Assembly: GCA_029269725.1 (NCBI GenBank)
Contig: JARJHS010000010.1
Coordinates: 62,001 to 126,000, forward strand
Source of the DNA: Pollutibacter soli
Lineage (GTDB): Bacteria; Bacteroidota; Bacteroidia; Chitinophagales; Chitinophagaceae
DNA: 64,000 nucleotides
Direction: 5' to 3'
In this document: one piece after another, positions 1 to 64,000 of the stretch
Numbering within the stretch: position 1 is the first letter of the stretch
Layout: every line of letters starts with the position of its first letter
Notes under the pieces: model-generated
Told to the model about the DNA's origin: nothing
The model's input: the letters and a program-made list of their open reading frames with translations, nothing else
The model's database searches: none
Position numbers and translations under genes: made by a program

Positions 1-2088
1 CTGAAAGATAATATCAACAACAACAAAACAACCCTTAGCCTCAGAAATCTGCAGGTATTCAGAACGATCCTGGATAATCTTCAGAACACGTTAAAGGATC
101 AGCGTGAGGTACTGGATAGTGCTGAAGTTGCGCTGGAAAAATTACGCGATAAGATGAAACCGCTGGTTGGCGATACGATGCTTCAATCTTTGATGAAGGA
201 CTCTGTATTGAGGGAACAATTTGCGACACAGGTAAGGGAGATGCGCAGAGGGTTCCGCGGAGCATCGAGGCAGTTGCGTAAGAGTTTCGCAGATCTCAAT
301 CTCTTGCAGACACATAATTCTTCCAGCAGCATTACAACTTCACAATTACTGGAGAAAGTGGAAAATCAGCTTTCCAATTCTGCTTCAAGAATATTTGGAA
401 AAGAGTATGGCTTTCTATGGCAGCCTCATAAAACGGGACCGGACACTATAGCTGAAACATCGATTAAAAAAGTGTATGGCGCAGAGCAAAAAGCTGTACG
501 TTATTATTTCAGGGACAGCAGTAATCGTCGTTTGTTTTTGTTGCTGATCGGGTTACTGTTTTTTGTTTGGGTATTCCGGAATATAAGGGCATTAAAAAAA
601 CTGAATGCGATATCGGCATTAAATGATTTTCATTTTTCATATCTGCCCTCCGGCTATATTGTGTCGTCGCTGGTGGTGATGTTTTGTATTGCACCGTTTT
701 TTGATCTGCATGCACCATCGACCTACATCGAGATGATGCAGTTTTTCCTTATCATCATTCTCACCATCGTCTGCTGGAAAAAATGGCCGCGGAACCTGTT
801 TACCACCTGGATGGCCATGGTACTACTTTATATTTTGTTTTCACTTTCCCATCATGTCGTCGATCCGGAATTATGGGAGCGGTGGGCTCTCATTGTACTG
901 AATATTTTATCCGTCATTTTCGGAATCCGTTTTTTGAAGAAAATGAAGGATCACCTGCATCTCCGCGGCTTTCTGCATTTCGTGATCGTGCTGCATAATG
1001 TGATGAATATTCTTTCGCTGCTGTTAAATGTTTTCGGAAGATATACCCTTGCACAATTACTGGGGACTACGGCGATTTTCGCGTTCATGCAGGCTATCGG
1101 GCTGGCTGTTTTCGGGAAGATCTGTATCGAAGCAATTTTGCTACAGGTAAGTACCAGCAGGATAAAACGCGGGCTCACCGTCAACTTTGATTATTCTGAA
1201 ATGCTGACCAGTTTCCGTCGTGTGATACTGGTGGTGACAACGGTGTTATGGTTGATTGTATTTATTACCAACCTGAACCTGGCATCAGTTGTGTTTAACG
1301 GACTTTCGGATTTCCTGTTAACACCACGCCATATCGGAGATGCTTCGTTCACCCTTGGCGGAGTATTGCTGTTTTTTACCATTATCTGGCTGGCGCATAT
1401 ACTGCAGCGTTACGTAGGATATTTCTTTGGAGATGCACAGGGAGATGAAGTGGTTCAGAACAAAAGACAAAGATCACGGTTGCTCATTGCAAAACTGGTT
1501 TTGTTATCGATAGGCTATCTTCTCGCCGTTGCTGCGTCAGGTGTTCCGGTCGACAAAATTACGATTGTACTTGGCGCACTCGGTGTTGGTATCGGTCTGG
1601 GGTTACAGAACATCGTTCACAATTTTGTTTCAGGGATTATATTGATTTTTGACAGGCCTTTGCAGATCGGAGATATCGTTCAGGTCGGCGATCATGCAGG
1701 AAGGGTGAGGGAAATTGGTTTACGTTCGAGCATGCTCACCACCAAAGATGGAGCTGAAGTAATTATTCCCAATGGTGATATTCTTTCCGGACAGATCGTC
1801 AACTGGACTTTGCTGAACAATCAGAGAAGAATAACAACTGAAATAGAGGTCAGGGGAAGCGATGATATGGAACAGGTAGCAACAGTGATAAAAAATTCAA
1901 TCGCTGATTCCCAATATATAGTGAGGGGTCGCGAGCCTCAGGTATTGTTTACAAAAGTGTACGATGATGGTTTCTCCCTTAATCTGGTTTACTGGTGTAC
2001 GGATGTGGCAAAATCAGAAGAAGCACGCAATGAAATATTTACGCTTTTGAAAAAAGGCCTGGCATTAAACAATCTGAAACTGGAATAA
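1..2088 (+). CDS. MscS-family mechanosensitive channel, 5' truncated by window edge
   Basis: Small-conductance mechanosensitive channel of the inner membrane, which opens under tension to release solutes during osmotic downshock. The frame is open from base 1, so the N terminus lies outside the window; an ATG at 154 is internal. The visible part has a soluble, partly helical N-terminal region, then several hydrophobic segments (from about base 530 on), then the conserved MscS core near bases 1573-1800: a glycine/alanine-rich pore helix with GIGLGLQNIVHNFVSG, followed by the beta domain with FDRPLQIGDIVQVGD and IIPNGDILSG. The long N-terminal part makes it a large, multi-TM MscS relative rather than an E. 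coli MscS-size protein. It converges with the next gene with no spacer. Family assignment is firm; the full length is unknown. Confidence 0.93.
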   Translation: MKDNINNNKTTLSLRNLQVFRTILDNLQNTLKDQREVLDSAEVALEKLRDKMKPLVGDTMLQSLMKDSVLREQFATQVREMRRGFRGASRQLRKSFADLNLLQTHNSSSSITTSQLLEKVENQLSNSASRIFGKEYGFLWQPHKTGPDTIAETSIKKVYGAEQKAVRYYFRDSSNRRLFLLLIGLLFFVWVFRNIRALKKLNAISALNDFHFSYLPSGYIVSSLVVMFCIAPFFDLHAPSTYIEMMQFFLIIILTIVCWKKWPRNLFTTWMAMVLLYILFSLSHHVVDPELWERWALIVLNILSVIFGIRFLKKMKDHLHLRGFLHFVIVLHNVMNILSLLLNVFGRYTLAQLLGTTAIFAFMQAIGLAVFGKICIEAILLQVSTSRIKRGLTVNFDYSEMLTSFRRVILVVTTVLWLIVFITNLNLASVVFNGLSDFLLTPRHIGDASFTLGGVLLFFTIIWLAHILQRYVGYFFGDAQGDEVVQNKRQRSRLLIAKLVLLSIGYLLAVAASGVPVDKITIVLGALGVGIGLGLQNIVHNFVSGIILIFDRPLQIGDIVQVGDHAGRVREIGLRSSMLTTKDGAEVIIPNGDILSGQIVNWTLLNNQRRITTEIEVRGSDDMEQVATVIKNSIADSQYIVRGREPQVLFTKVYDDGFSLNLVYWCTDVAKSEEARNEIFTLLKKGLALNNLKLE

Positions 2089-2823
2089 TCAGTTCGATGC
2101 AAAAATGAGTTTATACGCAGCGATCAGGAGTACTGCCGAAAGCAGGTACTGGATGATGTTGCTTTTGAATTTGAGTGCGCCAAAATACGCGCCGCATAAT
2201 CCTCCGGCAAATGCTATCACTACATAAACGAAAATATCGTTGTTGAACTGAATCCCTTTCGTGATTTGTCCTGCCAGTCCTGAGAATGAATTGACAAAAA
2301 TAAAGAGCGCACTGATGGCGGCCGTTTGTTTCTGATTGGTCCATTTAAGCAGGATCAGAATAGGTGAGAGAAGGATACCACCGCCGATACCAATCAATCC
2401 GGAAAGATATCCGATGGCTGCGCCGATGAGTATAGATATCCAAAGCACGGCTTGCTTTCTTTCGGCTTCGGAAATATCGCTCTTCACTACTAAAAATCGC
2501 AATGCTGGAATCAACAGCAGCACCCCCAGCATCTTTTTATAGATCGATGCATCAATGGATACCAATCCACCAAGAAATGCCATCGGAATTGATGCGAGAG
2601 CCAGCGGCAGAAAAATCTTAAACATAAAATGCCTGCCCCGGTAATATTGAATGAACGATGTTAGTGAAACAAAAAGATTGAGAAGAAGTGCCGCAGGCTT
2701 CATTGTTTCCGGCGCAACTCCATACAACGCCATCAGTGCAAGATAACCACTGGCGCCTCCGTGGCCCACTGCCGAATATAGAAATGCAACGATGAAAAGG
2801 AGTACATAAAAAACTATGTCCAT
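2089..2823 (-). CDS. TauE/SafE-family sulfite/anion exporter
   Basis: Integral membrane protein of 244 residues, the usual length for the TauE/SafE (DUF81) family, which exports sulfite, sulfoacetate or related organosulfur anions. Nearly the whole protein is hydrophobic (about eight membrane segments), with the duplicated glycine signatures of the family: VGHGGASGYLAL near the N terminus and SGLIGIGGGILLSP in the second half. The stop codon directly abuts the stop of the MscS gene. It lies 6 bp after moeA on the same strand, so it is probably the last gene of the molybdenum-cofactor operon. A sulfur-anion role would fit that context, but the substrate is not visible in the sequence. Confidence 0.85.
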   Translation of the reverse strand: MDIVFYVLLFIVAFLYSAVGHGGASGYLALMALYGVAPETMKPAALLLNLFVSLTSFIQYYRGRHFMFKIFLPLALASIPMAFLGGLVSIDASIYKKMLGVLLLIPALRFLVVKSDISEAERKQAVLWISILIGAAIGYLSGLIGIGGGILLSPILILLKWTNQKQTAAISALFIFVNSFSGLAGQITKGIQFNNDIFVYVVIAFAGGLCGAYFGALKFKSNIIQYLLSAVLLIAAYKLIFASN

Positions 2824-2829
2824 AATGAA

Positions 2830-4017
2830 TCAGCTCGGAATAATATGAACTTCAACCATTTCACCCGCTTCAAAATTTGTCCGCTCTTCCCCGGCAACCA
2901 AAAGGCAATTGGCTTTTGCATAGGAACTCATCCGGTATGACTCCTGGGCATCAAGTAATTTCACAATGCCATCTTTATACCTCGCTTTCAGAAAATGCGT
3001 GAGACCGGCTGGTTTGCTGAAAGCTGTTGCAAGCTTTGCTTCAACTGTTTTCAACGAAGGTTCTGCATTTTTCATGAACCCATCTATCGCCAGCGATACA
3101 TATTCATAAAAACAGGTCAGTACTGAGGCCGGGTTTCCGGGTAGCCCAAAAACCAGGGTATCGTTCTCTCTTCCAAAATACAACGGTTTGCCCGGTCGCT
3201 GTTTTATTTTATGGAAAATTTTTTCAACCCCCAAAGTTTTTGTGGCTTCAGGTACAAAGTCGTAGTCACCAACGCTCACACCTCCGGTAAGAAGTATGAT
3301 ATCTGCATCGATCGACGCCTTGTTGATTTCATTGATAACAAAATCAAGCTGATCAGTAACATGAGCGATTCTGACGTCAGTAACACCCATTTGCAGCAAT
3401 GCCGCTCTCAGGCTGAATGAATTTGATTCATACACATGCCCCGGCTGTAAAAGCTGCCCGGGTGCCTGTAATTCATTGCCGGTGACGATGATATGTATCC
3501 TGGGTGGAGGATAAACAACCAGCTGTTCTACGCCGATCCCAGCCAAAAATCCCAGCACTGCCGGTACTATCTTCTGTCCTTTTTCCATTGCCAGCATGCC
3601 GGCTTTGATCTCCGAACCTGCATTTCGCATATGCATACCTGCAACGAGGCGTTCGTCTTCAACAAAAAGAATTCCCTGCTCAAGCCTCACTTTTTCCTGC
3701 ATGACAACGGTATCTGCGCCTTCAGGTAATGGCGCACCTGTAAATATCCTCACGGCTTCTCCTTTTCCGATCGATACTGTTTTTGTATTTCCTGCAGCAG
3801 ACTCATCGACAATCGTCAATGCATCAAATTCTTGTAGATCATCAAAACGAAATGCATAGCCATCCATGGAAGATTGCGGGAAAGCAGGAATATCATACTG
3901 TGCATAAATGTCTTCGGCCAGCGTGAGGCCGATGGTGTCCTGTAAAAATCTTACTTGCTGTTTTCCAGTGATAGCATTACCTGCAATCAGTTTTTTTGCT
4001 TCTCGGACAGTTATCAT
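2830..4017 (-). CDS. moeA: Molybdopterin molybdenumtransferase MoeA
   Basis: Cytoplasmic enzyme that inserts molybdate into adenylylated molybdopterin, the last step of Moco synthesis. The 395-residue length is typical for MoeA. Motifs in order: PAFPQSSMDGYAF in domain I (residues 44-56), VTGNEL in the MogA-like domain III, LTGGVSVGDYDFV (the molybdopterin-binding loop) and GLPGNPASVLTC, followed by the C-terminal beta-barrel domain IV. It starts at ATG 4017, 21 bp after moaA on the same strand, and is followed by the TauE-type gene after 6 bp. A separate MogA/MoaB adenylyltransferase is not present in the window. Confidence 0.95.
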   Translation of the reverse strand: MITVREAKKLIAGNAITGKQQVRFLQDTIGLTLAEDIYAQYDIPAFPQSSMDGYAFRFDDLQEFDALTIVDESAAGNTKTVSIGKGEAVRIFTGAPLPEGADTVVMQEKVRLEQGILFVEDERLVAGMHMRNAGSEIKAGMLAMEKGQKIVPAVLGFLAGIGVEQLVVYPPPRIHIIVTGNELQAPGQLLQPGHVYESNSFSLRAALLQMGVTDVRIAHVTDQLDFVINEINKASIDADIILLTGGVSVGDYDFVPEATKTLGVEKIFHKIKQRPGKPLYFGRENDTLVFGLPGNPASVLTCFYEYVSLAIDGFMKNAEPSLKTVEAKLATAFSKPAGLTHFLKARYKDGIVKLLDAQESYRMSSYAKANCLLVAGEERTNFEAGEMVEVHIIPS

Positions 4018-4038
4018 AAATAAGCTGGCTTGATCCGG

Positions 4039-5019
4039 TTAACCTCCAATAGTGATCATACTCCTGTTGGCAATTTCCTCGGCATGAAGATGAGAGAAAT
4101 CAGCAGTGAACTGACCACCAAGTTCTTTTTTCTTTGACAAAATATTTTGATGTATCAGCGGTAAGATCTGTTCACCGTTCCTGAAAGGGGTCAGTAAATC
4201 TGTTTCATCACTCGAGAAAAGACAGTTCTTGATTTTGCCGTCCGCAGTAAGCCTGATGCGGTTGCAGCCATTGCAAAACGGCGCGCTCATTGTACTGATA
4301 ACGGCAAAGGTTCCCTTATGCCCGGGAATTTGGTACTTTTTCGCAGTATCATGAAGATCTCCTGTTAATGGTTCCGGAGCATATGACGAACTGATTTTTT
4401 CAAGTATCTCATGCCATGTGAAAACTTTATCACTCTTCCAGTGATTTCCACTGAACGGCATGAATTCTATAAAGCGGACATGTACAGGTTCATCTTTGGT
4501 CCAGGCAATAAAATCATTTATCTCAGTTTCATTGATGCCCTTCATCACGACCACATTCACTTTTACATTAAATCCACGTGACATCATCAGCCTGATATTG
4601 TTCATGATAAGGTCAAACTGGTTGCGGCGTGTAAGAAGGTGAAACTTGTCAGACTGTAATGTATCGAGGCTGATATTCAATGACCGGATATTTGCCGCTT
4701 CCAAAGTGTCAGCAAATTCATGCAGTCTTGTCCCGTTTGTGGTCATGGTAAGAGCGACAGGAAGCGTTGATAAACGTTCTATAATAGTACGCGCATCCTT
4801 TCGAACCAGCGGCTCACCGCCTGTTAACCGAATCTTTTTTATGCCTTCTGAAACAAAAATCCTGGCGATTGCCTCAATCTCATCCACCTGCATCAGTCTG
4901 GATGCGGGCGTGAAATGATAATCTTCTTCGGGCATACAATAAAAACACCGAAGATTGCAATTGTCGGTTAGTGATATACGTAAATAATCGTGAACGCGGT
5001 TAAAAGTATCTTTTATCAT
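4039..5019 (-). CDS. moaA: GTP 3',8-cyclase MoaA (radical SAM)
   Basis: Radical-SAM enzyme that starts molybdopterin synthesis by rearranging GTP to 3',8-cyclo-GTP. It has both iron-sulfur sites of the family: the N-terminal CNLRCFYC (Cys21, Cys25, Cys28) that binds SAM, and the C-terminal FCNGCNRIRLTADGKIKNC cluster that binds GTP. LTGGEPLVRKD, the SAM-contact motif, follows the first cluster. The protein ends in ITIGG; the C-terminal Gly-Gly is functionally required in MoaA. At 326 residues it is full length. It overlaps the upstream MocA-like gene by 4 bp, so translation is probably coupled. The partner MoaC is not in the window. Confidence 0.96.
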   Translation of the reverse strand: MIKDTFNRVHDYLRISLTDNCNLRCFYCMPEEDYHFTPASRLMQVDEIEAIARIFVSEGIKKIRLTGGEPLVRKDARTIIERLSTLPVALTMTTNGTRLHEFADTLEAANIRSLNISLDTLQSDKFHLLTRRNQFDLIMNNIRLMMSRGFNVKVNVVVMKGINETEINDFIAWTKDEPVHVRFIEFMPFSGNHWKSDKVFTWHEILEKISSSYAPEPLTGDLHDTAKKYQIPGHKGTFAVISTMSAPFCNGCNRIRLTADGKIKNCLFSSDETDLLTPFRNGEQILPLIHQNILSKKKELGGQFTADFSHLHAEEIANRSMITIGG

Positions 5020-5645
5020 GAACTCTTTTTCTTACCCGCATTGACTAAGGCGACATAATCTGCGGGTGTATCAATATCTGTTTCTCCAGCCGTGAAAGGT
5101 ACGATGCCTATTTGATCTTTATGGTTCTGTAATATCTTCCGAGCTCCATGATCGCCTGACAGGTGCTGAATTTCCTCAAATAATGACTGGTGAAATATTG
5201 CTGGAGTCCCCACCGTGCCACCATAACCGCTGCCTACTGCAGGCAGCCCGGAAGATGCCTGTGCATCTTTTATTTCTGCGAGCAATTGTCCTGTAACAAA
5301 AGGCTGATCTGCGACCATATAAAGCACTCCATCGGTTCCCGGCCATGTTGAAAGGGCATGGTTCAATCCTTTCCTGATAGAACTGCTGATGCCATTTTTC
5401 CAGTTTTCGTTTGTTACTGAAACTATTTCCTTTCTGGCCGCAATTTTTTCTATCGATTCATGCCATCGGCCGGACACCAGCAGGATGTTCGCCATACCGG
5501 AATCTTTCGCAGCATTGATGGCATTTTCGAGTAAACTGGATCCGCGGAAGGGCAGAAGTAATTTGGGTTCGCCCATCCTGCTGGCTCCGCCTGCTGCCAG
5601 GATGATAATACAACAGTTACTGATCACTGCATGATTCACTTTCAC
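5016..5645 (-). CDS. MocA/MobA-like molybdenum cofactor nucleotidyltransferase
   Basis: NTP-transferase of about 209 residues with the nucleotide-binding signature LAAGGASRMGEPKLLLPFRG near the N terminus and the later MVADQPFV motif (DQP coordinates the metal). This is the pattern of MocA-type CTP:molybdopterin cytidylyltransferases, which make the cytosine dinucleotide form of Moco used by hydroxylases of the xanthine oxidase family. MobA-type guanylyltransferases look similar. The neighbours, an XdhC-like protein and a two-subunit molybdo-hydroxylase, favour the MocA function. It overlaps moaA (4 bp) and the XdhC-like gene (4 bp), placing it inside one operon. Confidence 0.85.
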   Translation of the reverse strand: MKVNHAVISNCCIIILAAGGASRMGEPKLLLPFRGSSLLENAINAAKDSGMANILLVSGRWHESIEKIAARKEIVSVTNENWKNGISSSIRKGLNHALSTWPGTDGVLYMVADQPFVTGQLLAEIKDAQASSGLPAVGSGYGGTVGTPAIFHQSLFEEIQHLSGDHGARKILQNHKDQIGIVPFTAGETDIDTPADYVALVNAGKKKSS

Positions 5646-6793
5646 TCTAGTTTTCGTTCTTCAATCCTGGTGTCTTCCCGCGGGTGAATTTCGTTGTTGC
5701 GTTGCCGTAATGAACCACCTGTTCTTCCTGTCGTACGGGACTGGATCTCTGAAAGGATGGAAAGTGCAATTTCTTCCGGCGTTTCTGCGCCGATATCCAG
5801 GCCAACCGGGCTGTGTACGGTTTCCAGAAAACTTTCTGAAATCACTGACCCTTCCTCACTGAATTCTTCCAGCATCTTACCCAGTTTTTTTGAAGGCCCG
5901 AGCATCCCGACATATACTGGTGATCTGGTAGAAAGTATTTTCAGGATCGCTTTATCATACTGGTAATTGTGCGTCATTAAAGCGAAAACGGTGCGCTCAT
6001 CGACATGAATATGTTCAAATGCAGATTCAGGTTTTGAAACCACAACCTGGCAACCGGAAACAAACCGTTCTTCGCGTGCATAGGAAGCCCGACCATCGAT
6101 CACAGTGGTTGTCCACCCAAGTAATTCAGCCATATTCACCAGCGGAACAACATCGTTTCCTGCACCGAAAATTATCAGGGAAACCGCAGGATTGATCAAT
6201 TCTACAAATGCGATTTCAGTTCCCTGGCTACTTACATATTTTTTAAATGAGGATTTTCCTTCTTCCAATGCAATCTTCGCAGCAGGTATTATTGACTCTT
6301 CCAGTAAGCCGGAGTAACTGGATTCATAATCGCCATTTTCATGCATCAGCAGGCAGGTACCCTTCTGATTTGCATGCCTGCTATCCAATGAAAAGAGTGT
6401 CACTAAAACAGACCGTTTTCTATCAGCGGTAATTTTTTTCAGATAGCTGACCTGGTTGAATGGATCGGACGGGTCAATAGGTTCGATCAGTATTCGTACA
6501 ATGCCGTTACATCCCAGGCCTATTGCCAGGGCAGAATCATCATCAGTGGTATCATATGTAATCACCCGAGCCTGGTTTCTTGCCATCACATGTTGTGCTT
6601 TCAGCAAAGCGTCACCTTCCAGGCAGCCGCCACTTATTGCACCGGTCATTTCTCCTTCTTCTGTGATCAGCATTCGCGCGCCGGGCCTGCGGTAGGAAGA
6701 GCCTTCCAGGTGTACCACGGTCGCCAGGGCAATCTGTTTTCCCGCAGCTACTGCTTCATCGTATGCACGGATAATATCCCTGATCTCCTTCAT
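5642..6793 (-). CDS. XdhC/CoxI-family Moco insertion and maturation factor
   Basis: Cytoplasmic chaperone that binds Moco, supports its sulfuration and delivers it to xanthine-dehydrogenase-family apoenzymes. The 383 residues contain the N-terminal XdhC/CoxI domain (residues about 10-75, with LEGSSYRRPGARML and GAISGGCLEGD) and a C-terminal Rossmann-type XdhC domain (LIIFGAGNDVVPLV, ALMTHNYQYDKAIL, YVGMLGPSKK). The charged tail after about residue 350 is not part of the core. The gene lies 102 bp downstream of the large-subunit gene and overlaps the MocA-like gene by 4 bp, which fits its job of loading the enzyme encoded just upstream. Confidence 0.9.
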   Translation of the reverse strand: MKEIRDIIRAYDEAVAAGKQIALATVVHLEGSSYRRPGARMLITEEGEMTGAISGGCLEGDALLKAQHVMARNQARVITYDTTDDDSALAIGLGCNGIVRILIEPIDPSDPFNQVSYLKKITADRKRSVLVTLFSLDSRHANQKGTCLLMHENGDYESSYSGLLEESIIPAAKIALEEGKSSFKKYVSSQGTEIAFVELINPAVSLIIFGAGNDVVPLVNMAELLGWTTTVIDGRASYAREERFVSGCQVVVSKPESAFEHIHVDERTVFALMTHNYQYDKAILKILSTRSPVYVGMLGPSKKLGKMLEEFSEEGSVISESFLETVHSPVGLDIGAETPEEIALSILSEIQSRTTGRTGGSLRQRNNEIHPREDTRIEERKLE

Positions 6794-6895
6794 TGTTACT
6801 CATGTGTTTGATCTTACAATCACTGCTTCCGCCTATGGTAAACAATGTCAATTTAACCCCATTCCATCAGTGACAGCTCCGATCAAATGTTAAAA

Positions 6896-9064
6896 TCAAC
6901 CGACATTGTTGATATCAAATGGAAGCCGCCTTATCCTCGTGCCTGTAGCTGCAAATACCGCATTACACAAAGCCGGAGCGAATGGTGGCAAACCAGGCTC
7001 TCCGGCACCTTTGATTACTTCACCGCCATCAGCAAGGATCGTCACTGATACATCCGGCATTTCGTTTATGCGAACCAGTGGATTATCGTGAAAGTTGGAT
7101 TGTACAGTCTGCCCGTTTTCAAATGTGATACCCCCTTTGATGGCCGCGGTAAGCGCCATCACTGCTGCTCCTTCTACCTGAGCTTTTACAGTATCGGGGT
7201 TCACTACAGTTCCCATATCAATGACTGCAAATATTTTTTCCAGTTGAATGCCTTTGTCTTTTTTTGAAACCTCCACAACATATCCACAGTGGCCCGCGAA
7301 AAATTCATATTGCGCAACACCACGCCCATGGCCAGCCGGCAATGGCTCATCCCACGCAGATACTTCTTTCAATTTCGTTAGAATCTTTTCCAGGCTGGTT
7401 CCCTTTTTTGCAAGGCCCAGACGGAATTCCATCGGATCTTTTTTAGCAGTATACGCCATCTCGTCCAAGAAACATTCATGCGAGAAAGCGAGTGTTGTGC
7501 TTGTCACCGCGCGCCAGTAGAGTAGCGGAATTTCAAGAGGACTGTATACAAAGCTGGTATGCAGATTGGGTATCTCGTATTTTTGTTCGGCTGTGGCTTC
7601 CATCATCGTTTTATCCACTTTTTTAGGATCAAAGCCAGGGTATAAACCGGCATCAATAGATGGAGAAATGACCTTATGTTCCAGTGCGACAGGTTCACCT
7701 GCGGCATTGAAGCCAGCTTTCATTGCAGAATAGGTCATCGGCCTGAAAGGACCAAGCTTTGTGTCATCTTCACGTGTCCAGATGGCTTTAATTGGCTTGC
7801 CGGTTTTCTTCGCCAGTGCGACGACGTCATGTACATAATCTGTAATCAGCCTGCGTCCGAAACCACCACCATTAAACATCGTGTGCAGTTTCACGTTAGC
7901 TTCGGGTATATTATTTTCTTTGGCTACTGTTTTAACAAGATCACCTGGAATCTGTGTCGATGTCCAGATCTCCACTTCTTCAGGGGAGTTCCAGCGGGCA
8001 ACACAATTCATCGGTTCTATCGGCGAATGCGAAACCAGCGGAGTTTCATAAAGAGCTTCCAGTTTTTGATGAGCATTATTGTATTCCTGTTCAAAACTCC
8101 CGCTGTTGTGATCCGTAATTCCTTTTTTTGAAGCCAGTTTCCGAAGACCTGCTTCGTAATCTTTCGAGTTGAGTTTCTCGCGACCCTGGTGGTCCCAATC
8201 GGCCTTCAGTTTTTTCCGGCCCTGGAGCGCTGCCCAATAGTTGTCAGCAATTACTGCAACTCCATCGTGCCTCCAGATACCAACAAGACGTTCACAGAGC
8301 AATACGTCAATAACACCTTTTGTTTTCCTGGCTTCTGCGTCATCAAACTTTTTGAGTTTACTGCCAATCACAGGGGACCGTTCAATCGATGCATACATCA
8401 TCCCGGGCACCGTTACATCAATTCCGAATAAAGCTTTACCTGAACTTTTCAACGGGACATCGGGTCGGCCGCCGGATTTACCCAGGATTTTAAAGTCTTT
8501 CGGATCTTTCAGTTTGGGTTCTTTCGGAGGCGTAAGTTTTGATGCCGCATCTGCAAGTTCACCATAGCTTAGTTTCTTACCACTGGGTTTATGAATGATG
8601 AATGCATTTTCCGCATAGCATTCTTCTACGGGGACTTTCCATTGTACGGCGGCCGCTGTCGTCAGCATTTCTCTTGCCGTAGCACCTACTTTTCTTAACG
8701 TGAAATATTCACCGCGGACGGATGAACTTCCGCCTACACCCTGGCTTTCACCAAAACGGCTCTCTCCTCCGGTCTGCCGGATGTTTACATGGTCGAGAGA
8801 TACTTCCAGTTCTTCTGCGATAAGTGCAGGCACCGACTGAAAGGTACCCTGGCCTACTTCCGGCTTGGTATTAAAAATGGTGATGACGCCATTTGATTCG
8901 ATATTGATGTACGGTGTGATCTCAAATAGTTTCCCGGGGTCAGAAACTGCCGCTACTTCCGGACTTCCCTTACAACCTGTGTTCAGACCCAGAAAAAAAC
9001 CTGTTCCTGTAAGTCCTGCCAGCTGCAGAAATTTTCTCCTGCCAAGGCCGCTGAGTTGTTGCAT
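6896..9064 (-). CDS. Molybdopterin-binding hydroxylase large subunit, Tat-exported (IorB/CoxL-like)
   Basis: Catalytic subunit of a xanthine-oxidase-family hydroxylase of the isoquinoline 1-oxidoreductase beta (IorB) type, 722 residues. The N terminus carries a twin-arginine signal (GLGRRKFLQLAGLTGTGF, Arg9-Arg10), so the folded, cofactor-loaded protein is probably exported to the periplasm. Moco-binding features include FNGGGFGRR, GVGGSSSVRGEY, and a C-terminal KGAGEPGLPPFAPALCNA, where the Glu of GAGEPG is the usual base. The 2Fe-2S subunit is the gene just upstream (31 bp), and the maturation factors follow. The physiological substrate, an aldehyde or N-heterocycle, cannot be read from the sequence. 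Confidence 0.92.
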   Translation of the reverse strand: MQQLSGLGRRKFLQLAGLTGTGFFLGLNTGCKGSPEVAAVSDPGKLFEITPYINIESNGVITIFNTKPEVGQGTFQSVPALIAEELEVSLDHVNIRQTGGESRFGESQGVGGSSSVRGEYFTLRKVGATAREMLTTAAAVQWKVPVEECYAENAFIIHKPSGKKLSYGELADAASKLTPPKEPKLKDPKDFKILGKSGGRPDVPLKSSGKALFGIDVTVPGMMYASIERSPVIGSKLKKFDDAEARKTKGVIDVLLCERLVGIWRHDGVAVIADNYWAALQGRKKLKADWDHQGREKLNSKDYEAGLRKLASKKGITDHNSGSFEQEYNNAHQKLEALYETPLVSHSPIEPMNCVARWNSPEEVEIWTSTQIPGDLVKTVAKENNIPEANVKLHTMFNGGGFGRRLITDYVHDVVALAKKTGKPIKAIWTREDDTKLGPFRPMTYSAMKAGFNAAGEPVALEHKVISPSIDAGLYPGFDPKKVDKTMMEATAEQKYEIPNLHTSFVYSPLEIPLLYWRAVTSTTLAFSHECFLDEMAYTAKKDPMEFRLGLAKKGTSLEKILTKLKEVSAWDEPLPAGHGRGVAQYEFFAGHCGYVVEVSKKDKGIQLEKIFAVIDMGTVVNPDTVKAQVEGAAVMALTAAIKGGITFENGQTVQSNFHDNPLVRINEMPDVSVTILADGGEVIKGAGEPGLPPFAPALCNAVFAATGTRIRRLPFDINNVG

Positions 9065-9095
9065 ATGAATATTTTTCGGTTATAGGTTGGAGTAA

Positions 9096-9554
9096 CTATA
9101 TTAATTCTGAAGCGCGATGAATGGCCTTGCGGATGCGCTGATAAGTTCCGCAGCGGCAGAGATTTCCCTGCATTGCACCATCGATGTCGGCATCGGTGGG
9201 TTTGGGATTCTTTTCCAGCAGCGCTACTGCACTCATGATTTGTCCTGACTGACAATAGCCGCATTGTGGTACCTGTAGCTCAATCCAGGCTTTCTGAACC
9301 GCATGATCAACATTTTCTGATACTCCCTCGATAGTCCTGATCTTCCTGTCAGCCACGGCAGATACAGGAATGCTGCATGAACGCGTCGGTGTTCCGTCCA
9401 GGTGAATGGTGCATGCACCACATTGTGCAATGCCACAACCGAATTTGGTACCTGTAAGTCCGACAAAATCCCTGATTACCCAGAGCACCGGCATGGTTTC
9501 ATCAACATCCACGGTGTAATCCTTGTCATTGATGTTCAGTTTGTACGAAGGCAT
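9096..9554 (-). CDS. (2Fe-2S)-binding small subunit of the molybdo-hydroxylase (IorA-like)
   Basis: Electron-transfer subunit of 152 residues with two 2Fe-2S clusters. The N-terminal plant-type ferredoxin domain has [15 protein letters not shown] and the C-terminal four-helix domain has [10 protein letters not shown] and CRCGTYQRI. The start is placed at ATG 9554 (MPSYKLNI). The frame is open upstream to 9683, but that stretch encodes residues unlike the family and there is no need for it. The protein has no signal peptide, as expected for a partner carried out with its Tat-tagged large subunit. It is the first gene of the Moco operon running leftwards to 2089. Confidence 0.93.
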
Positions 9555-9813
9555 GAAATATATTTTTAATTTGAAAAACAGCGGTATTAAAGTTACAAAA
9601 ATTGATATAGAATCCTGGTCAAAAGGATACCTTTCAGCATATTCATAGGAGTTGAATGTGCAAGATGGAAAGTTGAAAGTCAATCGATGCTGATTGGAGG
9701 GAATTTTAATAACCCATAATTCTGATCGGGATTTCTGGCTGGGCTATTTCTATCACTATTTTTTTTATCAATCTCACCCTTACAGTACCGGCGATATTTT
9801 TTATTTCTTTTTA

Positions 9814-9971
9814 CCCCTGGCTAAGTCCAGGGACAATTGAAAACAAATTCAACATTCGAAAGAGCTTACCTTCAACTTTCAACTTAGGCTTTCAACAGCT
9901 CCTGGCTAAAGCCTGGGACAATTGGAAACAAATTCAACATTCGCAAGAACTTACTTTCCACCTTCCACCTT
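9814..9971. repeat. Two imperfect direct copies, about 72 bp each, in a 488-bp gene-free gap
   Basis: Copies lie at 9814-9886 and 9898-9971. Each begins with a CCTGGCTAA-type REP-like motif followed by GGGACAATTG and AAACAAATTCAACATTCG, and ends in a run of 7-bp units (TTCAACT in the first copy, TTCCACC in the second). The rest of the gap (9555-10042) contains a short GTTGAAA-type stretch near 9670, the TetR promoter at the right end, and no gene that I can support. Confidence 0.7.
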
Positions 9972-9997
9972 AAACTTTACACCCCTGCGATCCTTAT

Positions 9998-10028
9998 TTG
10001 TCTATCTACTAAAAGGTAGGTATCTTCG
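9998..10028 (+). promoter_or_regulatory. Putative promoter with operator-like palindrome for the TetR-fabF operon
   Basis: TTG (9998-10000), a 20-bp spacer and TATCTTCG (10021-10028) match the Bacteroidetes TTG-N19..22-TAnnTTTG pattern with one mismatch. The spacer holds CTACTAAAAGGTAG (10006-10019), an imperfect inverted repeat with CTAC/GTAG arms, where a TetR-type repressor could bind and block RNA polymerase. The predicted start of transcription is about 10 bp before the TTG start codon at 10043. Autoregulation is inferred. Confidence 0.45.
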
Positions 10029-10042
10029 CGGAAATTTTTGAA

Positions 10043-10603
10043 TTGCCGGATACCCGCACAGAAATTATCCGCTTGGGCGATAAGCTGATCCGTGAGCAGG
10101 GCTATAACGGCTTCAGCTTCACTGACATCAGCAAAGTGCTGGGCATCAGAAATGCTTCGATACATTATTATTTCCCGACGAAGACTGATCTGGGAATTGC
10201 GGTTGTAAAAAGACAACACGAAGAGTTGAACCAAATCGTAAGGAATTCGGCAAAATCTGATCCTGTGAAACAACTGAGCCGTTTCATGGATATGTATAAT
10301 ACACTCCATAACGATGGACAGGTATGTATCGTGGGTTCGCTCGCTACTGATCTTAACACGATTGAAAAGCCGGTTAGAAAAGAATTAAAATTTCTGGCAG
10401 ATGATATTCTGCTATGGATGAAGACAATTCTCGAAGAAGGTAAAAAGCAAGGTATCTTTCATTATAAAATTTCCTCCCGGGCAAAAGCGCTTTTGATTAT
10501 CTCCAATATAATGGCAGCTTTGCAGCTTTCGAGAATTACAGATCCGGGGGATTTTGATCTGATAAGGAATTCAATCATTAAAGAACTAAAAACAGGATCA
10601 TGA
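10043..10603 (+). CDS. TetR/AcrR-family transcriptional regulator
   Basis: DNA-binding repressor of 186 residues. The N-terminal helix-turn-helix is clear (FSFTDISKVLGIRNASIHYYFPTK, residues about 25-48), followed by a helical ligand-binding domain with no recognisable ligand motif. The start used is TTG 10043, giving MPDTRTEI; I see no in-frame ATG nearby that keeps the whole HTH domain. Its last codons overlap fabF (ATGA), so the two genes are translationally coupled and the regulator probably controls the ketoacyl synthase and senses a lipid-type or aromatic ligand. Confidence 0.9.
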   Translation: MPDTRTEIIRLGDKLIREQGYNGFSFTDISKVLGIRNASIHYYFPTKTDLGIAVVKRQHEELNQIVRNSAKSDPVKQLSRFMDMYNTLHNDGQVCIVGSLATDLNTIEKPVRKELKFLADDILLWMKTILEEGKKQGIFHYKISSRAKALLIISNIMAALQLSRITDPGDFDLIRNSIIKELKTGS

Positions 10604-11844
10604 AAAGAGTTGTTGTTACAGGCATTGGCGCATTAACACCGATAGGTAATACAGCGGAAACTTTCTGGAATAATCTACTCGCCGGTAAAAGCGGGGCAGC
10701 GAATATCACTAAGCTGAATGTTGAAAAATTCAAAACCCGCTTCGCGTGCGAACTGAAAAATTTCAATGCAGCTGATTATTTAGACAAAGCAGAGATCCGT
10801 CGTAATGATCTGTATACGCAATATGCTTTGATTGCAACAGCAGAGGCGATTGGCCATGCGGGAATCAATTTTGAAAACCTGAACAGGAACAGGATCGGTG
10901 TGATCTGGGGATCCGGAAATGGTGGTATACACACTTTCGAAGAACAGGTAACTGAATTCGCTAACGGCGACGGTACTCCGAGATTCAATCCTTTCTTCAT
11001 TCCGAAAATGATTGTCGATATAGCATCAGGCGTGATTTCCATCCGTTACGGACTTCGCGGAATCAATTATACTACCGTATCTGCCTGTGCTACTTCCAAT
11101 ACAGCCATCATTGATTCTTTTAACTATATACGCTGGAACAAAGCAGATATGATCATTACCGGCGGTTCTGAAGCAGCGATTACTTACAGCGGTCTCGGCG
11201 GATTCAGTGCGGCAAAAGCATTGTCAACGAATAATGAATCACCCGAAACAGCTTCGCGTCCCTTTGATGTCAGCAGGGATGGTTTTGTGATGGGAGAAGG
11301 TGCGGGTGCAGTCATCCTGGAATCACTCGATCATGCGCTTGCCAGAAATGCACCCATTCTTGCTGAAGTTGTTGGCGGTGGAATGGCTGCCGATGCTTAT
11401 CACCTTACGGGAACGCATCCGGAAGGCGAGGGGGCTTATCTCGGAATGATGGCAGCGCTGGAGGATGCCGGTCTTCGTCCGGACGATATTGACTACCTCA
11501 ATGCGCATGCAACATCAACAAAGCTGGGCGATGAAAGTGAACTGATCGCAGCAGGCCGTGTATTCGGCGCTGCAAAAAACCTTCATGTCGGGGCTACAAA
11601 ATCCATGACAGGTCATTTGCTTGGAGCGGCTGGAGCTATAGAAAGTATTGCCTGTATAAACGCAGTACAGCAGGATATCATTCCACCTACCATCAATACA
11701 AAAGAAATTGAACCTGAATTTAAAGATCGCTTCCAGTTTGTGTTGGGTGAGCCGGTAAAGAAGAAAGTGGATTATGCATTGAACAACACTTTTGGTTTCG
11801 GCGGACATATTGCCACATCCATCTTTAAAAAATACAAAGCCTGA
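10600..11844 (+). CDS. Beta-ketoacyl-ACP synthase II-like (FabF family)
   Basis: Condensing enzyme of 414 residues that extends acyl chains bound to acyl carrier protein. The Cys-His-His triad of the KAS II group is present: Cys in VSACATSN, His in NAHATSTKLGD, His in KSMTGHLLGAAGA. GFGGHIATS near the C terminus is the usual glycine loop. The gene has no fatty-acid synthesis neighbours (no acpP or fabG) but is coupled to a TetR regulator. It may therefore be a second, regulated FabF paralogue used for special lipids, stress or a small secondary product rather than the housekeeping enzyme; this last point is inference. Confidence 0.92.
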   Translation: MKRVVVTGIGALTPIGNTAETFWNNLLAGKSGAANITKLNVEKFKTRFACELKNFNAADYLDKAEIRRNDLYTQYALIATAEAIGHAGINFENLNRNRIGVIWGSGNGGIHTFEEQVTEFANGDGTPRFNPFFIPKMIVDIASGVISIRYGLRGINYTTVSACATSNTAIIDSFNYIRWNKADMIITGGSEAAITYSGLGGFSAAKALSTNNESPETASRPFDVSRDGFVMGEGAGAVILESLDHALARNAPILAEVVGGGMAADAYHLTGTHPEGEGAYLGMMAALEDAGLRPDDIDYLNAHATSTKLGDESELIAAGRVFGAAKNLHVGATKSMTGHLLGAAGAIESIACINAVQQDIIPPTINTKEIEPEFKDRFQFVLGEPVKKKVDYALNNTFGFGGHIATSIFKKYKA

Positions 11845-11909
11845 TATTTATTCACCTGTGTTGCAATCCTGTGTGTTAGTAATTATATTGGGCGATAATT
11901 GTTGATTAC

Positions 11910-12368
11910 TTGCAGGAGGAAATCTTGTCCTTTCTCAGGTGTTCGGTGACGGGGTTGCCTCTCAGGCTGCAGGTCATTGAAGAGGTTGAACGCACCTATC
12001 AACAGGGCAGGATAACCGAAATAAAAACGGGCATCCTTTCAGTTGGGAATGGTTGGTTCTACCCGGTGATTGATGGTATTCCCCGCATGCTGCCGGAAGC
12101 TGTTTATGATTATGCCGGTTTTTTAAGAACACATATTCCTGATTTCGATCAGCAGGTTGAAACCCTGGAAGAAAGGTACAATCAGATTGCTTCAGGAAAC
12201 CGGCAGAAAAACAGCAGGACCAAGGCAAGTTTTGCGATGGAGTGGAAATTTTTTCATCCTGAAAAAAAAGACAAGCTCTGGCATTTTGACCAGGCGTCGT
12301 TAGGATCACTTTTTTTATTGGAAACAGGTTTTGCAGGAAGCAGATATCGAAGGAAAGCTGGTATTTGA
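11910..12368 (+). CDS. Trm112-like N-terminal part of a frameshifted methyltransferase
   Basis: A 152-codon frame starting at TTG 11910, 65 bp after fabF. Residues 1-60 resemble the Trm112-like domain that precedes many class I methyltransferases (LRCSVTGLPLRL and NGWFYPVIDGIPRMLP), although the second metal-ligand cysteine is absent. The frame reaches a run of seven T at 12310-12316 and then reads unrelated residues to a stop at 12368. Removing one T joins it in frame to the methyltransferase domain at 12331-12972, giving a protein of about 354 residues. The start codon is uncertain. See the finding on the T7 run. Confidence 0.6.
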   Translation: MQEEILSFLRCSVTGLPLRLQVIEEVERTYQQGRITEIKTGILSVGNGWFYPVIDGIPRMLPEAVYDYAGFLRTHIPDFDQQVETLEERYNQIASGNRQKNSRTKASFAMEWKFFHPEKKDKLWHFDQASLGSLFLLETGFAGSRYRRKAGI

Positions 12369-12972
12369 TGCAGGCAGCGGGCATGGCATACTTACTTCCG
12401 CTGTAGCAGGAATGGGAGCCAAGGCAATTGGAATGGAGTTAAGTCTTGCTGTTGATAATGCCTGCCAGCGAAATACTAATGCCCGGGCCTGGTATGTGCA
12501 GGGAGATGTACAGTTACCACCTTTTGCACCAGGTATTTTTGATATCCTGTACTCCAATGGAGTTCTTCATCATACCAATAACACTAAATTGTCGCTTTCG
12601 TTAGTCGAACCAATGTTGAAAGCGGGAGCCCTGATTTGTTTATGGTTGTATCAGCCCTGTGAGAATAAATTGCACCAGCTGAGTACGAAAGCGAGAAGAG
12701 TCTTCTCAAAAATTCCTTTAAAGTTCGCTGTTGCAATTTTGATCATTTTTGTACTTCCCTTTACTTTTATCATCAGGAAGATCAACGGGCAGTTTGACTT
12801 GCATTATCGCGAGGAGATAATCGATCTGCTGGACGCCTTTACTCCTGAATTCAGGAATGAAATTCCTCAGGCGCAGGCAATGGCGTGGCTGCAGCAACTG
12901 GGATTGTCAACCTGCGGGATAACCAGTTCAGGTGTTTTCGGTTATCCGATCACAGGATGTAAAACGGATTAA
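12331..12972 (+). CDS. Class I SAM-dependent methyltransferase domain, downstream part of a frameshifted gene
   Basis: The frame encodes the SAM-binding core: VFDAGSGHGILTSAVAGMGAKAIGMELS (motif I and the acidic end of beta 2), then DVQLPPFAPGIFDILYSNGVLHH (motif IV region). A hydrophobic stretch around residues 125-145 (FAVAILIIFVLPFTFII) follows. It lacks its own N-terminal part: the sequence before ATG 12331 in this frame continues upstream to the T7 run and joins the frame starting at 11910. The substrate is unknown. As it stands, the product would be either two separate polypeptides or one made by slippage. Confidence 0.65.
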   Translation: MQEADIEGKLVFDAGSGHGILTSAVAGMGAKAIGMELSLAVDNACQRNTNARAWYVQGDVQLPPFAPGIFDILYSNGVLHHTNNTKLSLSLVEPMLKAGALICLWLYQPCENKLHQLSTKARRVFSKIPLKFAVAILIIFVLPFTFIIRKINGQFDLHYREEIIDLLDAFTPEFRNEIPQAQAMAWLQQLGLSTCGITSSGVFGYPITGCKTD

Positions 12973-12977
12973 ATCAA

Positions 12978-13430
12978 ATGGAATTTTTCACAATAACGAA
13001 TGCTGATGCCGCGGAATATCCGCTGATCACGGAGATATGGGAAGCTTCCGTAAGATCAACGCATCATTTCCTGACAGAAGAGGACATCCGGTATTTCAAA
13101 CCAATGGTGGGGGAACATCTGGCGCAGGTTGACTTGTATGTGATACGCGAATCTGGAAATATTCGCGGGTTTCTTGGGCTGTCAGGAGATAAAATCGAAA
13201 TGCTATTTATTGATCCCGTTGCTTTCGGAAAAGGTCTTGGTAAGAAATTGTTGACCTATGCAATTTATGAAAAAGGATTTCGGAAAGTTGATGTGAATGA
13301 ACAGAATCCATCTGCGGTTGGGTTTTACGAGCATATGGGCTTTGCAGTCACAAGTCGATCTCCTTTGGATCCGCAGGGAAAACCATTTCCAATCCTGCAC
13401 ATGGAATGGAAAGAAGATATTGCCGGATAG
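12978..13430 (+). CDS. GNAT-family N-acetyltransferase
   Basis: Cytoplasmic acetyl-CoA-dependent acyltransferase of 150 residues. The acetyl-CoA-binding motif A is IDPVAFGKGLGKKLLTYA (residues about 76-93), followed by NEQNPSAVGFYEHMGF, the typical motif B. The overall pattern resembles the YjaB-type small GNAT proteins. It starts 5 bp after the methyltransferase gene on the same strand and may be cotranscribed. The acceptor substrate is not identifiable. Confidence 0.88.
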   Translation: MEFFTITNADAAEYPLITEIWEASVRSTHHFLTEEDIRYFKPMVGEHLAQVDLYVIRESGNIRGFLGLSGDKIEMLFIDPVAFGKGLGKKLLTYAIYEKGFRKVDVNEQNPSAVGFYEHMGFAVTSRSPLDPQGKPFPILHMEWKEDIAG

Positions 13431-13511
13431 TTAAAACAAATTGCCGGCTCTATTGTTTGAATGATAAATTGTCCGGGTTTTTATAGAACAAAAAATGGAA
13501 GTTGCTGACAT

Positions 13512-14180
13512 ATGTTTAGAATTCTGATTATGCTGACTGGCCTTACGCTGATCAATTTTATTTATGGTTGTGTATATCCTTCGCGTGCGCAAAAAAATGC
13601 ACTGAAGCGAGCGAAAGAGCGCACTTATGATGTTATCGTTGTACCTGGTGTACCGCTCGAAAACGGCAAATGGAGCCGTACTATGAAGGGCAGGATTTAT
13701 TGGTCGAAATATCTTTTTGATATTGGTGTGGCAAGAAATGTCATGTTCTCGGGATCGGCCGTGTATACACCTTACCGCGAAGCAGAAGTGATGGCTTTAT
13801 ATGCCGAGGCCATTGGGATTCCCAAAGAAAATATTTATACGGAAACGCGGGCGGAACACAGTACTGAAAACATCTACTACAGTTATTATAAAGCAAAAGA
13901 GCTTGGCTTTGAAACGGTAGCGCTGGCATCCGATCCTTTTCAGTCAAAAATGCTGAGGGATTTTGCAAAGAACAAGATCAGCCAGGATATTGGCATCATC
14001 CCGATGGTGATGGATACCCTCAATACCATCGAGCCCACCATGATTGATCCTGTCATCAATTTTGAAAGTCTACTGGTGAAAGACTTCGTTCCGATCACTA
14101 AAAGAGAAAGTATCTGGAAGCGATTAAGAGGAACCCGCGGAAAGAATATCGACTATTCTGTTGCCGACGCGGCGAAGTAA
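13512..14180 (+). CDS. YdcF/SanA-like (DUF218) protein, probable lipoprotein
   Basis: A protein of 222 residues with the DUF218 fold seen in SanA, YdcF and ElyC, proteins linked to cell-envelope integrity. The core features are DVIVVPGVPLENGKWS, RIYWSKYLFDIGVARNVMFSG, a REAEVMALYAEAIGIPKENI segment, and ALASDPFQSKM. The N terminus is hydrophobic and ends in FIYGC, so it may be a lipid-anchored protein facing the periplasm. The biochemical activity of this family is not established for this branch. Confidence 0.8.
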   Translation: MFRILIMLTGLTLINFIYGCVYPSRAQKNALKRAKERTYDVIVVPGVPLENGKWSRTMKGRIYWSKYLFDIGVARNVMFSGSAVYTPYREAEVMALYAEAIGIPKENIYTETRAEHSTENIYYSYYKAKELGFETVALASDPFQSKMLRDFAKNKISQDIGIIPMVMDTLNTIEPTMIDPVINFESLLVKDFVPITKRESIWKRLRGTRGKNIDYSVADAAK

Positions 14181-14295
14181 AAGATTTTTGGTTCCTGTTC
14201 CGGATTTCTACAATTCATCCGCAAATTCCGCAATTCGAACCGGATTTGATTGATCAGGTGTTGCATTGATTGTTGTTTTACATCAAGAATTAACA

Positions 14296-15111
14296 ATGAT
14301 TAAAAGAACAATTATGCAAAAGACGAAAATGCTCAACCGAATCAGCCTGGTATTATTCAGCAGCCTGTTGTTAGTAGCCAGTTCATGTAAAAAAGATGAT
14401 AAACCGAATCCGCAACCTGAGCCACAAAGCAAACTCACTGAGTACAAGGATGGTGAAGATTTTGTGCGCTTCCAGTACAATACTGACGGAACGATTAAGA
14501 AAGCTACCGTTAAAAATGAAATCAATACGGATAATGATATCGTTGATTTCACTCTCACCTATAATGATCAGAAAGTGATCACTGAAATGAACAGCAGCTC
14601 TGGTGAAAAAATTGTTCCGGTGTATGCCAATGGTGTTCTCGAGCGTGCCGATATTTTTATGGCAGGTGAGCGTACCGGTTATACAAACTATGTGTTTGAA
14701 AACGGGTACATGAAAAAAGCGACCATCTATGTTGGATCGGGCGTTGAATTCGAACCCATCCTTGAATTCGACTACAATTACAATGCAAACGGAAATGTAA
14801 CACAGGGCGTGATTATGATTGGTACTGATGTTCCTGGTCAGATGTTGAGAGCAGGGCATGTTAACCTTCAGCATGATACCAAAACAAATCCACTGTTTGC
14901 CTTCCGCGATTTTTTTGCGTTGCTCTGGCAGGGTCCTTCAAAAAACAACGTGACCGTGGAAGATGTGTTTGATGAAAACCAGGTACAGACTGATAAAAAT
15001 GTATACACCTATAACTACAATATCAAAGGATTTCCAAATGGTGCAACGGTGAAAAGTGGATTGCCCGGTCAGCCGCAGACGGAGAGTACTGTAGGATTTG
15101 TGTACCAGTAA
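14296..15111 (+). CDS. Hypothetical lipoprotein with YD-like beta repeats
   Basis: Secreted lipoprotein of about 271 residues with a clear signal and lipobox (LLLVASSC), then an acidic/proline linker (KKDDKPNPQPEPQ). The mature part has several short units with F-x-Y-N-x-D/N-G and turn-rich beta patterns, recalling the YD/RHS-like repeats of DUF4595-type Bacteroidetes lipoproteins. ATG 14296 or ATG 14314 are both possible starts; the frame is open further upstream but without a better start. Its stop codon TAA is the first part of a 7-bp repeat block (15109 on). Function unknown. Confidence 0.72.
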   Translation: MIKRTIMQKTKMLNRISLVLFSSLLLVASSCKKDDKPNPQPEPQSKLTEYKDGEDFVRFQYNTDGTIKKATVKNEINTDNDIVDFTLTYNDQKVITEMNSSSGEKIVPVYANGVLERADIFMAGERTGYTNYVFENGYMKKATIYVGSGVEFEPILEFDYNYNANGNVTQGVIMIGTDVPGQMLRAGHVNLQHDTKTNPLFAFRDFFALLWQGPSKNNVTVEDVFDENQVQTDKNVYTYNYNIKGFPNGATVKSGLPGQPQTESTVGFVYQ

Positions 15112-15381
15112 GTAGTAGGAAGGAAGTAGGGGTTGAATGTAAAAAGAGGAAAGTTAGCTTTTGTGAAAGTACTTTTTTCAATAACAGCAAGTCTAAACCT
15201 GGGAAATATGAAAGATCGGCGATGTGGGAAGATGCATTTTTCAATTTACACTGGTCTCAGCTAAAAGGAAAAGTGAAAAGTTGACTGGTGAAGGATGAAA
15301 GTTAGATGATGTGGATAGTGAGTGTATGCTCAATCAGCCTACGCTTAAACCAGGGGAAAAATGAAAGGTCAGCGATGTGGA
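15107..15381. repeat. Heptad stub and three imperfect copies of an ATGAAAG...GATGTGG unit
   Basis: Directly at the lipoprotein stop, 15107-15130 reads as 7-bp units (AGTAAGT, AGTAGGA, AGGAAGT). Then an approximately 37-bp unit occurs three times, at 15192-15229, 15284-15318 and 15342-15381; copies 1 and 3 start with CTAAACCTGGGAAA or CTTAAACCAGGGGAAA and all three contain ATGAAAG and GATGTGG. No gene is supported in 15112-15766. Confidence 0.6.
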
Positions 15382-15519
15382 CCGGTTTTAACCATGATCT
15401 TAAGTTGAGAACTGAACTGAATTGTGTGAGAAATGAAATTTGATCAAACACCAGGTCACTCAGGTTGTAAAATGTTAACCCTGATCTCAACACTTTAGAC
15501 TTTTGGTTTTGAATGTTTG

Positions 15520-15550
15520 AAAAGCCCGGCCATTTTGGTCGGGTTTTTTT
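15520..15550 (+). terminator. Rho-independent terminator
   Basis: GC-rich stem CCCGGCC / GGTCGGG (six of seven pairs) with an ATTTT loop, followed by seven T. It would stop transcripts coming from the lipoprotein gene about 400 bp upstream, and stands between it and the convergent dehydrogenase gene. Confidence 0.75.
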
Positions 15551-15636
15551 CGAATGAAAACTGAAAAAATCTTTAAAGAAACGAATTGCAATTCTTCAAT
15601 TCAACAGGCCCTGTTAAGACAATATGCGTGCCGGCA

Positions 15637-15767
15637 GGCTGTTCCAAACGAACAAGATTTCCCGCAGATCCCGCGGATTAAATACACGCTGATTTACGCA
15701 GATATTATCGCAAGGTCTTCCAAACGAACAACGAAGAACGAACAACGAACAACGAACAACGAACAAC
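15637..15767. repeat. GGCTGTTC linker and six GAACAAC heptads
   Basis: The linker GGCTGTTCCAA (15637-15647) is followed by AACGAACAAG. At 15726-15767 six tandem 7-bp units run without interruption: GAACAAC, GAAGAAC and four further GAACAAC. The last C of the last unit is part of the complement of the dehydrogenase stop codon (CTA at 15767-15769). Confidence 0.85.
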
Positions 15768-18694
15768 TACCTCAACGCCTCATAAAGCACCTCCACCGGA
15801 TGCTTCGCTTTTCTTCCTGTTCCATCTTTGATCTGGTGTCGACAACTGGTACCTGGTGCAGCGATAATGGTGTTTTCAGCTTGTTCACGTACGCGAGGGA
15901 AGAGTACAAGTTCGCCAATCTTCATGGAGAGATCGAAATGTTCTTTTTCATATCCAAAGGATCCGGCCATTCCGCAACAGCCTGTAGGCAAAATTTTTAC
16001 TTTATAATTTTCGGGAAGGGATAACAGTTTCTCAGAGCTGGTGACAGTCGACAAAGATTTTTGCTGACAGTGACCATGAAGTACGATTTCTTTTGCATCA
16101 TTGCTAAATGCTTCCGGACGAATATTTCCTGCATCGATTTCTCTTGAAATAAACTCATCGATGGTGAATACATTTTCAGCAAGCTTTTTTGTTGCTGCCA
16201 ATGTCTCTTCGCTGCAAAGATCCGGATACTCATCACGGAACGTAAGTATCGCCGATGGCTCGATGCCAATTAAAGGTTTCTCGGTTGTTATGATCTTGCT
16301 GAACAGATCGATATTTTTCTGTGCGATTTTTTTTGCGTCCCGGAGAAGTCCTTTCGAAAGACTTGCGCGTCCACTTTCCGGGTGATCGATCACATGTACA
16401 AAATAGCCGAGCTTTTCCAGAAGCAAAATGGATTTTGTACCGATCTCTGTATCCTGGAAATTCGTGAACTCATCAACAAAAAGATATACTTCCCCTGACC
16501 TGTATTCTGTATTCTGTTTCTGTTTTTGTTTCCTGTATTTTTTGTACCAGCTGCGTAACGTGAACCTGTGAATCTCCGGCATTGAGCGGTCAACTGCAAA
16601 ACCCACAAATCTTTTCACCAGTTTACTGACCACGGGGTTGGTCATGAAAAAATTATAAAACGATGGCCATATCGCTCCAAGCTTTGCTGAGTCCGCATAT
16701 GTGGCGATCATTCTTGACCGGAACGGAACTCCGTTCGCATCATAATAATGTTGCAGGAACTCAGCTTTGAGTTTTGCTACATCAACGTTTGAGGGACATT
16801 CGCTTTTGCAGCCTTTGCAGCTCAGGCAAAGATCCATCACCTCATAAATCTCCTTATGATTGAACCGGTTGGGTGTTTCTGATCTTGTTAGAAATTCCCG
16901 GAGTATGTTTGCCCTGGCTCTTGTTGTGTCCTTTTCATTTCGGGTAGCCATGAACGACGGACACATCGTACCACCTGAAAGTTGGGTCTTCCTGCAGTCA
17001 CCACTACCATTGCATTGCTCTGCATGCTGAAGAATATCCTGGTCGTGAAATCTAAAAACCGTTTCGAACTTCGGAGTGATCTGACCCGGTGTATACCTGA
17101 GCATGGTATCCATTTTTGGCGTATCGACGATCTTATTCGGATTGAAAATATTCTCCGGATCCCAGGTTCTTTTTATTTCACGAAGCAGCTGGTAATTTTT
17201 TTCTCCCACCATCTGGCGGATGAATTCCCCTCTCAGTCGTCCATCACCATGTTCACCACTGAGCGAGCCTTTGTATTTTTTTACAAGGGTTGCAATCTCT
17301 TCCGCGATTATGCGGAACATGCGGTTTCCTTCTTCTGTTTTTAAGTTGATGATCGGACGAAGATGTATCTCGCCTGATCCGGCGTGAGCATAATGAACAG
17401 AAAAAAGATTGTGTTTTTTCAGGATGATGTTGAAGTCGCGGATAAAATCAGGCAGGTCCTGTACATCAACAGCGGTATCCTCGATAACCGGAACTGCTTT
17501 TGCATCGCCGGGCAGGTTACTTAACAAACCGAGTCCGGCTTTTCGCAGTGTCCAGATCTTTTTTGTATCTGTACCGAAAAGTAACGGGAAATGATAGCCG
17601 AGCCCGGCAGCTTTCATTTCCTTTTCAACTTCAGCTGCAACTTTTTCAACTTCTTCTTTTGTATTTCTTGCATATTCGATTACCAGAATAGCACCGGGAT
17701 CTCCCAGAACAAAAAAGCGATTTTTTCGTTGTTCGAGATTGTCTTTCGTGCATTCGAGAATATAATGATCAATCAGTTCACTGGCAGAAACGCCATATTT
17801 TAAAGCAATCAGGTTGGCGCGTAATGCTTCGTCTATACTATTGAAGTGCACACAAAGCAGTCCGCTGACGGGCGGGGGCAGGGGAACAACATTGAGCTTT
17901 ATTTCAGTCAGCAGCGTAAGCGTACCTTCCGATCCGGCGATCAGTTTACAAAAATTAAAATCTCTTTCTCCGGCAGTGAATGGAGCCGTATCAAGCAATA
18001 CATCAACTGCGTATCCTGTATTTCTTCTTTCAATTGACTTCTTGGGGAACTCATTGCGGATATCCTGCTGATTATTGTAATCACTCAGTAACCGCCTGGT
18101 GTTCCGATATATTTTCGATTCTAAAGAATTTCCCTCGCATTTTTCATGAAACTCTTCGATGCTGATCTGTCCGAAGGTTGCTTCTGATCCATCGCTGAGC
18201 AATGCCTTTACTTCCAGCAAATGTTCTCTTGTACTTCGATATACAACTGAATTGGAGCCGCAGGAATTGTTTCCCACCATTCCACCGATCATGGCGCGAT
18301 TAGCTGTCGATGTTTCGGGCCCGAAAAATAAACCATAGGGTTTGAGAAACATATTCAGCTCGTCGCGGATAACGCCGGGTTGTACCCGGACCCATTTCTC
18401 TTCTTTATTGAGTTCAATGATTTTTGTGAAGTATTTGGACATATCCACGATAACCCCATCTCCAACCACCTGCCCGGCCAATGAAGTACCGGCTGTCCTG
18501 GGAATAAGAGAAGTATTATTTTTCCTGGCGTAGCGGATCAGTTTTTTAAGGTCATTTTCCGTTTTTGGTACCGCAACCGCCATCGGCATTTCCCGGTACG
18601 CCGAAGCATCCGTTGCATAAAGGGTCCGCGTTGTAAAATCATCATACCATTCGCCTTCCAGCTGAAGATCATTATCGGGTATCACTGCGTTCAT
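15767..18694 (-). CDS. FAD-linked oxidase with Fe-S and CCG domains (D-lactate/glycolate dehydrogenase type)
   Basis: Membrane-associated flavoprotein of about 975 residues that fuses the GlcD-like and GlcF-like halves. The N-terminal FAD-binding PCMH domain has LIPRTAGTSLAGQVVGDGVIVDMS and MIGGMVGNNSCGSNSV. The FAD-oxidase C domain ends with SGEHGDGRLRG. A 4Fe-4S segment follows (CLSCKGCKSECPSNVD), then a C-terminal cysteine-rich region (LHGHCQQKS, PTGCCGMAGSFGYE). It probably oxidises D-lactate or another 2-hydroxy acid and passes electrons to quinone. ATG 18694 (MNAVIPDND) is the best start; an upstream TTG adds ten unneeded residues. A run of Lys/Gln residues between the Fe-S and CCG parts is encoded by repeat-like DNA (16495-16545). 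Confidence 0.88.
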   Translation of the reverse strand: MNAVIPDNDLQLEGEWYDDFTTRTLYATDASAYREMPMAVAVPKTENDLKKLIRYARKNNTSLIPRTAGTSLAGQVVGDGVIVDMSKYFTKIIELNKEEKWVRVQPGVIRDELNMFLKPYGLFFGPETSTANRAMIGGMVGNNSCGSNSVVYRSTREHLLEVKALLSDGSEATFGQISIEEFHEKCEGNSLESKIYRNTRRLLSDYNNQQDIRNEFPKKSIERRNTGYAVDVLLDTAPFTAGERDFNFCKLIAGSEGTLTLLTEIKLNVVPLPPPVSGLLCVHFNSIDEALRANLIALKYGVSASELIDHYILECTKDNLEQRKNRFFVLGDPGAILVIEYARNTKEEVEKVAAEVEKEMKAAGLGYHFPLLFGTDTKKIWTLRKAGLGLLSNLPGDAKAVPVIEDTAVDVQDLPDFIRDFNIILKKHNLFSVHYAHAGSGEIHLRPIINLKTEEGNRMFRIIAEEIATLVKKYKGSLSGEHGDGRLRGEFIRQMVGEKNYQLLREIKRTWDPENIFNPNKIVDTPKMDTMLRYTPGQITPKFETVFRFHDQDILQHAEQCNGSGDCRKTQLSGGTMCPSFMATRNEKDTTRARANILREFLTRSETPNRFNHKEIYEVMDLCLSCKGCKSECPSNVDVAKLKAEFLQHYYDANGVPFRSRMIATYADSAKLGAIWPSFYNFFMTNPVVSKLVKRFVGFAVDRSMPEIHRFTLRSWYKKYRKQKQKQNTEYRSGEVYLFVDEFTNFQDTEIGTKSILLLEKLGYFVHVIDHPESGRASLSKGLLRDAKKIAQKNIDLFSKIITTEKPLIGIEPSAILTFRDEYPDLCSEETLAATKKLAENVFTIDEFISREIDAGNIRPEAFSNDAKEIVLHGHCQQKSLSTVTSSEKLLSLPENYKVKILPTGCCGMAGSFGYEKEHFDLSMKIGELVLFPRVREQAENTIIAAPGTSCRHQIKDGTGRKAKHPVEVLYEALR
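16495..16545. repeat. TGTATTC/TGTTTCT heptad-type repeat inside the dehydrogenase coding region
   Basis: On the plus strand the segment reads as CTGTATT, CTGTATT, CTGTTTC, TGTTTTTG, TTTCCTGTATT, the same word family as the intergenic blocks at 20904, 22670 and 25395. On the coding strand it encodes Lys-Tyr-Arg-Lys-Gln-Lys-Gln-Lys-Gln-Asn-Thr-Glu-Tyr-Arg in frame. It lies at a domain boundary, where a low-complexity linker would be tolerated. Confidence 0.6.
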
Positions 18695-18728
18695 GCACCA
18701 AAGGTTTTGCTTTGGGAGGTGCAAAAAT

Positions 18729-18764
18729 ACACGTTATACGTTAAACGTTCAACGTAAAACGACT
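18729..18764. repeat. Heptad block of the GTTAAAC family between divergent genes
   Basis: Five 7-bp units (ACGTTAT, ACGTTAA, ACGTTCA, ACGTAAA, ACGACTA) fill most of the 83-bp gap between the dehydrogenase start and the lactonase start. The block therefore overlaps the region where both promoters are expected. Confidence 0.8.
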
Positions 18765-18777
18765 ATCTTCCACGCAA

Positions 18778-19905
18778 ATGATATTGCCAATGAGACACAT
18801 GGTCCGGTTTTTTATGTCCAGCATAATACTGATTTCATTAAACGTCAGTGCTCAAAAAAAGATGTCTGAAAAAGAAATTTTATATATCGGGACCTATACT
18901 CCAAAAGGAGAGGGCATTTATGTTTATAAGTTCGATCCTTCAAATTTTGAATTTGAACAGATCCAGGTTGCTGAAAATAAAAAAAGCCCAACATTTCTTG
19001 CATTTCATCCTTCAAAAAGAATTCTTTATGCTGCGGATGAAGGCGCTGGACTGATAGAATCATATCACATCGATCCTGTTTCAAAAAAGCTGACTGCTTT
19101 CGGCGAAAAGCCAGCGCAGGGTAATGGCCCTTGCCATATTTCTGTTGATCCCAAAGGGCGCTTTGTATATGTCTCCAATTATGGTAGTGGCGACCTGGCA
19201 GTATATCATTTACTCAAAGATGGTTCTTTCGGCGAACTCGCCGATTCAATACAAAATGTGGGAACAGGTGATCAGAAACCACATATGCATTCCATTATTC
19301 CTTCTTCCGATGGAAAATTCATTTATGCATCGGATCTGGGCGTGGATAAGGTATTTATTTATGAAGTCGATGGTAGTACAGGAAAGTTGAAACCCGCTTC
19401 AACTGCATCGGTCTCTTTTGCGCCTGGCGCAGGTCCCCGTCATTTCGATATCCATCCCAACGGCAGGTATGCTTATTCTGCAGCTGAGCTTAACAATACG
19501 GTTGTTGCATTTAAAAGAGATCCGAAAAGCGGTTCGCTCGCAGAAATTCAAACGATAAATATGTTGCCCGAAGGATTTTCAGGAAAAAGCTCGGCAGCAG
19601 ATATTCATATTTCTCCTGACGGGAAATTCGTTTATGCGAGCAATCGCGGTGATGAAAGCATTGTTATGTACGCTATTGATCAATCCACCGGAAAACTTGC
19701 GCTTGCGGGTCATGAGAAAACAAATGGTAAGCATCCCCGCAATTTCCTGATGGACAGCAAAGGGAAATTCATTCTGGTAGCAAATAAGGACACAGATAAT
19801 ATTGTTGTATTTACCCGTGATGCTAAAACAGGTAAACTGACAAATACCAGCAAGCAACTTTCAGTTCCTAATCCGGTTTGTATACTGCAGTTGACAACCA
19901 ATTAG
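18778..19905 (+). CDS. Exported lactonase-family protein (6-phosphogluconolactonase-like beta propeller)
   Basis: Seven-bladed propeller protein of 375 residues in the YbhE/Pgl lactonase family. After a signal peptide (residues 1-25, ending near LNVSAQ) comes the family signature ILYIGTYTPKGEGIYVYKFD, then repeated blade motifs: AFHPSKRILYAADE, VDPKGRFVYVSNYGSGDL, PSSDGKFIYASDLG, ISPDGKFVYASNRGDESI. Cytoplasmic YbhE opens 6-phosphogluconolactone; this exported relative more likely acts on an unphosphorylated sugar lactone in the periplasm, for example one made by a periplasmic sugar dehydrogenase. ATG 18778 and ATG 18790 are both possible starts. Confidence 0.88.
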   Translation: MILPMRHMVRFFMSSIILISLNVSAQKKMSEKEILYIGTYTPKGEGIYVYKFDPSNFEFEQIQVAENKKSPTFLAFHPSKRILYAADEGAGLIESYHIDPVSKKLTAFGEKPAQGNGPCHISVDPKGRFVYVSNYGSGDLAVYHLLKDGSFGELADSIQNVGTGDQKPHMHSIIPSSDGKFIYASDLGVDKVFIYEVDGSTGKLKPASTASVSFAPGAGPRHFDIHPNGRYAYSAAELNNTVVAFKRDPKSGSLAEIQTINMLPEGFSGKSSAADIHISPDGKFVYASNRGDESIVMYAIDQSTGKLALAGHEKTNGKHPRNFLMDSKGKFILVANKDTDNIVVFTRDAKTGKLTNTSKQLSVPNPVCILQLTTN

Positions 19906-20034
19906 TGTGGCTATCGGTTTGAATTTTCAGAAACATAGTACAGAATAATCTTTTAGTTCAACAGAAAAAAACATTGTCACAGAAGGTTTTTCACTTGTTT
20001 TTCCCGAATCCGCTGCTGAACTTCGTGAAAGCTC

Positions 20035-20078
20035 CCCGGTATCCGATACTTGCAAGTATCGGATACCGGGCGGATTTT
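20035..20078 (+). terminator. Strong terminator with a perfect 36-nt palindrome
   Basis: Positions 20035-20070 form a perfect inverted repeat centred on TTGCAA (arms start CCCGGTATCCGATAC), followed by CGG and a T-rich tail. It lies 130 bp after the lactonase stop and 90 bp before the stop of the convergent methyltransferase, so it can end transcription from the left. Confidence 0.8.
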
Positions 20079-20159
20079 TTTCCAGTCTTCTTTTTTTCCG
20101 CTTTCAACCCGGGCAACGTCCAATAAATGCGTGAGAAATACAATCAGGTTTTATTTGGA

Positions 20160-20768
20160 TTATTTTCTCTTAAATCCGCAAAAAATAAAATGCTGAATCT
20201 TTCCCGCGGGCGTACGATGCTCTTCACTTTTGCATTCGGTGTTATTGAAGGAAGAATTGAAATTTGAAACAAGGCTATTAATGCTATACCTCGTCACCGG
20301 AAGCCCACTGCAGTTTTCCGGGCCATCGATAGCGAATGTGCCAATGATCATGAATCCTGAAACTGATTTTGCGGCCAGGCTGGTATATCGCTTGATTTGA
20401 TCTGATTCGGTAAGAAAATGAAAAGCCGCCCGGTCGTGCCAGAGGTCAAATTTTTCATTTGTGTCGAAGTTGTTGATATCATTTACGATCCAGTTGACCA
20501 TATCAGCTTTTCTGCCGAGTCTTTGTTTTGCTTTTTCCAGCGCCTTCGAAGAAATATCCAGCACGGTAATATTGCTGAACCCTTCCTCCAGTAAATGATC
20601 AACCAGTTTACTGTCACCACCACCGATGTCGATAATTTTTGCTGACAATGGCAGTTCAAACGAATGTATCAGCTCAAGCGAAATCAAGGGTTTCTCCTGT
20701 GTCCAGCTTACCTGGTCAGAGGTCTTTGTACGGTACACTTCTTCCCAATGTGCCTGTTTTGATTCCAT
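20160..20768 (-). CDS. Class I SAM-dependent methyltransferase
   Basis: Small methyltransferase of 202 residues. WEEVYRTKTSDQVSWTQEKP at the N terminus is typical for a small family of bacterial methyltransferases annotated near thiopurine or tellurite methyltransferases. Motif I is IIDIGGGDSKLVDHLLEEG, then VLDISSKALEKAKQRL (motif II) and FDLWHDRAAFHFL (motif IV). The substrate cannot be given. It is transcribed alone, between the strong palindromic terminator on one side and the enolase-gene terminator on the other. Confidence 0.85.
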   Translation of the reverse strand: MESKQAHWEEVYRTKTSDQVSWTQEKPLISLELIHSFELPLSAKIIDIGGGDSKLVDHLLEEGFSNITVLDISSKALEKAKQRLGRKADMVNWIVNDINNFDTNEKFDLWHDRAAFHFLTESDQIKRYTSLAAKSVSGFMIIGTFAIDGPENCSGLPVTRYSINSLVSNFNSSFNNTECKSEEHRTPAGKIQHFIFCGFKRK

Positions 20769-20805
20769 TCCTTAAATTTCTAATTTTTATATCGATCTGT
20801 AAACA

Positions 20806-20840
20806 AAAAAACAGGCCAGCTTTTTTGAGCTGCCTGTTTT
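20806..20840 (-). terminator. Terminator of the enolase/aldolase operon
   Basis: AAAACAGGC-AGC arms pair with GCT-GCCTGTTTT around a TTTTTTGA loop. Read on the minus strand the hairpin is followed by a run of T, and it lies about 100 bp after the stop of the enolase-superfamily gene. Confidence 0.65.
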
Positions 20841-20844
20841 ATGC

Positions 20845-20939
20845 TGAGTTGTCAGTTGTCAGATCAGGTTCGGGCAGTGGTTTAATTCCGTTATCTGCCT
20901 ACTATTTCTGTTTTTGTATTCCATATCCTGTATTCTGCC
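20845..20939. repeat. Heptad block: GTTGTCA units and TGTATTC/TATCCTG units
   Basis: GAGTTGTCAGTTGTCAGAT (20848-20866 region) is two GTTGTCA units. From 20904, CTGTTTTTGTATTCCATATCCTGTATTC reads in 7-bp steps and ends directly at the complement of the TGA stop of the next gene (20940). Confidence 0.7.
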
Positions 20940-22427
20940 TCAGCTCCATGTTCTATCCCATGAATCTACCGCATCCCATTCTGTTGTCGGAGCAAAATAC
21001 AGCTCACCTTTTTTCAGGTGTTCTTTTACTATTTTTTCATTGATGGTAACGCCGAGCCCTGGAGTTTCGGGAACTTTTACAAAACCATCTTTGAAAATAG
21101 GTTTTTCAATGCCTGTAACCATATCTTCCCACCATGGTACATCGAAAGAGTGATGTTCGAGCGCAACGAAATTTTCAGTAGCAGCAGCGCAATGGATGTT
21201 TGCCATGAATGAGATTGGAGTACCTGCAAAATGCATCGCCATCGGGATTCCGCGTTCTTCTGCGTAGTCACCGATCTTTTTTGTTTCGAGTAAACCGCCG
21301 GAACTGGCCAGGTCCGGCTGAATCATATCAACAGCGCGTGCATCGATCAGTTTTACAAATTCTTCTTTGAGGAAAATATCTTCACCGGTGAGTGTTGGCG
21401 TGTTGATCGCGTCCGAGATCTGTTTCCATTTATCGGTGTAATACCAGGGCACCATATCTTCCAGCCAGGCCAGCTGGTATTTTTCAAGTGCGTGACCAAG
21501 ACGGATAGCAGTGTTGGTATCAAAATGCCCGAAGTGGTCAGCTGCTAACGGTATATCGTAACCGACAGCGTCCCGTGTTGCGGCAACATGATTGCAAATC
21601 ACTTCAAGTCCTTTATCGGTCAGCTGTAAACCAGTGAAAGGATGCTGTGTCATACTATAACTTCTTGCATTGCCTTTCATCGGCTCGCGTGTTCCCCATT
21701 GACGCTGGAAGTCCCAGTTTTGTGAGCCGACAAGTGCACCGGGTGTTTTCGAAAGCAGCTCAACACCAAAATCCATTTTCAGGAAAGTCAATCCAAGATC
21801 TTTCCTGGCTTTCATTTTTCTTGCGAACTCCTGTGCATCGGGTACCTCGGGAGTATCGCCATAAATTCGGACGTAGTCGCGGTATTTACCACCGAGCATC
21901 TGGTAGGCAGGAACATTATAGGCTTTCCCTGCAATATCCCATAGTGCCATTTCAACACCACAAACACCCCCGGCAGCCCGACCCTGTCCGCCGAATTGTT
22001 TTATTGTTTTGAAAATCGATTCAACACTGCATGGGTTTTTTCCGAGCAACCTGCTTTTCAGGAACAAACCATAGTTCTTACTGGCTCCATCCCGAACTTC
22101 GCCATAACCGGAAATGCCCTGGTTGGTATCTATGCGTATCAGCGGACAAGTCATCGGGGCGCCTGTAACTACTGCGATGCGCAGGTCAGTAATTTTAAGA
22201 TCCGAAGGAGCAGAACTGCGCCTGACCTTCTGCGTTATATAATCGATTTCTTTTGCGGGATCAGAATCGAATAACATTCCGAGGCCAAGGCCGCCCAGGG
22301 AAGCTTTCTTAATAAAATCCCTGCGGTTGTCGCCATGTTTCTGCTCTTCACCCTCATTCTGCGCCACATTTGCCGGCGCCTCAGGAACAGCACCATTGAA
22401 TTTAAAACGATCGAAGATTTTTTTCAT
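20940..22427 (-). CDS. Tat-exported enolase-superfamily sugar-acid dehydratase-like enzyme (RspA/ManD-like)
   Basis: Mandelate racemase/muconate lactonizing enzyme family protein of 495 residues. A twin-arginine signal (NRRDFIKKASLGGLGLGM, Arg35-Arg36) follows an unusual 34-residue N-terminal extension. The metal ligands of the enolase barrel are visible: AADH near residue 297, WLED near 323 and TGED near 349, followed by DMIQPDLASSGG and the AMHFAGTP segment near 400. This resembles the RspA/ManD group, which dehydrates sugar acids such as mannonate. It follows the RraA-like gene on the same strand. Periplasmic location is inferred from the Tat signal; the substrate is unknown. Confidence 0.85.
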   Translation of the reverse strand: MKKIFDRFKFNGAVPEAPANVAQNEGEEQKHGDNRRDFIKKASLGGLGLGMLFDSDPAKEIDYITQKVRRSSAPSDLKITDLRIAVVTGAPMTCPLIRIDTNQGISGYGEVRDGASKNYGLFLKSRLLGKNPCSVESIFKTIKQFGGQGRAAGGVCGVEMALWDIAGKAYNVPAYQMLGGKYRDYVRIYGDTPEVPDAQEFARKMKARKDLGLTFLKMDFGVELLSKTPGALVGSQNWDFQRQWGTREPMKGNARSYSMTQHPFTGLQLTDKGLEVICNHVAATRDAVGYDIPLAADHFGHFDTNTAIRLGHALEKYQLAWLEDMVPWYYTDKWKQISDAINTPTLTGEDIFLKEEFVKLIDARAVDMIQPDLASSGGLLETKKIGDYAEERGIPMAMHFAGTPISFMANIHCAAATENFVALEHHSFDVPWWEDMVTGIEKPIFKDGFVKVPETPGLGVTINEKIVKEHLKKGELYFAPTTEWDAVDSWDRTWS

Positions 22428-22433
22428 ATGCGT

Positions 22434-22690
22434 TGAGTTGTTAGTTGGTAGATGTTAGTTGTTAGTTAGTTCATAGTTCATAGTTCATAGTTCATAGTTG
22501 GAACAGCCGGTTGTTCGTTGATCGTTGTTTGTATGAGCAGCGGGTTTTCTGTTTTTGACTTTTCTTCCAGTTTTCAGCCTGCCTGTCCGGTAGGCAGGGC
22601 AGGCAGTTTTCCGTTTTTAGTTTTCGCGGTCTTTGTTTCTGTCTCTGGTCACTGGTTCTCTTCCGGTATTTTGTATTCTGTATCCTGTCC
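22434..22690. repeat. Large composite heptad block filling the gap between two operon genes
   Basis: From left to right: GTTGAGTTGTTAGTTGG units; four AGTTCAT units (about 22469-22498); linker TTGGAACAGCC (22498-22508); TTGTTCG/TTGATCG units; a hairpin with CTGCCT and AGGCAG arms (22577-22606); then TTTTCCG/TTTTTAG and TGTATTCTGTATCC units ending 4 bp before the stop of the RraA-like gene. Nearly all 266 bp between the two genes are repeat. Confidence 0.85.
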
Positions 22691-22693
22691 CCT

Positions 22694-23677
22694 TTACCAG
22701 TTTCTTGATTTCAAATACTCGTCCAGCTCTTTCTTCGACATGGGAACTTTATCGGGATTGTCGTTGATCCACTGTAGAAAATCTTTTTTGATATCTTCTG
22801 TCCACTGCATATCGATCTGTCCCGGCGTATATTTTCCTTCGCGTAGCCGTTGGTGACCAAACTGATCACGCAGGGAAATAAATTCCGATTGGATAATTAC
22901 TTTTTCTGCAAGATGTGCGGGGATAAACACAACACCTTCTTTTTTACCAAGTACGAGATCGCCGGGTAGCACTGTGGCCCGGCCAATGCGAATGGCGCAA
23001 TTGATGCAGGTCATCATCATATCTTTGATATACGACGGGTCGAAGCCACGAACAAATCCAACAAAGCCTTCGATCTCTTCAAGTCCTTCCAGGTCACGGA
23101 TCCCCCCATCGAATACAACACCGGTTTTTGATTTTGCATAAATGGAGTTGCCAAGGTTATCGCCGATTAATGTGCCGTCGATTATTTTTCCATAACCATC
23201 AGCAACATAAACATCATTGGTTTGCAGCATATCGATCGGCCAGGAGTTGGGTGAACCTTTTCTGTTTTCCGTTTTTCCTTTTGCCTTGATCATGCTGTCA
23301 ATATCAGGTCTGGAGGGCATGTACTGCGTAGTGAGTACGCGACCAGCCAACGGCTTTGATGGATTGATGATCTGCCATCCTGCTTCAAACTGGTTATTGT
23401 ACCCCGAGTTCCTCAGTACACCCCATGCTTCTTCCAGTGAAATATTTGCAAGACGTTTTACAAGATCATCCGAAACTTTAGGCCGGCCATCCGGATATCT
23501 TTCGCCTTTCCAGAGTGGCGTCAATGCAATTACGGCTTCCTTTGAATTCTGCACCTGTTGCGCGTGAATAACAGAAGGAACCAGTAAAACAATCAAAAAA
23601 ATAAAGCCGGAAATCAAAACAGTTGGGACTTGAAAATTCCGACGGAATTTTCCAATGGCAGTAGTTTTGGCAATCAT
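22694..23677 (-). CDS. Exported RraA-like aldolase/decarboxylase (HMG/CHA aldolase family)
   Basis: RraA-fold protein of 327 residues with an N-terminal signal (hydrophobic residues about 17-38, ending in VIHAQ). The active-site region of class II HMG/CHA pyruvate aldolases is present: GDNLGNSIYAKSKTGVVFDGGIRD, with the Arg-Asp pair that binds metal-bound pyruvate, then GDLVLGKKEGVVFIP. Such enzymes cleave 4-hydroxy-2-oxo acids or decarboxylate oxaloacetate. With the exported dehydratase downstream it could form a two-step sugar-acid pathway outside the cytoplasm (inference). An 11-residue Lys/Asn/Arg-rich stretch is encoded by heptad-like DNA at 23257-23284. Confidence 0.85.
   Translation of the reverse strand: MIAKTTAIGKFRRNFQVPTVLISGFIFLIVLLVPSVIHAQQVQNSKEAVIALTPLWKGERYPDGRPKVSDDLVKRLANISLEEAWGVLRNSGYNNQFEAGWQIINPSKPLAGRVLTTQYMPSRPDIDSMIKAKGKTENRKGSPNSWPIDMLQTNDVYVADGYGKIIDGTLIGDNLGNSIYAKSKTGVVFDGGIRDLEGLEEIEGFVGFVRGFDPSYIKDMMMTCINCAIRIGRATVLPGDLVLGKKEGVVFIPAHLAEKVIIQSEFISLRDQFGHQRLREGKYTPGQIDMQWTEDIKKDFLQWINDNPDKVPMSKKELDEYLKSRNW
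23257..23284. repeat. Heptad-like units inside the RraA-like gene
   Basis: On the coding (minus) strand the DNA reads AAGGCAA, AAGGAAA, AACGGAA, AACAGAA, in exact 7-bp steps, encoding Lys-Ala-Lys-Gly-Lys-Thr-Glu-Asn-Arg. The words match the intergenic repeat families, so this may be an in-frame insertion. Confidence 0.5.
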
Positions 23678-23809
23678 CTTGAATACAGTTTTAATGAACA
23701 GGAAAATCGTTTTAGTTTACGGGAAACAGTTTTCCTGATATTATTTCAAAGTATTGCCTAAATTAAATGAATCGAAATTAAATCCACAATAAAAATTGAA
23801 TTAAAATCT

Positions 23810-24997
23810 ATGATTCTTACCATTCCCAATTTCAGTAGTGAGGTTAAAGATGAATTGATGAGAATTATGGATTACTGGATAAAATACACCCCGGATGAAA
23901 TTAAAGGTGGTTTCTACGGACATGTGGATGCGAACAACAAACCCGATCCGGATTCTCCCAAAGGCATTGTTGTAAACGCACGCATTCTGTGGACATACGC
24001 TGCGGTGCAGCAGACATTTCCAGATTCTCAGTACCTGGTCATGGCAGATCGTGCTTATGGTTATATCAGGGATCAATTTATTGATAAAACATATGGTGGT
24101 GTTTACTGGCAGCTCAATTCCGACGGAACGCCACAGGTAAAAAAGAAGCAATTATACGGGCACTCATTCGCACTGTACGCGTTGAGTGAATATTGCAAGA
24201 TCAAAAAAGAAAAAAAGGTGCTGGATCTGACCAATGATCTGGCACATACGATGATCGGTTTTGCCTGGGACAAATGGGAGGGCGGTTATATAGAAGCGTT
24301 CGAAGAAGACTGGGACGAGACGGATGATTATATTCTTAGCAAGGGAGAGAATGTAAAATCGATGAATACGCATCTTCATTTGCTGGAATGTTTCACCAAT
24401 TACTATCATGCTACAGGAAATGACCTTGCGAAATATCATCTGAAGCACAGTATTGAGATGATGCTGGACAGGATAATTAATCCTGCAACCAACCGTATGT
24501 GGATGTTTTTCAAGGACGATTGGACACCGACGACAGATACCATTTCTTATGGTCATGATATTGAGGCATCATGGTTGTTGTTCGAAGCGGCGGAAGTGCT
24601 GGGAGATGAAAAATTAATCGCAAGGTGTAAGGAGATGTCACTGAAGATGGCAGCCGCTGCTGTTGATGGTCTTGCGAATGATGGAGCGATTAACTATGAA
24701 TATGAACCATCGACAAAGCATTTGCTGACACGCAAAGACTGGTGGCCGCAGGCGGAAGCGATGGTTGGATTTTATAATGCGTACCAGCTTTCCGGTAAAG
24801 TTCATTACAGGGAAAAAGCAGAGAAAGTCTGGATGTTTATAAAGAAACACCTGATCGATTATGAAAAAGGCGAATGGTATGGAAGTGTAAGTGCTGATTA
24901 TAAAACAAAATCAAAAGATAAAGTGACATTGTGGAAATGTCCTTATCATAATGGAAGGGCGTGTTTGGAAATGTATAAGAGGCTTAAAAGTAAGTAG
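23810..24997 (+). CDS. AGE-family epimerase (cellobiose 2-epimerase-like)
   Basis: Cytoplasmic (alpha/alpha)6-barrel protein of 395 residues in the N-acylglucosamine 2-epimerase family. Family motifs with the catalytic and binding His residues are present: KGIVVNARILWTYA (Arg binding), KKQLYGHSFALYALSEY, NTHLHLLECF, SYGHDIEASWLL and WWPQAEAMVGF. The combination and length match cellobiose 2-epimerases (beta-1,4 disaccharide to the glucosyl- or galactosyl-mannose form) better than renin-binding-type GlcNAc epimerases. It diverges from the RraA/enolase operon. Its stop codon TAG lies inside a GTAAGTA-type heptad block. Confidence 0.9.
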   Translation: MILTIPNFSSEVKDELMRIMDYWIKYTPDEIKGGFYGHVDANNKPDPDSPKGIVVNARILWTYAAVQQTFPDSQYLVMADRAYGYIRDQFIDKTYGGVYWQLNSDGTPQVKKKQLYGHSFALYALSEYCKIKKEKKVLDLTNDLAHTMIGFAWDKWEGGYIEAFEEDWDETDDYILSKGENVKSMNTHLHLLECFTNYYHATGNDLAKYHLKHSIEMMLDRIINPATNRMWMFFKDDWTPTTDTISYGHDIEASWLLFEAAEVLGDEKLIARCKEMSLKMAAAAVDGLANDGAINYEYEPSTKHLLTRKDWWPQAEAMVGFYNAYQLSGKVHYREKAEKVWMFIKKHLIDYEKGEWYGSVSADYKTKSKDKVTLWKCPYHNGRACLEMYKRLKSK

Positions 24998-25060
24998 TGA
25001 GTAGTAAGTGGTAAGCAGGGAACAGCCGGTTTAACGTATAAGGTTAAACGTAAAACGCAT
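24989..25060. repeat. Composite heptad block: GTAAGTA units, linker, GTTAAAC units
   Basis: AGTAAGTAGTGAGTAGTAAG is four 7-bp units, containing the epimerase stop codon; then GGGAACAGCCGG (linker); then TTTAACGTATAAGGTTAAACG and TAAAACG units. Between 25061 and 25420 there is no gene; it holds a small TTTCAGTTTTCAG stretch (25183-25204), a palindrome (25248-25291) and another heptad block. Confidence 0.85.
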
Positions 25061-25247
25061 GAGCCTGCGGATTTGAAGCTTATCTGAAATGGCTGCTAAT
25101 GGTGGAAGAAAGCACGCAACAGCATACAGACAGGCAGGAAACAACAGGCAATAGAAAAAGTAGATTTCCCTTAAGTCCTGCACAGTTTCAGTTTTCAGTT
25201 TCTGATTCAGGCAAAAAGCGCAGCATATTCTGGCGACGCAGGATATT

Positions 25248-25291
25248 GTAAAATCGTAGAGACGCGATGCATCGCCTCTCTACGATTTTAC
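25248..25291. repeat. 44-bp near-perfect palindrome of the GTAGAGACGCGATGCATCGC type
   Basis: The two arms start GTAAAATCGTAGAGACGCGAT and are complementary except for one base pair. Related but decayed sequences occur at 27415-27440 and 42797-42852, and the palindrome GATAACGCATGCGTTATC at 27272-27289 is similar. The form suggests a small non-autonomous palindromic repeat. Confidence 0.75.
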
Positions 25292-25361
25292 TGCCGTTGG
25301 CTTCCCATATTTTTGAAATACAGCCGAAATGGGTTAGCTTACCCAACAAGTTCTTCCTGAT

Positions 25362-25420
25362 TCTGTTTCTGTTTCTGTTTTCAGTCTTCCATTACCTGTA
25401 TCCCGTATCCTGTATTCTCC
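25362..25420. repeat. CTGTTT units and CCTGTAT heptads at a gene 3' end
   Basis: TTCTGTTTCTGTTTCTG steps by 6 bp, then CCTGTAT, CCCGTAT, CCTGTAT, TCTCCT step by 7 bp and end at the complement of the stop codon TAA of the SnoaL-like gene (25421-25423). Confidence 0.75.
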
Positions 25421-25843
25421 TTACATCTTCACTGCCTGCCTCGCCAGCAACTTCCAGTCTTTTTTATCTTTCTTCCATACAAGAATTACGCTCAGTTTCA
25501 AATCACGGGGATTACCATTGTCCATTAATTTGGCGGTCCACAGGTGGCGAACGATGGCCACATCGCCTTCAATCTTTACAGTCTGACCGCTGATATCGAT
25601 TGCTGCAAAGGAAACCGGTCCGGTGATTAAGGCATTAATAAAAGTTGCTTTGTCTTCAATAAGTCCGCTGGAATGGCCGTAGCTCAAGGATGGATGAGTA
25701 ATGTGATCAAGGAGAGTTTTATTTTTCTCCATCAATCCTTTTCGTAAAGATTCCGTTGCTGCATTTACCGCTGCAAGATCTGCCTGTGCGCTTACCTGCA
25801 TAGTAAGCATAACCGAAAATAAAAATATCAGAACCTTTTTCAT
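25421..25843 (-). CDS. Exported SnoaL-like/DUF4440 protein
   Basis: Small exported protein of 140 residues: a signal peptide (MKKVLIFLFSVMLTMQVSAQ) followed by a cone-shaped NTF2-like domain of the SnoaL/DUF4440 type (KGLMEKNKTLLDHITHPSLSYGHSSGLIEDKATF, then VRHLWTAKL and VILVWKKDKKDWKLLARQAV). Such domains bind small hydrophobic ligands or act as isomerases or cyclases. ATG 25843 is preferred because it starts the signal peptide; the frame is open further upstream but that part is unlike the family. It is the last gene of the minus-strand cluster, 22 bp after the transporter. Confidence 0.8.
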   Translation of the reverse strand: MKKVLIFLFSVMLTMQVSAQADLAAVNAATESLRKGLMEKNKTLLDHITHPSLSYGHSSGLIEDKATFINALITGPVSFAAIDISGQTVKIEGDVAIVRHLWTAKLMDNGNPRDLKLSVILVWKKDKKDWKLLARQAVKM

Positions 25844-25865
25844 ATTTGTAGAATTTAAAGACGTT

Positions 25866-26960
25866 TTATGTAGCAGGAACCGGCTCTGCATCTTTTGGTG
25901 GCCGTTTGTGCCAGTAAGATGCAAGTATAGATCCGGTGGTGTTCATCAATGGTCCGAAGACGGCCGGTGCAAGGCCCACTGTCGCAGTCTTACCCATCGC
26001 GTTCGCAAGTCCTGACGCCATGCCCGCATTCTGCATTCCTACTTCGATAGCTATAGTCCTGCAATCCCTTTCTTTCATCTTGAATAGTCTTGCCGTCCAA
26101 TACCCCAACGTGTATCCGAACAGGTTATGGATCAGAACAAGCAGTAATAATTTAAAACCGATACTTATTAAATGATCTCTTCCGCCGGCGGTGATAATCG
26201 TTATTATAAATGCAATTCCAAACATCGACAATAGTGGCATGGCTTTATCCAGCCAGCCTGCTTTTCCACTCAGGAATTTATTAAACAATAATCCTGCAGC
26301 AATGGGAATGATTACCATCTTCACAATCTCCCACATCATTGCTTCAACTTTTATTTCGATCAGCGCTCCGGCGAGAAATTTCATTAATAACGGTGTGATC
26401 AGCGGGGCCAGCATAGTGGAGATAGCCGTGATCGTTATCGAAAGAGCAAGATTTGCCTTAGCAAGGTAGGAGATAACATTGGAAGCCATGCCATTGGGTG
26501 AGCAACCAATCAGGATAATTCCTGCGGCAATTTCCGTAGGCAATCCGCTGAGATTGGCTATCGTATAACCAAGTAATGGCATAATTATAAAATGACTGAC
26601 AACGCCAATCATAACCCCTTTAGGCATTTTCACTACTCCTACAAAATCCTTCACACTCATTGATGTCCCCATACCGAACATGATCAGCTGGATCAAAGGG
26701 GTGATCAGTTTTTTAAGTTCATAGCCGTTCCATGATACAAATGCAGCGGGATAATACATTGCAGCAGTTGCTGACGCAAGTATGGTAACCGTGTAGCTGT
26801 ATCCTTTCAGATGTTCGTAGCCACGGAAACCAAAAGCCAGTAATACAAAAAACAATACCAGGAAAGGACCTGAAATATTTGAATAGGGAGTAAACACAAG
26901 AATAATCGCTAGTACAAATGATAGGAGAGCGGCAAACAATAACCCTTTATAAATGTTCAT
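25866..26960 (-). CDS. Bile acid:sodium symporter (BASS/SBF) family transporter
   Basis: Inner-membrane transporter of 364 residues with about ten hydrophobic segments. The family core is visible: FGMGTSMSVKDF, the crossover region IILIGCSPNGMASNVISYLAKAN, and IEVGMQNAGMASGLA. BASS proteins import organic anions with sodium, including bile acids, pantoate and 2-oxo acids. It follows the exported amidohydrolase on the same strand, although with a 543-bp gap, so it could take up the product of those enzymes (inference). Confidence 0.88.
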   Translation of the reverse strand: MNIYKGLLFAALLSFVLAIILVFTPYSNISGPFLVLFFVLLAFGFRGYEHLKGYSYTVTILASATAAMYYPAAFVSWNGYELKKLITPLIQLIMFGMGTSMSVKDFVGVVKMPKGVMIGVVSHFIIMPLLGYTIANLSGLPTEIAAGIILIGCSPNGMASNVISYLAKANLALSITITAISTMLAPLITPLLMKFLAGALIEIKVEAMMWEIVKMVIIPIAAGLLFNKFLSGKAGWLDKAMPLLSMFGIAFIITIITAGGRDHLISIGFKLLLLVLIHNLFGYTLGYWTARLFKMKERDCRTIAIEVGMQNAGMASGLANAMGKTATVGLAPAVFGPLMNTTGSILASYWHKRPPKDAEPVPAT

Positions 26961-27022
26961 AGCCTTTTTAAGATTTTCATATGGAAGCTGGCCTGGCGTT
27001 ACATCTGCACAAAATAAGGAAA

Positions 27023-27126
27023 AATAGTAAGTGGTGAGTAGTAAGTCGTAAGCAGGAGTTTAAAGTTAAAAGTCAAAAGTTGAAGGTTTAAAAGTTGAAG
27101 GTTGTAGGTATTAAGTTATAAGTTCA
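27023..27126. repeat. Heptad block: GTAAGTG and AAGTTGA units
   Basis: ATAGTAAGTGGTGAGTAGTA, then AAGTCGTAAGCAGG, then repeated AAGTTAA, AAGTCAA, AAGTTGA and AGTTGAAGG units step by 7 bp. It lies upstream of the transporter gene in a 543-bp gap with no gene. Confidence 0.7.
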
Positions 27127-27134
27127 CACTTGTG

Positions 27135-27455
27135 AAGGCCAAATTCATCTCTGATTATATCCGCGGGTTCGTTAGACTGCGGAAGGAGTATCCTGTTTGT
27201 AGCCGCTCAAAGACGGAAATGATGTAAGAAATTCTATGTGATTGATTTTTCAAATTTAAAATTTATGTACAGATAACGCATGCGTTATCCCGGTGAAAAA
27301 AGCCAATTCATCTTTGATTGATAGGAATACAAATGTTCATATTAACCTCTTGTTCGTAGCCGCCCAAAGAGCGGTTATGATGGAAGAAATTAGAATGGGT
27401 TGATTTTTCATGTTGTAGAGGCTACGCATGCATTGTCTAAGTAAAAAAGCTAAAT
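27135..27455. repeat. Imperfect tandem duplication of about 160 bp
   Basis: Copy 1 (about 27135-27300) and copy 2 (about 27297-27455) share in order: GCCAAATTCATCT.TGATT, TTGTAGCCGC.CAAAGA, GATG.AAGAAATT, GATTTTTCA, and ACGCATGC, followed by GTGAAAAAAGC or GTAAAAAAGC. Copy 1 includes the perfect palindrome GATAACGCATGCGTTATC (27272-27289). No reading frame is conserved between copies. Confidence 0.6.
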
Positions 27456-27503
27456 ATGTTCCGGCAGGAACTTATTGTTTGCGGCGCCTCCAAAATCTTC
27501 TTA

Positions 27504-28751
27504 TTATCGGACCTGTATCGGATATACGGGTGTTGCGATACCATTGAGATCATACACAATTCTGCCGGCACGTAAAGTCATTTCACATTCGAGTTTTTTT
27601 TCACCCACTGTTTTTACTCCTGTGTAATCATAAAAACCAAATCTCCCGCTGTGCATACTGAATACAGCAATATCAGCTTCGCTGCCGGGCGACAAATTCC
27701 CAAGTTCAGGCTTTTGTATAATCTGCGCCGGACTCCAGGTGCTTGCTTTAATCACTTCAGGCAGTGGCATACCCATATTCAGGAATTTCGACATCACACT
27801 CAGTATATCCTTCATGGCATTATTCATACTGCCGGTATGAATGTCCGTGCTGATGGAATTAGGATAAAATCCGTCGCGAAGTGCTGGTAACGCCTGGGAA
27901 TAGGCGAAGCTGATTCCACCATACCCGACATCAAAAATCACTCCCTTTTGACGGGCATCTTTCACATATTGTTTTACTTTTCCGGTAGCTGTATCCACAA
28001 TCGTTTCCCGGCCGCGCACCTGTCCAAAACAATGAGTGAAAATATCGCCCGGCCTCAGGTGTTTCATCAGCAGTTCTTCCAGTGAAAGGGGTGGATTACT
28101 GCTTCCGAAATCAATCATTACAGGAATTTTTGCCAGCGTCCCGGCTTCTACCGCCCGGTCAACAGGTGTCCATTCAGAACCTTCGAAGTGGGCAACTTTT
28201 ACGCCAACGACATAGGCCGGATTGGCTTTTGCTACCAGTGAAGTCATCTTTCCATCCATACCGCGGGTATCCTGCTCATAAGGCGAGCCCCGCATACCTT
28301 CACCGACGATATTCAGCATGGACAACACACGTGTCTGCGAATGATCGATGATATTTTTTTTAAACAATGAAAAACTTTTCCACCCGGCACCACCGGCATC
28401 AACCACAGTGGTGACTCCAACCCTGAACGTAAATCCATCGGGTGCCAGTGCAGAAAAACCATTGCTGAGGTAATGGTTTTCTTCTGTACCGGTGAAATTA
28501 TGCGAATGTATATCGATAAGTCCCGGTGTTACAATCATGCCACGCGCATTCACTACCTGGAGTGCGCCAATAGTGTCGACATTTTTATTTACGATAGCAA
28601 TTTTACCATCACGGATACCAATGTCCATTACTGCATCAATGGAATTTTTCGGATCAATGACATGCCCGCCTTTTATAACAATGTTGTATGGCTGCGCAAT
28701 AATGGATTGAGTCAGAAACGCAGCGAGCAGGCAGGTAAAGATATTTTTCAT
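27504..28751 (-). CDS. Exported amidohydrolase/deacetylase (D-aminoacylase-like metallohydrolase)
   Basis: Metal-dependent hydrolase of 415 residues with a signal peptide (residues 1-19, ending IIAQ). Features of the amidohydrolase superfamily: VIKGGHVIDPKNSIDAVMDIGIRDGKI, then GLIDIHSHNF (HxH metal site), the GVKVAHFEG segment (possible His ligand), FTHCFGQVRG, SISTDIHTGS (Asp/His ligands) and LGNLSPGSEADIAVF near the end. It resembles the EF_0837-type amidohydrolases, which are often neighbours of SelA-like PLP enzymes, as here. It could deacylate N-acyl amino acids or amino sugars in the periplasm. It belongs to the minus-strand run from 32455. Confidence 0.85.
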   Translation of the reverse strand: MKNIFTCLLAAFLTQSIIAQPYNIVIKGGHVIDPKNSIDAVMDIGIRDGKIAIVNKNVDTIGALQVVNARGMIVTPGLIDIHSHNFTGTEENHYLSNGFSALAPDGFTFRVGVTTVVDAGGAGWKSFSLFKKNIIDHSQTRVLSMLNIVGEGMRGSPYEQDTRGMDGKMTSLVAKANPAYVVGVKVAHFEGSEWTPVDRAVEAGTLAKIPVMIDFGSSNPPLSLEELLMKHLRPGDIFTHCFGQVRGRETIVDTATGKVKQYVKDARQKGVIFDVGYGGISFAYSQALPALRDGFYPNSISTDIHTGSMNNAMKDILSVMSKFLNMGMPLPEVIKASTWSPAQIIQKPELGNLSPGSEADIAVFSMHSGRFGFYDYTGVKTVGEKKLECEMTLRAGRIVYDLNGIATPVYPIQVR

Positions 28752-28816
28752 ATTATCTGGTTTTGAAACTCCTTTATTCTGAAAAATGAGTTGTTATTTT
28801 TTTTGATGATTCTTTA

Positions 28817-30619
28817 TCAGATTATTTTTTTCCCTGGCTTTTTAAGCATTGTTTCATTCCCGGTAAAGTGAATCTTCCATATCGAACCTTTTTGTCCGCC
28901 GAATTCCAGTACGTACAGATCATTTCCAACGAGCAGGGCATCGGCAGGTTCGAGAAAACCATCAGCCAGTCTTTCCGTTCGTACTACATAATTTTTTGTC
29001 GTTGAATCAAATCGCATGTTCAGTTGTAACAGATCGGCGCCCTGTCGGGTAAAGGGACGCATCATGCCCGATCTGCCCCCATAATTATTCCGGATTACAA
29101 ATCCATCGCCTTTAAATTCTCCCGGTAACTGTTTTTCTGAATCAAACAGCAATCCCAGCGGTGAACAATGTGGTGTGAATGTACTAACGGCAACGCCTGT
29201 ATGATCTCCGTCAAGTACCCGCCCGGAATGTCCACGGTATTCGTTAGCATCAGGCCCGATATTTTGTACGCCGGGTGTGAATCGGACACCCTCGGGAGGT
29301 TTTGGAAAGCTGCTGTCGTTCCGGAAATATTTCATCTGCCAGGAGTGGGCAGTTTTGCTGATGAATTTGTCCGTGGCCGGATCAGGATTCCAGCCAGGAA
29401 ACTGCTGCGGATTTTCTATACCGCCCATAATCCACGGAAAGCCATAGTGATGACCTTCTCTTATCCAGAACATGTCTTCAGGATGATCATAGTCTGAGGA
29501 ATTCACCACAGCAAAAAGCTCATCTTTTCTGAATGCCATGTCATACGCATTGCGGATTCCTTCAGCAAAAATAAATCCCTGCAACCGCAACCATTCAGCG
29601 TCATCCGGCAACAACAGATTTTTTGCACCAGCAGGAAAGCGGAATATTTTTGCCGTCAGTGCATTTTCCCTCGCATTCGGGTAGGCTCCATCGTTATCCT
29701 GCACTTCGCCATGATCAGTACGGGCGCCGCTGTTTACATACAAATACTTTCCGTCCGGGCTAACTTCAATAGCATTCCAGCCATGATCATAAATAGTTTT
29801 ATTGGAGCCATACACCACGGTTTTCATGACAAGTTCCAGCCTGGTACTGTCGAAAATAAAATCCCTGAAATTTTCAGGCAGGATATATTTTACCATTCTT
29901 CCGCTGGTTCCCTTTTTGTTTTCCAGGTCCACATTTCCGGCCAGGAATAAATTATTTCCTGCAATGGCAGCACCCTGCAGGCGATTGATGTGATGTTTTT
30001 CCTTATCCAGAATTTTTAGGGCATTTGGCCGGCCAGCACTATCAGCGATCACAAAAACATCTCCTCCGAAAGTAGTATAGATAACAGATCCTGAATTTTT
30101 ATGAAATACAAGCCGGTTCGTTTCTGGCCCGGTGGTCAGGAATTGCTCAATATTCAGATTACCACGGAGAATTTTTGGTGTTGATCTTGCATATTCAGCA
30201 GAGCGAAGTTGCCGGATAAATGCAATGATCTGCCATCGCTGTTCATCAGAGAGCGACTCCCTGAAACCCGGCATCATTCCACGTCCGGAACTCAGTTTCC
30301 AGAATAACGCTCCATCAGATTGTTGTATAACTTTTCCGGAATGCAGGTTGGCTGGCGGGATCTCATCTGTGCCGCCGGCCGGGCCGTCACCAAATCCATT
30401 TTCCCCATGGCATGAACTGCAATGAAGCTGGTACAGTTCTTTCCCTTTGAGCGCATGCATCGAAAGGTCTTCGAAAGGGATTTTTTTTTCTGCTTCTGTT
30501 GCCGGAGCTATCCAGGTCTGTGATTCTGTTTTACCTGTATCGTGGCAGGCCAGCCACACCAGCACTAACGCTGCCGCAACCACGAAAATAAGTATTCGCC
30601 TGCCGGGATGACAAAACAT
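28817..30619 (-). CDS. Lipoprotein with cytochrome c and sugar dehydrogenase (PQQ-type propeller) domains
   Basis: Exported 600-residue protein. A hydrophobic signal ends in VLVWLAC (Cys25), a likely lipobox. The cytochrome c domain follows, with one CSSCH haem site (residues 67-71) and a GMMPGF Met-ligand region. The rest (from about residue 150) is a beta propeller of the glucose/sorbosone dehydrogenase type (AEGIRNAYDMAF, GHHYGFPWIMGG, DGFVIRNNYGGRSGM and DALLVGNDLYVLEFGG). A periplasmic oxidation of a sugar or amino-sugar alcohol, with electrons given to the attached haem, is the likely activity. The neighbours, 34 bp upstream and 65 bp downstream, support one operon. Confidence 0.85.
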   Translation of the reverse strand: MFCHPGRRILIFVVAAALVLVWLACHDTGKTESQTWIAPATEAEKKIPFEDLSMHALKGKELYQLHCSSCHGENGFGDGPAGGTDEIPPANLHSGKVIQQSDGALFWKLSSGRGMMPGFRESLSDEQRWQIIAFIRQLRSAEYARSTPKILRGNLNIEQFLTTGPETNRLVFHKNSGSVIYTTFGGDVFVIADSAGRPNALKILDKEKHHINRLQGAAIAGNNLFLAGNVDLENKKGTSGRMVKYILPENFRDFIFDSTRLELVMKTVVYGSNKTIYDHGWNAIEVSPDGKYLYVNSGARTDHGEVQDNDGAYPNARENALTAKIFRFPAGAKNLLLPDDAEWLRLQGFIFAEGIRNAYDMAFRKDELFAVVNSSDYDHPEDMFWIREGHHYGFPWIMGGIENPQQFPGWNPDPATDKFISKTAHSWQMKYFRNDSSFPKPPEGVRFTPGVQNIGPDANEYRGHSGRVLDGDHTGVAVSTFTPHCSPLGLLFDSEKQLPGEFKGDGFVIRNNYGGRSGMMRPFTRQGADLLQLNMRFDSTTKNYVVRTERLADGFLEPADALLVGNDLYVLEFGGQKGSIWKIHFTGNETMLKKPGKKII

Positions 30620-30653
30620 AACAGAAATTGGAATGGTGATAGCAACGGTAAAC

Positions 30654-31865
30654 TCAGGTCCGGAAAACTTCGCCGACTCGTTTTGCTACTATTTTCTCTT
30701 CACCGGCCTTCATCACCCAGGCGGTTATATTCACTGCATAATCACCCGTACCCATCACCTCAATGGAAGGATTACCAGCCCTGAGCTTTTCCCGGAATTC
30801 TTCCGTAGTCATTTTAATTACCGAGGGGTCCCAGGTGATCCGCAGGGTTGGAGTTACATTTCCCAGAGAAGGGACCCTGACTTCGGTTTTTATTCCAGGT
30901 ATTGTTTTTACCCCCTGCTCGATCACCGCTATACGTTGTTCCCATTCTTTCCATATCCGGTTATGATCCATCTTCACATAATTGTCCAGCGCGACATACA
31001 TTCCTATGATTTCTTCCTTGTTAACTTTCATTCCTCTGCCAATGGTAGAACCGCGGGGTGCCATACTTAACCTGGCTGCTGCAATCAGATTCTTTTTCCC
31101 CATTAACAATCCTGCACTCTGCGGTCCTTTCATGGCTTTTCCACCTGAGATACAAACGAGATCAAAACCCATGTCGTTAAACTTCCAGAGATTGCTCACC
31201 GGCGGCACATCCGCAGCAATATCGATCATGGTAGGTATCTGATGTTTCTGTCCGAGGCTCACCCATTCTTCGTGGTTTATCACTCCCTTATCTGATTGCA
31301 CATGCAGAAACCAGAGTAATGCTGTTTTTTCATTGATAGCCTTTTCCAGTTCTTCCCGTGTTTCCACCTGTATGATTTTGCAGCCCGTATTAGATAACGC
31401 CTGGGCATAACCGACAAAATGCCCTTTCTGCATAATCACTTCTGATTTCATACCCGTGCCTTCCAGGTGGGGCAACATTTCAGCTTTTTTAGGATCCGAC
31501 CCTGTAAGTACACCAGCGAGGCCGAGAGTCATGGCGGAAAAACATCCGGAAGTAACAACGGCAGATTCCGCATGGGTGATCACGGCAATTCTTTCTCCGA
31601 CTTTGTCCTGCAATTCATCAAGGAGACAAAATGCTGTGGAACTTTCGCGGATGGCTTCTACTACTTCAGGCTGCATCAGCGATCCGGTCATAAACGTATA
31701 GGTCCCTGCTGCATTGATAAACGTGCGAACTCCAAGTTCTTTGAAAATATCTTTGTTCTTTGGTGTTTGATCACTGGAAGGCATGTTTTCCGACATGGCC
31801 GATTGACTCAGTCCAAACGGCAGGGGCAGTAACCCCAGCGTCTTTAGTATGGATCTTCTGTTCAT
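30654..31865 (-). CDS. Tat-exported SelA-like PLP-dependent enzyme
   Basis: PLP enzyme of 403 residues in the SelA-related aminotransferase-V fold group that includes D-glucosaminate-6-phosphate ammonia lyase. PLP-binding residues: Asp215 in MIDIAADVPP and the Schiff-base Lys243 in CISGGKAMKGPQS. A phosphate-binding SAVVTSGCFSAMTLGLAG segment is near residue 100. The N terminus is a short twin-arginine signal (MNRRSILKTLGLLPLPFGLS). The frame is open to 31913, but ATG 31865 starts the signal directly. Tat export fits a protein folded around PLP. Beta-elimination or ammonia-lyase activity is inferred from the family and from the Rid gene next to it. Confidence 0.85.
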   Translation of the reverse strand: MNRRSILKTLGLLPLPFGLSQSAMSENMPSSDQTPKNKDIFKELGVRTFINAAGTYTFMTGSLMQPEVVEAIRESSTAFCLLDELQDKVGERIAVITHAESAVVTSGCFSAMTLGLAGVLTGSDPKKAEMLPHLEGTGMKSEVIMQKGHFVGYAQALSNTGCKIIQVETREELEKAINEKTALLWFLHVQSDKGVINHEEWVSLGQKHQIPTMIDIAADVPPVSNLWKFNDMGFDLVCISGGKAMKGPQSAGLLMGKKNLIAAARLSMAPRGSTIGRGMKVNKEEIIGMYVALDNYVKMDHNRIWKEWEQRIAVIEQGVKTIPGIKTEVRVPSLGNVTPTLRITWDPSVIKMTTEEFREKLRAGNPSIEVMGTGDYAVNITAWVMKAGEEKIVAKRVGEVFRT

Positions 31866-31972
31866 AAGCAGGAAGTGAAATCGTGAATGAATCTGATCAG
31901 TGAAGATCAGCATGTTTTAGTTCCTATGGCTGTTATTCTCAGGCTATCGTTGGCTGGTGTCGTTCCTGGAAT

Positions 31973-32455
31973 TTATTGGATTGCAATGCAGTCCATTTCT
32001 ACCAGGGAGTCACCTGGTACACCACCTTTCGCAACAGCCACTGTTGTACGAACAGGTGGATTTTTCCCGAACCGGCCGCGAAACACATCATTCATTTCCT
32101 TATAATCTTTAATATCATCGAGGTATACGTTCACTTTCACTACTTTGTCCATAGAGCTGCCGGCTTTGATCAGTTCCTTTTCGAGTTCTTTCAATACGTG
32201 GTCGGTGTGTGATTTAATATCACCTTTAAAATGCGCGCCTTTACCGGCTATAAACACCATACCGCCAAATTTTGTATGACCTGAAAACAGCGGTATTTCC
32301 TGGTTGTCTGCCTCTCCGTTTTCAAGCAGTTCCGTCGGGGTGTTAATAATACCATGCGCATTTGACTTTGCAGCATGTACCACCGCCGGTGCAGCGGCAA
32401 TACCGGCAACGGCAGTGATAATTTTCCGAAGTAATGATCTTCTTTTGTTTTGCAT
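31973..32455 (-). CDS. Tat-exported Rid (YjgF/RidA) family protein
   Basis: Rid-family protein of 160 residues. The usual RidA is a cytosolic trimer that hydrolyses reactive enamines and imines made by PLP enzymes. Here the conserved Arg (PPVRTTVA, Arg136) and Glu (SLVEMDCIA, Glu153) are present, and the core fills residues about 45-160. The N terminus (MQNKRRSLLRKIITAVAGIAA) has a twin arginine and hydrophobic stretch ending in VVHAAK, so the protein is probably exported. It is the first gene of the cluster, 107 bp before the SelA-like gene, a pairing that makes functional sense if the latter releases enamines. Confidence 0.87.
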   Translation of the reverse strand: MQNKRRSLLRKIITAVAGIAAAPAVVHAAKSNAHGIINTPTELLENGEADNQEIPLFSGHTKFGGMVFIAGKGAHFKGDIKSHTDHVLKELEKELIKAGSSMDKVVKVNVYLDDIKDYKEMNDVFRGRFGKNPPVRTTVAVAKGGVPGDSLVEMDCIAIQ

Positions 32456-32563
32456 GTGCAGTTCCGTTTTGGGGATTTGTTAATGTTGGTTTAATCAGCA
32501 GTACAGGAAACCAGCTGTTGGCTTCCTGAATTAAGATAAAACATTTTGGGAAAGTTGAATGTT

Positions 32564-32590
32564 TTAAGTGGTAGGTTATAAGTAAAGGTT
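32564..32590. repeat. Short heptad stretch upstream of the Rid gene
   Basis: TTAAGTGGTAGGTTATAAG reads as degenerate 7-bp GTAAGTG/GTAGGTT units. It lies in the 5' flank of the Rid gene. Confidence 0.45.
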
Positions 32591-32805
32591 TGCGGAGGTT
32601 GATAGTTCTGAATTTGCGACCAGGGTAATCGTTCATACTTTGTCAGGGGTATTCTGATAGTAGCAGTCTGACACGACGTTAAATGGGAAACGGCGATACG
32701 AACTATAGGAATTCAGAGTATTAGATTTAATCTTTCATTAGCAGAAATGCTATTTCTGCGTAAATCAAACAACAAAAAAGTCCGAAAGCCTTTTTAAAAT
32801 TTAAC

Positions 32806-32843
32806 GAGTTAACTTATAGCTTATCACCTAACACATATCACCT
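32806..32843. repeat. Degenerate heptad stretch (TTATCACCT type)
   Basis: TTAACTT, ATAGCTT, ATCACCT, AACACAT, ATCACCT step by 7 bp. It stands between the two copies of the 105-bp duplication. Confidence 0.55.
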
Positions 32844-32951
32844 GGACCACTCCGGGCATTAATATTCATTATCCAAACAAACTATATGAATTCGGGCTTT
32901 TGAATTTTATCTTTCGGCAGCGAAATTCTATTTCTGTGGAATTCTAAAAAC

Positions 32952-32976
32952 AAAAAAAAAGACCCGAAGGTCTTTT
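32952..32976 (-). terminator. Terminator downstream of icd
   Basis: AAAAGACC and GGTCTTTT arms pair perfectly (8 bp) around CGAA. On the minus strand it is followed by about nine T, 48 bp after the icd stop codon. Confidence 0.75.
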
Positions 32977-32991
32977 CAAAATATCAAGAGC

Positions 32992-33024
32992 ATACGTTTT
33001 ACGTTCAACGTTTCACGTTCAACC
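32992..33024. repeat. GTTCAAC-family heptads at the icd 3' end
   Basis: ACGTTTT, ACGTTCA, ACGTTTC, ACGTTCA, ACCTA: four to five 7-bp units that end at the complement of the icd stop codon (CTA, 33024-33026). Confidence 0.8.
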
Positions 33025-34253
33025 TAACCCAGTTTCTTCTTCAGATTCTCATCGATCGCATCCAGGAACTCCTCTGTGTACAGATAGTGTTCACCGTGGT
33101 TTACTTTGTTACCGTGAATACACACGGCGAGATCCTTGGTCATCTTTCCGCTTTCAACAGTTTCGATACAAACTTCTTCAAGTGCGTTTGCGAAATCGAT
33201 CAAAGGCTGGTTGTTATCCAGTTTACCACGAAACGCAAGGCCTCTCGTCCATGCGAAAATAGAAGCGATCGGATTGGTGCTTGTCGGGCGACCTTTCTGA
33301 TGCTCGCGGTAGTGCCTCGTCACAGTACCATGTGCAGCCTCAGCCTCCATTGTTTTTCCATCAGGAGTAACGAGTACTGAGGTCATCAATCCGAGTGAGC
33401 CATAACCCTGGGCGACAGAATCACTCTGTACATCACCATCATAGTTTTTGCAGGCCCAGATAAATCCACCGTTCCACTTCATCGCGCTGGCAACCATATC
33501 ATCGATCAAACGATGTTCGTAGGTAATGCCTTTCGCGTCGAACTGTGTTTTGAATTCATTATCAAAAATCTCCTGGAAAATATCTTTGAAACGACCATCA
33601 TATTTTTTGAGGATGGTATTTTTTGTACTCAGGTACAAAGGCCAGCCTTTTTGCAGAGCCATATTCATACAGCTTCTTGCAAAACCTTTGATACTTTCTT
33701 CTGTGTTGTACATGGCGAGTGCAACACCACCACCTTTGAATTTGAACACTTCATGTTCAATCACTTTTCCATCTTCGCCTTCAAATCTGATCGTGAGTTT
33801 TCCTTTGCCGGGAATTACAAAATCAGTTGCGCGGTACTGATCGCCAAAGGCATGACGACCAACGATGATTGGCCTGTCCCATGTAGTTACGAGACGAGGA
33901 ATATTTTTGATTACGATCGGCTCGCGGAAAACGGTACCGTCAAGAATATTGCGGATAGTCCCGTTCGGGCTCTTCCACATTTGTTTCAGGCTGAATTCTT
34001 TTACACGATCTTCATCAGGTGTTATAGTAGCGCATTTGATACCAACGCCGTATTGTTTAATTGCGTTAGCTGCATCAACAGTTACCTGGTCATCAGTCTG
34101 GTCGCGGTATTCCACTCCAAGATCATAATATTTTATATCAACTTCCACATAGGGCAGGATGAGTTTGTCTTTGATAAATTTCCAGATGATCCTGGTCATC
34201 TCATCCCCGTCCAGTTCAACTACGGGATTGGCAACTTTTATTTTTTGGGCCAT
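33024..34253 (-). CDS. icd: NADP-dependent isocitrate dehydrogenase, eukaryotic-like type
   Basis: TCA-cycle enzyme that decarboxylates isocitrate to 2-oxoglutarate with NADP+. The 409-residue sequence is of the homodimeric type II (mitochondrial/cytosolic eukaryote) class rather than the E. coli class: [22 protein letters not shown] at the N terminus, [19 protein letters not shown] (substrate-binding Ser and Arg residues), [28 protein letters not shown] (metal-binding Asp residues) and [17 protein letters not shown] (NADP-binding His/Arg). It is monocistronic, with its own promoter upstream and a terminator downstream. The ATG at 34253 fits the family start. Confidence 0.96.
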
Positions 34254-34290
34254 CGCTGTTGGTTTGGTTTTATTTTAATGATAAGGGTCA

Positions 34291-34320
34291 CAAAAGTAAG
34301 GGTCATGCGCTTAAACGCAA
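34291..34320 (-). promoter_or_regulatory. Bacteroidetes-type promoter of icd
   Basis: On the minus strand TTG (34318-34320) is followed after exactly 19 bp by TACTTTTG (34291-34298), a full match to TTG-N19-TAnnTTTG. Transcription would start near 34284, leaving a leader of about 30 nt before the ATG at 34253. Confidence 0.65.
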
Positions 34321-34349
34321 AAGGAAAAGCTGCCGGAAAAGGTCTGAAA

Positions 34350-36242
34350 TCAAATATTCACCACCAGTATGGGGATTTTCAATTCGTGACGCACCGAGTT
34401 GATCGTTTCTCCATATAGGAAATCCTTCAGGCCCGAGTGGCCGTGAGCTCCGATCACGAGAAGGTCCGCACCTCCATCATTGACCAGTCGCGCTATTTCC
34501 CTCGCCCGGTCATGAAAACCAAGTTTTGTTTCAACGTCAAACCCTTCCGCCTCCATCAGTTGTTTGTAATTGTTGATTTGTTCGTTGTCCCGGCGTGTTT
34601 CATAATCATCGCTTTCTTTTCCCAGGATCACCGTGGATGGACTTTCAACAATATGAATTAAAAGAAAACGGGTTTCTGAATGCCCCTGGGACACAGCATG
34701 CGAAATGAGCTTGTGATCAAATTCGCTGAACTCAAGAGCAACAGCAATCTTTTTATATATTGGTTTCTGCAATCTGAGCGTTGATGCTGCTTCCCGGTGC
34801 ATGTTAATCGAATGATCTGATTTGGTTTTTTTGATGAAAGGAATGAAAGTGATGTATCCAAGGAGTACAAGAAATCCCAAACCGACCACGATTACCAGTA
34901 TTTTCCACAACAACCGGCCTTCTTCACCAAACAGATTGCCAATTTCGGCAGTCAGCATTTTAAGGTTGAGATAGACTAATATCACTGCGATGATCCATGC
35001 AAAAATCCGGGTCACCGGTTTAATCGCAAAGGCACCCATTTTATTTTTATCGCTGACGAAATGAATCAGTGGAATAATGGCGAAACCCAATTGCAGACTG
35101 AGGATTACCTGGCTCAGAATCAAGAGTGAATCCACTTCATTATCTCCGAACACAGTGATAACAATAAATGCCGGTACAATTGCCACAAGACGCGTAAGTA
35201 ACCTTCTCACCCACGGATTTATTCGTAAACGCAGATAACCTTCCATGACGATCTGTCCTGATAATGTTCCCGTGATCGTAGAACTCTGCCCTGCAGCAAT
35301 CAATGCGATGGCAAAAAGCTTTGGCGCCAGTTCAGTGCCCAGTAAGGGACTTAATAATTCGTGCGCTTCTTCAATTCTTGCCACATCTGTCCTGCCTGTT
35401 TTGAAGAAGACCGTTGCTGCGAGTACAAGAATCGCTGCGTTTACAAAAAATGCCAGGTTCAATGCAATCGCGCTGTCGATTACACTCATCTTTAAAGCCT
35501 TTCGAATACTGGTTTCATCTTTCCTGATCTTCCGCGTTTGTACGAGTGCTGAGTGAAGATAAAGGTTGTGAGGCATCACCGTGGCACCTATAATTCCTAT
35601 AGCAATAAATAACGCTTCGTTGTTTTCGATGCGCGGAACAAAACCTGTAGCAACTTCTGCGAGATTGGGTTTCGCAAGTATGATTTCAGTGAGAAAGGAA
35701 AAACCGACAATGGCGACAAGACTGATGATGAATATTTCCATCTTCCTCATACCGAGTCGTTGAAGAAAGAGCAGGAGCAGGGTATCCAGCACCGTTACTG
35801 CCACACCCCAGGTGAGTGGAATTCCGGTAAGCAGATGAAGACCAATCGCCATACCGAGAACTTCAGCCAGATCTGTTGCGGCAATCGCTACTTCAGCAAG
35901 TATGTAAAGAATAAAATTGATGGGTTTCGGGTAGGTTTCACGGTTAGCCTGTGCAAGATCTCTGCCCCGGACGATTCCCAGTCTTGCAGACAAACTCTGC
36001 AGCAGCAGGGCCATCAGATTACTCATCAGCAAAACCCAGATAAGAGAATAACCGAACTTGCTCCCCCCTGCGAGGTCAGTCGCCCAGTTTCCGGGATCCA
36101 TATATCCCACACTTACAAGATATGCTGGTCCGAAGTAGGCAAAAATCCTTTTCCACCAGGGTTTGCCTTCTACCTTGCTGGTATCAATCGAGCCGTGTAC
36201 TTCGCTCAATGATTCATCCGGAAAATCTTTACTTCTTAACAT
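34350..36242 (-). CDS. mntH: Nramp-family divalent metal transporter with C-terminal universal stress domain
   Basis: Proton-coupled Mn2+/Fe2+ importer, 630 residues. Residues about 30-450 form the Nramp core: GYMDPGNWATDLAGG (the TM1 metal-binding DPGN), and the TM6 region IIGATVMPHNLYLHSA (MPH), with GQSSTITGTLSGQIVMEG after it. Residues about 490-630 are a UspA-like domain (KKIAVALEFSEFDHKLI and LLVIGAHGHSGLKDFLYG, an ATP-binding G-x2-G-x9-G pattern). Most Nramp proteins end near residue 420, so this is a fusion. It overlaps the DtxR-type regulator by 14 bp; the two form an operon. The gene name rests on that context and on the family. Confidence 0.92.
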   Translation of the reverse strand: MLRSKDFPDESLSEVHGSIDTSKVEGKPWWKRIFAYFGPAYLVSVGYMDPGNWATDLAGGSKFGYSLIWVLLMSNLMALLLQSLSARLGIVRGRDLAQANRETYPKPINFILYILAEVAIAATDLAEVLGMAIGLHLLTGIPLTWGVAVTVLDTLLLLFLQRLGMRKMEIFIISLVAIVGFSFLTEIILAKPNLAEVATGFVPRIENNEALFIAIGIIGATVMPHNLYLHSALVQTRKIRKDETSIRKALKMSVIDSAIALNLAFFVNAAILVLAATVFFKTGRTDVARIEEAHELLSPLLGTELAPKLFAIALIAAGQSSTITGTLSGQIVMEGYLRLRINPWVRRLLTRLVAIVPAFIVITVFGDNEVDSLLILSQVILSLQLGFAIIPLIHFVSDKNKMGAFAIKPVTRIFAWIIAVILVYLNLKMLTAEIGNLFGEEGRLLWKILVIVVGLGFLVLLGYITFIPFIKKTKSDHSINMHREAASTLRLQKPIYKKIAVALEFSEFDHKLISHAVSQGHSETRFLLIHIVESPSTVILGKESDDYETRRDNEQINNYKQLMEAEGFDVETKLGFHDRAREIARLVNDGGADLLVIGAHGHSGLKDFLYGETINSVRHELKIPILVVNI

Positions 36243-36894
36243 ACTTCACGTAAATATTTTGTGCCAGCCTTTCGCTGATGGTAAATGCAGGCAGGTTTCT
36301 GATTTTTATTTCAAGAGAGTGATCAAAAGGAAATTTTTTCTTTACTTCTATGCGGGTGCCAATACCAATATTGTTGTGCTTCAGCATATCCAGCATTGCT
36401 GCAGATTGGTTGGCAACGCTGCTCACTTCGGCAATCTGGTTTGCGGTTAATTCAGTAAGGAGGATATGATCTGTCGTCGCGATTTTTCCGAGTTGGTCGG
36501 GGATCGGATCTCCATGCGGATCAAATTTTGGAAAGCCCAGGTATTCATCGAGTTTGTCGATGAGTTTTTTGCTCGAAACATGCTCTAATTCTTCCGCCAC
36601 TTCATGAATTTCATCCCAGGCAAACTGCAGTTTTACGGATAAAAAATATTCCCATAAACGATGACGCCTGATGATGCTCAATGCAACTTTCTTACCTTCT
36701 GTACTCAGGCGGAAACCCTGGTATTTTTCATAGTGAAGGAGTTTTTTTGCTTTCAGCTTTTTCAACATATCCGTCACCGAAGCTGGCCGGGTGTGTAATT
36801 CTTCCGCAAGTTCATTTGTAGAAACATTCTTACTGTCCCCCTGCAAATGATAAATGCTCTTGATATAGTTTTCTTCGCTTTGTGAATAGTTCAT
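36229..36894 (-). CDS. mntR: DtxR/MntR-family metal-dependent repressor
   Basis: Repressor of 221 residues that senses Mn2+ or Fe2+. Residues 1-70 hold the winged helix-turn-helix (SEENYIKSIYHLQG, STNELAEELHTRPASVTDMLKKL), followed by the dimerisation helices with metal ligands (HRLWEYFLSVKLQFAWDEIHEVAEELEH) and CxxxH-less metal site HGDPIPD. A C-terminal FeoA/SH3-like domain occupies about residues 145-220. It is the first gene of the operon with the Nramp gene. Palindromic operator 36912-36927 lies 18 bp upstream of the start and is the likely autoregulatory site. Confidence 0.92.
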   Translation of the reverse strand: MNYSQSEENYIKSIYHLQGDSKNVSTNELAEELHTRPASVTDMLKKLKAKKLLHYEKYQGFRLSTEGKKVALSIIRRHRLWEYFLSVKLQFAWDEIHEVAEELEHVSSKKLIDKLDEYLGFPKFDPHGDPIPDQLGKIATTDHILLTELTANQIAEVSSVANQSAAMLDMLKHNNIGIGTRIEVKKKFPFDHSLEIKIRNLPAFTISERLAQNIYVKYVKK

Positions 36895-36911
36895 GTGACC
36901 TGAAAAAAATA

Positions 36912-36927
36912 TTTAGACAAATCTAAA
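36912..36927 (-). promoter_or_regulatory. DtxR/MntR operator overlapping the promoter -7 element
   Basis: TTTAGA-CAAA-TCTAAA is a perfect 6-bp inverted repeat of the DtxR/MntR box type. On the minus strand it contains TAGATTTG (36918-36925), an exact TAnnTTTG -7 element, with a TTG about 21 bp upstream. Repressor binding would cover the promoter. The site lies 18-33 bp before the mntR ATG. Confidence 0.75.
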
Positions 36928-37001
36928 AAATTAATTGTGAATTAACCAAGCTTTTCATGGCCTCAGAATAAAAACCTATAAATTAGCTGAAAGAATTGTT
37001 G

Positions 37002-37955
37002 ATGTACAGGCTGTTTTTATTGTTACTTCCATTGATTTTGCTTTCCGGATGTAAGAGAAAAAAGCCTGTGATTTCCGGAGATGAACCTGTGGAAATTACG
37101 GACTTTATCGAGGCATTTCCAGCCGTGAAACTTTCATTCATGATGAGCGATACGGGTATTGTGAAGAAATCGGCAGATTCGATGCTGATCAGCAAAACTA
37201 TTCTCAAACAGTTTGTACCGGATTCTATTTATGCAAAGGAATTTCCAAAGGGGACAACGCCAAAATTTTACATGCTGGGCCGCGAGGCTGTGAAAGGAGG
37301 GGAGACCTATCTTTTCATGAAAGCTGCTACACCGGCCAAATCGGTGGGATACGTATTGTGCTATGACAAAGATGATGTTTTTAAAGCGGCGATGCCTTTT
37401 GTTTTCAGCAGCACCGACAGGCGGGTTGTTTACGAAGGTGGTATGGACCATCGCCATACGATAACGCGTAACCGAATCCGGAAACTTCCTGACGGTCAGA
37501 CCTATAATAAGAATGTTTACGTATACAATTCCGCCGGAACGTTCACCCTTATCCTGAATGAAAGCAATGAAGCAGTAGAAGAAACAGAAATTTATAACCC
37601 GATCGATACACTGGCAAGGAAATTCCCGCGTAGCGGAGATTATGCAAAGAATAAGAAGAACTTTATTTCCTTCCGGGATGGTGGTAAATCAAGCCAGCTC
37701 CTGTTCTTCATACATTTCGAGCAGAATGAAGGTGCCTGTAAAGGGGAGCTGCGGGGAGTCGCTGATCTGGTAAAACCCAATGTAGCTTTGTATCGGAGAT
37801 CCGATGATCACTGCGAACTTGAATTTACTTTTACCAAAAACGAAGTCAAGGTCAGGGAACTTGAAGGTTGTGGAAATCATCGGGGTGTCAAGTGCAGTTT
37901 CGATGCTGCTTACAACAAGAAAAAAGAGGCTAAAAAGACCAAGCCCAAATCCTGA
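37002..37955 (+). CDS. Hypothetical lipoprotein
   Basis: Exported protein of 317 residues starting at ATG 37002 (two preceding TTG codons are possible but less likely). The signal peptide ends with a clear lipobox, ILLSGC (Cys17), followed by a basic stretch KRKKP. The mature part has no domain I recognise; it is rich in charged residues, contains one conserved-looking acidic/aromatic region (MDHRHTITRNRIRKLPDG), and ends in a Lys-rich tail. Four cysteines are present in the last 80 residues (EGACKGEL, DDHCELEF, EGCGNH, VKCSF), suggesting disulfide pairs in the periplasm. Related lipoproteins seem typical for this bacterial group, but no function is known to me. Confidence 0.75.
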   Translation: MYRLFLLLLPLILLSGCKRKKPVISGDEPVEITDFIEAFPAVKLSFMMSDTGIVKKSADSMLISKTILKQFVPDSIYAKEFPKGTTPKFYMLGREAVKGGETYLFMKAATPAKSVGYVLCYDKDDVFKAAMPFVFSSTDRRVVYEGGMDHRHTITRNRIRKLPDGQTYNKNVYVYNSAGTFTLILNESNEAVEETEIYNPIDTLARKFPRSGDYAKNKKNFISFRDGGKSSQLLFFIHFEQNEGACKGELRGVADLVKPNVALYRRSDDHCELEFTFTKNEVKVRELEGCGNHRGVKCSFDAAYNKKKEAKKTKPKS

Positions 37956-38042
37956 TCGCGGTGATAATCACCGTAATACAATCATTTAACAGAAAATGCG
38001 TTAATATTGCGGCCTGAATTTTACGGACCAGAAACCACTATT

Positions 38043-39704
38043 ATGGCTAAATTTCAGCAATATCACGTTCCTTATACTATCGATCCTCGCTACGCGAAAA
38101 AGGTATGTTACTTCTCCATGGAGTTTGCTATACATCAGCCTTTGAAGATCTACAGCGGTGGTCTTGGCTTTTTATCAGGTTCACATTTACGCAGTGCGTA
38201 TGAGTTGAGGCAGAACCTGATAGGCATCGGTATACTCTGGAAATACGGGTATTATGACCAGGCAAGAAACCAGGACCAGACCCTGCAGGTACAATGGAAC
38301 GAGAAGATCTACAACTATCTTGAAGATACGGGCATCAAGTACCAGATTAATATACATGATGCTCCCGTTTGGGTGAAAGTGTTTTACCTCAATCCTGAAA
38401 CATTCAAAAGCGCTCCGTTGTTTCTGCTGAGTACTGATGTACCGGAGAATGATTACGTTTCACAGACCATTACTCATCGTTTGTATGATGCAAACGTTGC
38501 TACGAAAGTGGCGCAGTTTATTCTGTTGGGAATTGGAGGAGCGAGACTCGTTGAAGAGCTGAAGTTCAAACCTGAAGTTTATCATCTGAATGAGGCACAT
38601 GCGATTTCCCTGGTATTTCATTTGTACAAGAAACTGGGTAGTGTTGAACAGATCAGGAAACAACTCGTATTCACCACGCATACGCCTGAAGAAGCAGGTA
38701 ATGAAAAGCACGATATTCATCTTTGCCTGAAGATGTCCTATTTCAACGGCTTAACGCTGGATGAAGTACGCAAACTCACAGGCATAACCGATGATCAGTT
38801 CAATCACTCTCTTGTTGCACTTCGCTTTGCACGGTTGGCCAATGCAGTATCTGAATTGCATGGTCATGTGAGCAGGAAGATATGGGCGAGGTATGATGGC
38901 ATTTGTCCCATCATCCACATTACGAATTCACAGAACTGGAAATACTGGGCCGATAAGCAGCTGTATTTTTCGATGGATGAGGCAAATGAAGAGCGTTTCG
39001 AAGACAGAAAGAAATACCTGAAACGCCGTGCTTTCGATATCGTGGCAGATCAGACAGGAAAACTGCTTGATCCGAATGTGTTCACCGTGGTTTGGGCCCG
39101 TCGTTTTGCAGGTTACAAACGTGCAGATCTGATCACGCGTAACAAACAACGTTTTGAAGCACTGCTGAATAACAAAAAATATCCGATTCAATTTATCTGG
39201 GCCGGTAAGCCATACCCGGTGGATTATCCTGCAATCAGCGATTTCAATCATCTCGTACATATCAGCAAACAGTATCGCAATATGGCCGTTTGCGTAGGAT
39301 ATGAACTGACACTCAGTAAGAGATTGAAACAATCTGCAGATCTCTGGTTGAACAATCCCCGCGTGCCACGTGAGGCCTCAGGAACCAGCGGTATGACTGC
39401 AGCAATGAACGGAGCTGTGAACTTCTCCACCAATGATGGCTGGATTGTTGAGTTCATCAACCATGGCAATAATGGTTTTGTGGTTCCTCCTACGGACTAT
39501 GAAAAAATGCAGGTGCATGAGCAGGATGAATACGATCTCAATTTCATGTATGATATCCTGGAGCGTCAGATCCTTCCGGCATATTACGACACTCCAAGCA
39601 CATGGCGCCAGATTGTACAGAACGGAATGCGTGATGTTCGCTTCCGCTTTGATTCCAACCGAATGGCCAACGAGTATTATGAACTGCTGTACAACGCACA
39701 GTGA
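38043..39704 (+). CDS. Alpha-glucan phosphorylase homologue (GT35) lacking the PLP lysine
   Basis: Cytoplasmic GT35-like protein of 553 residues, shorter than the usual 700-850. The family start YFSMEFAIHQPLKIYSGGLGFLSGSHLRSA, the segment FTTHTPEEAGNEKHD, and RFAGYKRADLITRN are present. The PLP site, normally GT-S/G-G/N-M-K, reads EASGTSGMTAAMNGAVN, with Thr452 (codon ACT 39396-39398) where the lysine that binds PLP should be. Either it is inactive as a phosphorylase, uses another mechanism, or belongs to a Bacteroidetes subgroup with a changed function in glycogen metabolism. The start ATG 38043 (MAKFQQYHV) fits better than the open frame upstream. No glg neighbours are present. Confidence 0.85.
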   Translation: MAKFQQYHVPYTIDPRYAKKVCYFSMEFAIHQPLKIYSGGLGFLSGSHLRSAYELRQNLIGIGILWKYGYYDQARNQDQTLQVQWNEKIYNYLEDTGIKYQINIHDAPVWVKVFYLNPETFKSAPLFLLSTDVPENDYVSQTITHRLYDANVATKVAQFILLGIGGARLVEELKFKPEVYHLNEAHAISLVFHLYKKLGSVEQIRKQLVFTTHTPEEAGNEKHDIHLCLKMSYFNGLTLDEVRKLTGITDDQFNHSLVALRFARLANAVSELHGHVSRKIWARYDGICPIIHITNSQNWKYWADKQLYFSMDEANEERFEDRKKYLKRRAFDIVADQTGKLLDPNVFTVVWARRFAGYKRADLITRNKQRFEALLNNKKYPIQFIWAGKPYPVDYPAISDFNHLVHISKQYRNMAVCVGYELTLSKRLKQSADLWLNNPRVPREASGTSGMTAAMNGAVNFSTNDGWIVEFINHGNNGFVVPPTDYEKMQVHEQDEYDLNFMYDILERQILPAYYDTPSTWRQIVQNGMRDVRFRFDSNRMANEYYELLYNAQ

Positions 39705-39729
39705 TTGTGCACCGTAATATCTTTTAAGA

Positions 39730-40182
39730 ATGATCAAACCATTCCGGATAGCGATTGAGGTTCGCTGGGCTGACCTGGATCCCAATTTCCACATGCTTCA
39801 TTCGAAGTATTATGACTTTGCAGCGCATATCCGTACGCGTTATCTTGTGGAACATGGTTTTACACCCGAGGCTATGCGGAAATTAGGTGTTGGACCCATT
39901 CTTTTCAGGGAAGAATGTGTATTCAGGCGTGAGCTCCTTTTCCAGGATAAGGTTGAAATAGATTTCTGTCTTACTGCGGCACGAAGGGATATGTCGCGTT
40001 TCAGTTTCAGGCATCATATCTATAAAAACGCCGACACTGTTGCTGCAGTGATTAATGTTGATGGGGCGTGGATCGATCTTGTAAAAAGAAAACTGACGGG
40101 TCTGCCATCAGAAGTATCTCAAAAATTTCTTGATGTTGTTCCCAAAAGTGAAGATTTTATATGGCAGGAACCTGAGAGTTAG
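39730..40182 (+). CDS. Acyl-CoA thioesterase (4HBT hotdog fold)
   Basis: Small cytoplasmic thioesterase of 150 residues. The N terminus has VRWADLDPNFHMLHSKYYDFAAHIR, the 4-hydroxybenzoyl-CoA thioesterase pattern with the active-site Asp and the following helix; the rest shows the alternating strands of a hotdog fold (REECVFRRELLFQDKVEIDF, AAVINVDGAWIDL). It probably hydrolyses short or aromatic acyl-CoA. It starts 25 bp after the phosphorylase gene and overlaps the 3' end of the convergent rhodanese gene by 4 bp. Confidence 0.85.
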   Translation: MIKPFRIAIEVRWADLDPNFHMLHSKYYDFAAHIRTRYLVEHGFTPEAMRKLGVGPILFREECVFRRELLFQDKVEIDFCLTAARRDMSRFSFRHHIYKNADTVAAVINVDGAWIDLVKRKLTGLPSEVSQKFLDVVPKSEDFIWQEPES

Positions 40183-40961
40183 TGTTTGCTGCTTTGTTTT
40201 CTCGCTATCTGTCCGATAGTCCTGTTGGAATCAATTTGTTTTTCATCTGATGCTTTTACAGCAACCCAGTCAGCGAGATCCGCTGTTGTAAGTACACCTT
40301 GCTTCCGCGAGAATTCAGTTCCCTGACGATAAAGTATATATGTTGGCAGCGCCTCAACATTTAAATTCAACATCAGTTTGGATTCAGTACTGCCATCCAT
40401 TGAAATTACTTTCACCTGGCCTGTCTGTGTATTTTCAAAATCGCTTAGTATGGATTCCATCTTTTTGCAGGGCGGAGACCATGCTGCATTGAAACCTACA
40501 ATCACCTGTGGTGCGCTATTAATAAGCTTTGCATATTCTTCTGTTGGCGTTTCCTTGCCGTGAGGTTTGCATTCAACGAGCTTTTTTCCAGAAGTCTTCC
40601 AGGCAATCAAACCGCCATCGAGGTTTTTGACGTTGGTGAAACCTTCTCCCCGCAAAAATTCAGCAGCTTCAAGACCTCGTTTACCACTCATGCAATACAC
40701 CACCAGGGGTTTGTCTTTATCGAGATAGTTGATTCTTTCTGCAAATTGATTCTGATCCAGCCAATCCGCCTGCAAGGCTCCCTTAAGATGGCCACTACGG
40801 AATTCACCAATCGTTCTTACATCCAGCACCTGTGCGCCTGAATCATAAGCGAGTTTTGCAAACTCAGATGGTTTTATGTTCGCTTCTTCGTGAGAGAGAT
40901 GCGAACAGGAAAATACAGCCGTAAGAGTTAGTGACAGTAAAATTATTTTTGCGCTACTCAT
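40179..40961 (-). CDS. Lipoprotein with rhodanese and thioredoxin-like domains
   Basis: Exported protein of 260 residues with lipobox VFSC (Cys19). Residues about 28-125 form a rhodanese domain with the active-site loop CMSGKRG (Cys90). Residues about 140-245 form a thioredoxin-like domain with VIVGFNAAWSPPCKKM and the cis-Pro region VEALPTYILY. The first redox cysteine is replaced by serine (WSPPC, Ser162-Cys165), so it cannot do standard disulfide exchange; Cys165 could still handle sulfur or form mixed disulfides. A sulfur-transfer or thiol-redox role in the periplasm is inferred. Confidence 0.85.
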   Translation of the reverse strand: MSSAKIILLSLTLTAVFSCSHLSHEEANIKPSEFAKLAYDSGAQVLDVRTIGEFRSGHLKGALQADWLDQNQFAERINYLDKDKPLVVYCMSGKRGLEAAEFLRGEGFTNVKNLDGGLIAWKTSGKKLVECKPHGKETPTEEYAKLINSAPQVIVGFNAAWSPPCKKMESILSDFENTQTGQVKVISMDGSTESKLMLNLNVEALPTYILYRQGTEFSRKQGVLTTADLADWVAVKASDEKQIDSNRTIGQIARKQSSKH

Positions 40962-41030
40962 GCAGGTTTTAATTCCTGATCAAAATTAATAAGGTTATAA
41001 GATAATCAGCCTTCACCATTTGTTAAACCG

Positions 41031-41924
41031 CTATTGTTTAACACTTACAAAGTACAGTAATGCAATTAACGGAAAAATCAATCCTAAACACCAGATCAAT
41101 GTAAAGAAAAATTTTGTTCGTAGCGTCGCCTCGGCTGTGTTGGCTTTGAACAATGTCTTTGTCAGGTTCCGGATAGCCTGATTGTCGGCCTCTGTAAGAC
41201 TCTCTTCGTCCTCCTCTTCATAAAATTTTAACATTTTCTTTCGAATTGATTCCAGCTGATCGTGGCTCAGATCTTCGTATGCACGATTGAGGTTAATGCC
41301 TTCCCTGGTCATAAACCTCCGGAGTTTTTGAAGGCTGTACAATGTCCTTAACCGGAGAATGGGAATCAATACAATAACAAGAAGTAGGTAATTATGAAGA
41401 AACCACGACAACAGTACTACAACCAGCGCAGAAATTAAAAGAAATGAAATCTGGACAATTACATTATTTTCAAAATAAAGCGTTTGTAATAATTGCCCGC
41501 CGTCTAATGGAATTACGGGCAGCAGGTTGAAGCCATTCAGCAGAAGAAAAAGAACAGTTCCTTCAAACAGCAATGGATTCGGTTTGGCGAGATAGATGAA
41601 AAAAAGTATCACGCCGACAATGATGCCAGGGATTGGCCCCGCGAGAATCATGATTGATTTCTGTGCGGGAGAAATTCCTTCTGATTTGCCGGAAACAAAT
41701 GCACCAAGAAAAGGTATAAAAAGCATACGCACATCTTTATATCCATAAGCTTTCATCACAAGGAAATGCCCGCATTCATGGAAGACGATCACCGCAATAA
41801 GCAATATTACATGGCGGAATTCCCTGAAGATGGCATAGTATACGAGGACATAAAGCAATAATCCCGTTAACGTTTTTAACCAGGGACGGGCAATACTATC
41901 GGCCGATATTTTATCTGCATCCAT
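41031..41924 (-). CDS. M50-family site-2-protease-like membrane metalloprotease
   Basis: Integral membrane zinc protease. The HExxH motif FHECGHFLVMKAYGY is in an early membrane segment and the second motif LLPVIPLDGGQLLQ (Asp ligand) in a later one. About six hydrophobic segments are followed by a soluble helix-rich tail with an acidic KFYEEEDEESLTEAD stretch. Such proteases cleave transmembrane substrates in regulated proteolysis. It lacks a PDZ domain, unlike RseP. The start is placed at ATG 41924 (MDADKIS), since 41933 is a TTG three codons upstream. No regulator gene is next to it. Confidence 0.88.
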   Translation of the reverse strand: MDADKISADSIARPWLKTLTGLLLYVLVYYAIFREFRHVILLIAVIVFHECGHFLVMKAYGYKDVRMLFIPFLGAFVSGKSEGISPAQKSIMILAGPIPGIIVGVILFFIYLAKPNPLLFEGTVLFLLLNGFNLLPVIPLDGGQLLQTLYFENNVIVQISFLLISALVVVLLSWFLHNYLLLVIVLIPILRLRTLYSLQKLRRFMTREGINLNRAYEDLSHDQLESIRKKMLKFYEEEDEESLTEADNQAIRNLTKTLFKANTAEATLRTKFFFTLIWCLGLIFPLIALLYFVSVKQ

Positions 41925-41980
41925 CGTAAGCAACTAAAATAAGTCATCAGCAATTGAAATCGATGATATAAATAAAAAAA

Positions 41981-42004
41981 ACGGTCCGGAAAACTCCGGA
42001 CCGT
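41981..42004 (-). terminator. Terminator of the YceI gene
   Basis: Perfect 10-bp stem ACGGTCCGGA / TCCGGACCGT with an AAAC loop. On the minus strand it is followed by a run of seven or more T, 23 bp after the YceI stop. Confidence 0.85.
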
Positions 42005-42026
42005 CAAATCAAAACAAACAAACTAT

Positions 42027-42581
42027 TTATGCATCAATTCTATCGAGCTGAATAGTACAATGAATTTTGATATCATTACTTACCAGCGCACCACCAGCTT
42101 CGGTCAGAACATCCCATGTCAGACCAAAATCTTTACGTGCGATCACACCATTCACTTCAAAACCTGCTTTTGTTTTACCATAGAAAGGATCCTTATTGAT
42201 ACCTTCAAACACAACATCAAGAGATATTGGTTTGGTTACATCTTTCACCGTCAGGTTTCCGGTAAGAATATATTTGTCATCACCTTTTTTCACCAGGTCA
42301 GTTCCCACAAATTTTATTTCGGGGTATTTTTCTGCATCAAAAAACTCAGGTGATTTCAGGTGACCATCGCGTTGTTCATTTCCCGTGGAAACGCTTCCTG
42401 TTTTAGCAGTGAATTCAATTTCTGCTCCACGGAAATCGTTATTATCAGTCGTTACTGTTCCTTCGTAGTCGGCAAATCTCCCTGTCACTGTCGTTATCAC
42501 CAGGTGCTTTGCTTTAAAACTGATTTCAGAGTGTGCGGCATCTATTGCCCAGGTAGTTTTAGTTGCTGTTGTCGTATTCAT
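42027..42581 (-). CDS. YceI-family protein
   Basis: Lipocalin-like protein of 184 residues, which binds long isoprenoids such as polyprenyl chains in characterised members. Family features: TWAIDAAHSEISFKAKHLVITTVTGRF at the N terminus, then AKTGSVSTGNEQRDGHLKSPEFFDAEKYPEIKFVG and DFGLTW near the end. There is no signal peptide, so it is cytoplasmic or anchored elsewhere, unlike E. coli YceI. It is a single gene with its own terminator and a -7-type element upstream (42607-42614). Confidence 0.9.
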   Translation of the reverse strand: MNTTTATKTTWAIDAAHSEISFKAKHLVITTVTGRFADYEGTVTTDNNDFRGAEIEFTAKTGSVSTGNEQRDGHLKSPEFFDAEKYPEIKFVGTDLVKKGDDKYILTGNLTVKDVTKPISLDVVFEGINKDPFYGKTKAGFEVNGVIARKDFGLTWDVLTEAGGALVSNDIKIHCTIQLDRIDA

Positions 42582-42606
42582 AATTTTTGTTTTAATGTTT
42601 GTACAG

Positions 42607-42614
42607 CAAAGGTA
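42607..42614 (-). promoter_or_regulatory. Putative -7 element of the YceI gene
   Basis: On the minus strand TACCTTTG matches the Bacteroidetes TAnnTTTG element, about 25 bp before the ATG at 42581. A TTG at the proper distance is not evident, so the promoter is tentative. Confidence 0.4.
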
Positions 42615-42692
42615 CCGCTACCTGGTAAGGCATTGTTGTACAAACGAGGGGCATAATTGTACTTTTTACGGCCGACCGCTATACTGGAGGAA

Positions 42693-42757
42693 AGTGGTAG
42701 GTAGTCGATAGCAGGGAGTCTGGAACCTGTCGGTCGGCAGGTCGGCAGGCAAGAGCC
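42693..42757. repeat. Heptad block with GTAGGTA and GTCGGCA units
   Basis: AGTGGTAGGTAGTCGATAGCAGG and then CTGTCGGTCGGCAGGTCGGCAGG step by about 7 bp. It lies in a gap (42582-43059) that also holds a decayed relative of the 25248 palindrome (42797-42852) and one copy of a 22-bp direct repeat (42913-42934). No gene is supported there. Confidence 0.6.
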
Positions 42758-43012
42758 AAAATCAGAAGACTAAAGCTCAAAGTCTGTAAAATTTTTGTAG
42801 AGACTACGCGATGCATTTCGTATTTGTGGAGAGTATAAAGAATTCTCTACCATTTTAACTTCGTATTTCAATCTATTACAAGCTCAGCTATCACTTGGTA
42901 AAAAGTCGGTACTCAAATATCTGCTACCAATTGCCTATTTACGGGTTTTTTATAATGCGTACATTATCATGCAGAGATGCAAAAAATAATCAGACCCAAC
43001 TTTTAATAAAAA

Positions 43013-43042
43013 GCCACCGGTAACAGTTATGTGAGCGGTGGC
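43013..43042 (-). terminator. Terminator-like hairpin after the coiled-coil gene
   Basis: GCCACCG / CGGTGGC form a 7-bp stem, with A/T tracts on both sides (AAAA before, TTTT after). On the minus strand it stands just downstream of the extended stop at 43060. Confidence 0.6.
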
Positions 43043-43148
43043 ACTTTTAAAAAAAATTTCTACAGTGACTTATTTTCTATTGCTGTTCTCATATCATCTA
43101 ATTCCCTGAGCCTCTCTTGTTTTTTCTCTAACTGGGAGGTGAGTTTGG

Positions 43149-43526
43149 TTATTTTTTTTCCTGCTCTGTTACACTGTCATCTGCATTGCTAGCATGCTGC
43201 GCATTCCTGTAGGCTTTCTTTGCTTTCTTTTTTGCGCTTTTAGCCTCGCTTAAGTCACCTTTAGTCGCCTTCGCTGCCTGTTGGCTACTTGCATTGGCAC
43301 TGCTTTGAGCATCCGTAGTTGCTTCTCCCGCTTTTGCCTGAAAACCCGGCAGGTTATTTTGAGCTATAGTGAGTTTAGATGTAAGTTCGGCAATGTCATT
43401 ACTTACCTGTACATATTCCTTATTCAGCTTAACGGTATCTGCAGTCGTTTTATATTTTTGCGAATAAAGAGCCGAAGCGGAAAATAGCAGCAGGCTTGTA
43501 ATTAGAAAAAGTTTTGTTTGTTTCAT
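43149..43526 (-). CDS. Exported Ala/Lys-rich coiled-coil protein, probably frameshifted at its C terminus
   Basis: Exported protein of 125 residues as read: a signal peptide (MKQTKLFLITSLLLFSASALYSQ), then a helical region with heptad-like spacing (VSNDIAELTSKLTIAQNNL) and an Ala/Lys-rich segment (AKSAKKKAKKAYRNA). The reading ends at TAA just after a run of eight A. Adding one A would continue the frame for 30 more residues with coiled-coil character (ITKLTSQLEKKQERLREL..) to a TAG at 43060, so the true gene is probably 43060-43526. Function unknown. Confidence 0.65.
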   Translation of the reverse strand: MKQTKLFLITSLLLFSASALYSQKYKTTADTVKLNKEYVQVSNDIAELTSKLTIAQNNLPGFQAKAGEATTDAQSSANASSQQAAKATKGDLSEAKSAKKKAKKAYRNAQHASNADDSVTEQEKK

Positions 43527-43982
43527 TAATTAAATTTTTCGTGATAAAATAGGTATAAGTCTTCAATAAAGGGTAAGTTCCTTGCAATCTTGCACCTACC
43601 TTTATTTCATTTCCTTTTTATAGTATTGGTACTTTGAAAACCAGTATTGAGTGAATCACCAATATATCGTGCTCCTATCTCTGGTAAAAGAATGAGCAGA
43701 ACCTTTCCATTTAAAATAATGTTTACACTGCTTAAAGATTAAGAAAGTCGTCAGTAAGATTTGCAACCAATGTTTGTGAAGAAGTCGAAACGGGTGCTAT
43801 TGCTGTGGTATACTTACAAGGTAAGCTATTAAACTGGATATAAATTAATTTGTTTTGATTTTTAAGCCTACCTTTTCAATCGCACTTCGTAATAAATCTT
43901 TCCTTTTACATCTGCTTCTATTGTAATTCTTCAAATCATTGCGGCTGCAGCTTTAAAGAACGTTTTTATTAAATAATGATTT
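43527..43982. other. Gene-free gap of 456 bp, no feature recognised
   Basis: A/T-rich sequence between two oppositely oriented genes. I see no reading frame of note, no heptad block, no hairpin with a T-tract and no palindrome here. It presumably contains the promoters of the flanking genes. Confidence 0.5.
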
Positions 43983-44342
43983 ATGATACCTAAAATTGAA
44001 TTAAGACTTGGCAACTGGGTGATAAATAAGGAAGGTAACTTTTGCAAAATAATGAATGGAGCTTCTATCGATGATGCCGATAGTTTCTCAGCTATAGAGT
44101 TGAATCAGGCAATCTTAAAGAAATGTGGCTTTAGTTTTCACGATTATTTTAAAACATGGCAAAAGAAGCAGGTGTTGCCTAAAATGGGATACTTGCTTGA
44201 GATGGACCAGGATTATAACGTAAAAGATTTTGGCCAAAGATATATAGGTGTCCGCCTAACTGCATTACACCAGCTACAAAATTTATTGTTTCAGTTAAAA
44301 GGAGTTGAAATAGATTTTGAAGTTGCAGAAAAAAATGGTTGA
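43983..44342 (+). CDS. Hypothetical small protein
   Basis: A 119-residue cytoplasmic protein without signal peptide or membrane segment. The N terminus (IELRLGNWVINKEGNFCKI) and the end (YIGVRLTALHQLQNLLFQLKGVEIDFE) have the look of small Bacteroidetes proteins of unknown function found on mobile or accessory regions; I recognise no domain. It lies 20 bp before the response regulator on the same strand, so cotranscription is likely. Confidence 0.65.
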   Translation: MIPKIELRLGNWVINKEGNFCKIMNGASIDDADSFSAIELNQAILKKCGFSFHDYFKTWQKKQVLPKMGYLLEMDQDYNVKDFGQRYIGVRLTALHQLQNLLFQLKGVEIDFEVAEKNG

Positions 44343-44362
44343 GTGAAAATATTTGTCTTACT

Positions 44363-44797
44363 ATGAACAAACGCGGCCCGATTATTATAATTGAAGATGA
44401 CATTGATGACCAGGATTTATTGAATGACATTTTTAAAGAGCTCGATTATAAGAACGAACTTATTTTCTTTGGCGATAGTGTACAAGCTTTGGAATACCTG
44501 ACCAAAACGGAGATTGAGCCCTTTCTCGTCCTTTCGGATATAAATATGCCAAAATTAAGCGGCATGGAATTGAGAGAAAAAATTCACAATAATGAAGATT
44601 TAAGGTTAAAATCCATCCCTTACCTTTTCTTTTCCACAAGTGGCGAACAGAGACATGTAATCGATGCCTATTCAAGGTCTATTCAAGGATTCTTTGTTAA
44701 ACCAGTCAGTTATGATAAACTAAAAAAGGTTATCATAAAGATTGTGGAATACTGGCAGGAATGTGAGTCGCCTAATTATATTAAAAATGCTCAATAA
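44363..44797 (+). CDS. Single-domain response regulator (CheY-like)
   Basis: Receiver protein of 144 residues with no output domain. The acidic pocket is IIEDDIDDQD, the phosphorylation Asp lies in LVLSDINMPKLSGMEL, the Thr/Ser position in FFSTSGEQ, and the conserved Lys in GFFVKPVSYDKL. This is the pattern of receiver-only proteins of the Rcp1 type that work with phytochrome-like or hybrid kinases. No histidine kinase lies nearby. ATG 44363 is preferred over the TTG at 44339 because the receiver fold starts right after it. Confidence 0.87.
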   Translation: MNKRGPIIIIEDDIDDQDLLNDIFKELDYKNELIFFGDSVQALEYLTKTEIEPFLVLSDINMPKLSGMELREKIHNNEDLRLKSIPYLFFSTSGEQRHVIDAYSRSIQGFFVKPVSYDKLKKVIIKIVEYWQECESPNYIKNAQ

Positions 44798-45014
44798 AAA
44801 GAATCTTTACTCAAAAGCGGAAATTTCTGCTGCATATCAAGATGCTTGAATTTTTAGTCGACAAAATGTGCGAAAACCAAAACCGGATTTTTTGTAAATG
44901 CCCTGGACGAATTCAAATATCTGCTACCAACTGCTCCATAGAAGGGTATCATAATCAATAGACCGTTTTGTTTAACACACTGTTTGCTGCTCTGTCACCT
45001 TCTGGCCATTGCCT

Positions 45015-45034
45015 CTGCTGTCTACCGTCTACAC
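45015..45034. repeat. GTCTACC heptads at the 3' end of the AraC gene
   Basis: CTGTCTACCGTCTACAC holds two GTCTACC-type units; the second contains the complement of the TAG stop codon (CTA, 45029-45031). The remaining gap 44798-45014 holds the second 22-bp direct repeat and no gene. Confidence 0.6.
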
Positions 45035-45928
45035 TTGCTGCAGCTCTGTCCTGAACGACGTAAAACTCTTTCCCTGGTGCTGCCGGAAAAGTTTGCTGAA
45101 ATGTGCCGGATCATCAAAGCCAAGTTCAAAAGCAACTTCTTTCGCGCTGGTATTGGAGTAGGTTGCAAATCGTTTTGCTTCCAGCATGATGCGATTGAGA
45201 ATAAAATCTTTCGCTGACATCCCTGTTTCAGTAGAGAGTACTTCATTCAGGTAATTAGCTGTGATATGCATTTCTGCAGCATATTCCGCCACTTTGTGCC
45301 ATTGCGCAAACTTATTATCCAGGAGATCCTTGAATTGTTTTACAAGCTGAGCTTTTGCATGTGAGCGTTCCTGGAATATCAATCCGTACTCTTCACGGAT
45401 ACGCATACACTCGAGTACAAAAAGTTTTAACAGCGAAACGATGGCCTCGTTGAAAAACTTCTGACGGTCCTGATATTCCTTTTCAATCATATGCATGATC
45501 TGCCTGAGTGTATTGGCTTCTTCCGCCCCGGGAATTTTCAGGGGAGCCACATCATCGCAACGGAAAAAGAAGCCGCTTTCTTTCAGCCAGTCGACCTGGA
45601 ATCCGTTCTTCTCAACAAAATCCGCTGTAAAGAGCATCACATACCCTTCATGGCCAGGCTCCATCTGCAGGTTGTGTACCTGTTCCGGACTGATAAAAAA
45701 CAACGTATTATCTGTGACTTCATAGGATCTGAAGTCAATATCATGTCTCCCTTTTCCCTCCCTTACCCAGATGATCGTATAATAGTTATGCCTGTGCGGT
45801 GTATGCAGTTCCGGCTGCTGTGCAGCTTCCACTTCCTGCATCGTCTTTAAAACAAACTGGACGGGACGACCATTGTTTGTCAGTTCAAGAGAGGCGATCA
45901 CCGGCCTGCCAATTCCAGATTTATTCAT
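45029..45928 (-). CDS. AraC-family transcriptional regulator
   Basis: Regulator of 299 residues with an N-terminal cupin-like sensor (PHRHNYYTIIWVREGKGRHDIDF, VHNLQMEPGHEGYVMLF) and a C-terminal double helix-turn-helix of the AraC/XylS type (ITANYLNEVLSTETGMSAKDFI and AKEVAFELGFDDPAHFSKLFRQHQG). It starts at ATG 45928 (MNKSGIG); the open frame to 46021 is not needed. It diverges from the kefF-kefC operon and probably controls it, with an unknown ligand. Confidence 0.9.
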   Translation of the reverse strand: MNKSGIGRPVIASLELTNNGRPVQFVLKTMQEVEAAQQPELHTPHRHNYYTIIWVREGKGRHDIDFRSYEVTDNTLFFISPEQVHNLQMEPGHEGYVMLFTADFVEKNGFQVDWLKESGFFFRCDDVAPLKIPGAEEANTLRQIMHMIEKEYQDRQKFFNEAIVSLLKLFVLECMRIREEYGLIFQERSHAKAQLVKQFKDLLDNKFAQWHKVAEYAAEMHITANYLNEVLSTETGMSAKDFILNRIMLEAKRFATYSNTSAKEVAFELGFDDPAHFSKLFRQHQGKSFTSFRTELQQV

Positions 45929-46056
45929 TTCACTTGTGATTATCGCAAAGCTAAAAATAAGCAAATAGTCAGAAGCGCTGAAATCGGGCTGTGGGTAAAG
46001 ACCGCATCTGGTTTGAAGCAATTCAATTAAATTACCGGCTTAATTTTTTTTCCTGA

Positions 46057-46677
46057 ATGGCAAAAATCCTGGTCTTATTTGCGCATCCCTTGCTCGAGAA
46101 ATCGCGTGTGCATAGCAAACTTGCTGCTGCGGCAAAAAAAGTAAAAGGGGTGACTTTTCACGATTTATACGAAGAATATCCGGATTTTGATATTGATGTA
46201 AATGAAGAGAAAGAATTATTGCTTGCCCATGACATCATCGTTTTGCAACATCCATTCTACTGGTACAGCGCGCCACCCATAATTAAACAATGGCTGGACC
46301 TGGTGCTGGAGTACGGCTGGGCATATGGCAGGGGTGGTGTTGCATTAACAGGTAAATTTGTTCTCCAGGTGGTATCCGCCGGAGGAAAGCAAGAACTCTA
46401 CTCACCCGAAGGAAGAAACCGGTTTACCTTCCGGCAATTTCTTACTCCTTTCGAACAGAGTTTCCGGCTATGCCATATGGAATATCTTTCGCCATATGTT
46501 ATACATGGTACGCATCGTTTAAGTATAACCGAAATTGCCGAAGTTGCTGCAGGATATGCACAATTGCTTACTGCACTTCAAACGGGCCAGATACAACCCG
46601 AACAACTGGCCGGTGAAAATTATATTGATGGTGTTAAAGGATTGATCGCATTAAACAACTCATTACATGAACAGTGA
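46057..46677 (+). CDS. Flavodoxin-like NAD(P)H oxidoreductase (KefF/MdaB-like)
   Basis: FMN-dependent oxidoreductase of 206 residues. Motifs: LVLFAHPLLEKSRVHSKL (phosphate-binding start), VLQHPFYWYSAPPIIKQWLDLVLEYGWAYG (the FMN and substrate loop typical of KefF/quinone reductases). In E. coli, KefF is an ancillary protein of the KefC potassium efflux channel and also a quinone reductase. Here it overlaps the following KefC-like gene by 11 bp, the same pairing as in E. coli, so the joint role in electrophile or quinone stress is likely. Confidence 0.9.
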   Translation: MAKILVLFAHPLLEKSRVHSKLAAAAKKVKGVTFHDLYEEYPDFDIDVNEEKELLLAHDIIVLQHPFYWYSAPPIIKQWLDLVLEYGWAYGRGGVALTGKFVLQVVSAGGKQELYSPEGRNRFTFRQFLTPFEQSFRLCHMEYLSPYVIHGTHRLSITEIAEVAAGYAQLLTALQTGQIQPEQLAGENYIDGVKGLIALNNSLHEQ

Positions 46678-48556
46678 TTTTTTAATACAGGCACTAGGCT
46701 ATCTCGCGGCAGCCGTGGTTTTTGTACCGATCGCAAAAAAACTAGGCATGGGATCCGTGCTGGGCTATCTCATAGCCGGAATTATTATTGGTCCGTATGT
46801 TACTGGTTTTATCGGGCAGCAAGGTGATGATATCATGCATTTCGCTGAGTTTGGTGTCGTGATGATGCTCTTCCTGGTAGGATTGGAACTTGAACCTGAG
46901 TTGCTCTGGCGCATGCGTTCCAGTATACTTGGAATGGGCGGGCTGCAGGTGCTGATCACCGCAGCTGTGGTAGCATTATTGTCGTTGCCTTTCCATATGC
47001 ATTGGAAAGAGGGACTTGCTCTCGGGCTCATCATTGCGATGTCATCCACAGCAATTGTTCTGCAGACGCTTAATGAAAAAGGATTGATGCGTGCGTCAGC
47101 CGGACAAAGTGCATTTGCTGTATTATTATTCCAGGATATTGCCGTGATCCCGATACTCGCAGTGTTGCCGTTACTGGCTGTTCATTCCGTTGCCGCTACC
47201 GGGGCGGATGCAGAAAAACATACCTGGATCAGCGGCCTTCCGGGATGGCTTCGTACTATATCTGTCATTGGTGCAGTTGTGGGCGTTGTACTTGCAGGAC
47301 GATATATCATTAATCCATTACTGCGCATTGTGGCACGCACAAGGCTACGCGAAATATTTACTGCGACGGCATTATTGCTGGTGGTTGCTATCACTGTATT
47401 TATGGAGAAAGTAGGCCTGAGTCCTGCATTGGGAACATTTGTGGCCGGTGTCGTTCTTGCCAACAGTGAATACAAACATGAACTTGAAAGTGATATTGAT
47501 CCTTTCAAGGGTTTGTTGCTGGGTCTGTTTTTTATGGCTGTGGGGGCCTCTGTGAATTTTAATATGGTGGCTTCAAAGCCGATTCTCATTGTAAGTCTCG
47601 TGATGTCGATCATCCTGATCAAAGCACTGATTCTTTTTATGCTTGGCAGAGTTTACAAATTGGGCATGGATCAGAACCTGTTATTCGCGACCGCGCTTTC
47701 CCAGGTGGGTGAATTTGCATTTGTGTTGTTGTCTTTTTCTTCCGAAGGAAATATCCTGAGTAAAGAGGTTATCGAGATCATGATGGCGGTGGTGGCCATT
47801 TCCATGGCGCTCACACCATTCCTGCTTTTATTCAATGAAAAATGGCTCACACCAAAGCTGGGTTGTAAAATCGAAGAGAAGGTTGAAGAGGAAGTCACCG
47901 TCATCAACGAAAAAAACAAAGTCATCATTGCGGGCTTTGGCCATTTCGGAAGCACGATCGGTCGGTTTCTTCGCGCGAACGGAGTTACACCTACATTGCT
48001 TGAGATTGATTCCGATCAGGTGGAGCTGCTCCGGAAAATGGGTTTCAATGTTTATTACGGTGATGCCACACGCGCTGATCTCCTGAAATCTGCAGGAGCA
48101 GATGAAGCATCAATTTTAATCGTTGCAATAGGAAATCCTGAGAAAGTGTTGGAAGTAGTGGAAACTGCAAAGAAACATTTTCCTCACCTGCAACTGCTCG
48201 TACGTGCAAAAAACAGGATGGATGCATATGAGTTGATGGATGCGGGAATGATGCATATCTACCGTGAAACGATTGATACTTCTCTTCGTCTTGGTCAGGA
48301 TGCTTTAAAAATGCTTGGCTTCCGCGCTTATCGTACAAAAAGAGCAGCATCCATATTTTTAAAACATGACGAAAAATCATTGAAAACGCTGGCTGCCACT
48401 CGCGATGATCTTGGTCAGTACATTACTACTGCAAGGGAAAGAATGGAAGAACAGGAAAAAATTATCCAGACCGATTTGGAAGATATGGGTCTCAACCGCG
48501 ATGAAGCCTGGGATTCAGAATCGTTGAGGGAAGAAGCGGCGAACGTTGAACGTTAA
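46667..48556 (+). CDS. KefB/KefC-type potassium:proton antiporter with TrkA-N domain
   Basis: Membrane protein of 629 residues. About twelve transmembrane segments (residues 5-385) have the CPA2 features VGLELEPELLWRMRSS, SSTAIVLQTLNEKG, FQDIAVIPILAVLPLL. A cytoplasmic Rossmann-type TrkA-N domain follows (KVIIAGFGHFGSTIGRFLRANG, ATRADLLKSAGADEA) that binds NAD or glutathione adducts in Kef proteins. Efflux of K+ lowers cytoplasmic pH during electrophile stress. The last residues NVER are encoded by the heptad block that begins here. Confidence 0.92.
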   Translation: MNSDFLIQALGYLAAAVVFVPIAKKLGMGSVLGYLIAGIIIGPYVTGFIGQQGDDIMHFAEFGVVMMLFLVGLELEPELLWRMRSSILGMGGLQVLITAAVVALLSLPFHMHWKEGLALGLIIAMSSTAIVLQTLNEKGLMRASAGQSAFAVLLFQDIAVIPILAVLPLLAVHSVAATGADAEKHTWISGLPGWLRTISVIGAVVGVVLAGRYIINPLLRIVARTRLREIFTATALLLVVAITVFMEKVGLSPALGTFVAGVVLANSEYKHELESDIDPFKGLLLGLFFMAVGASVNFNMVASKPILIVSLVMSIILIKALILFMLGRVYKLGMDQNLLFATALSQVGEFAFVLLSFSSEGNILSKEVIEIMMAVVAISMALTPFLLLFNEKWLTPKLGCKIEEKVEEEVTVINEKNKVIIAGFGHFGSTIGRFLRANGVTPTLLEIDSDQVELLRKMGFNVYYGDATRADLLKSAGADEASILIVAIGNPEKVLEVVETAKKHFPHLQLLVRAKNRMDAYELMDAGMMHIYRETIDTSLRLGQDALKMLGFRAYRTKRAASIFLKHDEKSLKTLAATRDDLGQYITTARERMEEQEKIIQTDLEDMGLNRDEAWDSESLREEAANVER

Positions 48557-48897
48557 ACGTTAAAAGTAGAACGTTAAACGTAGAACGTTAAACGTACGCC
48601 TAAGCGGGTGCTTTGCTTATTCTTGTTTGCAGGCACCAATCAATATGATAATACAACTAACAATTATTACTTACCATTTCAATAAAGGATCAGATTACCA
48701 GTCAGCTGCAATATTTAACATTAAACCTGTAAGACTTAGTAAATGCTTTGTTTTCCCCATATTGTAAACAGGAGAACATTTCAATCAATCTTGTAAAGTA
48801 ATGTATAGACTGAAACCGGCAAATACGAATAAGCTTTGCCTTCGCATGAGCTAACGTTCAACGTTCTACGTTCAACGTTCTACGTTCAACGTCGTAG
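48541..48897. repeat. Pair of inverted heptad blocks flanking a gene-free 250-bp segment
   Basis: Left block (48541-48597): GTTGAAC, GTTAAAC, GTTAAAA, GTAGAAC, GTTAAAC, GTAGAAC, GTTAAAC. Right block (48851-48896) is GTTCAAC/GTTCTAC units, the reverse complement. Next to the blocks are two weaker inverted arms (48603-48632 and 48818-48844) sharing a perfect GCTTATTC. The middle has no coding frame. The block ends give the stop codons of the two convergent genes. Confidence 0.75.
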
Positions 48898-49985
48898 GCT
48901 TTCCGAAGCAGCATCAGATAAGGCTCAATCATGTGATGCTGAAAGGTCTTTGCAGGATCTTCTGGGTATTTCTGATTGTATTCTGCATCGGGAAGTAAAA
49001 CGATCGGAATTCCTGCGCGCATGAACATGCTGTTGTGTGCATAAGCAGGTTCTTCAAATTGCGGCAATACTTTCTTCACCAGTTTGCACATTTTTTTTCC
49101 GAGATATTTTTCTGTCCTTTTTTGTGCTTTTCTTGTTGACCGTTCCAGTTTGTTGAACATGCCATTGACATACCAGCGTACATAAAACTTCTGCTGACCA
49201 AGGATAGGAGTGAGGTCGCGAAAAGGGCTCCCGGCATTAAAATCTTTTGCTGTCTGTATAGTAATAGGCGTTTCGGGTACCCAGTCCAGCGCATTGACTA
49301 TCGTGTAGGCCATGCCGTTACGGGTGATAAAATCGAAATCGTACGCATAATATAGATTGCCCACTTTCGGAGCCGCACTGCAATAGGATTTGAACACAAT
49401 ATCAGGCGGAATAATTCCCCCGGTTTGAGCATGACGTAAATAACTTGTAGCTAGTGTTGCGAGTGCTCCGCCCTGGCTGTGTCCGATGATCAGTACATTC
49501 CGGATATTTTTTTCTTTATAAACCGTGTTTAGTTCTCTTACTACTTCGGGCACGAGATATCCCAGGCCGATCATCCAGCCGATATGAACAGTGGCTTTCG
49601 GACTTTCAGCGAGTTTGTATTTAAAATCAGTACTGTCGTTTAAATGGATGGAACCTGTTGCCGGAACCATTGCTGCATAAAAATTGGCCAGCCAGCTGAT
49701 CGGATTAGCAACTGTCCCGCGAAAACTGACTACGGCCACATGATCATCCCGAAGCCAGAGTTCCCAAAGATTTTTTAATCCCATTTCAGCGGACCTGTAT
49801 TTTAAAATGTATTTATGTACGACGCCAGATTCTTTTCCCAGGGGAATATCTGCGGTGTGGGTGATTGCATTGATGTTGAGAAGGTCTTCATATTCTGCCG
49901 GATTAAAACCCGGACTGAACTCATCCTGTGAAAAACTGATTATGGAAATAATTGCGCATACGAGCAGTAATATGCTGGACTTCAT
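48858..49985 (-). CDS. Exported lipase (class 3 family)
   Basis: Secreted alpha/beta hydrolase of 375 residues with a signal peptide (KSSILLLVCAIISIISFS). The catalytic Ser is in LIIGHSQGGALATL, and VVSFRGTVANPISWLAN is the typical RGT segment before it. The class 3 pattern with the family's Asp and His in the C-terminal half is assumed but the His is not certain. Its last residues (DVERRTLNVER) come from the GTTGAAC/GTAGAAC heptad block that contains the stop codon. Confidence 0.82.
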   Translation of the reverse strand: MKSSILLLVCAIISIISFSQDEFSPGFNPAEYEDLLNINAITHTADIPLGKESGVVHKYILKYRSAEMGLKNLWELWLRDDHVAVVSFRGTVANPISWLANFYAAMVPATGSIHLNDSTDFKYKLAESPKATVHIGWMIGLGYLVPEVVRELNTVYKEKNIRNVLIIGHSQGGALATLATSYLRHAQTGGIIPPDIVFKSYCSAAPKVGNLYYAYDFDFITRNGMAYTIVNALDWVPETPITIQTAKDFNAGSPFRDLTPILGQQKFYVRWYVNGMFNKLERSTRKAQKRTEKYLGKKMCKLVKKVLPQFEEPAYAHNSMFMRAGIPIVLLPDAEYNQKYPEDPAKTFQHHMIEPYLMLLRKAYDVERRTLNVER

Positions 49986-50019
49986 TCAGTTTTGATTTAG
50001 GAATAAAAGTAATTAATAG

Positions 50020-50399
50020 TTGTCAGTTGTCGGTTGTCGATGTCAGAAACAGCCAGTTCATCGTTGTTCGTTGTTCGTTTTTCGTTGAAACAGCCAGGTT
50101 TCTGTTTTCATTTGTAGTACACTGTCTCTGATTTCAGTTTCTCCGCTGGGTTGTCGGTTGTCTGAAGCAGCCAGTTCATCGTTGTTCGTTTTTCGTTGAA
50201 ACAGCCAGGTTTCTGTTTTCATTTGTAGTACACTGTCTCTGATTTCTGTTTCTCCGCTGGGTTGTCGGTTTTCAGAAACAGCCAGTTCATCGTTGTTCGT
50301 TGTTCGTTTTTCGTTGAAACAGCCAGGTTTCTGATGCCTGTTTTCAGTTTCGGTTCACTGTTTCTGTTTCCGTTTTCTGCTTTTCTAACTGTATTCTCA
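50020..50399. repeat. Three tandem composite repeat units of about 111-124 bp
   Basis: Units start at 50026, 50150 and 50260 with GTTGTCGGTTGTC; each contains, in order, GAAACAGCCAGTTCATCG, TTGTTCG/TTTTTCG heptads, the linker GAAACAGCCAGG and TTTCTG-type words, and units 1 and 2 also share TTGTAGTACACTGTCTCTG. Unit 1 has one more TTGTTCG heptad than unit 2. Unit 3 ends in TTTCTG/TTTCCG words and TGTATTC. No gene lies in 49986-50447. Confidence 0.85.
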
Positions 50400-50417
50400 G
50401 ACACATTGCTTCCAAAA

Positions 50418-50450
50418 GAGCTAACGTTCTACGTTTAACGTTCTACGTTA
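50418..50450. repeat. GTTCTAC heptads at the fmt 3' end
   Basis: GAGCTAACG, then TTCTACG, TTTAACG, TTCTACG, TTATAC. The complement of the fmt stop codon (TTA, 50448-50450) is part of the last unit. The lead GAGCTAACGTTC also starts the block at 48851. Confidence 0.8.
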
Positions 50451-51374
50451 TACCTTCCTGAATCCTCGCAGGAAATCTTCCACCTGCATCCTTTTCTTTC
50501 CTTCCAGTTGCAATTCTTTTACATCGACATATCCATCTGCACAGGCGAAGGATAATCTTTGTTTTCCATCGGTTTCAAATTCGCCGGGAGGAATTGACGG
50601 ACCGGTGATTCTCTTTTCTGTTTTGAAGATTTTGCAGTTTTTATTTTGCAGTGTAGTGAAAGCTCCGGGAAAAGGAGAGAGGCCGCGGACCTGGTTGTGT
50701 ACTTCAGCAGTTGTTTTGCTGAAATCAATTTTGCAATCTTCTGTAAATATTTTCGGTGCGTGTTTGAGTTGGTCGGGATTCAGCTGGTCCTGGGTGATGG
50801 TACTGATATCACCATTGACTATTTTCTGAATGGTTTCCACTAAAAGATCTGCTCCCACCACTTTCATACGGTCATGTAATTCACCAGCAGTTTCATTTTC
50901 GCCGATGGAAATCCTCCTTTGAAGAAGAATATCTCCGGTGTCGATCTGGTGTTTCAGTTTGAAGGTAGTGACGCCTGTTTCCGTTTCTCCATTCATAATG
51001 GCGCGATTGATTGGTGCAGCTCCGCGATATTGAGGAAGTAATGAACCATGCACATTGATGGTTCCCATCGGCGGCATATCCCATACCATTTCCGGAAGCA
51101 TCCGGAATGCAACAACGATCTGCAGGTCGGCTTTTAATTCCTGCAACTCAGATAGGAAAGATGGGTCTTTTAATTTCAGCGGTTGAAGTACTTTAATACC
51201 ATTAGCAACAGCAAATTTTTTGACTGCACTCTCATTGACCTGCAAACCACGGCCCGCGGGTTTGTCTGGCGCGGTAACCACAGCAATCACTTCAAAACCA
51301 GCATTCAGTACGGCTTCCAGCGAAGCGACTGCAAAATCCGGGGTTCCCATAAAAATAATCCGGGGATTTTTCAT
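50448..51374 (-). CDS. fmt: Methionyl-tRNA formyltransferase
   Basis: Housekeeping enzyme of 308 residues that formylates initiator Met-tRNA using 10-formyltetrahydrofolate. Motifs: IIFMGTPDFAVASLEAVL at the N terminus; NVHGSLLPQYRGAAPINRAIMNGETETGVT, with the catalytic Asn, His and the SLLP loop, and ITQDQ followed by the C-terminal tRNA-binding domain (FPGAFTTLQNKN). It is a single minus-strand gene whose stop codon lies within a heptad block. Nothing unusual in length or in the active site. Confidence 0.96.
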   Translation of the reverse strand: MKNPRIIFMGTPDFAVASLEAVLNAGFEVIAVVTAPDKPAGRGLQVNESAVKKFAVANGIKVLQPLKLKDPSFLSELQELKADLQIVVAFRMLPEMVWDMPPMGTINVHGSLLPQYRGAAPINRAIMNGETETGVTTFKLKHQIDTGDILLQRRISIGENETAGELHDRMKVVGADLLVETIQKIVNGDISTITQDQLNPDQLKHAPKIFTEDCKIDFSKTTAEVHNQVRGLSPFPGAFTTLQNKNCKIFKTEKRITGPSIPPGEFETDGKQRLSFACADGYVDVKELQLEGKKRMQVEDFLRGFRKV

Positions 51375-51662
51375 GGGTGCAAGATTACGCTAACGTGCTG
51401 AAATACCAGTCTTAAAGTGAATAATGATCTTGAAAGAAGCAGGAAGACAAGAATGTTCAGCCAGAAGCTTATTTTTTGATGATTTTCACCCCTTCATGTG
51501 GATTCCTTTGGGGTAAATTTAATAGTCCCAATTGTGACGGATGAGGTAAATTTGCTGTTCGTTCATACAACGGCTGCAGGTTTTTATCTTCGGTGCAGCA
51601 AGGACTGGTTCATTGGCCCGTCTTAAAAAAGATAATATTCAAAAACAAAAAATAGAAAAATT

Positions 51663-52124
51663 ATGCAAGCAAAAGTGGGTGATGTGGTACGGGTACACTA
51701 CACCGGCAAATTACTTGATGGCACTACTTTCGATTCGTCCGTCGGTCGCAGTCCGCTGGAATTTACCGTCGGTGGTGGAATGATGATCGCCGGTTTCGAT
51801 GAAGGCGTAAAAGGAATGCAAGTGGGTGATAAAAAAACAATCCAGATCGCGCCCGGAGATGCTTATGGTGAAAGGGATGAATCGGCTGTGATCGATTTTC
51901 CGAAATCAAATATCCCGGAAAATATGCCGATCGAAGCAGGTATGCAGTTAACGCTGAGAGATCAGAGAGGGAATCCTATTCCTGTTGTTGTTCTTGAGGT
52001 GAAAGATGACATTATCGTTCTCGATGCAAATCACGCGCTTGCTGGCAAGGACCTCGTTTTTGATGTTGAGCTGGTGGAAATCGTTGGCGGAAAACCGTTG
52101 ATTATTACGCCGGATCAATTTTAA
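51663..52124 (+). CDS. FKBP-type peptidyl-prolyl isomerase (SlyD-like)
   Basis: Cytoplasmic prolyl isomerase and chaperone of 153 residues. The FKBP core (VVRVHYTGKLLDGTTFDSS and GFDEGVKGMQVGDKKTIQIAPGDAYG) is followed by an IF (insert-in-flap) chaperone domain (PKSNIPENMPIEAGMQL.. and LDANHALAGKDLVFDVEL), as in SlyD. It lacks the His-rich tail of E. coli SlyD. Single gene, with a strong terminator 160 bp further on; the sequence before it (51375-51662) has no feature that I can name. Confidence 0.92.
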   Translation: MQAKVGDVVRVHYTGKLLDGTTFDSSVGRSPLEFTVGGGMMIAGFDEGVKGMQVGDKKTIQIAPGDAYGERDESAVIDFPKSNIPENMPIEAGMQLTLRDQRGNPIPVVVLEVKDDIIVLDANHALAGKDLVFDVELVEIVGGKPLIITPDQF

Positions 52125-52129
52125 AAGGA

Positions 52130-52219
52130 GACGGTAGACGGTAGGAACAGCCAGGCAATAGTAAAAAGGCAATAGGCAACAGGAACAGCCAGTGAGTAGT
52201 AGTAGGTGAGTAGTATCAG
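52130..52219. repeat. Composite heptad block with two GAACAGCC linkers
   Basis: GACGGTA, GACGGTA, GGAACAG, CCAGGCA, then AGGCAAT/AGGCAAC units, a second GGAACAGCCAG and GTGAGTAGTAGTAGGTGAGTAG. It starts 5 bp after the FKBP stop codon. Confidence 0.8.
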
Positions 52220-52286
52220 GCGTGATAATGGCATTGCTGTTGAAGTGGATAGTTTATTATACTTTAACTGATATTTGACTTAAATA

Positions 52287-52312
52287 AAAGGCCGGATTTC
52301 CCGGCCTTTTTT
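52287..52312 (+). terminator. Terminator of the FKBP gene
   Basis: AAAAGGCCGG / CCGGCCTTTT pair over 10 bp with an ATTTC loop, followed by further T. It is about 160 bp after the stop codon, with a heptad block in between. Confidence 0.85.
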
Positions 52313-52365
52313 GTTGTATGCCATACAGGTCGTTTGTCCATAATATGCCTATCGAAAGTTCATCC

Positions 52366-52710
52366 TTAATAATAGCTCCGCCGCTTTGCCAAAAAAACAT
52401 CAGGATACAGATCGGATTTATAGATTTTAGCGCCTAAGTGATAAATTACTGGAAGTATAAACAGGCTCAGGAAAGAATAAACAATTTTGTTTTGATCATG
52501 CTCCGAAAATTCAATATCAATTACTGTGTAATTTAATTTCGAGCTCAGCCCATATTTCATTGAATCAATGGCTTGCTGTTGAGTTATTTCGAAAACCTCA
52601 AAAGTCTTCGGCTCTCTGAGGATAATACAAGCTGCAAAGAATGCTGATACGATTTGTTTTATATGGGCTTGTGTCTGTAGAATTTTAAATTCAAGAATAG
52701 TTTCCCGATC
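52366..52710 (-). pseudogene. Open frame for a small membrane protein without a start codon, probable remnant
   Basis: An open frame of 114 codons runs from just after a TGA (52711-52713) to the stop at 52366. The reading looks like protein: two hydrophobic stretches (IKQIVSAFFAACIIL and IVYSFLSLFILPVIYHLG) separated by a mixed polar region with TFEVFEITQQQAIDS. The first ATG (52560) would leave only 64 residues and one of the two segments. Either the N terminus was lost by mutation, or translation starts at a non-standard codon. No family recognised. Confidence 0.35.
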
Positions 52711-52830
52711 TCAAGCCGTGTGACGCTATCTCGTTCTTATGTGATTCAAAAATGAATCGGTTTTTTTCATCCTGCATAATTGAACTCCCTTTTATGAGGG
52801 GTATATTCATGCATTGGCGAACGCTGGGAA

Positions 52831-52850
52831 AGGCAAGGCGTGCCTTGCCT
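52831..52850. repeat. 20-bp near-perfect palindrome
   Basis: AGGCAAGGCG-TGCCTTGCCT, complementary over 9 bp on each side. It lies in the gap between the small membrane protein remnant and the heptad block at 52896, and could be a REP-like element. Confidence 0.6.
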
Positions 52851-52895
52851 CAATAACATCCTGATCGTACAATTCGTCCTTCGCAACTCGGCCTT

Positions 52896-52950
52896 CGTAC
52901 CTTTTTACTTCTTACCTCTCACCTTTTGCCTTTTACCTCTCACTTTCTCC
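52896..52950. repeat. ACCTTTT/ACCTCTC heptads overlapping a gene 3' end
   Basis: ACCTTTT, TACTTCTT, ACCTCTC, ACCTTTT, GCCTTTT, ACCTCTC, ACTTTCT step by 7 bp. The stop codon of the next gene (TCA complement, 52940-52942) and its last three codons (RRK) are within the block. Confidence 0.75.
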
Positions 52951-53485
52951 TCAGCCACCATCCCAGCCAGGCTCCGCAAAGTCCCCACATCATTATTCCA
53001 TCCGCAAAACTTGCACCGATATCTCTTGAATCATACCAGATATGTGTAGATAACGCAAAAGTGGAAAACCCGATGAGCCCGATAAAAATGGATGACAGCA
53101 CTATCGTTCCGAAGGAAGGATTCTGCATTTTTGAAAAGATCCAGATCAGTAATGCTGCGCAAACAATGCAGGAAAGCAAACCTTTAATGATGTTCGCTCC
53201 CATGTTCATATCATACGATTTATGATAGGAGACTTTTGCCCAGGGCTTTCCTTTGCTTTCGTCCATCAGTGCCTGGAACTGTTCCTGTGAAGATTCCCTT
53301 GGTAAGCTGGGCATGTAGAAATCACCATCTTCTGAAAATTGCGTGTTCAGAAAATCCATGACTTCCTTTTGTTTGGGTGTATATGCCACAGCGCTTTCGT
53401 GAAAATTGGCAACCGTCCATGAAATCGTTTGCCATGCGAAACTAATGATGCCACCTACAATAGCACCGATGATCCATTTTTTCAT
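52940..53485 (-). CDS. Hypothetical membrane protein
   Basis: Integral membrane protein of 181 residues: one N-terminal helix (WIIGAIVGGIISFAWQTI), a soluble middle region (residues about 25-90), then three helices (LLSCIVCAALLIWIF, FGTIVLSSIFIGLIGF, and a last GLCGAWLGWWL segment). The helix with Gly/Ser small residues suggests close packing. It is not a family I can name, though similar small envelope proteins are common in Bacteroidetes. Stand-alone gene. Confidence 0.75.
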   Translation of the reverse strand: MKKWIIGAIVGGIISFAWQTISWTVANFHESAVAYTPKQKEVMDFLNTQFSEDGDFYMPSLPRESSQEQFQALMDESKGKPWAKVSYHKSYDMNMGANIIKGLLSCIVCAALLIWIFSKMQNPSFGTIVLSSIFIGLIGFSTFALSTHIWYDSRDIGASFADGIMMWGLCGAWLGWWLRRK

Positions 53486-53540
53486 ATTGCAGTTATTAAT
53501 GATGAGAAGTTAACAAATTAACAGGTACGATAAATGAGAT

Positions 53541-53572
53541 TTGATTATCAACTTCAAATCTTCTTATCATTG
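53541..53572 (+). promoter_or_regulatory. Putative promoter of pepT
   Basis: TTG (53541-53543), then 21 bp, then TATCATTG (53565-53572), one mismatch to TAnnTTTG. The start ATG is 14 bp further on, so the leader would be very short. Confidence 0.4.
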
Positions 53573-53585
53573 CGAAAATTTTTTT

Positions 53586-54827
53586 ATGGCTTTAATTGCA
53601 GGAGTAAAGGATAAATTTCTGAGATACGTGCAGATCGATACGCAGTCTGATCCTCACAGCAGTTCCTATCCTTCCACTGAAAAACAAAAAGACCTCGGTC
53701 GCGTACTGGTTGATGAGTTACAGCAGATGGGTCTTTCCGATGCGCATATGGACAATTGGGGTTATGTATTCGCTACGATTCCTTCTACTACAAATAAATC
53801 TGTGCCGGTGATCTGTTTCTGTGCACATATGGATACATCTCCTGATTGCAGCGGGACTGATGTCCGGCCGATTGTGCATGAACGTTGGGACGGTTCTGAT
53901 ATCATTCTTCCTGACGATCGAAGACAAGTGGTATCCATAAAAGATCATCCTTACCTGCAGGAAAAAATCGGCGAGGACATTATCACTGCCAGCGGGACCA
54001 CGCTGCTTGGCGCTGACGATAAAGCTGGTGTTGCTATCGTTATGCAGGCTGCGGAAATACTTGCCACGGACAATTCAATTGAACATGGAGCCATCAAAAT
54101 TTTATTTACGCCTGACGAAGAAGTAGGTCGCGGAGTGGAGCACCTGGATCTTCAGAAACTGGGAGCGCAGTATGCGTACACACTGGATGGCAGTGAGCGC
54201 GGCTCTCTGGAAGATGAAACTTTTTCGGCAGATGCTTTGATACTGACGGTATACGGCATCAGTGCTCATCCGGGGTTTGCAAAGGGCAAACTGGTGAATG
54301 CAGTAAAAATAATCGGGGAGATCATTCATGAATTGCCAAAGACTGGCCTTTCTCCTGAGACTACGGAATTGCGTGAAGGATTTATACATCCCGTCCACAT
54401 GGAAGGAACTGCTGAAGAAGCATCGCTTCATTTCATTATCCGTGATTTTTCCGCATCTCAACTGAAAGTATATGAGAATCTCATTGAGACGATTGCATCT
54501 CATGTGGTGGAAAAATATCCGGGCGCGAGTTTCAGAGTTGTGGTGAAAGAACAATACCGGAATATGAAGGATGTTATTGAACAGCATCCCAACGTTACTG
54601 CTTTCGCAATGGAAGCTATCGCCCGGGCAGGTATGCCTGTACGTAAGCTGAGCGTCCGTGGTGGTACTGACGGGTCAAGACTATCCTTTATGGGTCTTCC
54701 ATGTCCGAATATCTTCACTGGTGAAATGGCGTTTCATTCCTTGCAGGAATACGTTTCCGTGCAGGACATGGAAAAAGCCGTGGAAACAGTAATTGAATTA
54801 TCAAAAATCTGGGCAGAAAAAAGCTAG
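53586..54827 (+). CDS. pepT: Peptidase T (tripeptide aminopeptidase)
   Basis: Cytoplasmic zinc peptidase of 413 residues that removes the N-terminal residue from tripeptides. Motifs of the M20 PepT branch: VICFCAHMDTSPDCSG (first metal His and Asp), TTLLGADDKAGVAIVMQA (bridging Asp), LFTPDEEVGRG (catalytic Glu pair), YTLDGSERG and RGGTDGSRLSFMGLPCPN. The start ATG 53586 (MALIAGVK) is chosen because the residues upstream do not fit. It converges with a small membrane protein gene, 5 bp apart. Confidence 0.94.
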   Translation: MALIAGVKDKFLRYVQIDTQSDPHSSSYPSTEKQKDLGRVLVDELQQMGLSDAHMDNWGYVFATIPSTTNKSVPVICFCAHMDTSPDCSGTDVRPIVHERWDGSDIILPDDRRQVVSIKDHPYLQEKIGEDIITASGTTLLGADDKAGVAIVMQAAEILATDNSIEHGAIKILFTPDEEVGRGVEHLDLQKLGAQYAYTLDGSERGSLEDETFSADALILTVYGISAHPGFAKGKLVNAVKIIGEIIHELPKTGLSPETTELREGFIHPVHMEGTAEEASLHFIIRDFSASQLKVYENLIETIASHVVEKYPGASFRVVVKEQYRNMKDVIEQHPNVTAFAMEAIARAGMPVRKLSVRGGTDGSRLSFMGLPCPNIFTGEMAFHSLQEYVSVQDMEKAVETVIELSKIWAEKS

Positions 54828-54832
54828 CATTC

Positions 54833-55198
54833 TCAGGCTGTGGCCATCGTAAGATTTTCATGTCTTTTCCAGATGCGAAGGTACCAGTACACCGGAAATG
54901 CAACGATATTGATCAGAACGAAAGCGACTACCCACATCAGCTTCTCATTCGTTTCCATTTCCATATTATTCAATGCATGGATGATGTAATACACCAGGAG
55001 ACCCACGCTCAGCAGGCCCAATGCCAATGCCGTTATCACCACACTCAACACATCTCCGACGACAGGGAATTCGTCACCCCTGATATCGGAAATAATTGCA
55101 TCTCTCACCATCAGTACCACACTCAGAAAATAAAAACAAATGAAGATGAACGGGAGAAATGTAAAGATCCCAAGGATGATTTTATTGCCTTTGGTCAT
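54833..55198 (-). CDS. Hypothetical small membrane protein
   Basis: Protein of 121 residues with three hydrophobic segments (FTFLPFIFICFYFLSVVLMV, VLSVVITALALGLLSVGLLV, LMWVVAFVLINIVAFPVYWYL). The last segment with W-V-x-N-x-x-x-F-P-V-Y-W-Y resembles the PLDc_N-type membrane domain found in small bacterial membrane proteins. No conserved catalytic residues. It is a single gene between pepT and the divergent stomatin-like gene. Confidence 0.75.
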   Translation of the reverse strand: MTKGNKIILGIFTFLPFIFICFYFLSVVLMVRDAIISDIRGDEFPVVGDVLSVVITALALGLLSVGLLVYYIIHALNNMEMETNEKLMWVVAFVLINIVAFPVYWYLRIWKRHENLTMATA

Positions 55199-55344
55199 AA
55201 CATCAGATTTTGAGATGATAAAATGAAATTTCCCGAAAGGCTACAGATTGCGAAGATATTTTAAGATAAAACTTTTTTTCGGATTGATCAAATGGTTTCC
55301 CATATAAAAATAACGGAAACCCTATCTTGGGGAAAACTTGTGAT

Positions 55345-56280
55345 ATGGAATTTATCAATGTCCAATTGATTGTCATCATCCTTATTGTACTCACTGTTCT
55401 TTCAGGTCTCAGAACTGTAAAACAGGGCTATGTCGATGTCGTAACTATGTTTGGAAAATACCGCCGTATACTCCGGCCAGGTTTGAATTTCAAAATTCCT
55501 TTTCTGGAGAAAATTGCCAGAAGCGTAAGTATTCAGAATAAATCTGTGGAACTGGAATTTCAGGCTGTCACCCAGGACCAGGCCAATGTTTATTTTAAAA
55601 GTATGTTACTATTCTCCGTGCAGAATGAGGACGAAGAGACGATCAAAAAAGTGGCTTTTAAATTTTTCAGTGAGAAGGACCTGATGCAGGCGCTTGTCAG
55701 AACCATCGAAGGAACAATACGTGCGTACGTTGCTACAAAAAGGCAATCTGAAATCCTTAGTTTGCGGAGGGAGATTGTAAATTTCGTTAAGGACGAAATC
55801 GATGCTTCACTGGAGGGTTGGGGTTACCACCTGATTGATCTGCAGATCAACGATATTACTTTCGATAAAGTTATTCTGGATAGTATGAGTCGCGTGGTGG
55901 CTTCGCATAACTTAAAAGCGGCAGCAGAAAATGAAGGTCAGGCTTTGCTGATTACAAAAACAAAAGGAGCGGAAGCAGAAGGTAATGCGATAAAAATTTC
56001 TGCGGAAGCAGAACGCGAGGCTGCAAGACTTCGTGGGCAGGGTGTGGCATTGTTCCGCCAGGAAGTTGCGAAGGGTATGACCGAAGCAGCGGAACAATTG
56101 AAACAGGCAAATCTCGATACCAATGTGATCCTGTTTTCTATGTGGACAGAAGCGATTAAAAATTTTGCAGAAGTTGGAAAAGGCAATGTGATTTTTCTCG
56201 ATGGTAGCAGCAGTGGAATGCAGCAAACAATGAAACAGATCATCGGATTGATGCGGGCGGAGCAGTTGAATGATAAATAG
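55345..56280 (+). CDS. SPFH/stomatin-like membrane protein
   Basis: Membrane-anchored scaffold of 311 residues. One N-terminal membrane segment (VQLIVIILIVLTVLSGL) is followed by the SPFH/band 7 domain (VTMFGKYRRILRPGLNFKIPFLEKI, SVELEFQAVTQDQANVYFKSMLLFSV, LRREIVNFVKDEIDASLEGWGYHLIDLQINDI) and a coiled-coil alanine/glutamate-rich region (KTKGAEAEGNAIKISAEAEREAARLRG). It is in the HflK/stomatin fold group that forms lipid-linked rings and modulates proteases. ATG 55345 is used; the frame upstream adds six residues. No nfeD partner follows, the next genes being exbB/exbD. Confidence 0.88.
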   Translation: MEFINVQLIVIILIVLTVLSGLRTVKQGYVDVVTMFGKYRRILRPGLNFKIPFLEKIARSVSIQNKSVELEFQAVTQDQANVYFKSMLLFSVQNEDEETIKKVAFKFFSEKDLMQALVRTIEGTIRAYVATKRQSEILSLRREIVNFVKDEIDASLEGWGYHLIDLQINDITFDKVILDSMSRVVASHNLKAAAENEGQALLITKTKGAEAEGNAIKISAEAEREAARLRGQGVALFRQEVAKGMTEAAEQLKQANLDTNVILFSMWTEAIKNFAEVGKGNVIFLDGSSSGMQQTMKQIIGLMRAEQLNDK

Positions 56281-56472
56281 ACAATAGTAAGGAGGCAACA
56301 GGAACAGCCAGTAAGTTGTAAGAAGTAAGTAGCTGTCTGCCGGCAGCCAGGTAAGCGGAACAGCCGGCTGTTGGTGGAACAGGAAGCTTTCTGTCATAAC
56401 GAACAACGAACAACGAACAACGATCAACGAACAACGATCAACGAACAACGATCAACGATCAACTGACAATTC
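56278..56472. repeat. Composite heptad block with GAACAGCC linkers and nine GAACAAC/GATCAAC units
   Basis: At the stop of the stomatin-like gene: AGTAAGG, AGGCAAC, linker GGAACAGCC, AGTAAGTTGTAAGAAGTAAG units, a CTGCCGGCAG palindrome, a second linker inside CGGAACAGCCGGCTGTTGG (56360-56378), then nine units at 56401-56463 in the order GAACAAC x3, GATCAAC, GAACAAC, GATCAAC, GAACAAC, GATCAAC, GATCAAC. Confidence 0.9.
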
Positions 56473-56552
56473 TTAACAACTTTTTTACATAATTACCGCC
56501 GTTGCTCAACTGTATGCTTAAAACGGAAAACCTTCCTACCCGCAAGCAGGCT

Positions 56553-56620
56553 GGCTGTTCAAACTATGAACTATCAACTATGAACTATCAACTATGAACT
56601 ATGAACTATGAACTATGAAC
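56553..56620. repeat. GGCTGTTCAA linker and eight TATGAAC/TATCAAC heptads
   Basis: Linker at 56553-56562, then eight units at 56565-56620 in the order G, C, G, C, G, G, G, G at the fourth base (TATGAAC or TATCAAC). The alternation is the same kind as in the block just upstream. Confidence 0.9.
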
Positions 56621-56630
56621 TCTATATAAA

Positions 56631-56663
56631 TTGTTAATCCATACTGCTTCGCAAGTAATTTTG
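56631..56663 (+). promoter_or_regulatory. Putative promoter of exbB
   Basis: TTG (56631-56633), 22 bp, TAATTTTG (56656-56663), a full match to TAnnTTTG. It starts just after the heptad block. The leader to ATG 56744 would be about 75 nt. Confidence 0.45.
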
Positions 56664-56743
56664 AATCATCTTTGCGCAACTTTAGCGTTAAGGACGAGTC
56701 AGTAGTTCATCAATTCATTGTATCCGGATAAAAATTTTTTATT

Positions 56744-57451
56744 ATGCCAGGATGGTTCTTGCAGGTGATCAGTACAGCCAACAAGGCAACCGATAGTTTA
56801 GTCAATGCTGCGCAGGCGGTAACTCCTCCGAAAGAAATGCATTTGTGGGATATCCTGAAATCAGGTGGCCCTTTAATGATTCCTCTTGGGCTGATGCTGG
56901 TTGCGGTTATCTATTTCTTTTTCGAACGTAACATCGCGATCAGGAAAGCAGGTAAGATCGATCAGAATTTTATGATGATCATCAGGGATCATATCGTAAA
57001 TGGAAATATATCTGCTGCGCGTGGGATAACACGAAATACCAATCACCCTGTTGCCAGGATTATTGATAAAGGTATTCAGCGTATCGGCAAACCGATAGAT
57101 GCAATTGAACGCAGTATGGAAAACGTGGCCCAGCTGGAAATGTACAACCTGGAGCGCAACCTGAGTGTGCTCTCGGTGATCGCACGTGCCGCACCGATAT
57201 TTGGTTTTATCGGTACTCTCGCGGGACTTATGCAACTTTTCTTCGATATCAATACTACAGGAGAATTTGTATTGAATACAATCGCGGGTGGTTTGTATGT
57301 AAAACTGGTGACTTCTATTTCCGGTCTGTTGATAGGTTTGCTGGCATTTCTTGCACACAGCTATCTCCATACGCAGATCGACAAGACAGCCAATAAAATG
57401 GAAGTAGCTGCAGCAGATTTTCTGGATATTTTACAGGAACCAACACGATAA
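56744..57451 (+). CDS. exbB: ExbB/TolQ-family proton channel
   Basis: Inner-membrane protein of 235 residues that couples the proton gradient to TonB-dependent transport (or to Tol/Pal). Three membrane segments are visible: one near residues 45-68 (GGPLMIPLGLMLVAVIYFFFE), and two in the MotA/TolQ/ExbB domain (AAPIFGFIGTLAGLMQLFF, TIAGGLYVKLVTSISGLLIGLLAFLAHSYLH). The Thr/Gly-rich patch GLMQ and the conserved Glu of the channel (around residue 174, in NTTGEFVLNTIAGG) match ExbB/TolQ. ExbD follows after 6 bp, but no TonB gene is in the window. Confidence 0.92.
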   Translation: MPGWFLQVISTANKATDSLVNAAQAVTPPKEMHLWDILKSGGPLMIPLGLMLVAVIYFFFERNIAIRKAGKIDQNFMMIIRDHIVNGNISAARGITRNTNHPVARIIDKGIQRIGKPIDAIERSMENVAQLEMYNLERNLSVLSVIARAAPIFGFIGTLAGLMQLFFDINTTGEFVLNTIAGGLYVKLVTSISGLLIGLLAFLAHSYLHTQIDKTANKMEVAAADFLDILQEPTR

Positions 57452-57457
57452 TTCACT

Positions 57458-57856
57458 ATGAGGATAAGAAAAAAACATCGGGGAGAAACAGAGGTATTTA
57501 CAGATGCGTTGAACGATATTCTGTTCATCCTCCTCATGTTTTTCCTGATCGTGTCCACCCTGGCCAATCCGAATGTGATTAAATTGTCACAACCTAAAAG
57601 TAAAAGCGATACCAAGGCCAAGCAGAACGTTGTTGTATCTGTTGCGCAGAACCAGCAGTATTTTGTTGGCACCACGCGCGTGTCACTTGACTCATTGAGA
57701 TCTGCATTATTGCCTGCGATTCAAAAAGAAAAAACGGATATTCCTACGGTTGTTATCAATGCGGATAAAACTGTACCTCTTGATGATGTGGTAGCCGTCA
57801 TGCGCGTCGCACGCGAGCTGGGAGCGAGGACGGTTTTGTCGGTAGATAACAATTAG
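57458..57856 (+). CDS. exbD: ExbD/TolR biopolymer transport protein
   Basis: Partner of ExbB, 132 residues. A basic cytoplasmic start (MRIRKKHRGETEVFTDALND) leads into the single membrane helix with the proton-carrying Asp (ALNDILFILLMFFLIVSTLA), followed by a periplasmic domain (VVVSVAQNQQYFVGTTRVSLDSL.. and VVINADKTVPLDDVVAVMRVARELGARTVLSV). At the stop codon a composite heptad block begins. The pair exbB-exbD in this order and with 6-bp spacing is the normal one. Confidence 0.92.
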   Translation: MRIRKKHRGETEVFTDALNDILFILLMFFLIVSTLANPNVIKLSQPKSKSDTKAKQNVVVSVAQNQQYFVGTTRVSLDSLRSALLPAIQKEKTDIPTVVINADKTVPLDDVVAVMRVARELGARTVLSVDNN

Positions 57857-58105
57857 GCAGGAGTAAGCGGTAAAGAGGCAGGAGAGAAAAGAGGATACTG
57901 AACACGGAATGCAGAATACAGGGATAGAAACAGACACGGGATAGTGAATTGAAAACTGAAAACCGCAAACTGGTTGTTCGTAACAACAGGAAGTTGAAAT
58001 ATGGCAACCTCTGTGAACTGTGAACAGTGAACTTCTTCGGCTGTTCAAACGAACAACGAACAACGAACAACGAACAACGAACAACGGGCTGTTCAACTGA
58101 CAACT
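57856..58105. repeat. Composite heptad block between exbD and prmC
   Basis: Units follow from the exbD stop: AGGAGTAAGCGGTAAAG, GAATGCAGAATACAGG, GAAAACTGAAAACCG, TGTGAAC, TGTGAAC, AGTGAAC; then GGCTGTTCAA (58038-58047), five GAACAAC (58050-58084), and GGCTGTTCAACTGACAACTC (58086-58105). The prmC ATG follows 5 bp later. The whole gap of 254 bp is repeat. Confidence 0.9.
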
Positions 58106-58110
58106 CACTC

Positions 58111-58971
58111 ATGACGATCATCTCCGCTTCTCAACTGCTAAAAAAAAATCTTCAGACAATTTACGATCAAAGAGAAGCTTTCGCCATTTCATCATTGGTG
58201 ATGGAGAAAATTACGGGTAAGAAAAAATCTGAACAGGTGCTGAATCCCTATATCGAATTTGATCCCCGGCAACAGCTGTTGTTTGATAAATACATTAATG
58301 AGCTTTTGCAGAAACGGCCTTTGCAGTATGTATTGAATGAAGCATGGTTTTGCGGAATGAAATTGTATGTGAACGAAAATGTATTGATCCCGAGGCCGGA
58401 GACGGAAGAGCTTGTCCAGTGGAGTGTGGACAGTTTGAAGTTGCAATCAAAGCAGCATCCCAGGGTACTCGATGTCGGTACCGGAAGCGGTTGCATTGCT
58501 CTCGGAATAAAAAAGAATTTTCCATCTGCTGAGGTTTTTGCCATTGATATCAGTGAATCAGCACTAAAGGTTGCCTCACGAAATGCAGAAGAAAATAATC
58601 TTTCAGTTCAGTTGCAGCAAATGGATATAACTGGTGCCAGCAGCATATATACAGGTGAAATTTTTGATCTTGTCGTTAGCAATCCTCCCTATATTCCGTT
58701 GTCAGATAAACCAGCGATGGAGGATCACGTCGTTGAGTACGAGCCGCATCTTGCTCTTTTTGTTGATGATGATAATCCGTTGAAATTTTATGATGCCATT
58801 GCGGGCTTTTTTCTTTTACATGCGGTACCCGGCTCCCTACTCTTTTTTGAAACACACTGGCAATACGCTCCTGAAATAAAAAAACTTCTTGAGAAGAAAG
58901 GACTGACTGACGTTGAGATCAGAAAAGATCTCCAGGGTCATGAACGAATGATCCGCGCGAAATACCCATAG
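58111..58971 (+). CDS. prmC: Release factor glutamine N5-methyltransferase PrmC
   Basis: Methyltransferase of 286 residues that methylates the Gln of the GGQ motif in release factors RF1/RF2, needed for efficient termination. The catalytic NPPY motif is in VVSNPPYIPLSDKPAMEDHV; the SAM site is VLDVGTGSGCIALGIKKNFP and AIDISESALKVA. The N-terminal recognition domain includes RPLQYVLNEAWFCGMKLYVNENVLIPRPETEELV. The start is ATG 58111 (MTIISASQLL); the same frame is open back to 58027 through the repeat, and the product would gain a NEQRTTN-type heptapeptide repeat if an upstream start were used. Confidence 0.94.
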   Translation: MTIISASQLLKKNLQTIYDQREAFAISSLVMEKITGKKKSEQVLNPYIEFDPRQQLLFDKYINELLQKRPLQYVLNEAWFCGMKLYVNENVLIPRPETEELVQWSVDSLKLQSKQHPRVLDVGTGSGCIALGIKKNFPSAEVFAIDISESALKVASRNAEENNLSVQLQQMDITGASSIYTGEIFDLVVSNPPYIPLSDKPAMEDHVVEYEPHLALFVDDDNPLKFYDAIAGFFLLHAVPGSLLFFETHWQYAPEIKKLLEKKGLTDVEIRKDLQGHERMIRAKYP

Positions 58972-59003
58972 CTTCTTTGCATTTAGCCGCCTAAGTCGTT
59001 CCT

Positions 59004-60095
59004 TTGCATCCCGTGAATGATGTTGAGAAATACATGAGCCGATGTCTGCAACTCGCCGTTGCAGGTGCAGGTTCCGTGGCACCAAACCCAATGGTAGGTG
59101 CTGTACTCGTGTATAATGACATTATCCTTGGGGAGGGTTATCATCAGAATTATGGCGGTCCGCATGCGGAGGTCAATTGTTTTGAATCTGTAGGTTCGGA
59201 AAACAGGAAATACATTCCGGATTCAACTTTATATGTATCGCTGGAACCCTGTTCGCATTATGGAAAAACGCCACCATGCGCAGATCTGATCATCAGGGAA
59301 GGAGTGAAAAGGGTAGTGATCGGCATGCGTGACCCTTTTGAGTCAGTTGATGGGCGCGGAATCGAAAAGCTAAAAAATGCGGGAATCGAAGTTGTATTTC
59401 CTGTGCTTGAATCTGAGGCGGGATTTCTGAATCGTCGCTTTGTTTCATTTCAGAAGAAACATCGTCCTTACATTATACTGAAATGGGCACAGACTGCGGA
59501 CGGATTTATCGGAAGTGCTGAAAAGCGTTTGCATATTTCGGGAATGGCATCGAACAGGCTGGTGCACAAATGGCGTTCCGAAGAAGCGGCTATACTTGTT
59601 GGTGTTGAAACCGTTTTACATGATGATCCGCAACTGACAACGCGTTTGTGGCCGGGAAAAAATCCTGTGCGTATGATCATCGATCCGAAAAAAAGGCTTC
59701 CGGACCATCTTCGTGTATTCGATGGAGAATGTGATACGATCGTTTTTACAAATGGTTCATCAAATAAGAATTTTCGTGCGGAATGGATAGAAGTTGGTAT
59801 TGGAGATTCTTTTGTTGATGCCGTGTGCAGAACAGCTTTTGAGAGAAAGCTGCAAAGTATTCTTGTGGAAGGCGGATCGAAAACTATTCAGCATTTTCTC
59901 GATACAGATCTTTGGGATGAGATCCGCATGATCACCAACACTGGTTTATTTATTGGAGAAGGAATAGCAGCACCTTTTGGTGCCAATGGGAAACATATAC
60001 TTAGTGAACAATTCGGTGAAGACCGGGTTGACTATTTTCTGAATCCGGGTAATCCGTTGGCAGCAGCCGGATCTCTAAAACATTTTGAATTTTAG
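59004..60095 (+). CDS. ribD: Bifunctional riboflavin biosynthesis deaminase/reductase RibD
   Basis: Enzyme of 363 residues for two steps of riboflavin synthesis, deamination and reduction of the pyrimidine intermediate. The N-terminal deaminase domain has HAEVNCF and LYVSLEPCSHYGKTPPC (zinc ligands). The C-terminal reductase domain has LKWAQTADGFIGS, HKWRSEEAAILVGVETVLHDDPQLTTR, and LVEGGSKTIQHFL. The start is uncertain: TTG 59004, GTG 59013 and ATG 59034 are in frame; the residues before MSRCLQLAVAGAG (DVEKYMSRCLQLA) fit the family, so the upstream codons are preferred. It begins 32 bp after prmC on the same strand. Confidence 0.93.
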   Translation: MHPVNDVEKYMSRCLQLAVAGAGSVAPNPMVGAVLVYNDIILGEGYHQNYGGPHAEVNCFESVGSENRKYIPDSTLYVSLEPCSHYGKTPPCADLIIREGVKRVVIGMRDPFESVDGRGIEKLKNAGIEVVFPVLESEAGFLNRRFVSFQKKHRPYIILKWAQTADGFIGSAEKRLHISGMASNRLVHKWRSEEAAILVGVETVLHDDPQLTTRLWPGKNPVRMIIDPKKRLPDHLRVFDGECDTIVFTNGSSNKNFRAEWIEVGIGDSFVDAVCRTAFERKLQSILVEGGSKTIQHFLDTDLWDEIRMITNTGLFIGEGIAAPFGANGKHILSEQFGEDRVDYFLNPGNPLAAAGSLKHFEF

Positions 60096-60101
60096 TGACG
60101 A

Positions 60102-60716
60102 ATGAACATGGCCGTTCTTACCCATTATTTTACAATAGAATCCACCGGATCCGCTGTATTTGAAGATCGCGGGAGCAAGTTTATCGGTTATACGTTTCCG
60201 GTAAAAACGGTTATTGATTTCAAAGAGGCACTGGCAAGATTAAAAAAAGAGCATCCGAAGGCATCGCATTTCTGTTTTGCCTATCGACTTGGCCTCGATG
60301 GAAACAATTACCGGGTCAGCGATGATGGCGAACCTTCGGGTTCTGCAGGCCGACCGATTTTAGGCCAGATCGATAGCAAAGAATTAAAAGATACACTCGT
60401 GGTGGTTGTGCGTTATTTCGGAGGCACTTTGCTTGGCGTTCCTGGTCTCATCAATGCATACAAAACCGCAGCTTCTCTCGCCATCCAGGTAACCCCCTCG
60501 GTAAGGAAATCCGTTGAGATCAATTACACTCTTCAATTCGATTACACACGAATGAATGAAGTAATGATTATTTTAAAAAGATTTGGCTGCACTATTCATC
60601 AACAGGAAATGCAATTGTTCTGTTCATTCAAAGTCGGTATTGCCGTTCAAAGCGAAAAGGACTTTCTGAAGCAAATGAAGGAAATACCAGGATTAACGTT
60701 AAACGCGGAACGTTAA
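60102..60716 (+). CDS. YigZ/IMPACT-family protein
   Basis: Cytoplasmic protein of 204 residues, the usual size of bacterial YigZ. The IMPACT domain motifs are clear: IESTGSAVFEDRGSKFIGYTFPV, HFCFAYRLGLDGNNYRVSDDGEPSGSAGRPIL and VVVRYFGGTLLGVPGLINAYKTAA. A C-terminal YigZ-type (DUF1949-like) domain follows. Its biochemical role is not firmly known; relatives bind nucleic acids or regulate translation. It is 6 bp from ribD. The last residues LNAER and the stop codon are from a heptad block. Confidence 0.9.
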   Translation: MNMAVLTHYFTIESTGSAVFEDRGSKFIGYTFPVKTVIDFKEALARLKKEHPKASHFCFAYRLGLDGNNYRVSDDGEPSGSAGRPILGQIDSKELKDTLVVVVRYFGGTLLGVPGLINAYKTAASLAIQVTPSVRKSVEINYTLQFDYTRMNEVMIILKRFGCTIHQQEMQLFCSFKVGIAVQSEKDFLKQMKEIPGLTLNAER

Positions 60717-60727
60717 ACGTTGAACCT
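60692..60727. repeat. GTTAAAC heptads at the end of the YigZ gene
   Basis: TTAACGTTAAACGCGGAACG, TTAAACG, TTGAACC. The stop codon (TAA, 60714-60716) lies inside. The next gene's stop, on the other strand, is 8 bp further on. Confidence 0.85.
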
Positions 60728-63090
60728 CATTCCGCTCTCAGACTATCCACCGGCTTTGCTCTTGCTGCCCTGATTGTATTCAAGCTCACAACAACTAATG
60801 TCAGCAATAGTACCATCACACCAACCAGTCCAAAAAGCCATACGCTGATATTAATTCTGAAAGTATATTTCTGCAACCAGTTGCTCATCAGCCACCAGGT
60901 AAGCGGTACTGCAATTACAAAAGCAATCATCACCAGTTTCAGGAACTCTTTTGAAATTAACATCAGCAGCTGCGGAACAGTTGCGCCGATGACTTTGCGA
61001 ATACCAATTTCACGAATGCGTTTTTCGATGGTGAATGACGCGAGGCCTGCGAGACCAAGGCAACAGATGAAAATGGCCAGGCCGGCAAAAATATTGATGA
61101 GCTTACTGATCAGTTCTTCTGAAGAAAATTTCTTAGCGAATTCCTCGTCTACGAATCGATATTCAAAGGGTTCTGCCGGGTTGAATTTTTTGAAGATGGC
61201 TTCTACGGCAGGTAATGCTTTCTGCAGTTGCGCATTATCTCTCAGACGAAGCGTAATTGTGTTTCCCCAGTTGGGATTGTAAAAAACCATCATCGGATCA
61301 ACTGGTTCAAATGGTGAACCCATGACATAGTTTTCAGTTACTCCTATTACTGTATATACTCTGTCCCCACCGTAGCGTAACTGCGTACCCACGGGATTTT
61401 TTATACCCATTACGTCGACAGCGGCTTTGTTTAATAACATCGATGCTGAGTCCACAGGTGTTCCTGAAAAATCTTTTCCATCGATAATTTTTATTCCCAT
61501 CGTCTTTGTGAAATCAACATCGCTGCTTTCCCCGGCGAAAATGATATTGGCATTCTCAGGTTTGCCGTCCCAATCGGGTGATGGACTGCGCATCCAGATA
61601 TCTGTAATGGGGGATAATGATCTTGTCGCAGCTTCAACCATTCCAGTACCCAGCAATTCACGTTTGATTGCAGGGAAATTTCTGCTGATATCATCACTTG
61701 AAGGAATCATGATCAGGTTGTTCGGATTGTAACCAATATCACGATTGCGAATATGTTGTATCTGCTGGTAGATAACAATAGTTGCGGATATCAGTAGTAT
61801 TGAAATTACAAACTGACCAACCACCAGAATTCTCCTGGGTAGTACAGCTGCTTTGCCAGGTAGAAATGTCCCTTTCAGCACTTTCACCGGGTTAAATGAG
61901 GAAAGATATAACGATGGATAACTTCCTGCAACCAGACCCGTAAATAATACAATTATCGTTGATGCCATCCAGAAGGAAGGCGCAGTAAAATCAAGTTGAA
62001 GTCTTTTATTCACGAGCGTATTGAAAGCCGGAAGAAGAAGATAAACAACAAGCACAGAAAAAACAAACGCTATTAAAGTAAGAATGAGTGATTCTGTAAA
62101 AAACTGAAGCACTAATTGTTTTCTCGGTGACCCCAGGGTCTTTCGAACACCCACTTCGCGGGCTCTTTTTTCAGAGCGGGAAGTGGAAAGGTTCATGAAA
62201 TTGATACAGGCAATCAGTAAGATGATGCAGGCAATGATGGTGAACATGCGCACATATTCAATCATTCCCCCTGCATTCTTTCCATCTTTAAATTCATTTT
62301 CCAGACGCCACTGCCTTATCGGGAACGCGAAGTACTTGCTGACTTTTTCGTCATTCGGACTATGTTTGTATTTGATCTCATTGATCTTTTTTTCAAGCGC
62401 GGCTATGTTGGCGCCAGGTTCAGCCTGGATGAATACCGTCCAGGACGAACTTCCCCATTCGTTCATTGCTCCGCGCAGGTAATCTCCATCATAATTAAAT
62501 GTGTTGATATAATCAAACTGGAAAGTTGAGTTGCCGGGAACATCGGCCACAACAGCAGTTACCCTGGCATCGTAATCGTTATCAATTCTTACAATCTTGT
62601 TTATAGGATCTGTATTCCCAAACAGCGATTTCGCAGTTGATTCAGTAAGTATCAATGAGTATGCATCCTGTATCGCTGTTTGCGGATTACCTGTAATAAA
62701 CTTCCACGAAAACATATCAAAGAAGCCATCACTTACTGTATGGCCTTCTTTTTTTAGATGTTTGTCTCCATATGAAAGTAAATGCGATTGCCTGTGTGTG
62801 GTGACCACTGCATTTTTCAGCTGTGGGATTTCCTTTTTTATGGTTGACGCCAACGGCAACACCATATTTTCATCTGTAAAAATCTGGTTGTTGAAATTCC
62901 GATGCGCCATCACCTGGAAGATATCGTTGTAATTTTTATGAAATTTATTAAACGACAACTCATCTTTCACCCAAAGAAAAATCAGTATTGTACACGTGAT
63001 ACCCATGGTAAGACCAAGGATATTTGTTACAGAAAATCCTTTGTTGCGGAAGAGACTTCTCCAGGCAATCTTCAAATAGTTACTCAGCAT
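60727..63090 (-). CDS. FtsX/MacB-type ABC transporter permease
   Basis: Large permease of 787 residues of the Bacteroidetes FtsX-like/MacB type. After one N-terminal helix (SVTNILGLTMGITCTILIFLWV) comes a large periplasmic MacB-PCD domain with residues such as LILTESTAKSLFG and TAVVADVPGNSTFQFD; then three helices with the FtsX core (CINFMNLSTSRSEKRAREVGVRKTLGSPRKQLVLQFFTES), a second periplasmic part, and a last FtsX domain (FAGLAIFICCLGLAGLASFTIEKRIREIGIRKVIGA). Such proteins work with an ATPase of the MacB type to export peptides or lipoproteins or to sense cell-wall stress. No ATPase is in the window. The next gene upstream is a paralogue. Confidence 0.88.
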   Translation of the reverse strand: MLSNYLKIAWRSLFRNKGFSVTNILGLTMGITCTILIFLWVKDELSFNKFHKNYNDIFQVMAHRNFNNQIFTDENMVLPLASTIKKEIPQLKNAVVTTHRQSHLLSYGDKHLKKEGHTVSDGFFDMFSWKFITGNPQTAIQDAYSLILTESTAKSLFGNTDPINKIVRIDNDYDARVTAVVADVPGNSTFQFDYINTFNYDGDYLRGAMNEWGSSSWTVFIQAEPGANIAALEKKINEIKYKHSPNDEKVSKYFAFPIRQWRLENEFKDGKNAGGMIEYVRMFTIIACIILLIACINFMNLSTSRSEKRAREVGVRKTLGSPRKQLVLQFFTESLILTLIAFVFSVLVVYLLLPAFNTLVNKRLQLDFTAPSFWMASTIIVLFTGLVAGSYPSLYLSSFNPVKVLKGTFLPGKAAVLPRRILVVGQFVISILLISATIVIYQQIQHIRNRDIGYNPNNLIMIPSSDDISRNFPAIKRELLGTGMVEAATRSLSPITDIWMRSPSPDWDGKPENANIIFAGESSDVDFTKTMGIKIIDGKDFSGTPVDSASMLLNKAAVDVMGIKNPVGTQLRYGGDRVYTVIGVTENYVMGSPFEPVDPMMVFYNPNWGNTITLRLRDNAQLQKALPAVEAIFKKFNPAEPFEYRFVDEEFAKKFSSEELISKLINIFAGLAIFICCLGLAGLASFTIEKRIREIGIRKVIGATVPQLLMLISKEFLKLVMIAFVIAVPLTWWLMSNWLQKYTFRINISVWLFGLVGVMVLLLTLVVVSLNTIRAARAKPVDSLRAE

Positions 63091-63105
63091 ATAGCATTTT
63101 TTTCA

Positions 63106-63140
63106 TTGAACGTAAAACGTATACCGTTAAACGTAAGAGT
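63106..63140. repeat. GTAAAAC/GTTAAAC heptads, first of an inverted pair
   Basis: TGAACGTAAAACGTATACCG, TTAAACGTAAG step by 7 bp. It lies 16 bp before the start of the permease gene and forms an inverted pair with the block at 63211. Confidence 0.7.
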
Positions 63141-63210
63141 TTGTTTAATATATCAGTATTATAAATTCGCCAGATACTTTTTCTAATGTTTTTTCTATAA
63201 TCGCATAGGA

Positions 63211-63253
63211 TAACTTTAAACGTTATGCGTTTTACGTTTAACCTGCAACGTTA
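63211..63253. repeat. TTTAACG/GTTTTAC heptads, second of an inverted pair
   Basis: ACTTTAAACGTTATGCG, TTTTACG, TTTAACC, TGCAACG, TTA. The stop codon of the upstream permease gene (TTA complement, 63251-63253) is the end of the block. The reverse complement matches the block at 63106-63140. Confidence 0.7.
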
Positions 63254-64000
63254 TTCTGACCGCAAACTTCTCACCGGATTGGCTAGTGCTGCTTTAACCG
63301 CCTGGAAACTTACAGTCAGCAACGCAATTACAATTGCCAGTACTCCTGCAAGTACAAAAACCCACCATTCAATACTGATGCGATAGGAATATCCCTGCAG
63401 CCATTTATTCATTGCGTACCAGGTAACAGGTGATGCAATAACAAAAGAAATCAGTACCAGTTTCAGAAAATCTTTCGACAATAAGTTGGTTACACTGAAA
63501 ACCGATGCACCGAGTACTTTTCTTACGCCGACTTCTTTTGTTCTGCTTTCAGCCATGTATGCTGCGAGACCGAATAGTCCAAGACAAGAGATGAATATCG
63601 TAAGACCGGCAAACAGCGCAGCGAGTTTACTTGTTTGCTGCTGATCACGGAATTTACGTGCATAAGATTCGTCTGTGAATATTGCTTCAAACGGGTATTG
63701 CGGATTGTATTTGGTAAAAATGGCTTCCATACTTTTTAAATTCGTCGCAGTCCCTCGTGCAGGATTCAGTTTCGCATGTATCACCTGCCCGTAGTCCATT
63801 CCAGGTCCGAACACCATTACAGGATTAATTTTTTCCTGGAAAGGTGACTCAAGAACAAAATCTTTGATTACGCCAATCACATGGTAATAATTTGTGTCGC
63901 CTACATAATGAATGTTGGTACCAATGGGTTTTTTCAGACGCATAGCTTTCACTGCTGACTCATTAAGCAGTACAGCAGTACTGTCCGTTTTGAAATTGTA
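63251..64000 (-). CDS. FtsX/MacB-type ABC transporter permease, 5' truncated by window edge
   Basis: C-terminal 249 residues of a second FtsX-like permease; the frame is open to base 64000, so the N terminus is outside the window (a GTG at 63952 is internal). The visible part contains a MacB-PCD end (VLLNESAVKAMRLKKPIGTN) and the last FtsX domain (LAALFAGLTIFISCLGLFGLAAYMAESRTKEVGVRKVLGASVFSVTNLLSKDFLKLVLI), with the closing helix and SLRSE terminus like its neighbour (SLRAE). The two genes are tandem paralogues on the same strand. Confidence 0.88.
   Translation of the reverse strand, partial: YNFKTDSTAVLLNESAVKAMRLKKPIGTNIHYVGDTNYYHVIGVIKDFVLESPFQEKINPVMVFGPGMDYGQVIHAKLNPARGTATNLKSMEAIFTKYNPQYPFEAIFTDESYARKFRDQQQTSKLAALFAGLTIFISCLGLFGLAAYMAESRTKEVGVRKVLGASVFSVTNLLSKDFLKLVLISFVIASPVTWYAMNKWLQGYSYRISIEWWVFVLAGVLAIVIALLTVSFQAVKAALANPVRSLRSE

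What the first reader, a model, noticed from the sequence alone, without database searches (positions are those of the whole stretch)
15107..63253. Intergenic system of 7-bp tandem words in about ten sequence families
Some twenty gaps contain short tandem runs with a fixed 7-bp period but different words: GTTAAAC/GTTGAAC/GTAGAAC (18729, 32992, 48541, 48851, 50418, 60692, 63106, 63211), GAACAAC/GATCAAC (15726, 56401, 58050), TATGAAC/TATCAAC (22469, 56565), GTAAGTA/GTGAGTA (24989, 27023, 52190), TGTATTC (20904, 22670, 25395), GTTGTCA/GTTGTCG (20848, 50026), AGGCAAC (52145), ACCTTTT (52896). Most families have one (A/T)AC per unit on one strand, so the families look like variations on a common pattern. 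Variants alternate within a block (GAACAAC and GATCAAC; TATGAAC and TATCAAC). Heptanucleotide short tandem repeats are known from cyanobacteria, but I am not aware of a described system in this phylum where many different 7-bp words share the same places and linker. A period of 7, not 3, breaks reading frames and does not point to a protein-level role.
Basis: partly seen in the sequence, partly recalled or inferred. Interest (0 to 1): 0.85.

Follow-up and report, generated by a model that had tools for sequence, protein, structure and literature searches.

The report
Fast-changing seven-letter repeats between genes
Many gaps between this bacterium's genes hold seven-letter DNA words repeated in tandem, and in a close relative the same gaps often carry different words, which points to a copying process with a fixed step of seven letters.

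Summary
In the window only period 7 and its multiples stand out, and 21 of 23 listed places hold up. The pattern continues in an 864-kb sample of the genome (92 arrays at period 7, 0-8 at periods 4-6 and 8-12). Tandem heptamers are a known class, so this is a new variant of a known kind. New here: (1) units have a near-invariant core and free slots; for AACGAAC much the same slots vary in other genomes of several phyla; (2) a linker, GGCTGTT, lies 5' of many arrays in one orientation; (3) words turn over: one AACGAAC pattern has 111 hits here and a shorter form none in sister G006, whose same gaps often hold other words; (4) G006 has composite strings of arrays in a fixed order with ragged ends; (5) a separate palindromic class, AACGTT+N, favours gene 3' ends, has no linker here and a random slot without a trace of unit copying. 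Best reading: clade-specific heptamer satellites made by 7-nt-step, core-anchored copying and moved between gaps. Function unproven. No RVT_1 reverse transcriptase was found in this genome.

The parts
15723..15767 (+). (AACGAAC)n array, reaches the stop codon of the minus-strand gene 15767-18724
18731..18755 (.). ACGTNNN array (AACGTTN class) between two genes; absent in the orthologous gap of G006
22436..22499 (-). two adjacent arrays, (AACAACT)n then (AACTATG)n; G006 has an ACGT array in this gap
22502..22508 (-). linker GGCTGTT (reads AACAGCC on +) directly beside the AACTATG array
22666..22688 (-). (ATACAGR)n array, GTATTCT on +
24989..25015 (+). (AGTAAGN)n array overlapping the stop codon of gene 23810-24997; linker AACAGCC at 25021
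27023..27109 (+). AGTAAGN-type run followed by AAGTTGA-type runs; G006 has an ACGT array in this gap
32993..33023 (.). ACGTNNN array at the 3' end of gene 33024-34253
48541..48596 (.). ACGTNNN array that contains the end of gene 46667-48556
48853..48892 (.). ACGTNNN array that contains the stop codon of minus-strand gene 48858-49985
50018..50316 (-). string of AACYGAC and AACGANN arrays with linkers (AACAGCC at 50048, 50089, 50200, 50277; one more at 50318), partly duplicated in 111-bp units
50422..50457 (.). ACGTNNN array at the 3' end of gene 50448-51374
52129..52190 (+). (AGACGGT)n, linker AACAGCC 52146, (AGGCAAT)n, linker AACAGCC 52184, just after gene 51663-52124
52899..52943 (-). (AGGTAAN)n array (ACCTTTT on +) at the 3' end of ORF 52940-53485
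56281..56620 (+). gap between a Band_7 gene and a MotA_ExbB gene: AGGCAAC/AGTAAGN words, linkers 56303(-), 56359(-), 56366(+), AACGANN array 56398-56463, linker 56553(+), AACTATG array 56562-56621. G006 has AGTCGGG, ACGT and TTGCCTN arrays here
57860..58110 (+). string of degenerate words, AACTGTG array 58011-58033, linker 58039, AACGAAC array 58048-58086, linker 58087; no array in the orthologous gap of G006
60695..60725 (.). ACGTNNN array between the convergent ends of genes 60102-60716 and 60727-63090
63109..63136 (.). weak ACGTNNN array; a second weak one near 63215-63243; neither in the orthologous gap of G006

Best explanation
These are clade-specific heptamer satellites. A DNA copying process with a preferred step of 7 nt adds or duplicates units; it needs a short matching core (3-5 bases, such as AAC) and leaves one or more positions of the unit free. 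Short modules (linker GGCTGTTY plus an array) are copied between intergenic sites, most likely by template switching or recombination that uses the arrays themselves as homology, so words and linkers travel together and pile up into strings. The strings stay where they do least harm, in gaps behind stop codons and between convergent genes, and are rare in promoter gaps. Because new words keep displacing old ones, sister species hold different words in the same gaps. Shown: period, cores and slots, linker orientation, gene-end position, word turnover, composite strings in G006. Inferred: the 7-nt step enzyme, the core as a priming anchor, transfer between arrays, neutrality.
For: Period 7 dominates in the window, the genome sample and 345 kb from 18 other genera of the family (15 arrays at period 7, in 4 of the 18 genomes; 0-3 at other periods). 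Variation sits in slots: ACGT family variable at slot 6 in 44 of 48 G000 arrays, at core positions in 1-7; AACGAAC at slots 7 and 6 in 31 and 24 of 55, at positions 1, 2, 3, 5 in 1-5; AGGCAGT in G006 at slot 7 in 21 of 29; permutation p<=0.0002 for each. Positions 7, 4 and 6 also vary most in 146 AACGAAC arrays from 104 loci of other genomes, several loci being from one genome. Arrays tend to stop just after the core: in G000 26 of 54 AACGA arrays break after exactly AAC; in G006 17 of 36 AACTATG arrays after AACT (no formal test, and partly the same fact as slot variation). Unit-copy signature in G006 AACTATG arrays (slot 6: adjacent 0.64 against 0.56 within arrays, p 0.001; slot 7: 0.66 against 0.60, p 0.005), and AGGCA arrays in G006 are alike within an array (slot 6: 0.85 against 0.53 overall). 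Linker orientation and linker enrichment in gaps (0.52 against 0.16 per kb in G000; 0.87 against 0.15 in G006). Ten copies of a joint in G006 with arrays around it in the same order, 6 of 10 reaching through the linker to the last array, others broken off or diverged earlier, different flanks, none in 40 other congeners. Divergent gaps avoided (7 of 88 arrays against 22% of gap length); 40 of 117 stop-side distances within -10..+20 of a stop codon. Of 16 orthologous gaps 10 are occupied in both species, 7 of those with different dominant words (tallied by eye).
Against: The ACGT class does not fit plain slippage: its slot 6 shows no unit-copy signature (within-array identity 0.26 and 0.25, the same as overall 0.26 and 0.27; adjacent 0.27 and 0.23). 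Its arrays are short: in G000 stretches 4 cores is the commonest length among arrays of 3 or more and none exceeds 7, though G006 shows no such peak and a run of nine cores stands elsewhere in G000 (listing). AACGANN slots in G000 show no adjacency signal (p 0.28, 0.49), and G000 AACT arrays show it at slot 5 only. Slippage alone does not explain the step of 7 or the fixed linker. The orthologous gaps were not drawn without bias: most G006 contigs were fetched because they matched an array. Transfer between arrays was not caught in the act; sister genes are only 64-82% identical in the DNA alignments.
Confidence: 0.5

Rival explanations
1. The arrays are selected binding sites or RNA elements: the core is the site, the slot is a spacer, and the array at gene 3' ends ends transcripts, insulates convergent genes or binds an RNA- or DNA-binding protein. 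Strongest for the ACGT class, a row of palindromic AACGTT hexamers with one random base between.
For: Core near-invariant while the slot is random. ACGT arrays in 20 of 125 convergent gaps, 22 of 422 codirectional, 4 of 123 divergent. Consecutive ACGT in G000 gaps spaced 7 (192) or 14 (29), other spacings up to 29 bp 0-3 each; arrays short. Several listed arrays fill the gap from stop to stop.
Against: Unit order is not palindromic beyond shuffled order and energies do not differ. Gaps with arrays do not clearly lack terminators (4 of 20 against 30 of 99). Single AACGTT is not enriched outside tandems (rank 6 of 24 palindromes in G000, 10 of 24 in G006). The ACGT class is in both species in only 1 of 16 compared gaps. 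The ACGT pattern is absent from 39 congeners. No Rfam family in the window at gathering scores.
Confidence: 0.22
2. The strings are remains of a non-autonomous mobile element (REP- or MITE-like) moved by a Y1 (RAYT-like) transposase, and the heptamers are its internal minisatellites.
For: G006 has composite strings in one order at ten places. Y1_Tnp matches are most numerous in G006 (7), with 4 in G000, against 0-4 in 39 others. Palindromes with a GTAG foot lie within 12 bp of three G000 arrays.
Against: Composite ends are ragged and no terminal repeats were seen by eye; target duplications were not tested. Most AACGANN arrays have no linker beside them. G030 also has 4 Y1_Tnp matches but no ACGT-pattern hit.
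Confidence: 0.13
3. A template-guided repeat-adding enzyme (telomerase-like, retron or DGR type reverse transcriptase) writes the units; the free slot is its template boundary.
For: Core plus a free last position, ends on the core, random slot in the ACGT class.
Against: No RVT_1 match in this genome (listed as 99.99% complete), and only 5 of 41 genomes of the genus, G006 among them, have any. Very many words would need many templates.
Confidence: 0.06
4. Chance, composition or assembly artefact.
For: Only that two of the 23 listed places fail.
Against: Shuffle and Markov controls; the same class in an independent genome and in records of many phyla.
Confidence: 0.01

Closest known systems
Long simple sequence repeats with heptanucleotide units in prokaryotes (Mrazek 2007; not read, taken from its account in PMC4679880 and PMC4692102)
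   Same: [quoted passage not shown] a polymerase-contact cause was proposed there
   Different: Core-and-slot anatomy, oriented linker, composite strings and word turnover between sister species are not in the passages read
TAACTGA direct repeats of Beggiatoaceae, Cyanobacteria and five Bacteroidetes (MacGregor 2015, PMC4679880; abstract and sections 3, 10, 23 read)
   Same: Intergenic heptamers, patchy distribution, other heptamers mixed in, indels mostly in steps of 7 between two close strains
   Different: No tandem TAACTGA in the parts of G000 and G006 searched; in its main genome mostly just upstream of start codons, here mostly behind stop codons; here many words in one genome
GGGNATC repeats of Xanthomonas and Nostoc (Rehm 2015, PMC4692102; abstract, introduction and one results section read)
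   Same: Heptamer, intergenic, many near stop codons, few between divergent genes, preference for four units
   Different: G-rich and quadruplex-forming; [quoted passage not shown]
REP/BIME elements with RAYT transposases, and MITEs (recalled)
   Same: Dispersed intergenic repeats near gene ends; Y1 transposases present
   Different: No defined ends or terminal repeats seen
Telomerase-made telomere repeats (recalled)
   Same: Fixed core and variable position per unit
   Different: Many words, internal sites, no RVT_1 reverse transcriptase found

Membership tests
Heptanucleotide simple sequence repeats (LSSR) | Tandem units of 7 longer than expected by chance | tested here: met
Heptanucleotide simple sequence repeats (LSSR) | Mostly outside coding sequence | tested here: met
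   mean coding overlap of arrays 25% against 86% of all bases; crude ORF calls
Heptanucleotide simple sequence repeats (LSSR) | Unit number varies between strains | not testable with these tools
   the closest genome found is only 64-82% identical in DNA alignments
TAACTGA repeats | Word TAACTGA in tandem | tested here: not met
   0 in 1.19 Mb of G000 and 0 in 238 kb of G006; the rest of both genomes not searched
GGGNATC / GGGGAYT repeats | G-rich heptamer in tandem | tested here: not met
   0 and 0 in the same parts
REP/MITE elements | Defined ends with terminal inverted repeats | tested here: not met
   ten composite copies in G006 have ragged ends (by eye only)
REP/MITE elements | Target-site duplication or precise empty site | not tested
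   gaps too diverged between the two species
REP/MITE elements | A matching transposase in the genome | tested here: inconclusive
   Y1_Tnp 4 in G000, 7 in G006, also in 21 of the 39 genomes without ACGT-pattern hits
Reverse-transcriptase-made repeats | Reverse transcriptase gene in the genome | tested here: not met
   RVT_1 0 in G000; divergent enzymes not excluded
Intrinsic terminators | Hairpin followed by a T run; arrays replace other terminators | tested here: inconclusive
   T runs are not a general feature of the contexts shown, though one (L134, 18282) has TTTTT soon after (by eye); another terminator in 4 of 20 gaps with ACGT arrays against 30 of 99 without

The most novel reading that the evidence does not exclude
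A core-anchored heptamer-writing activity exists in bacteria: a polymerase reaction that re-primes on 3-5 fixed bases and adds about one 7-nt unit per cycle with a free last base, so that arrays are born with random slots instead of being copied unit from unit. It would write lineage-specific lexicons at gene ends across many phyla, with AACGTT+N arrays as its clearest product.
Probability: 0.13. Interest if true: 0.92.

Novelty: new variant of a known kind. Interest (0 to 1): 0.62.

Why it matters
That bacterial tandem repeats often prefer a unit of seven was noticed before, and in the passages read a cause was proposed but not tested. The core-and-slot rule, found again for one word in genomes of several phyla, and the random slot of the ACGT class make it a testable question: copying by slippage must copy the slot, and in one class here it does not. 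The pair G000/G006, with 175 and 388 hits of the ACGT pattern against none in 39 congeners, gives a natural system for finding the responsible gene. Repeats that change words within a genus while using the same gaps also matter for gap annotation, terminators and strain typing.

Tried and rejected
Palindromic order of units (hairpin with compensating slots) in ACGT arrays: no excess over shuffled unit order in either genome (38 and 19 arrays of 4 or more cores, p 0.25 and 0.18; energies p 0.16 and 0.65). Arrays as replacements for terminators: no clear difference. Reverse transcriptase: no RVT_1 in G000. A universal AAC in all words: among 61 words from other genomes more than two changes from AACGAAC, 18 have AAC against 12.1 +/- 2.8 for shuffled letters; 4 of 20 words in the congener and other-genus samples; weak. 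A tRNA-loop-like reading of the words was considered and dropped because the free slot falls at different loop positions in different families (no call). Asymmetry of array ends in other genomes: only modest. Known RNA families: none in the window. Orientation of arrays to genes: mixed, small numbers.

Own-genome statistics rest on 864 kb (41 pieces) or, where 1.19 Mb is meant, also on 27 pieces chosen because they hold AACGAAC arrays and 13 further stretches. Arrays in overlapping pieces were removed by flank or sequence identity, not. Most G006 contigs were chosen because they matched an array (mainly AACTATG), so word counts in G006 are biased; G006 is listed as 87% complete. Reference words were picked by me after seeing the arrays. 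One search drew 395 genomes of the phylum. ORFs were called by a simple script. The tally of 16 orthologous gaps was made by eye. Searches for print: in the held open-access library only; Mrazek 2007 was not read.


Full report
What was checked. Tandem Repeats Finder lists period-7 arrays at most of the places named. Counting runs where a base equals the base p positions on, period 7 has 14 runs of 9 or more against 0.3 in shuffles, its multiples 14, 21 and 28 have 18, 13 and 9, and the other periods from 2 to 30 have 0-3. Of 23 named coordinates 21 exceed the local null at p<=0.035 and 2 do not (52190, 20904). In 41 pieces totalling 864 kb the preference holds: 92 mismatch-tolerant arrays at period 7; periods 4, 5, 6, 8, 9, 10, 11 and 12 have 1, 0, 8, 1, 8, 0, 0 and 8. 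Perfect runs in that sample are 79 at period 7; periods 3, 6, 12 and 15 are also above the Markov control, at 17-22.

Words and their anatomy. The common families in this genome are ACGTTNA, AACGAAC, AGTAAGN and AACTATG, with AGGCANN, ATACAGR, AACTGAC and AGACNGN rarer. Within a family the units keep a core and vary at slots. Arrays of three or more units that vary at each of the seven positions: ACGTTAA in G000 [1,7,5,4,16,44,25] of 48 and in G006 [0,2,9,0,10,34,5] of 35; AACGAAC in G000 [5,4,5,13,1,24,31] of 55; AGGCAGT in G006 [2,2,5,2,5,5,21] of 29; AACTATG in G006 [1,3,0,4,15,23,23] of 38; all p<=0.0002 against permuted positions. Results that do not reach this: AACTATG in G000 (12 arrays, p 0.068), AGTAAGT in G000 (11, p 0.037), AGGCAGT in G000 (6, p 0.010), AGTAAGT in G006 (4, p 0.79), AACGAAC in G006 (1 array, p 0.05).

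The same slots elsewhere. In those 109 loci period 7 has 288 arrays and periods 5, 6, 8, 9, 10 and 11 have 1-15, in a set selected for period 7. In 146 AACGAAC arrays from 104 of these loci the arrays variable per position are [24,20,22,42,15,30,47]: positions 7, 4 and 6 vary most and position 5 least, close to the order in G000. The free slots are therefore not only a matter of this lineage's history.

Are units copied from each other? If arrays grow by slippage, neighbouring units share their slot base. In G006 AACTATG arrays they do (slot 5 p 0.031, slot 6 p 0.001, slot 7 p 0.005); in G000 AACT arrays only slot 5 shows it (p 0.012; slots 6 and 7 p 0.38 and 0.24). AGGCA arrays in G006 are alike within an array (0.85 against 0.53 overall at slot 6) without an order effect (p 0.53). 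In the ACGT class slot 6 is random: identity within arrays 0.26 (62 arrays, 261 units, G000) and 0.25 (37 arrays, 152 units, G006), the same as over all units (0.26, 0.27); adjacent pairs 0.27 and 0.23. AACGANN slots in G000 show no order effect (p 0.28, 0.49). Slots 5 and 7 of ACGT arrays give p 0.33 and 0.031 in G000, 0.018 and 0.002 in G006. ACGT chains in gaps of the G000 stretches number 2:21, 3:13, 4:19, 5:11, 6:6, 7:2 by cores, in G006 2:13, 3:10, 4:6, 5:3, 6:1, 7:1; spacing is 7 in 192 and 14 in 29 neighbouring pairs in G000; single AACGTT outside tandems is not enriched. A run of nine cores elsewhere in G000 appears in the listing. AACGANN arrays reach 14 units.

Linker and modules. 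GGCTGTT occurs at 0.16 per kb in coding and 0.52 per kb in gaps of G000; in G006 0.15 and 0.87. It stands within about 25 bp upstream of AACGANN arrays in 19 of 54 cases in forward and 2 of 54 in reverse orientation; downstream 7 and 0. Of 23 AGGCANN arrays in the 203 kb of G006 used, 15 have it, all 15 so that the linker precedes the array on the strand reading TGCCT. ACGT arrays in G000 have it at 0 of 85, in G006 at a few of 47 without orientation (3, 2, 2, 3). GCCGGCTGTTC has 37 hits in G000, 53 in G006 and 0-9 in 13 other congeners, where the reversed control is often as high. Strings such as linker-array-linker-array are seen. In G006 ten places share the joint AACATCTAAGAACTA; around it lie, in one order, a hexamer run, an ACGT array, the joint, an AACTATG array, the linker and a TGCCT array. 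Six of the ten run through the exact linker; the others diverge or break off before it, and flanks differ; 0 of the other 40 genomes of the genus have the joint.

Turnover. AACGAACAACGAACAACGA has 111 hits in this genome and single hits in 4 of 194 other family genomes. The 12-base form is absent from G006 and found twice in G007 among 16 congeners. ACGTTNAACGTTNAACGT has 175 hits here, 388 in G006 and 0 in 39 other congeners; of 394 other genomes of the phylum drawn evenly, 6 have 1-9. Sixteen orthologous gaps between G000 and G006 could be read. Arrays lie in both at 10: seven with different dominant words, one with the ACGT class in both, two that share the linker or the TGCCT word. Arrays lie in G000 only at 4 and in G006 only at 2 (by eye, and biased because most G006 contigs were fetched for an array). 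In samples of 18 other genera (345 kb) 15 arrays have period 7, all in 4 of the genomes, and 0-3 each other period, with yet other words. In samples of 12 other congeners (about 344 kb) there are 9 arrays at period 7 in all, 5 of them in 40 kb of G034, which is as dense as G000. Heptamers as such are thus not confined to G000 and G006; particular words are.

Place. Of 88 arrays with genes on both sides 36 lie in convergent, 45 in codirectional and 7 in divergent gaps, against 22.8, 50.2 and 20.3 kb of such gaps; 40 of 117 stop-side distances are within -10 to +20 of a stop codon, and 12 of 59 start-side distances are that close to a start. Many arrays contain or touch a stop codon. ACGT arrays lie in 20 of 125 convergent, 22 of 422 codirectional and 4 of 123 divergent gaps. 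Of 20 flanking window proteins scanned, 18 match Pfam families of ordinary enzymes, transporters and membrane proteins; no Rfam family matches the window.

How it most likely works. The dominant step of 7, the fixed core with free slots, and arrays that often stop right after the core (26 of 54 AACGA arrays after exactly AAC; 17 of 36 AACTATG arrays after AACT) fit a copying process that re-primes on the core; since arrays break where slots are, the end positions are partly the same fact. In other genomes the right ends of AACGAAC arrays also peak after AAC (31 of 109) while left ends are spread. Words and linkers then move between gaps, probably by template switching or recombination between arrays, which would explain strings in constant order with ragged ends and no terminal repeats. 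Position behind stop codons fits tolerance. The ACGT class may be different: short arrays, random slot, palindromic core and convergent gaps are what selected sites would show, yet its sites are mostly not shared between the two species, unit order is not paired and terminators are not clearly replaced. I keep that as the main rival.

Candidate genes. A Pfam RVT_1 reverse transcriptase is not found in this genome and is found in 5 of 41 genomes of the genus. Y1 transposase matches number 4 here and 7 in G006 and occur in 21 of the other 39; G030, with no ACGT-pattern hit, also has 4.

Known work. Heptamer repeats are a described class. MacGregor 2015 (PMC4679880; abstract, introduction, the section on Cyanobacteria and Bacteroidetes and the summary read) describes TAACTGA arrays and notes other heptamers beside them in some Bacteroidetes; [quoted passage not shown] Rehm 2015 (PMC4692102; [quoted passage not shown] In the library searched (listings and these two papers, plus passages of PMC4060949 and PMC8717266) I saw no account of core-and-slot units, an oriented linker or word turnover at constant places; subscription papers are mostly not held.

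Noticed in passing
window 25248-25291; L279, L285, L293 beside arrays: Palindromes with a GTAG foot (GTAGAGACGCGAT...ATCGCGTCTCTAC) that lie within 12 bp of AACGAAC arrays in three places; they look like REP elements of a RAYT system (recalled), and the genome has four Y1_Tnp matches.
   Followed up: partly
window 50068-50308: A 111-bp unit repeated 2.2 times at 96% matches, with an AACGANN array, linkers and hexamer words inside: a recent larger tandem duplication of a whole string.
   Followed up: no
L127 around 1350: A dispersed hairpin element built on GAACCACATAG with an inner rhythm of about 9 bp; CTATGTGGTT is among the most enriched 10-mers of the genome sample.
   Followed up: no
G006 composite strings, e.g. 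L307, L310, L314; window 25357-25380: Hexamer runs (AGAAACAG, GAGAAAGAG; CTGTTT in the window) accompany the heptamers; period 6 has 8 arrays in G000 (tied with 9 and 12) and 17 in the G006 contigs.
   Followed up: partly
G000 and G006 as whole genomes: The two genomes rich in the ACGT pattern (6.1 and 5.4 Mb) are the largest of the 41 in the genus; the others are listed at 1.4-4.1 Mb.
   Followed up: no
L346, L347, L349 (other genera of the family): Heptamer strings with other words and a two-valued slot, such as ACCATTG/ACCATTC in alternation.
   Followed up: no
L254, L255 (congener G034): Five period-7 arrays in 40 kb, as dense as the window's genome, though the ACGT and AACGAAC patterns are absent there; words not examined.
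   Followed up: no
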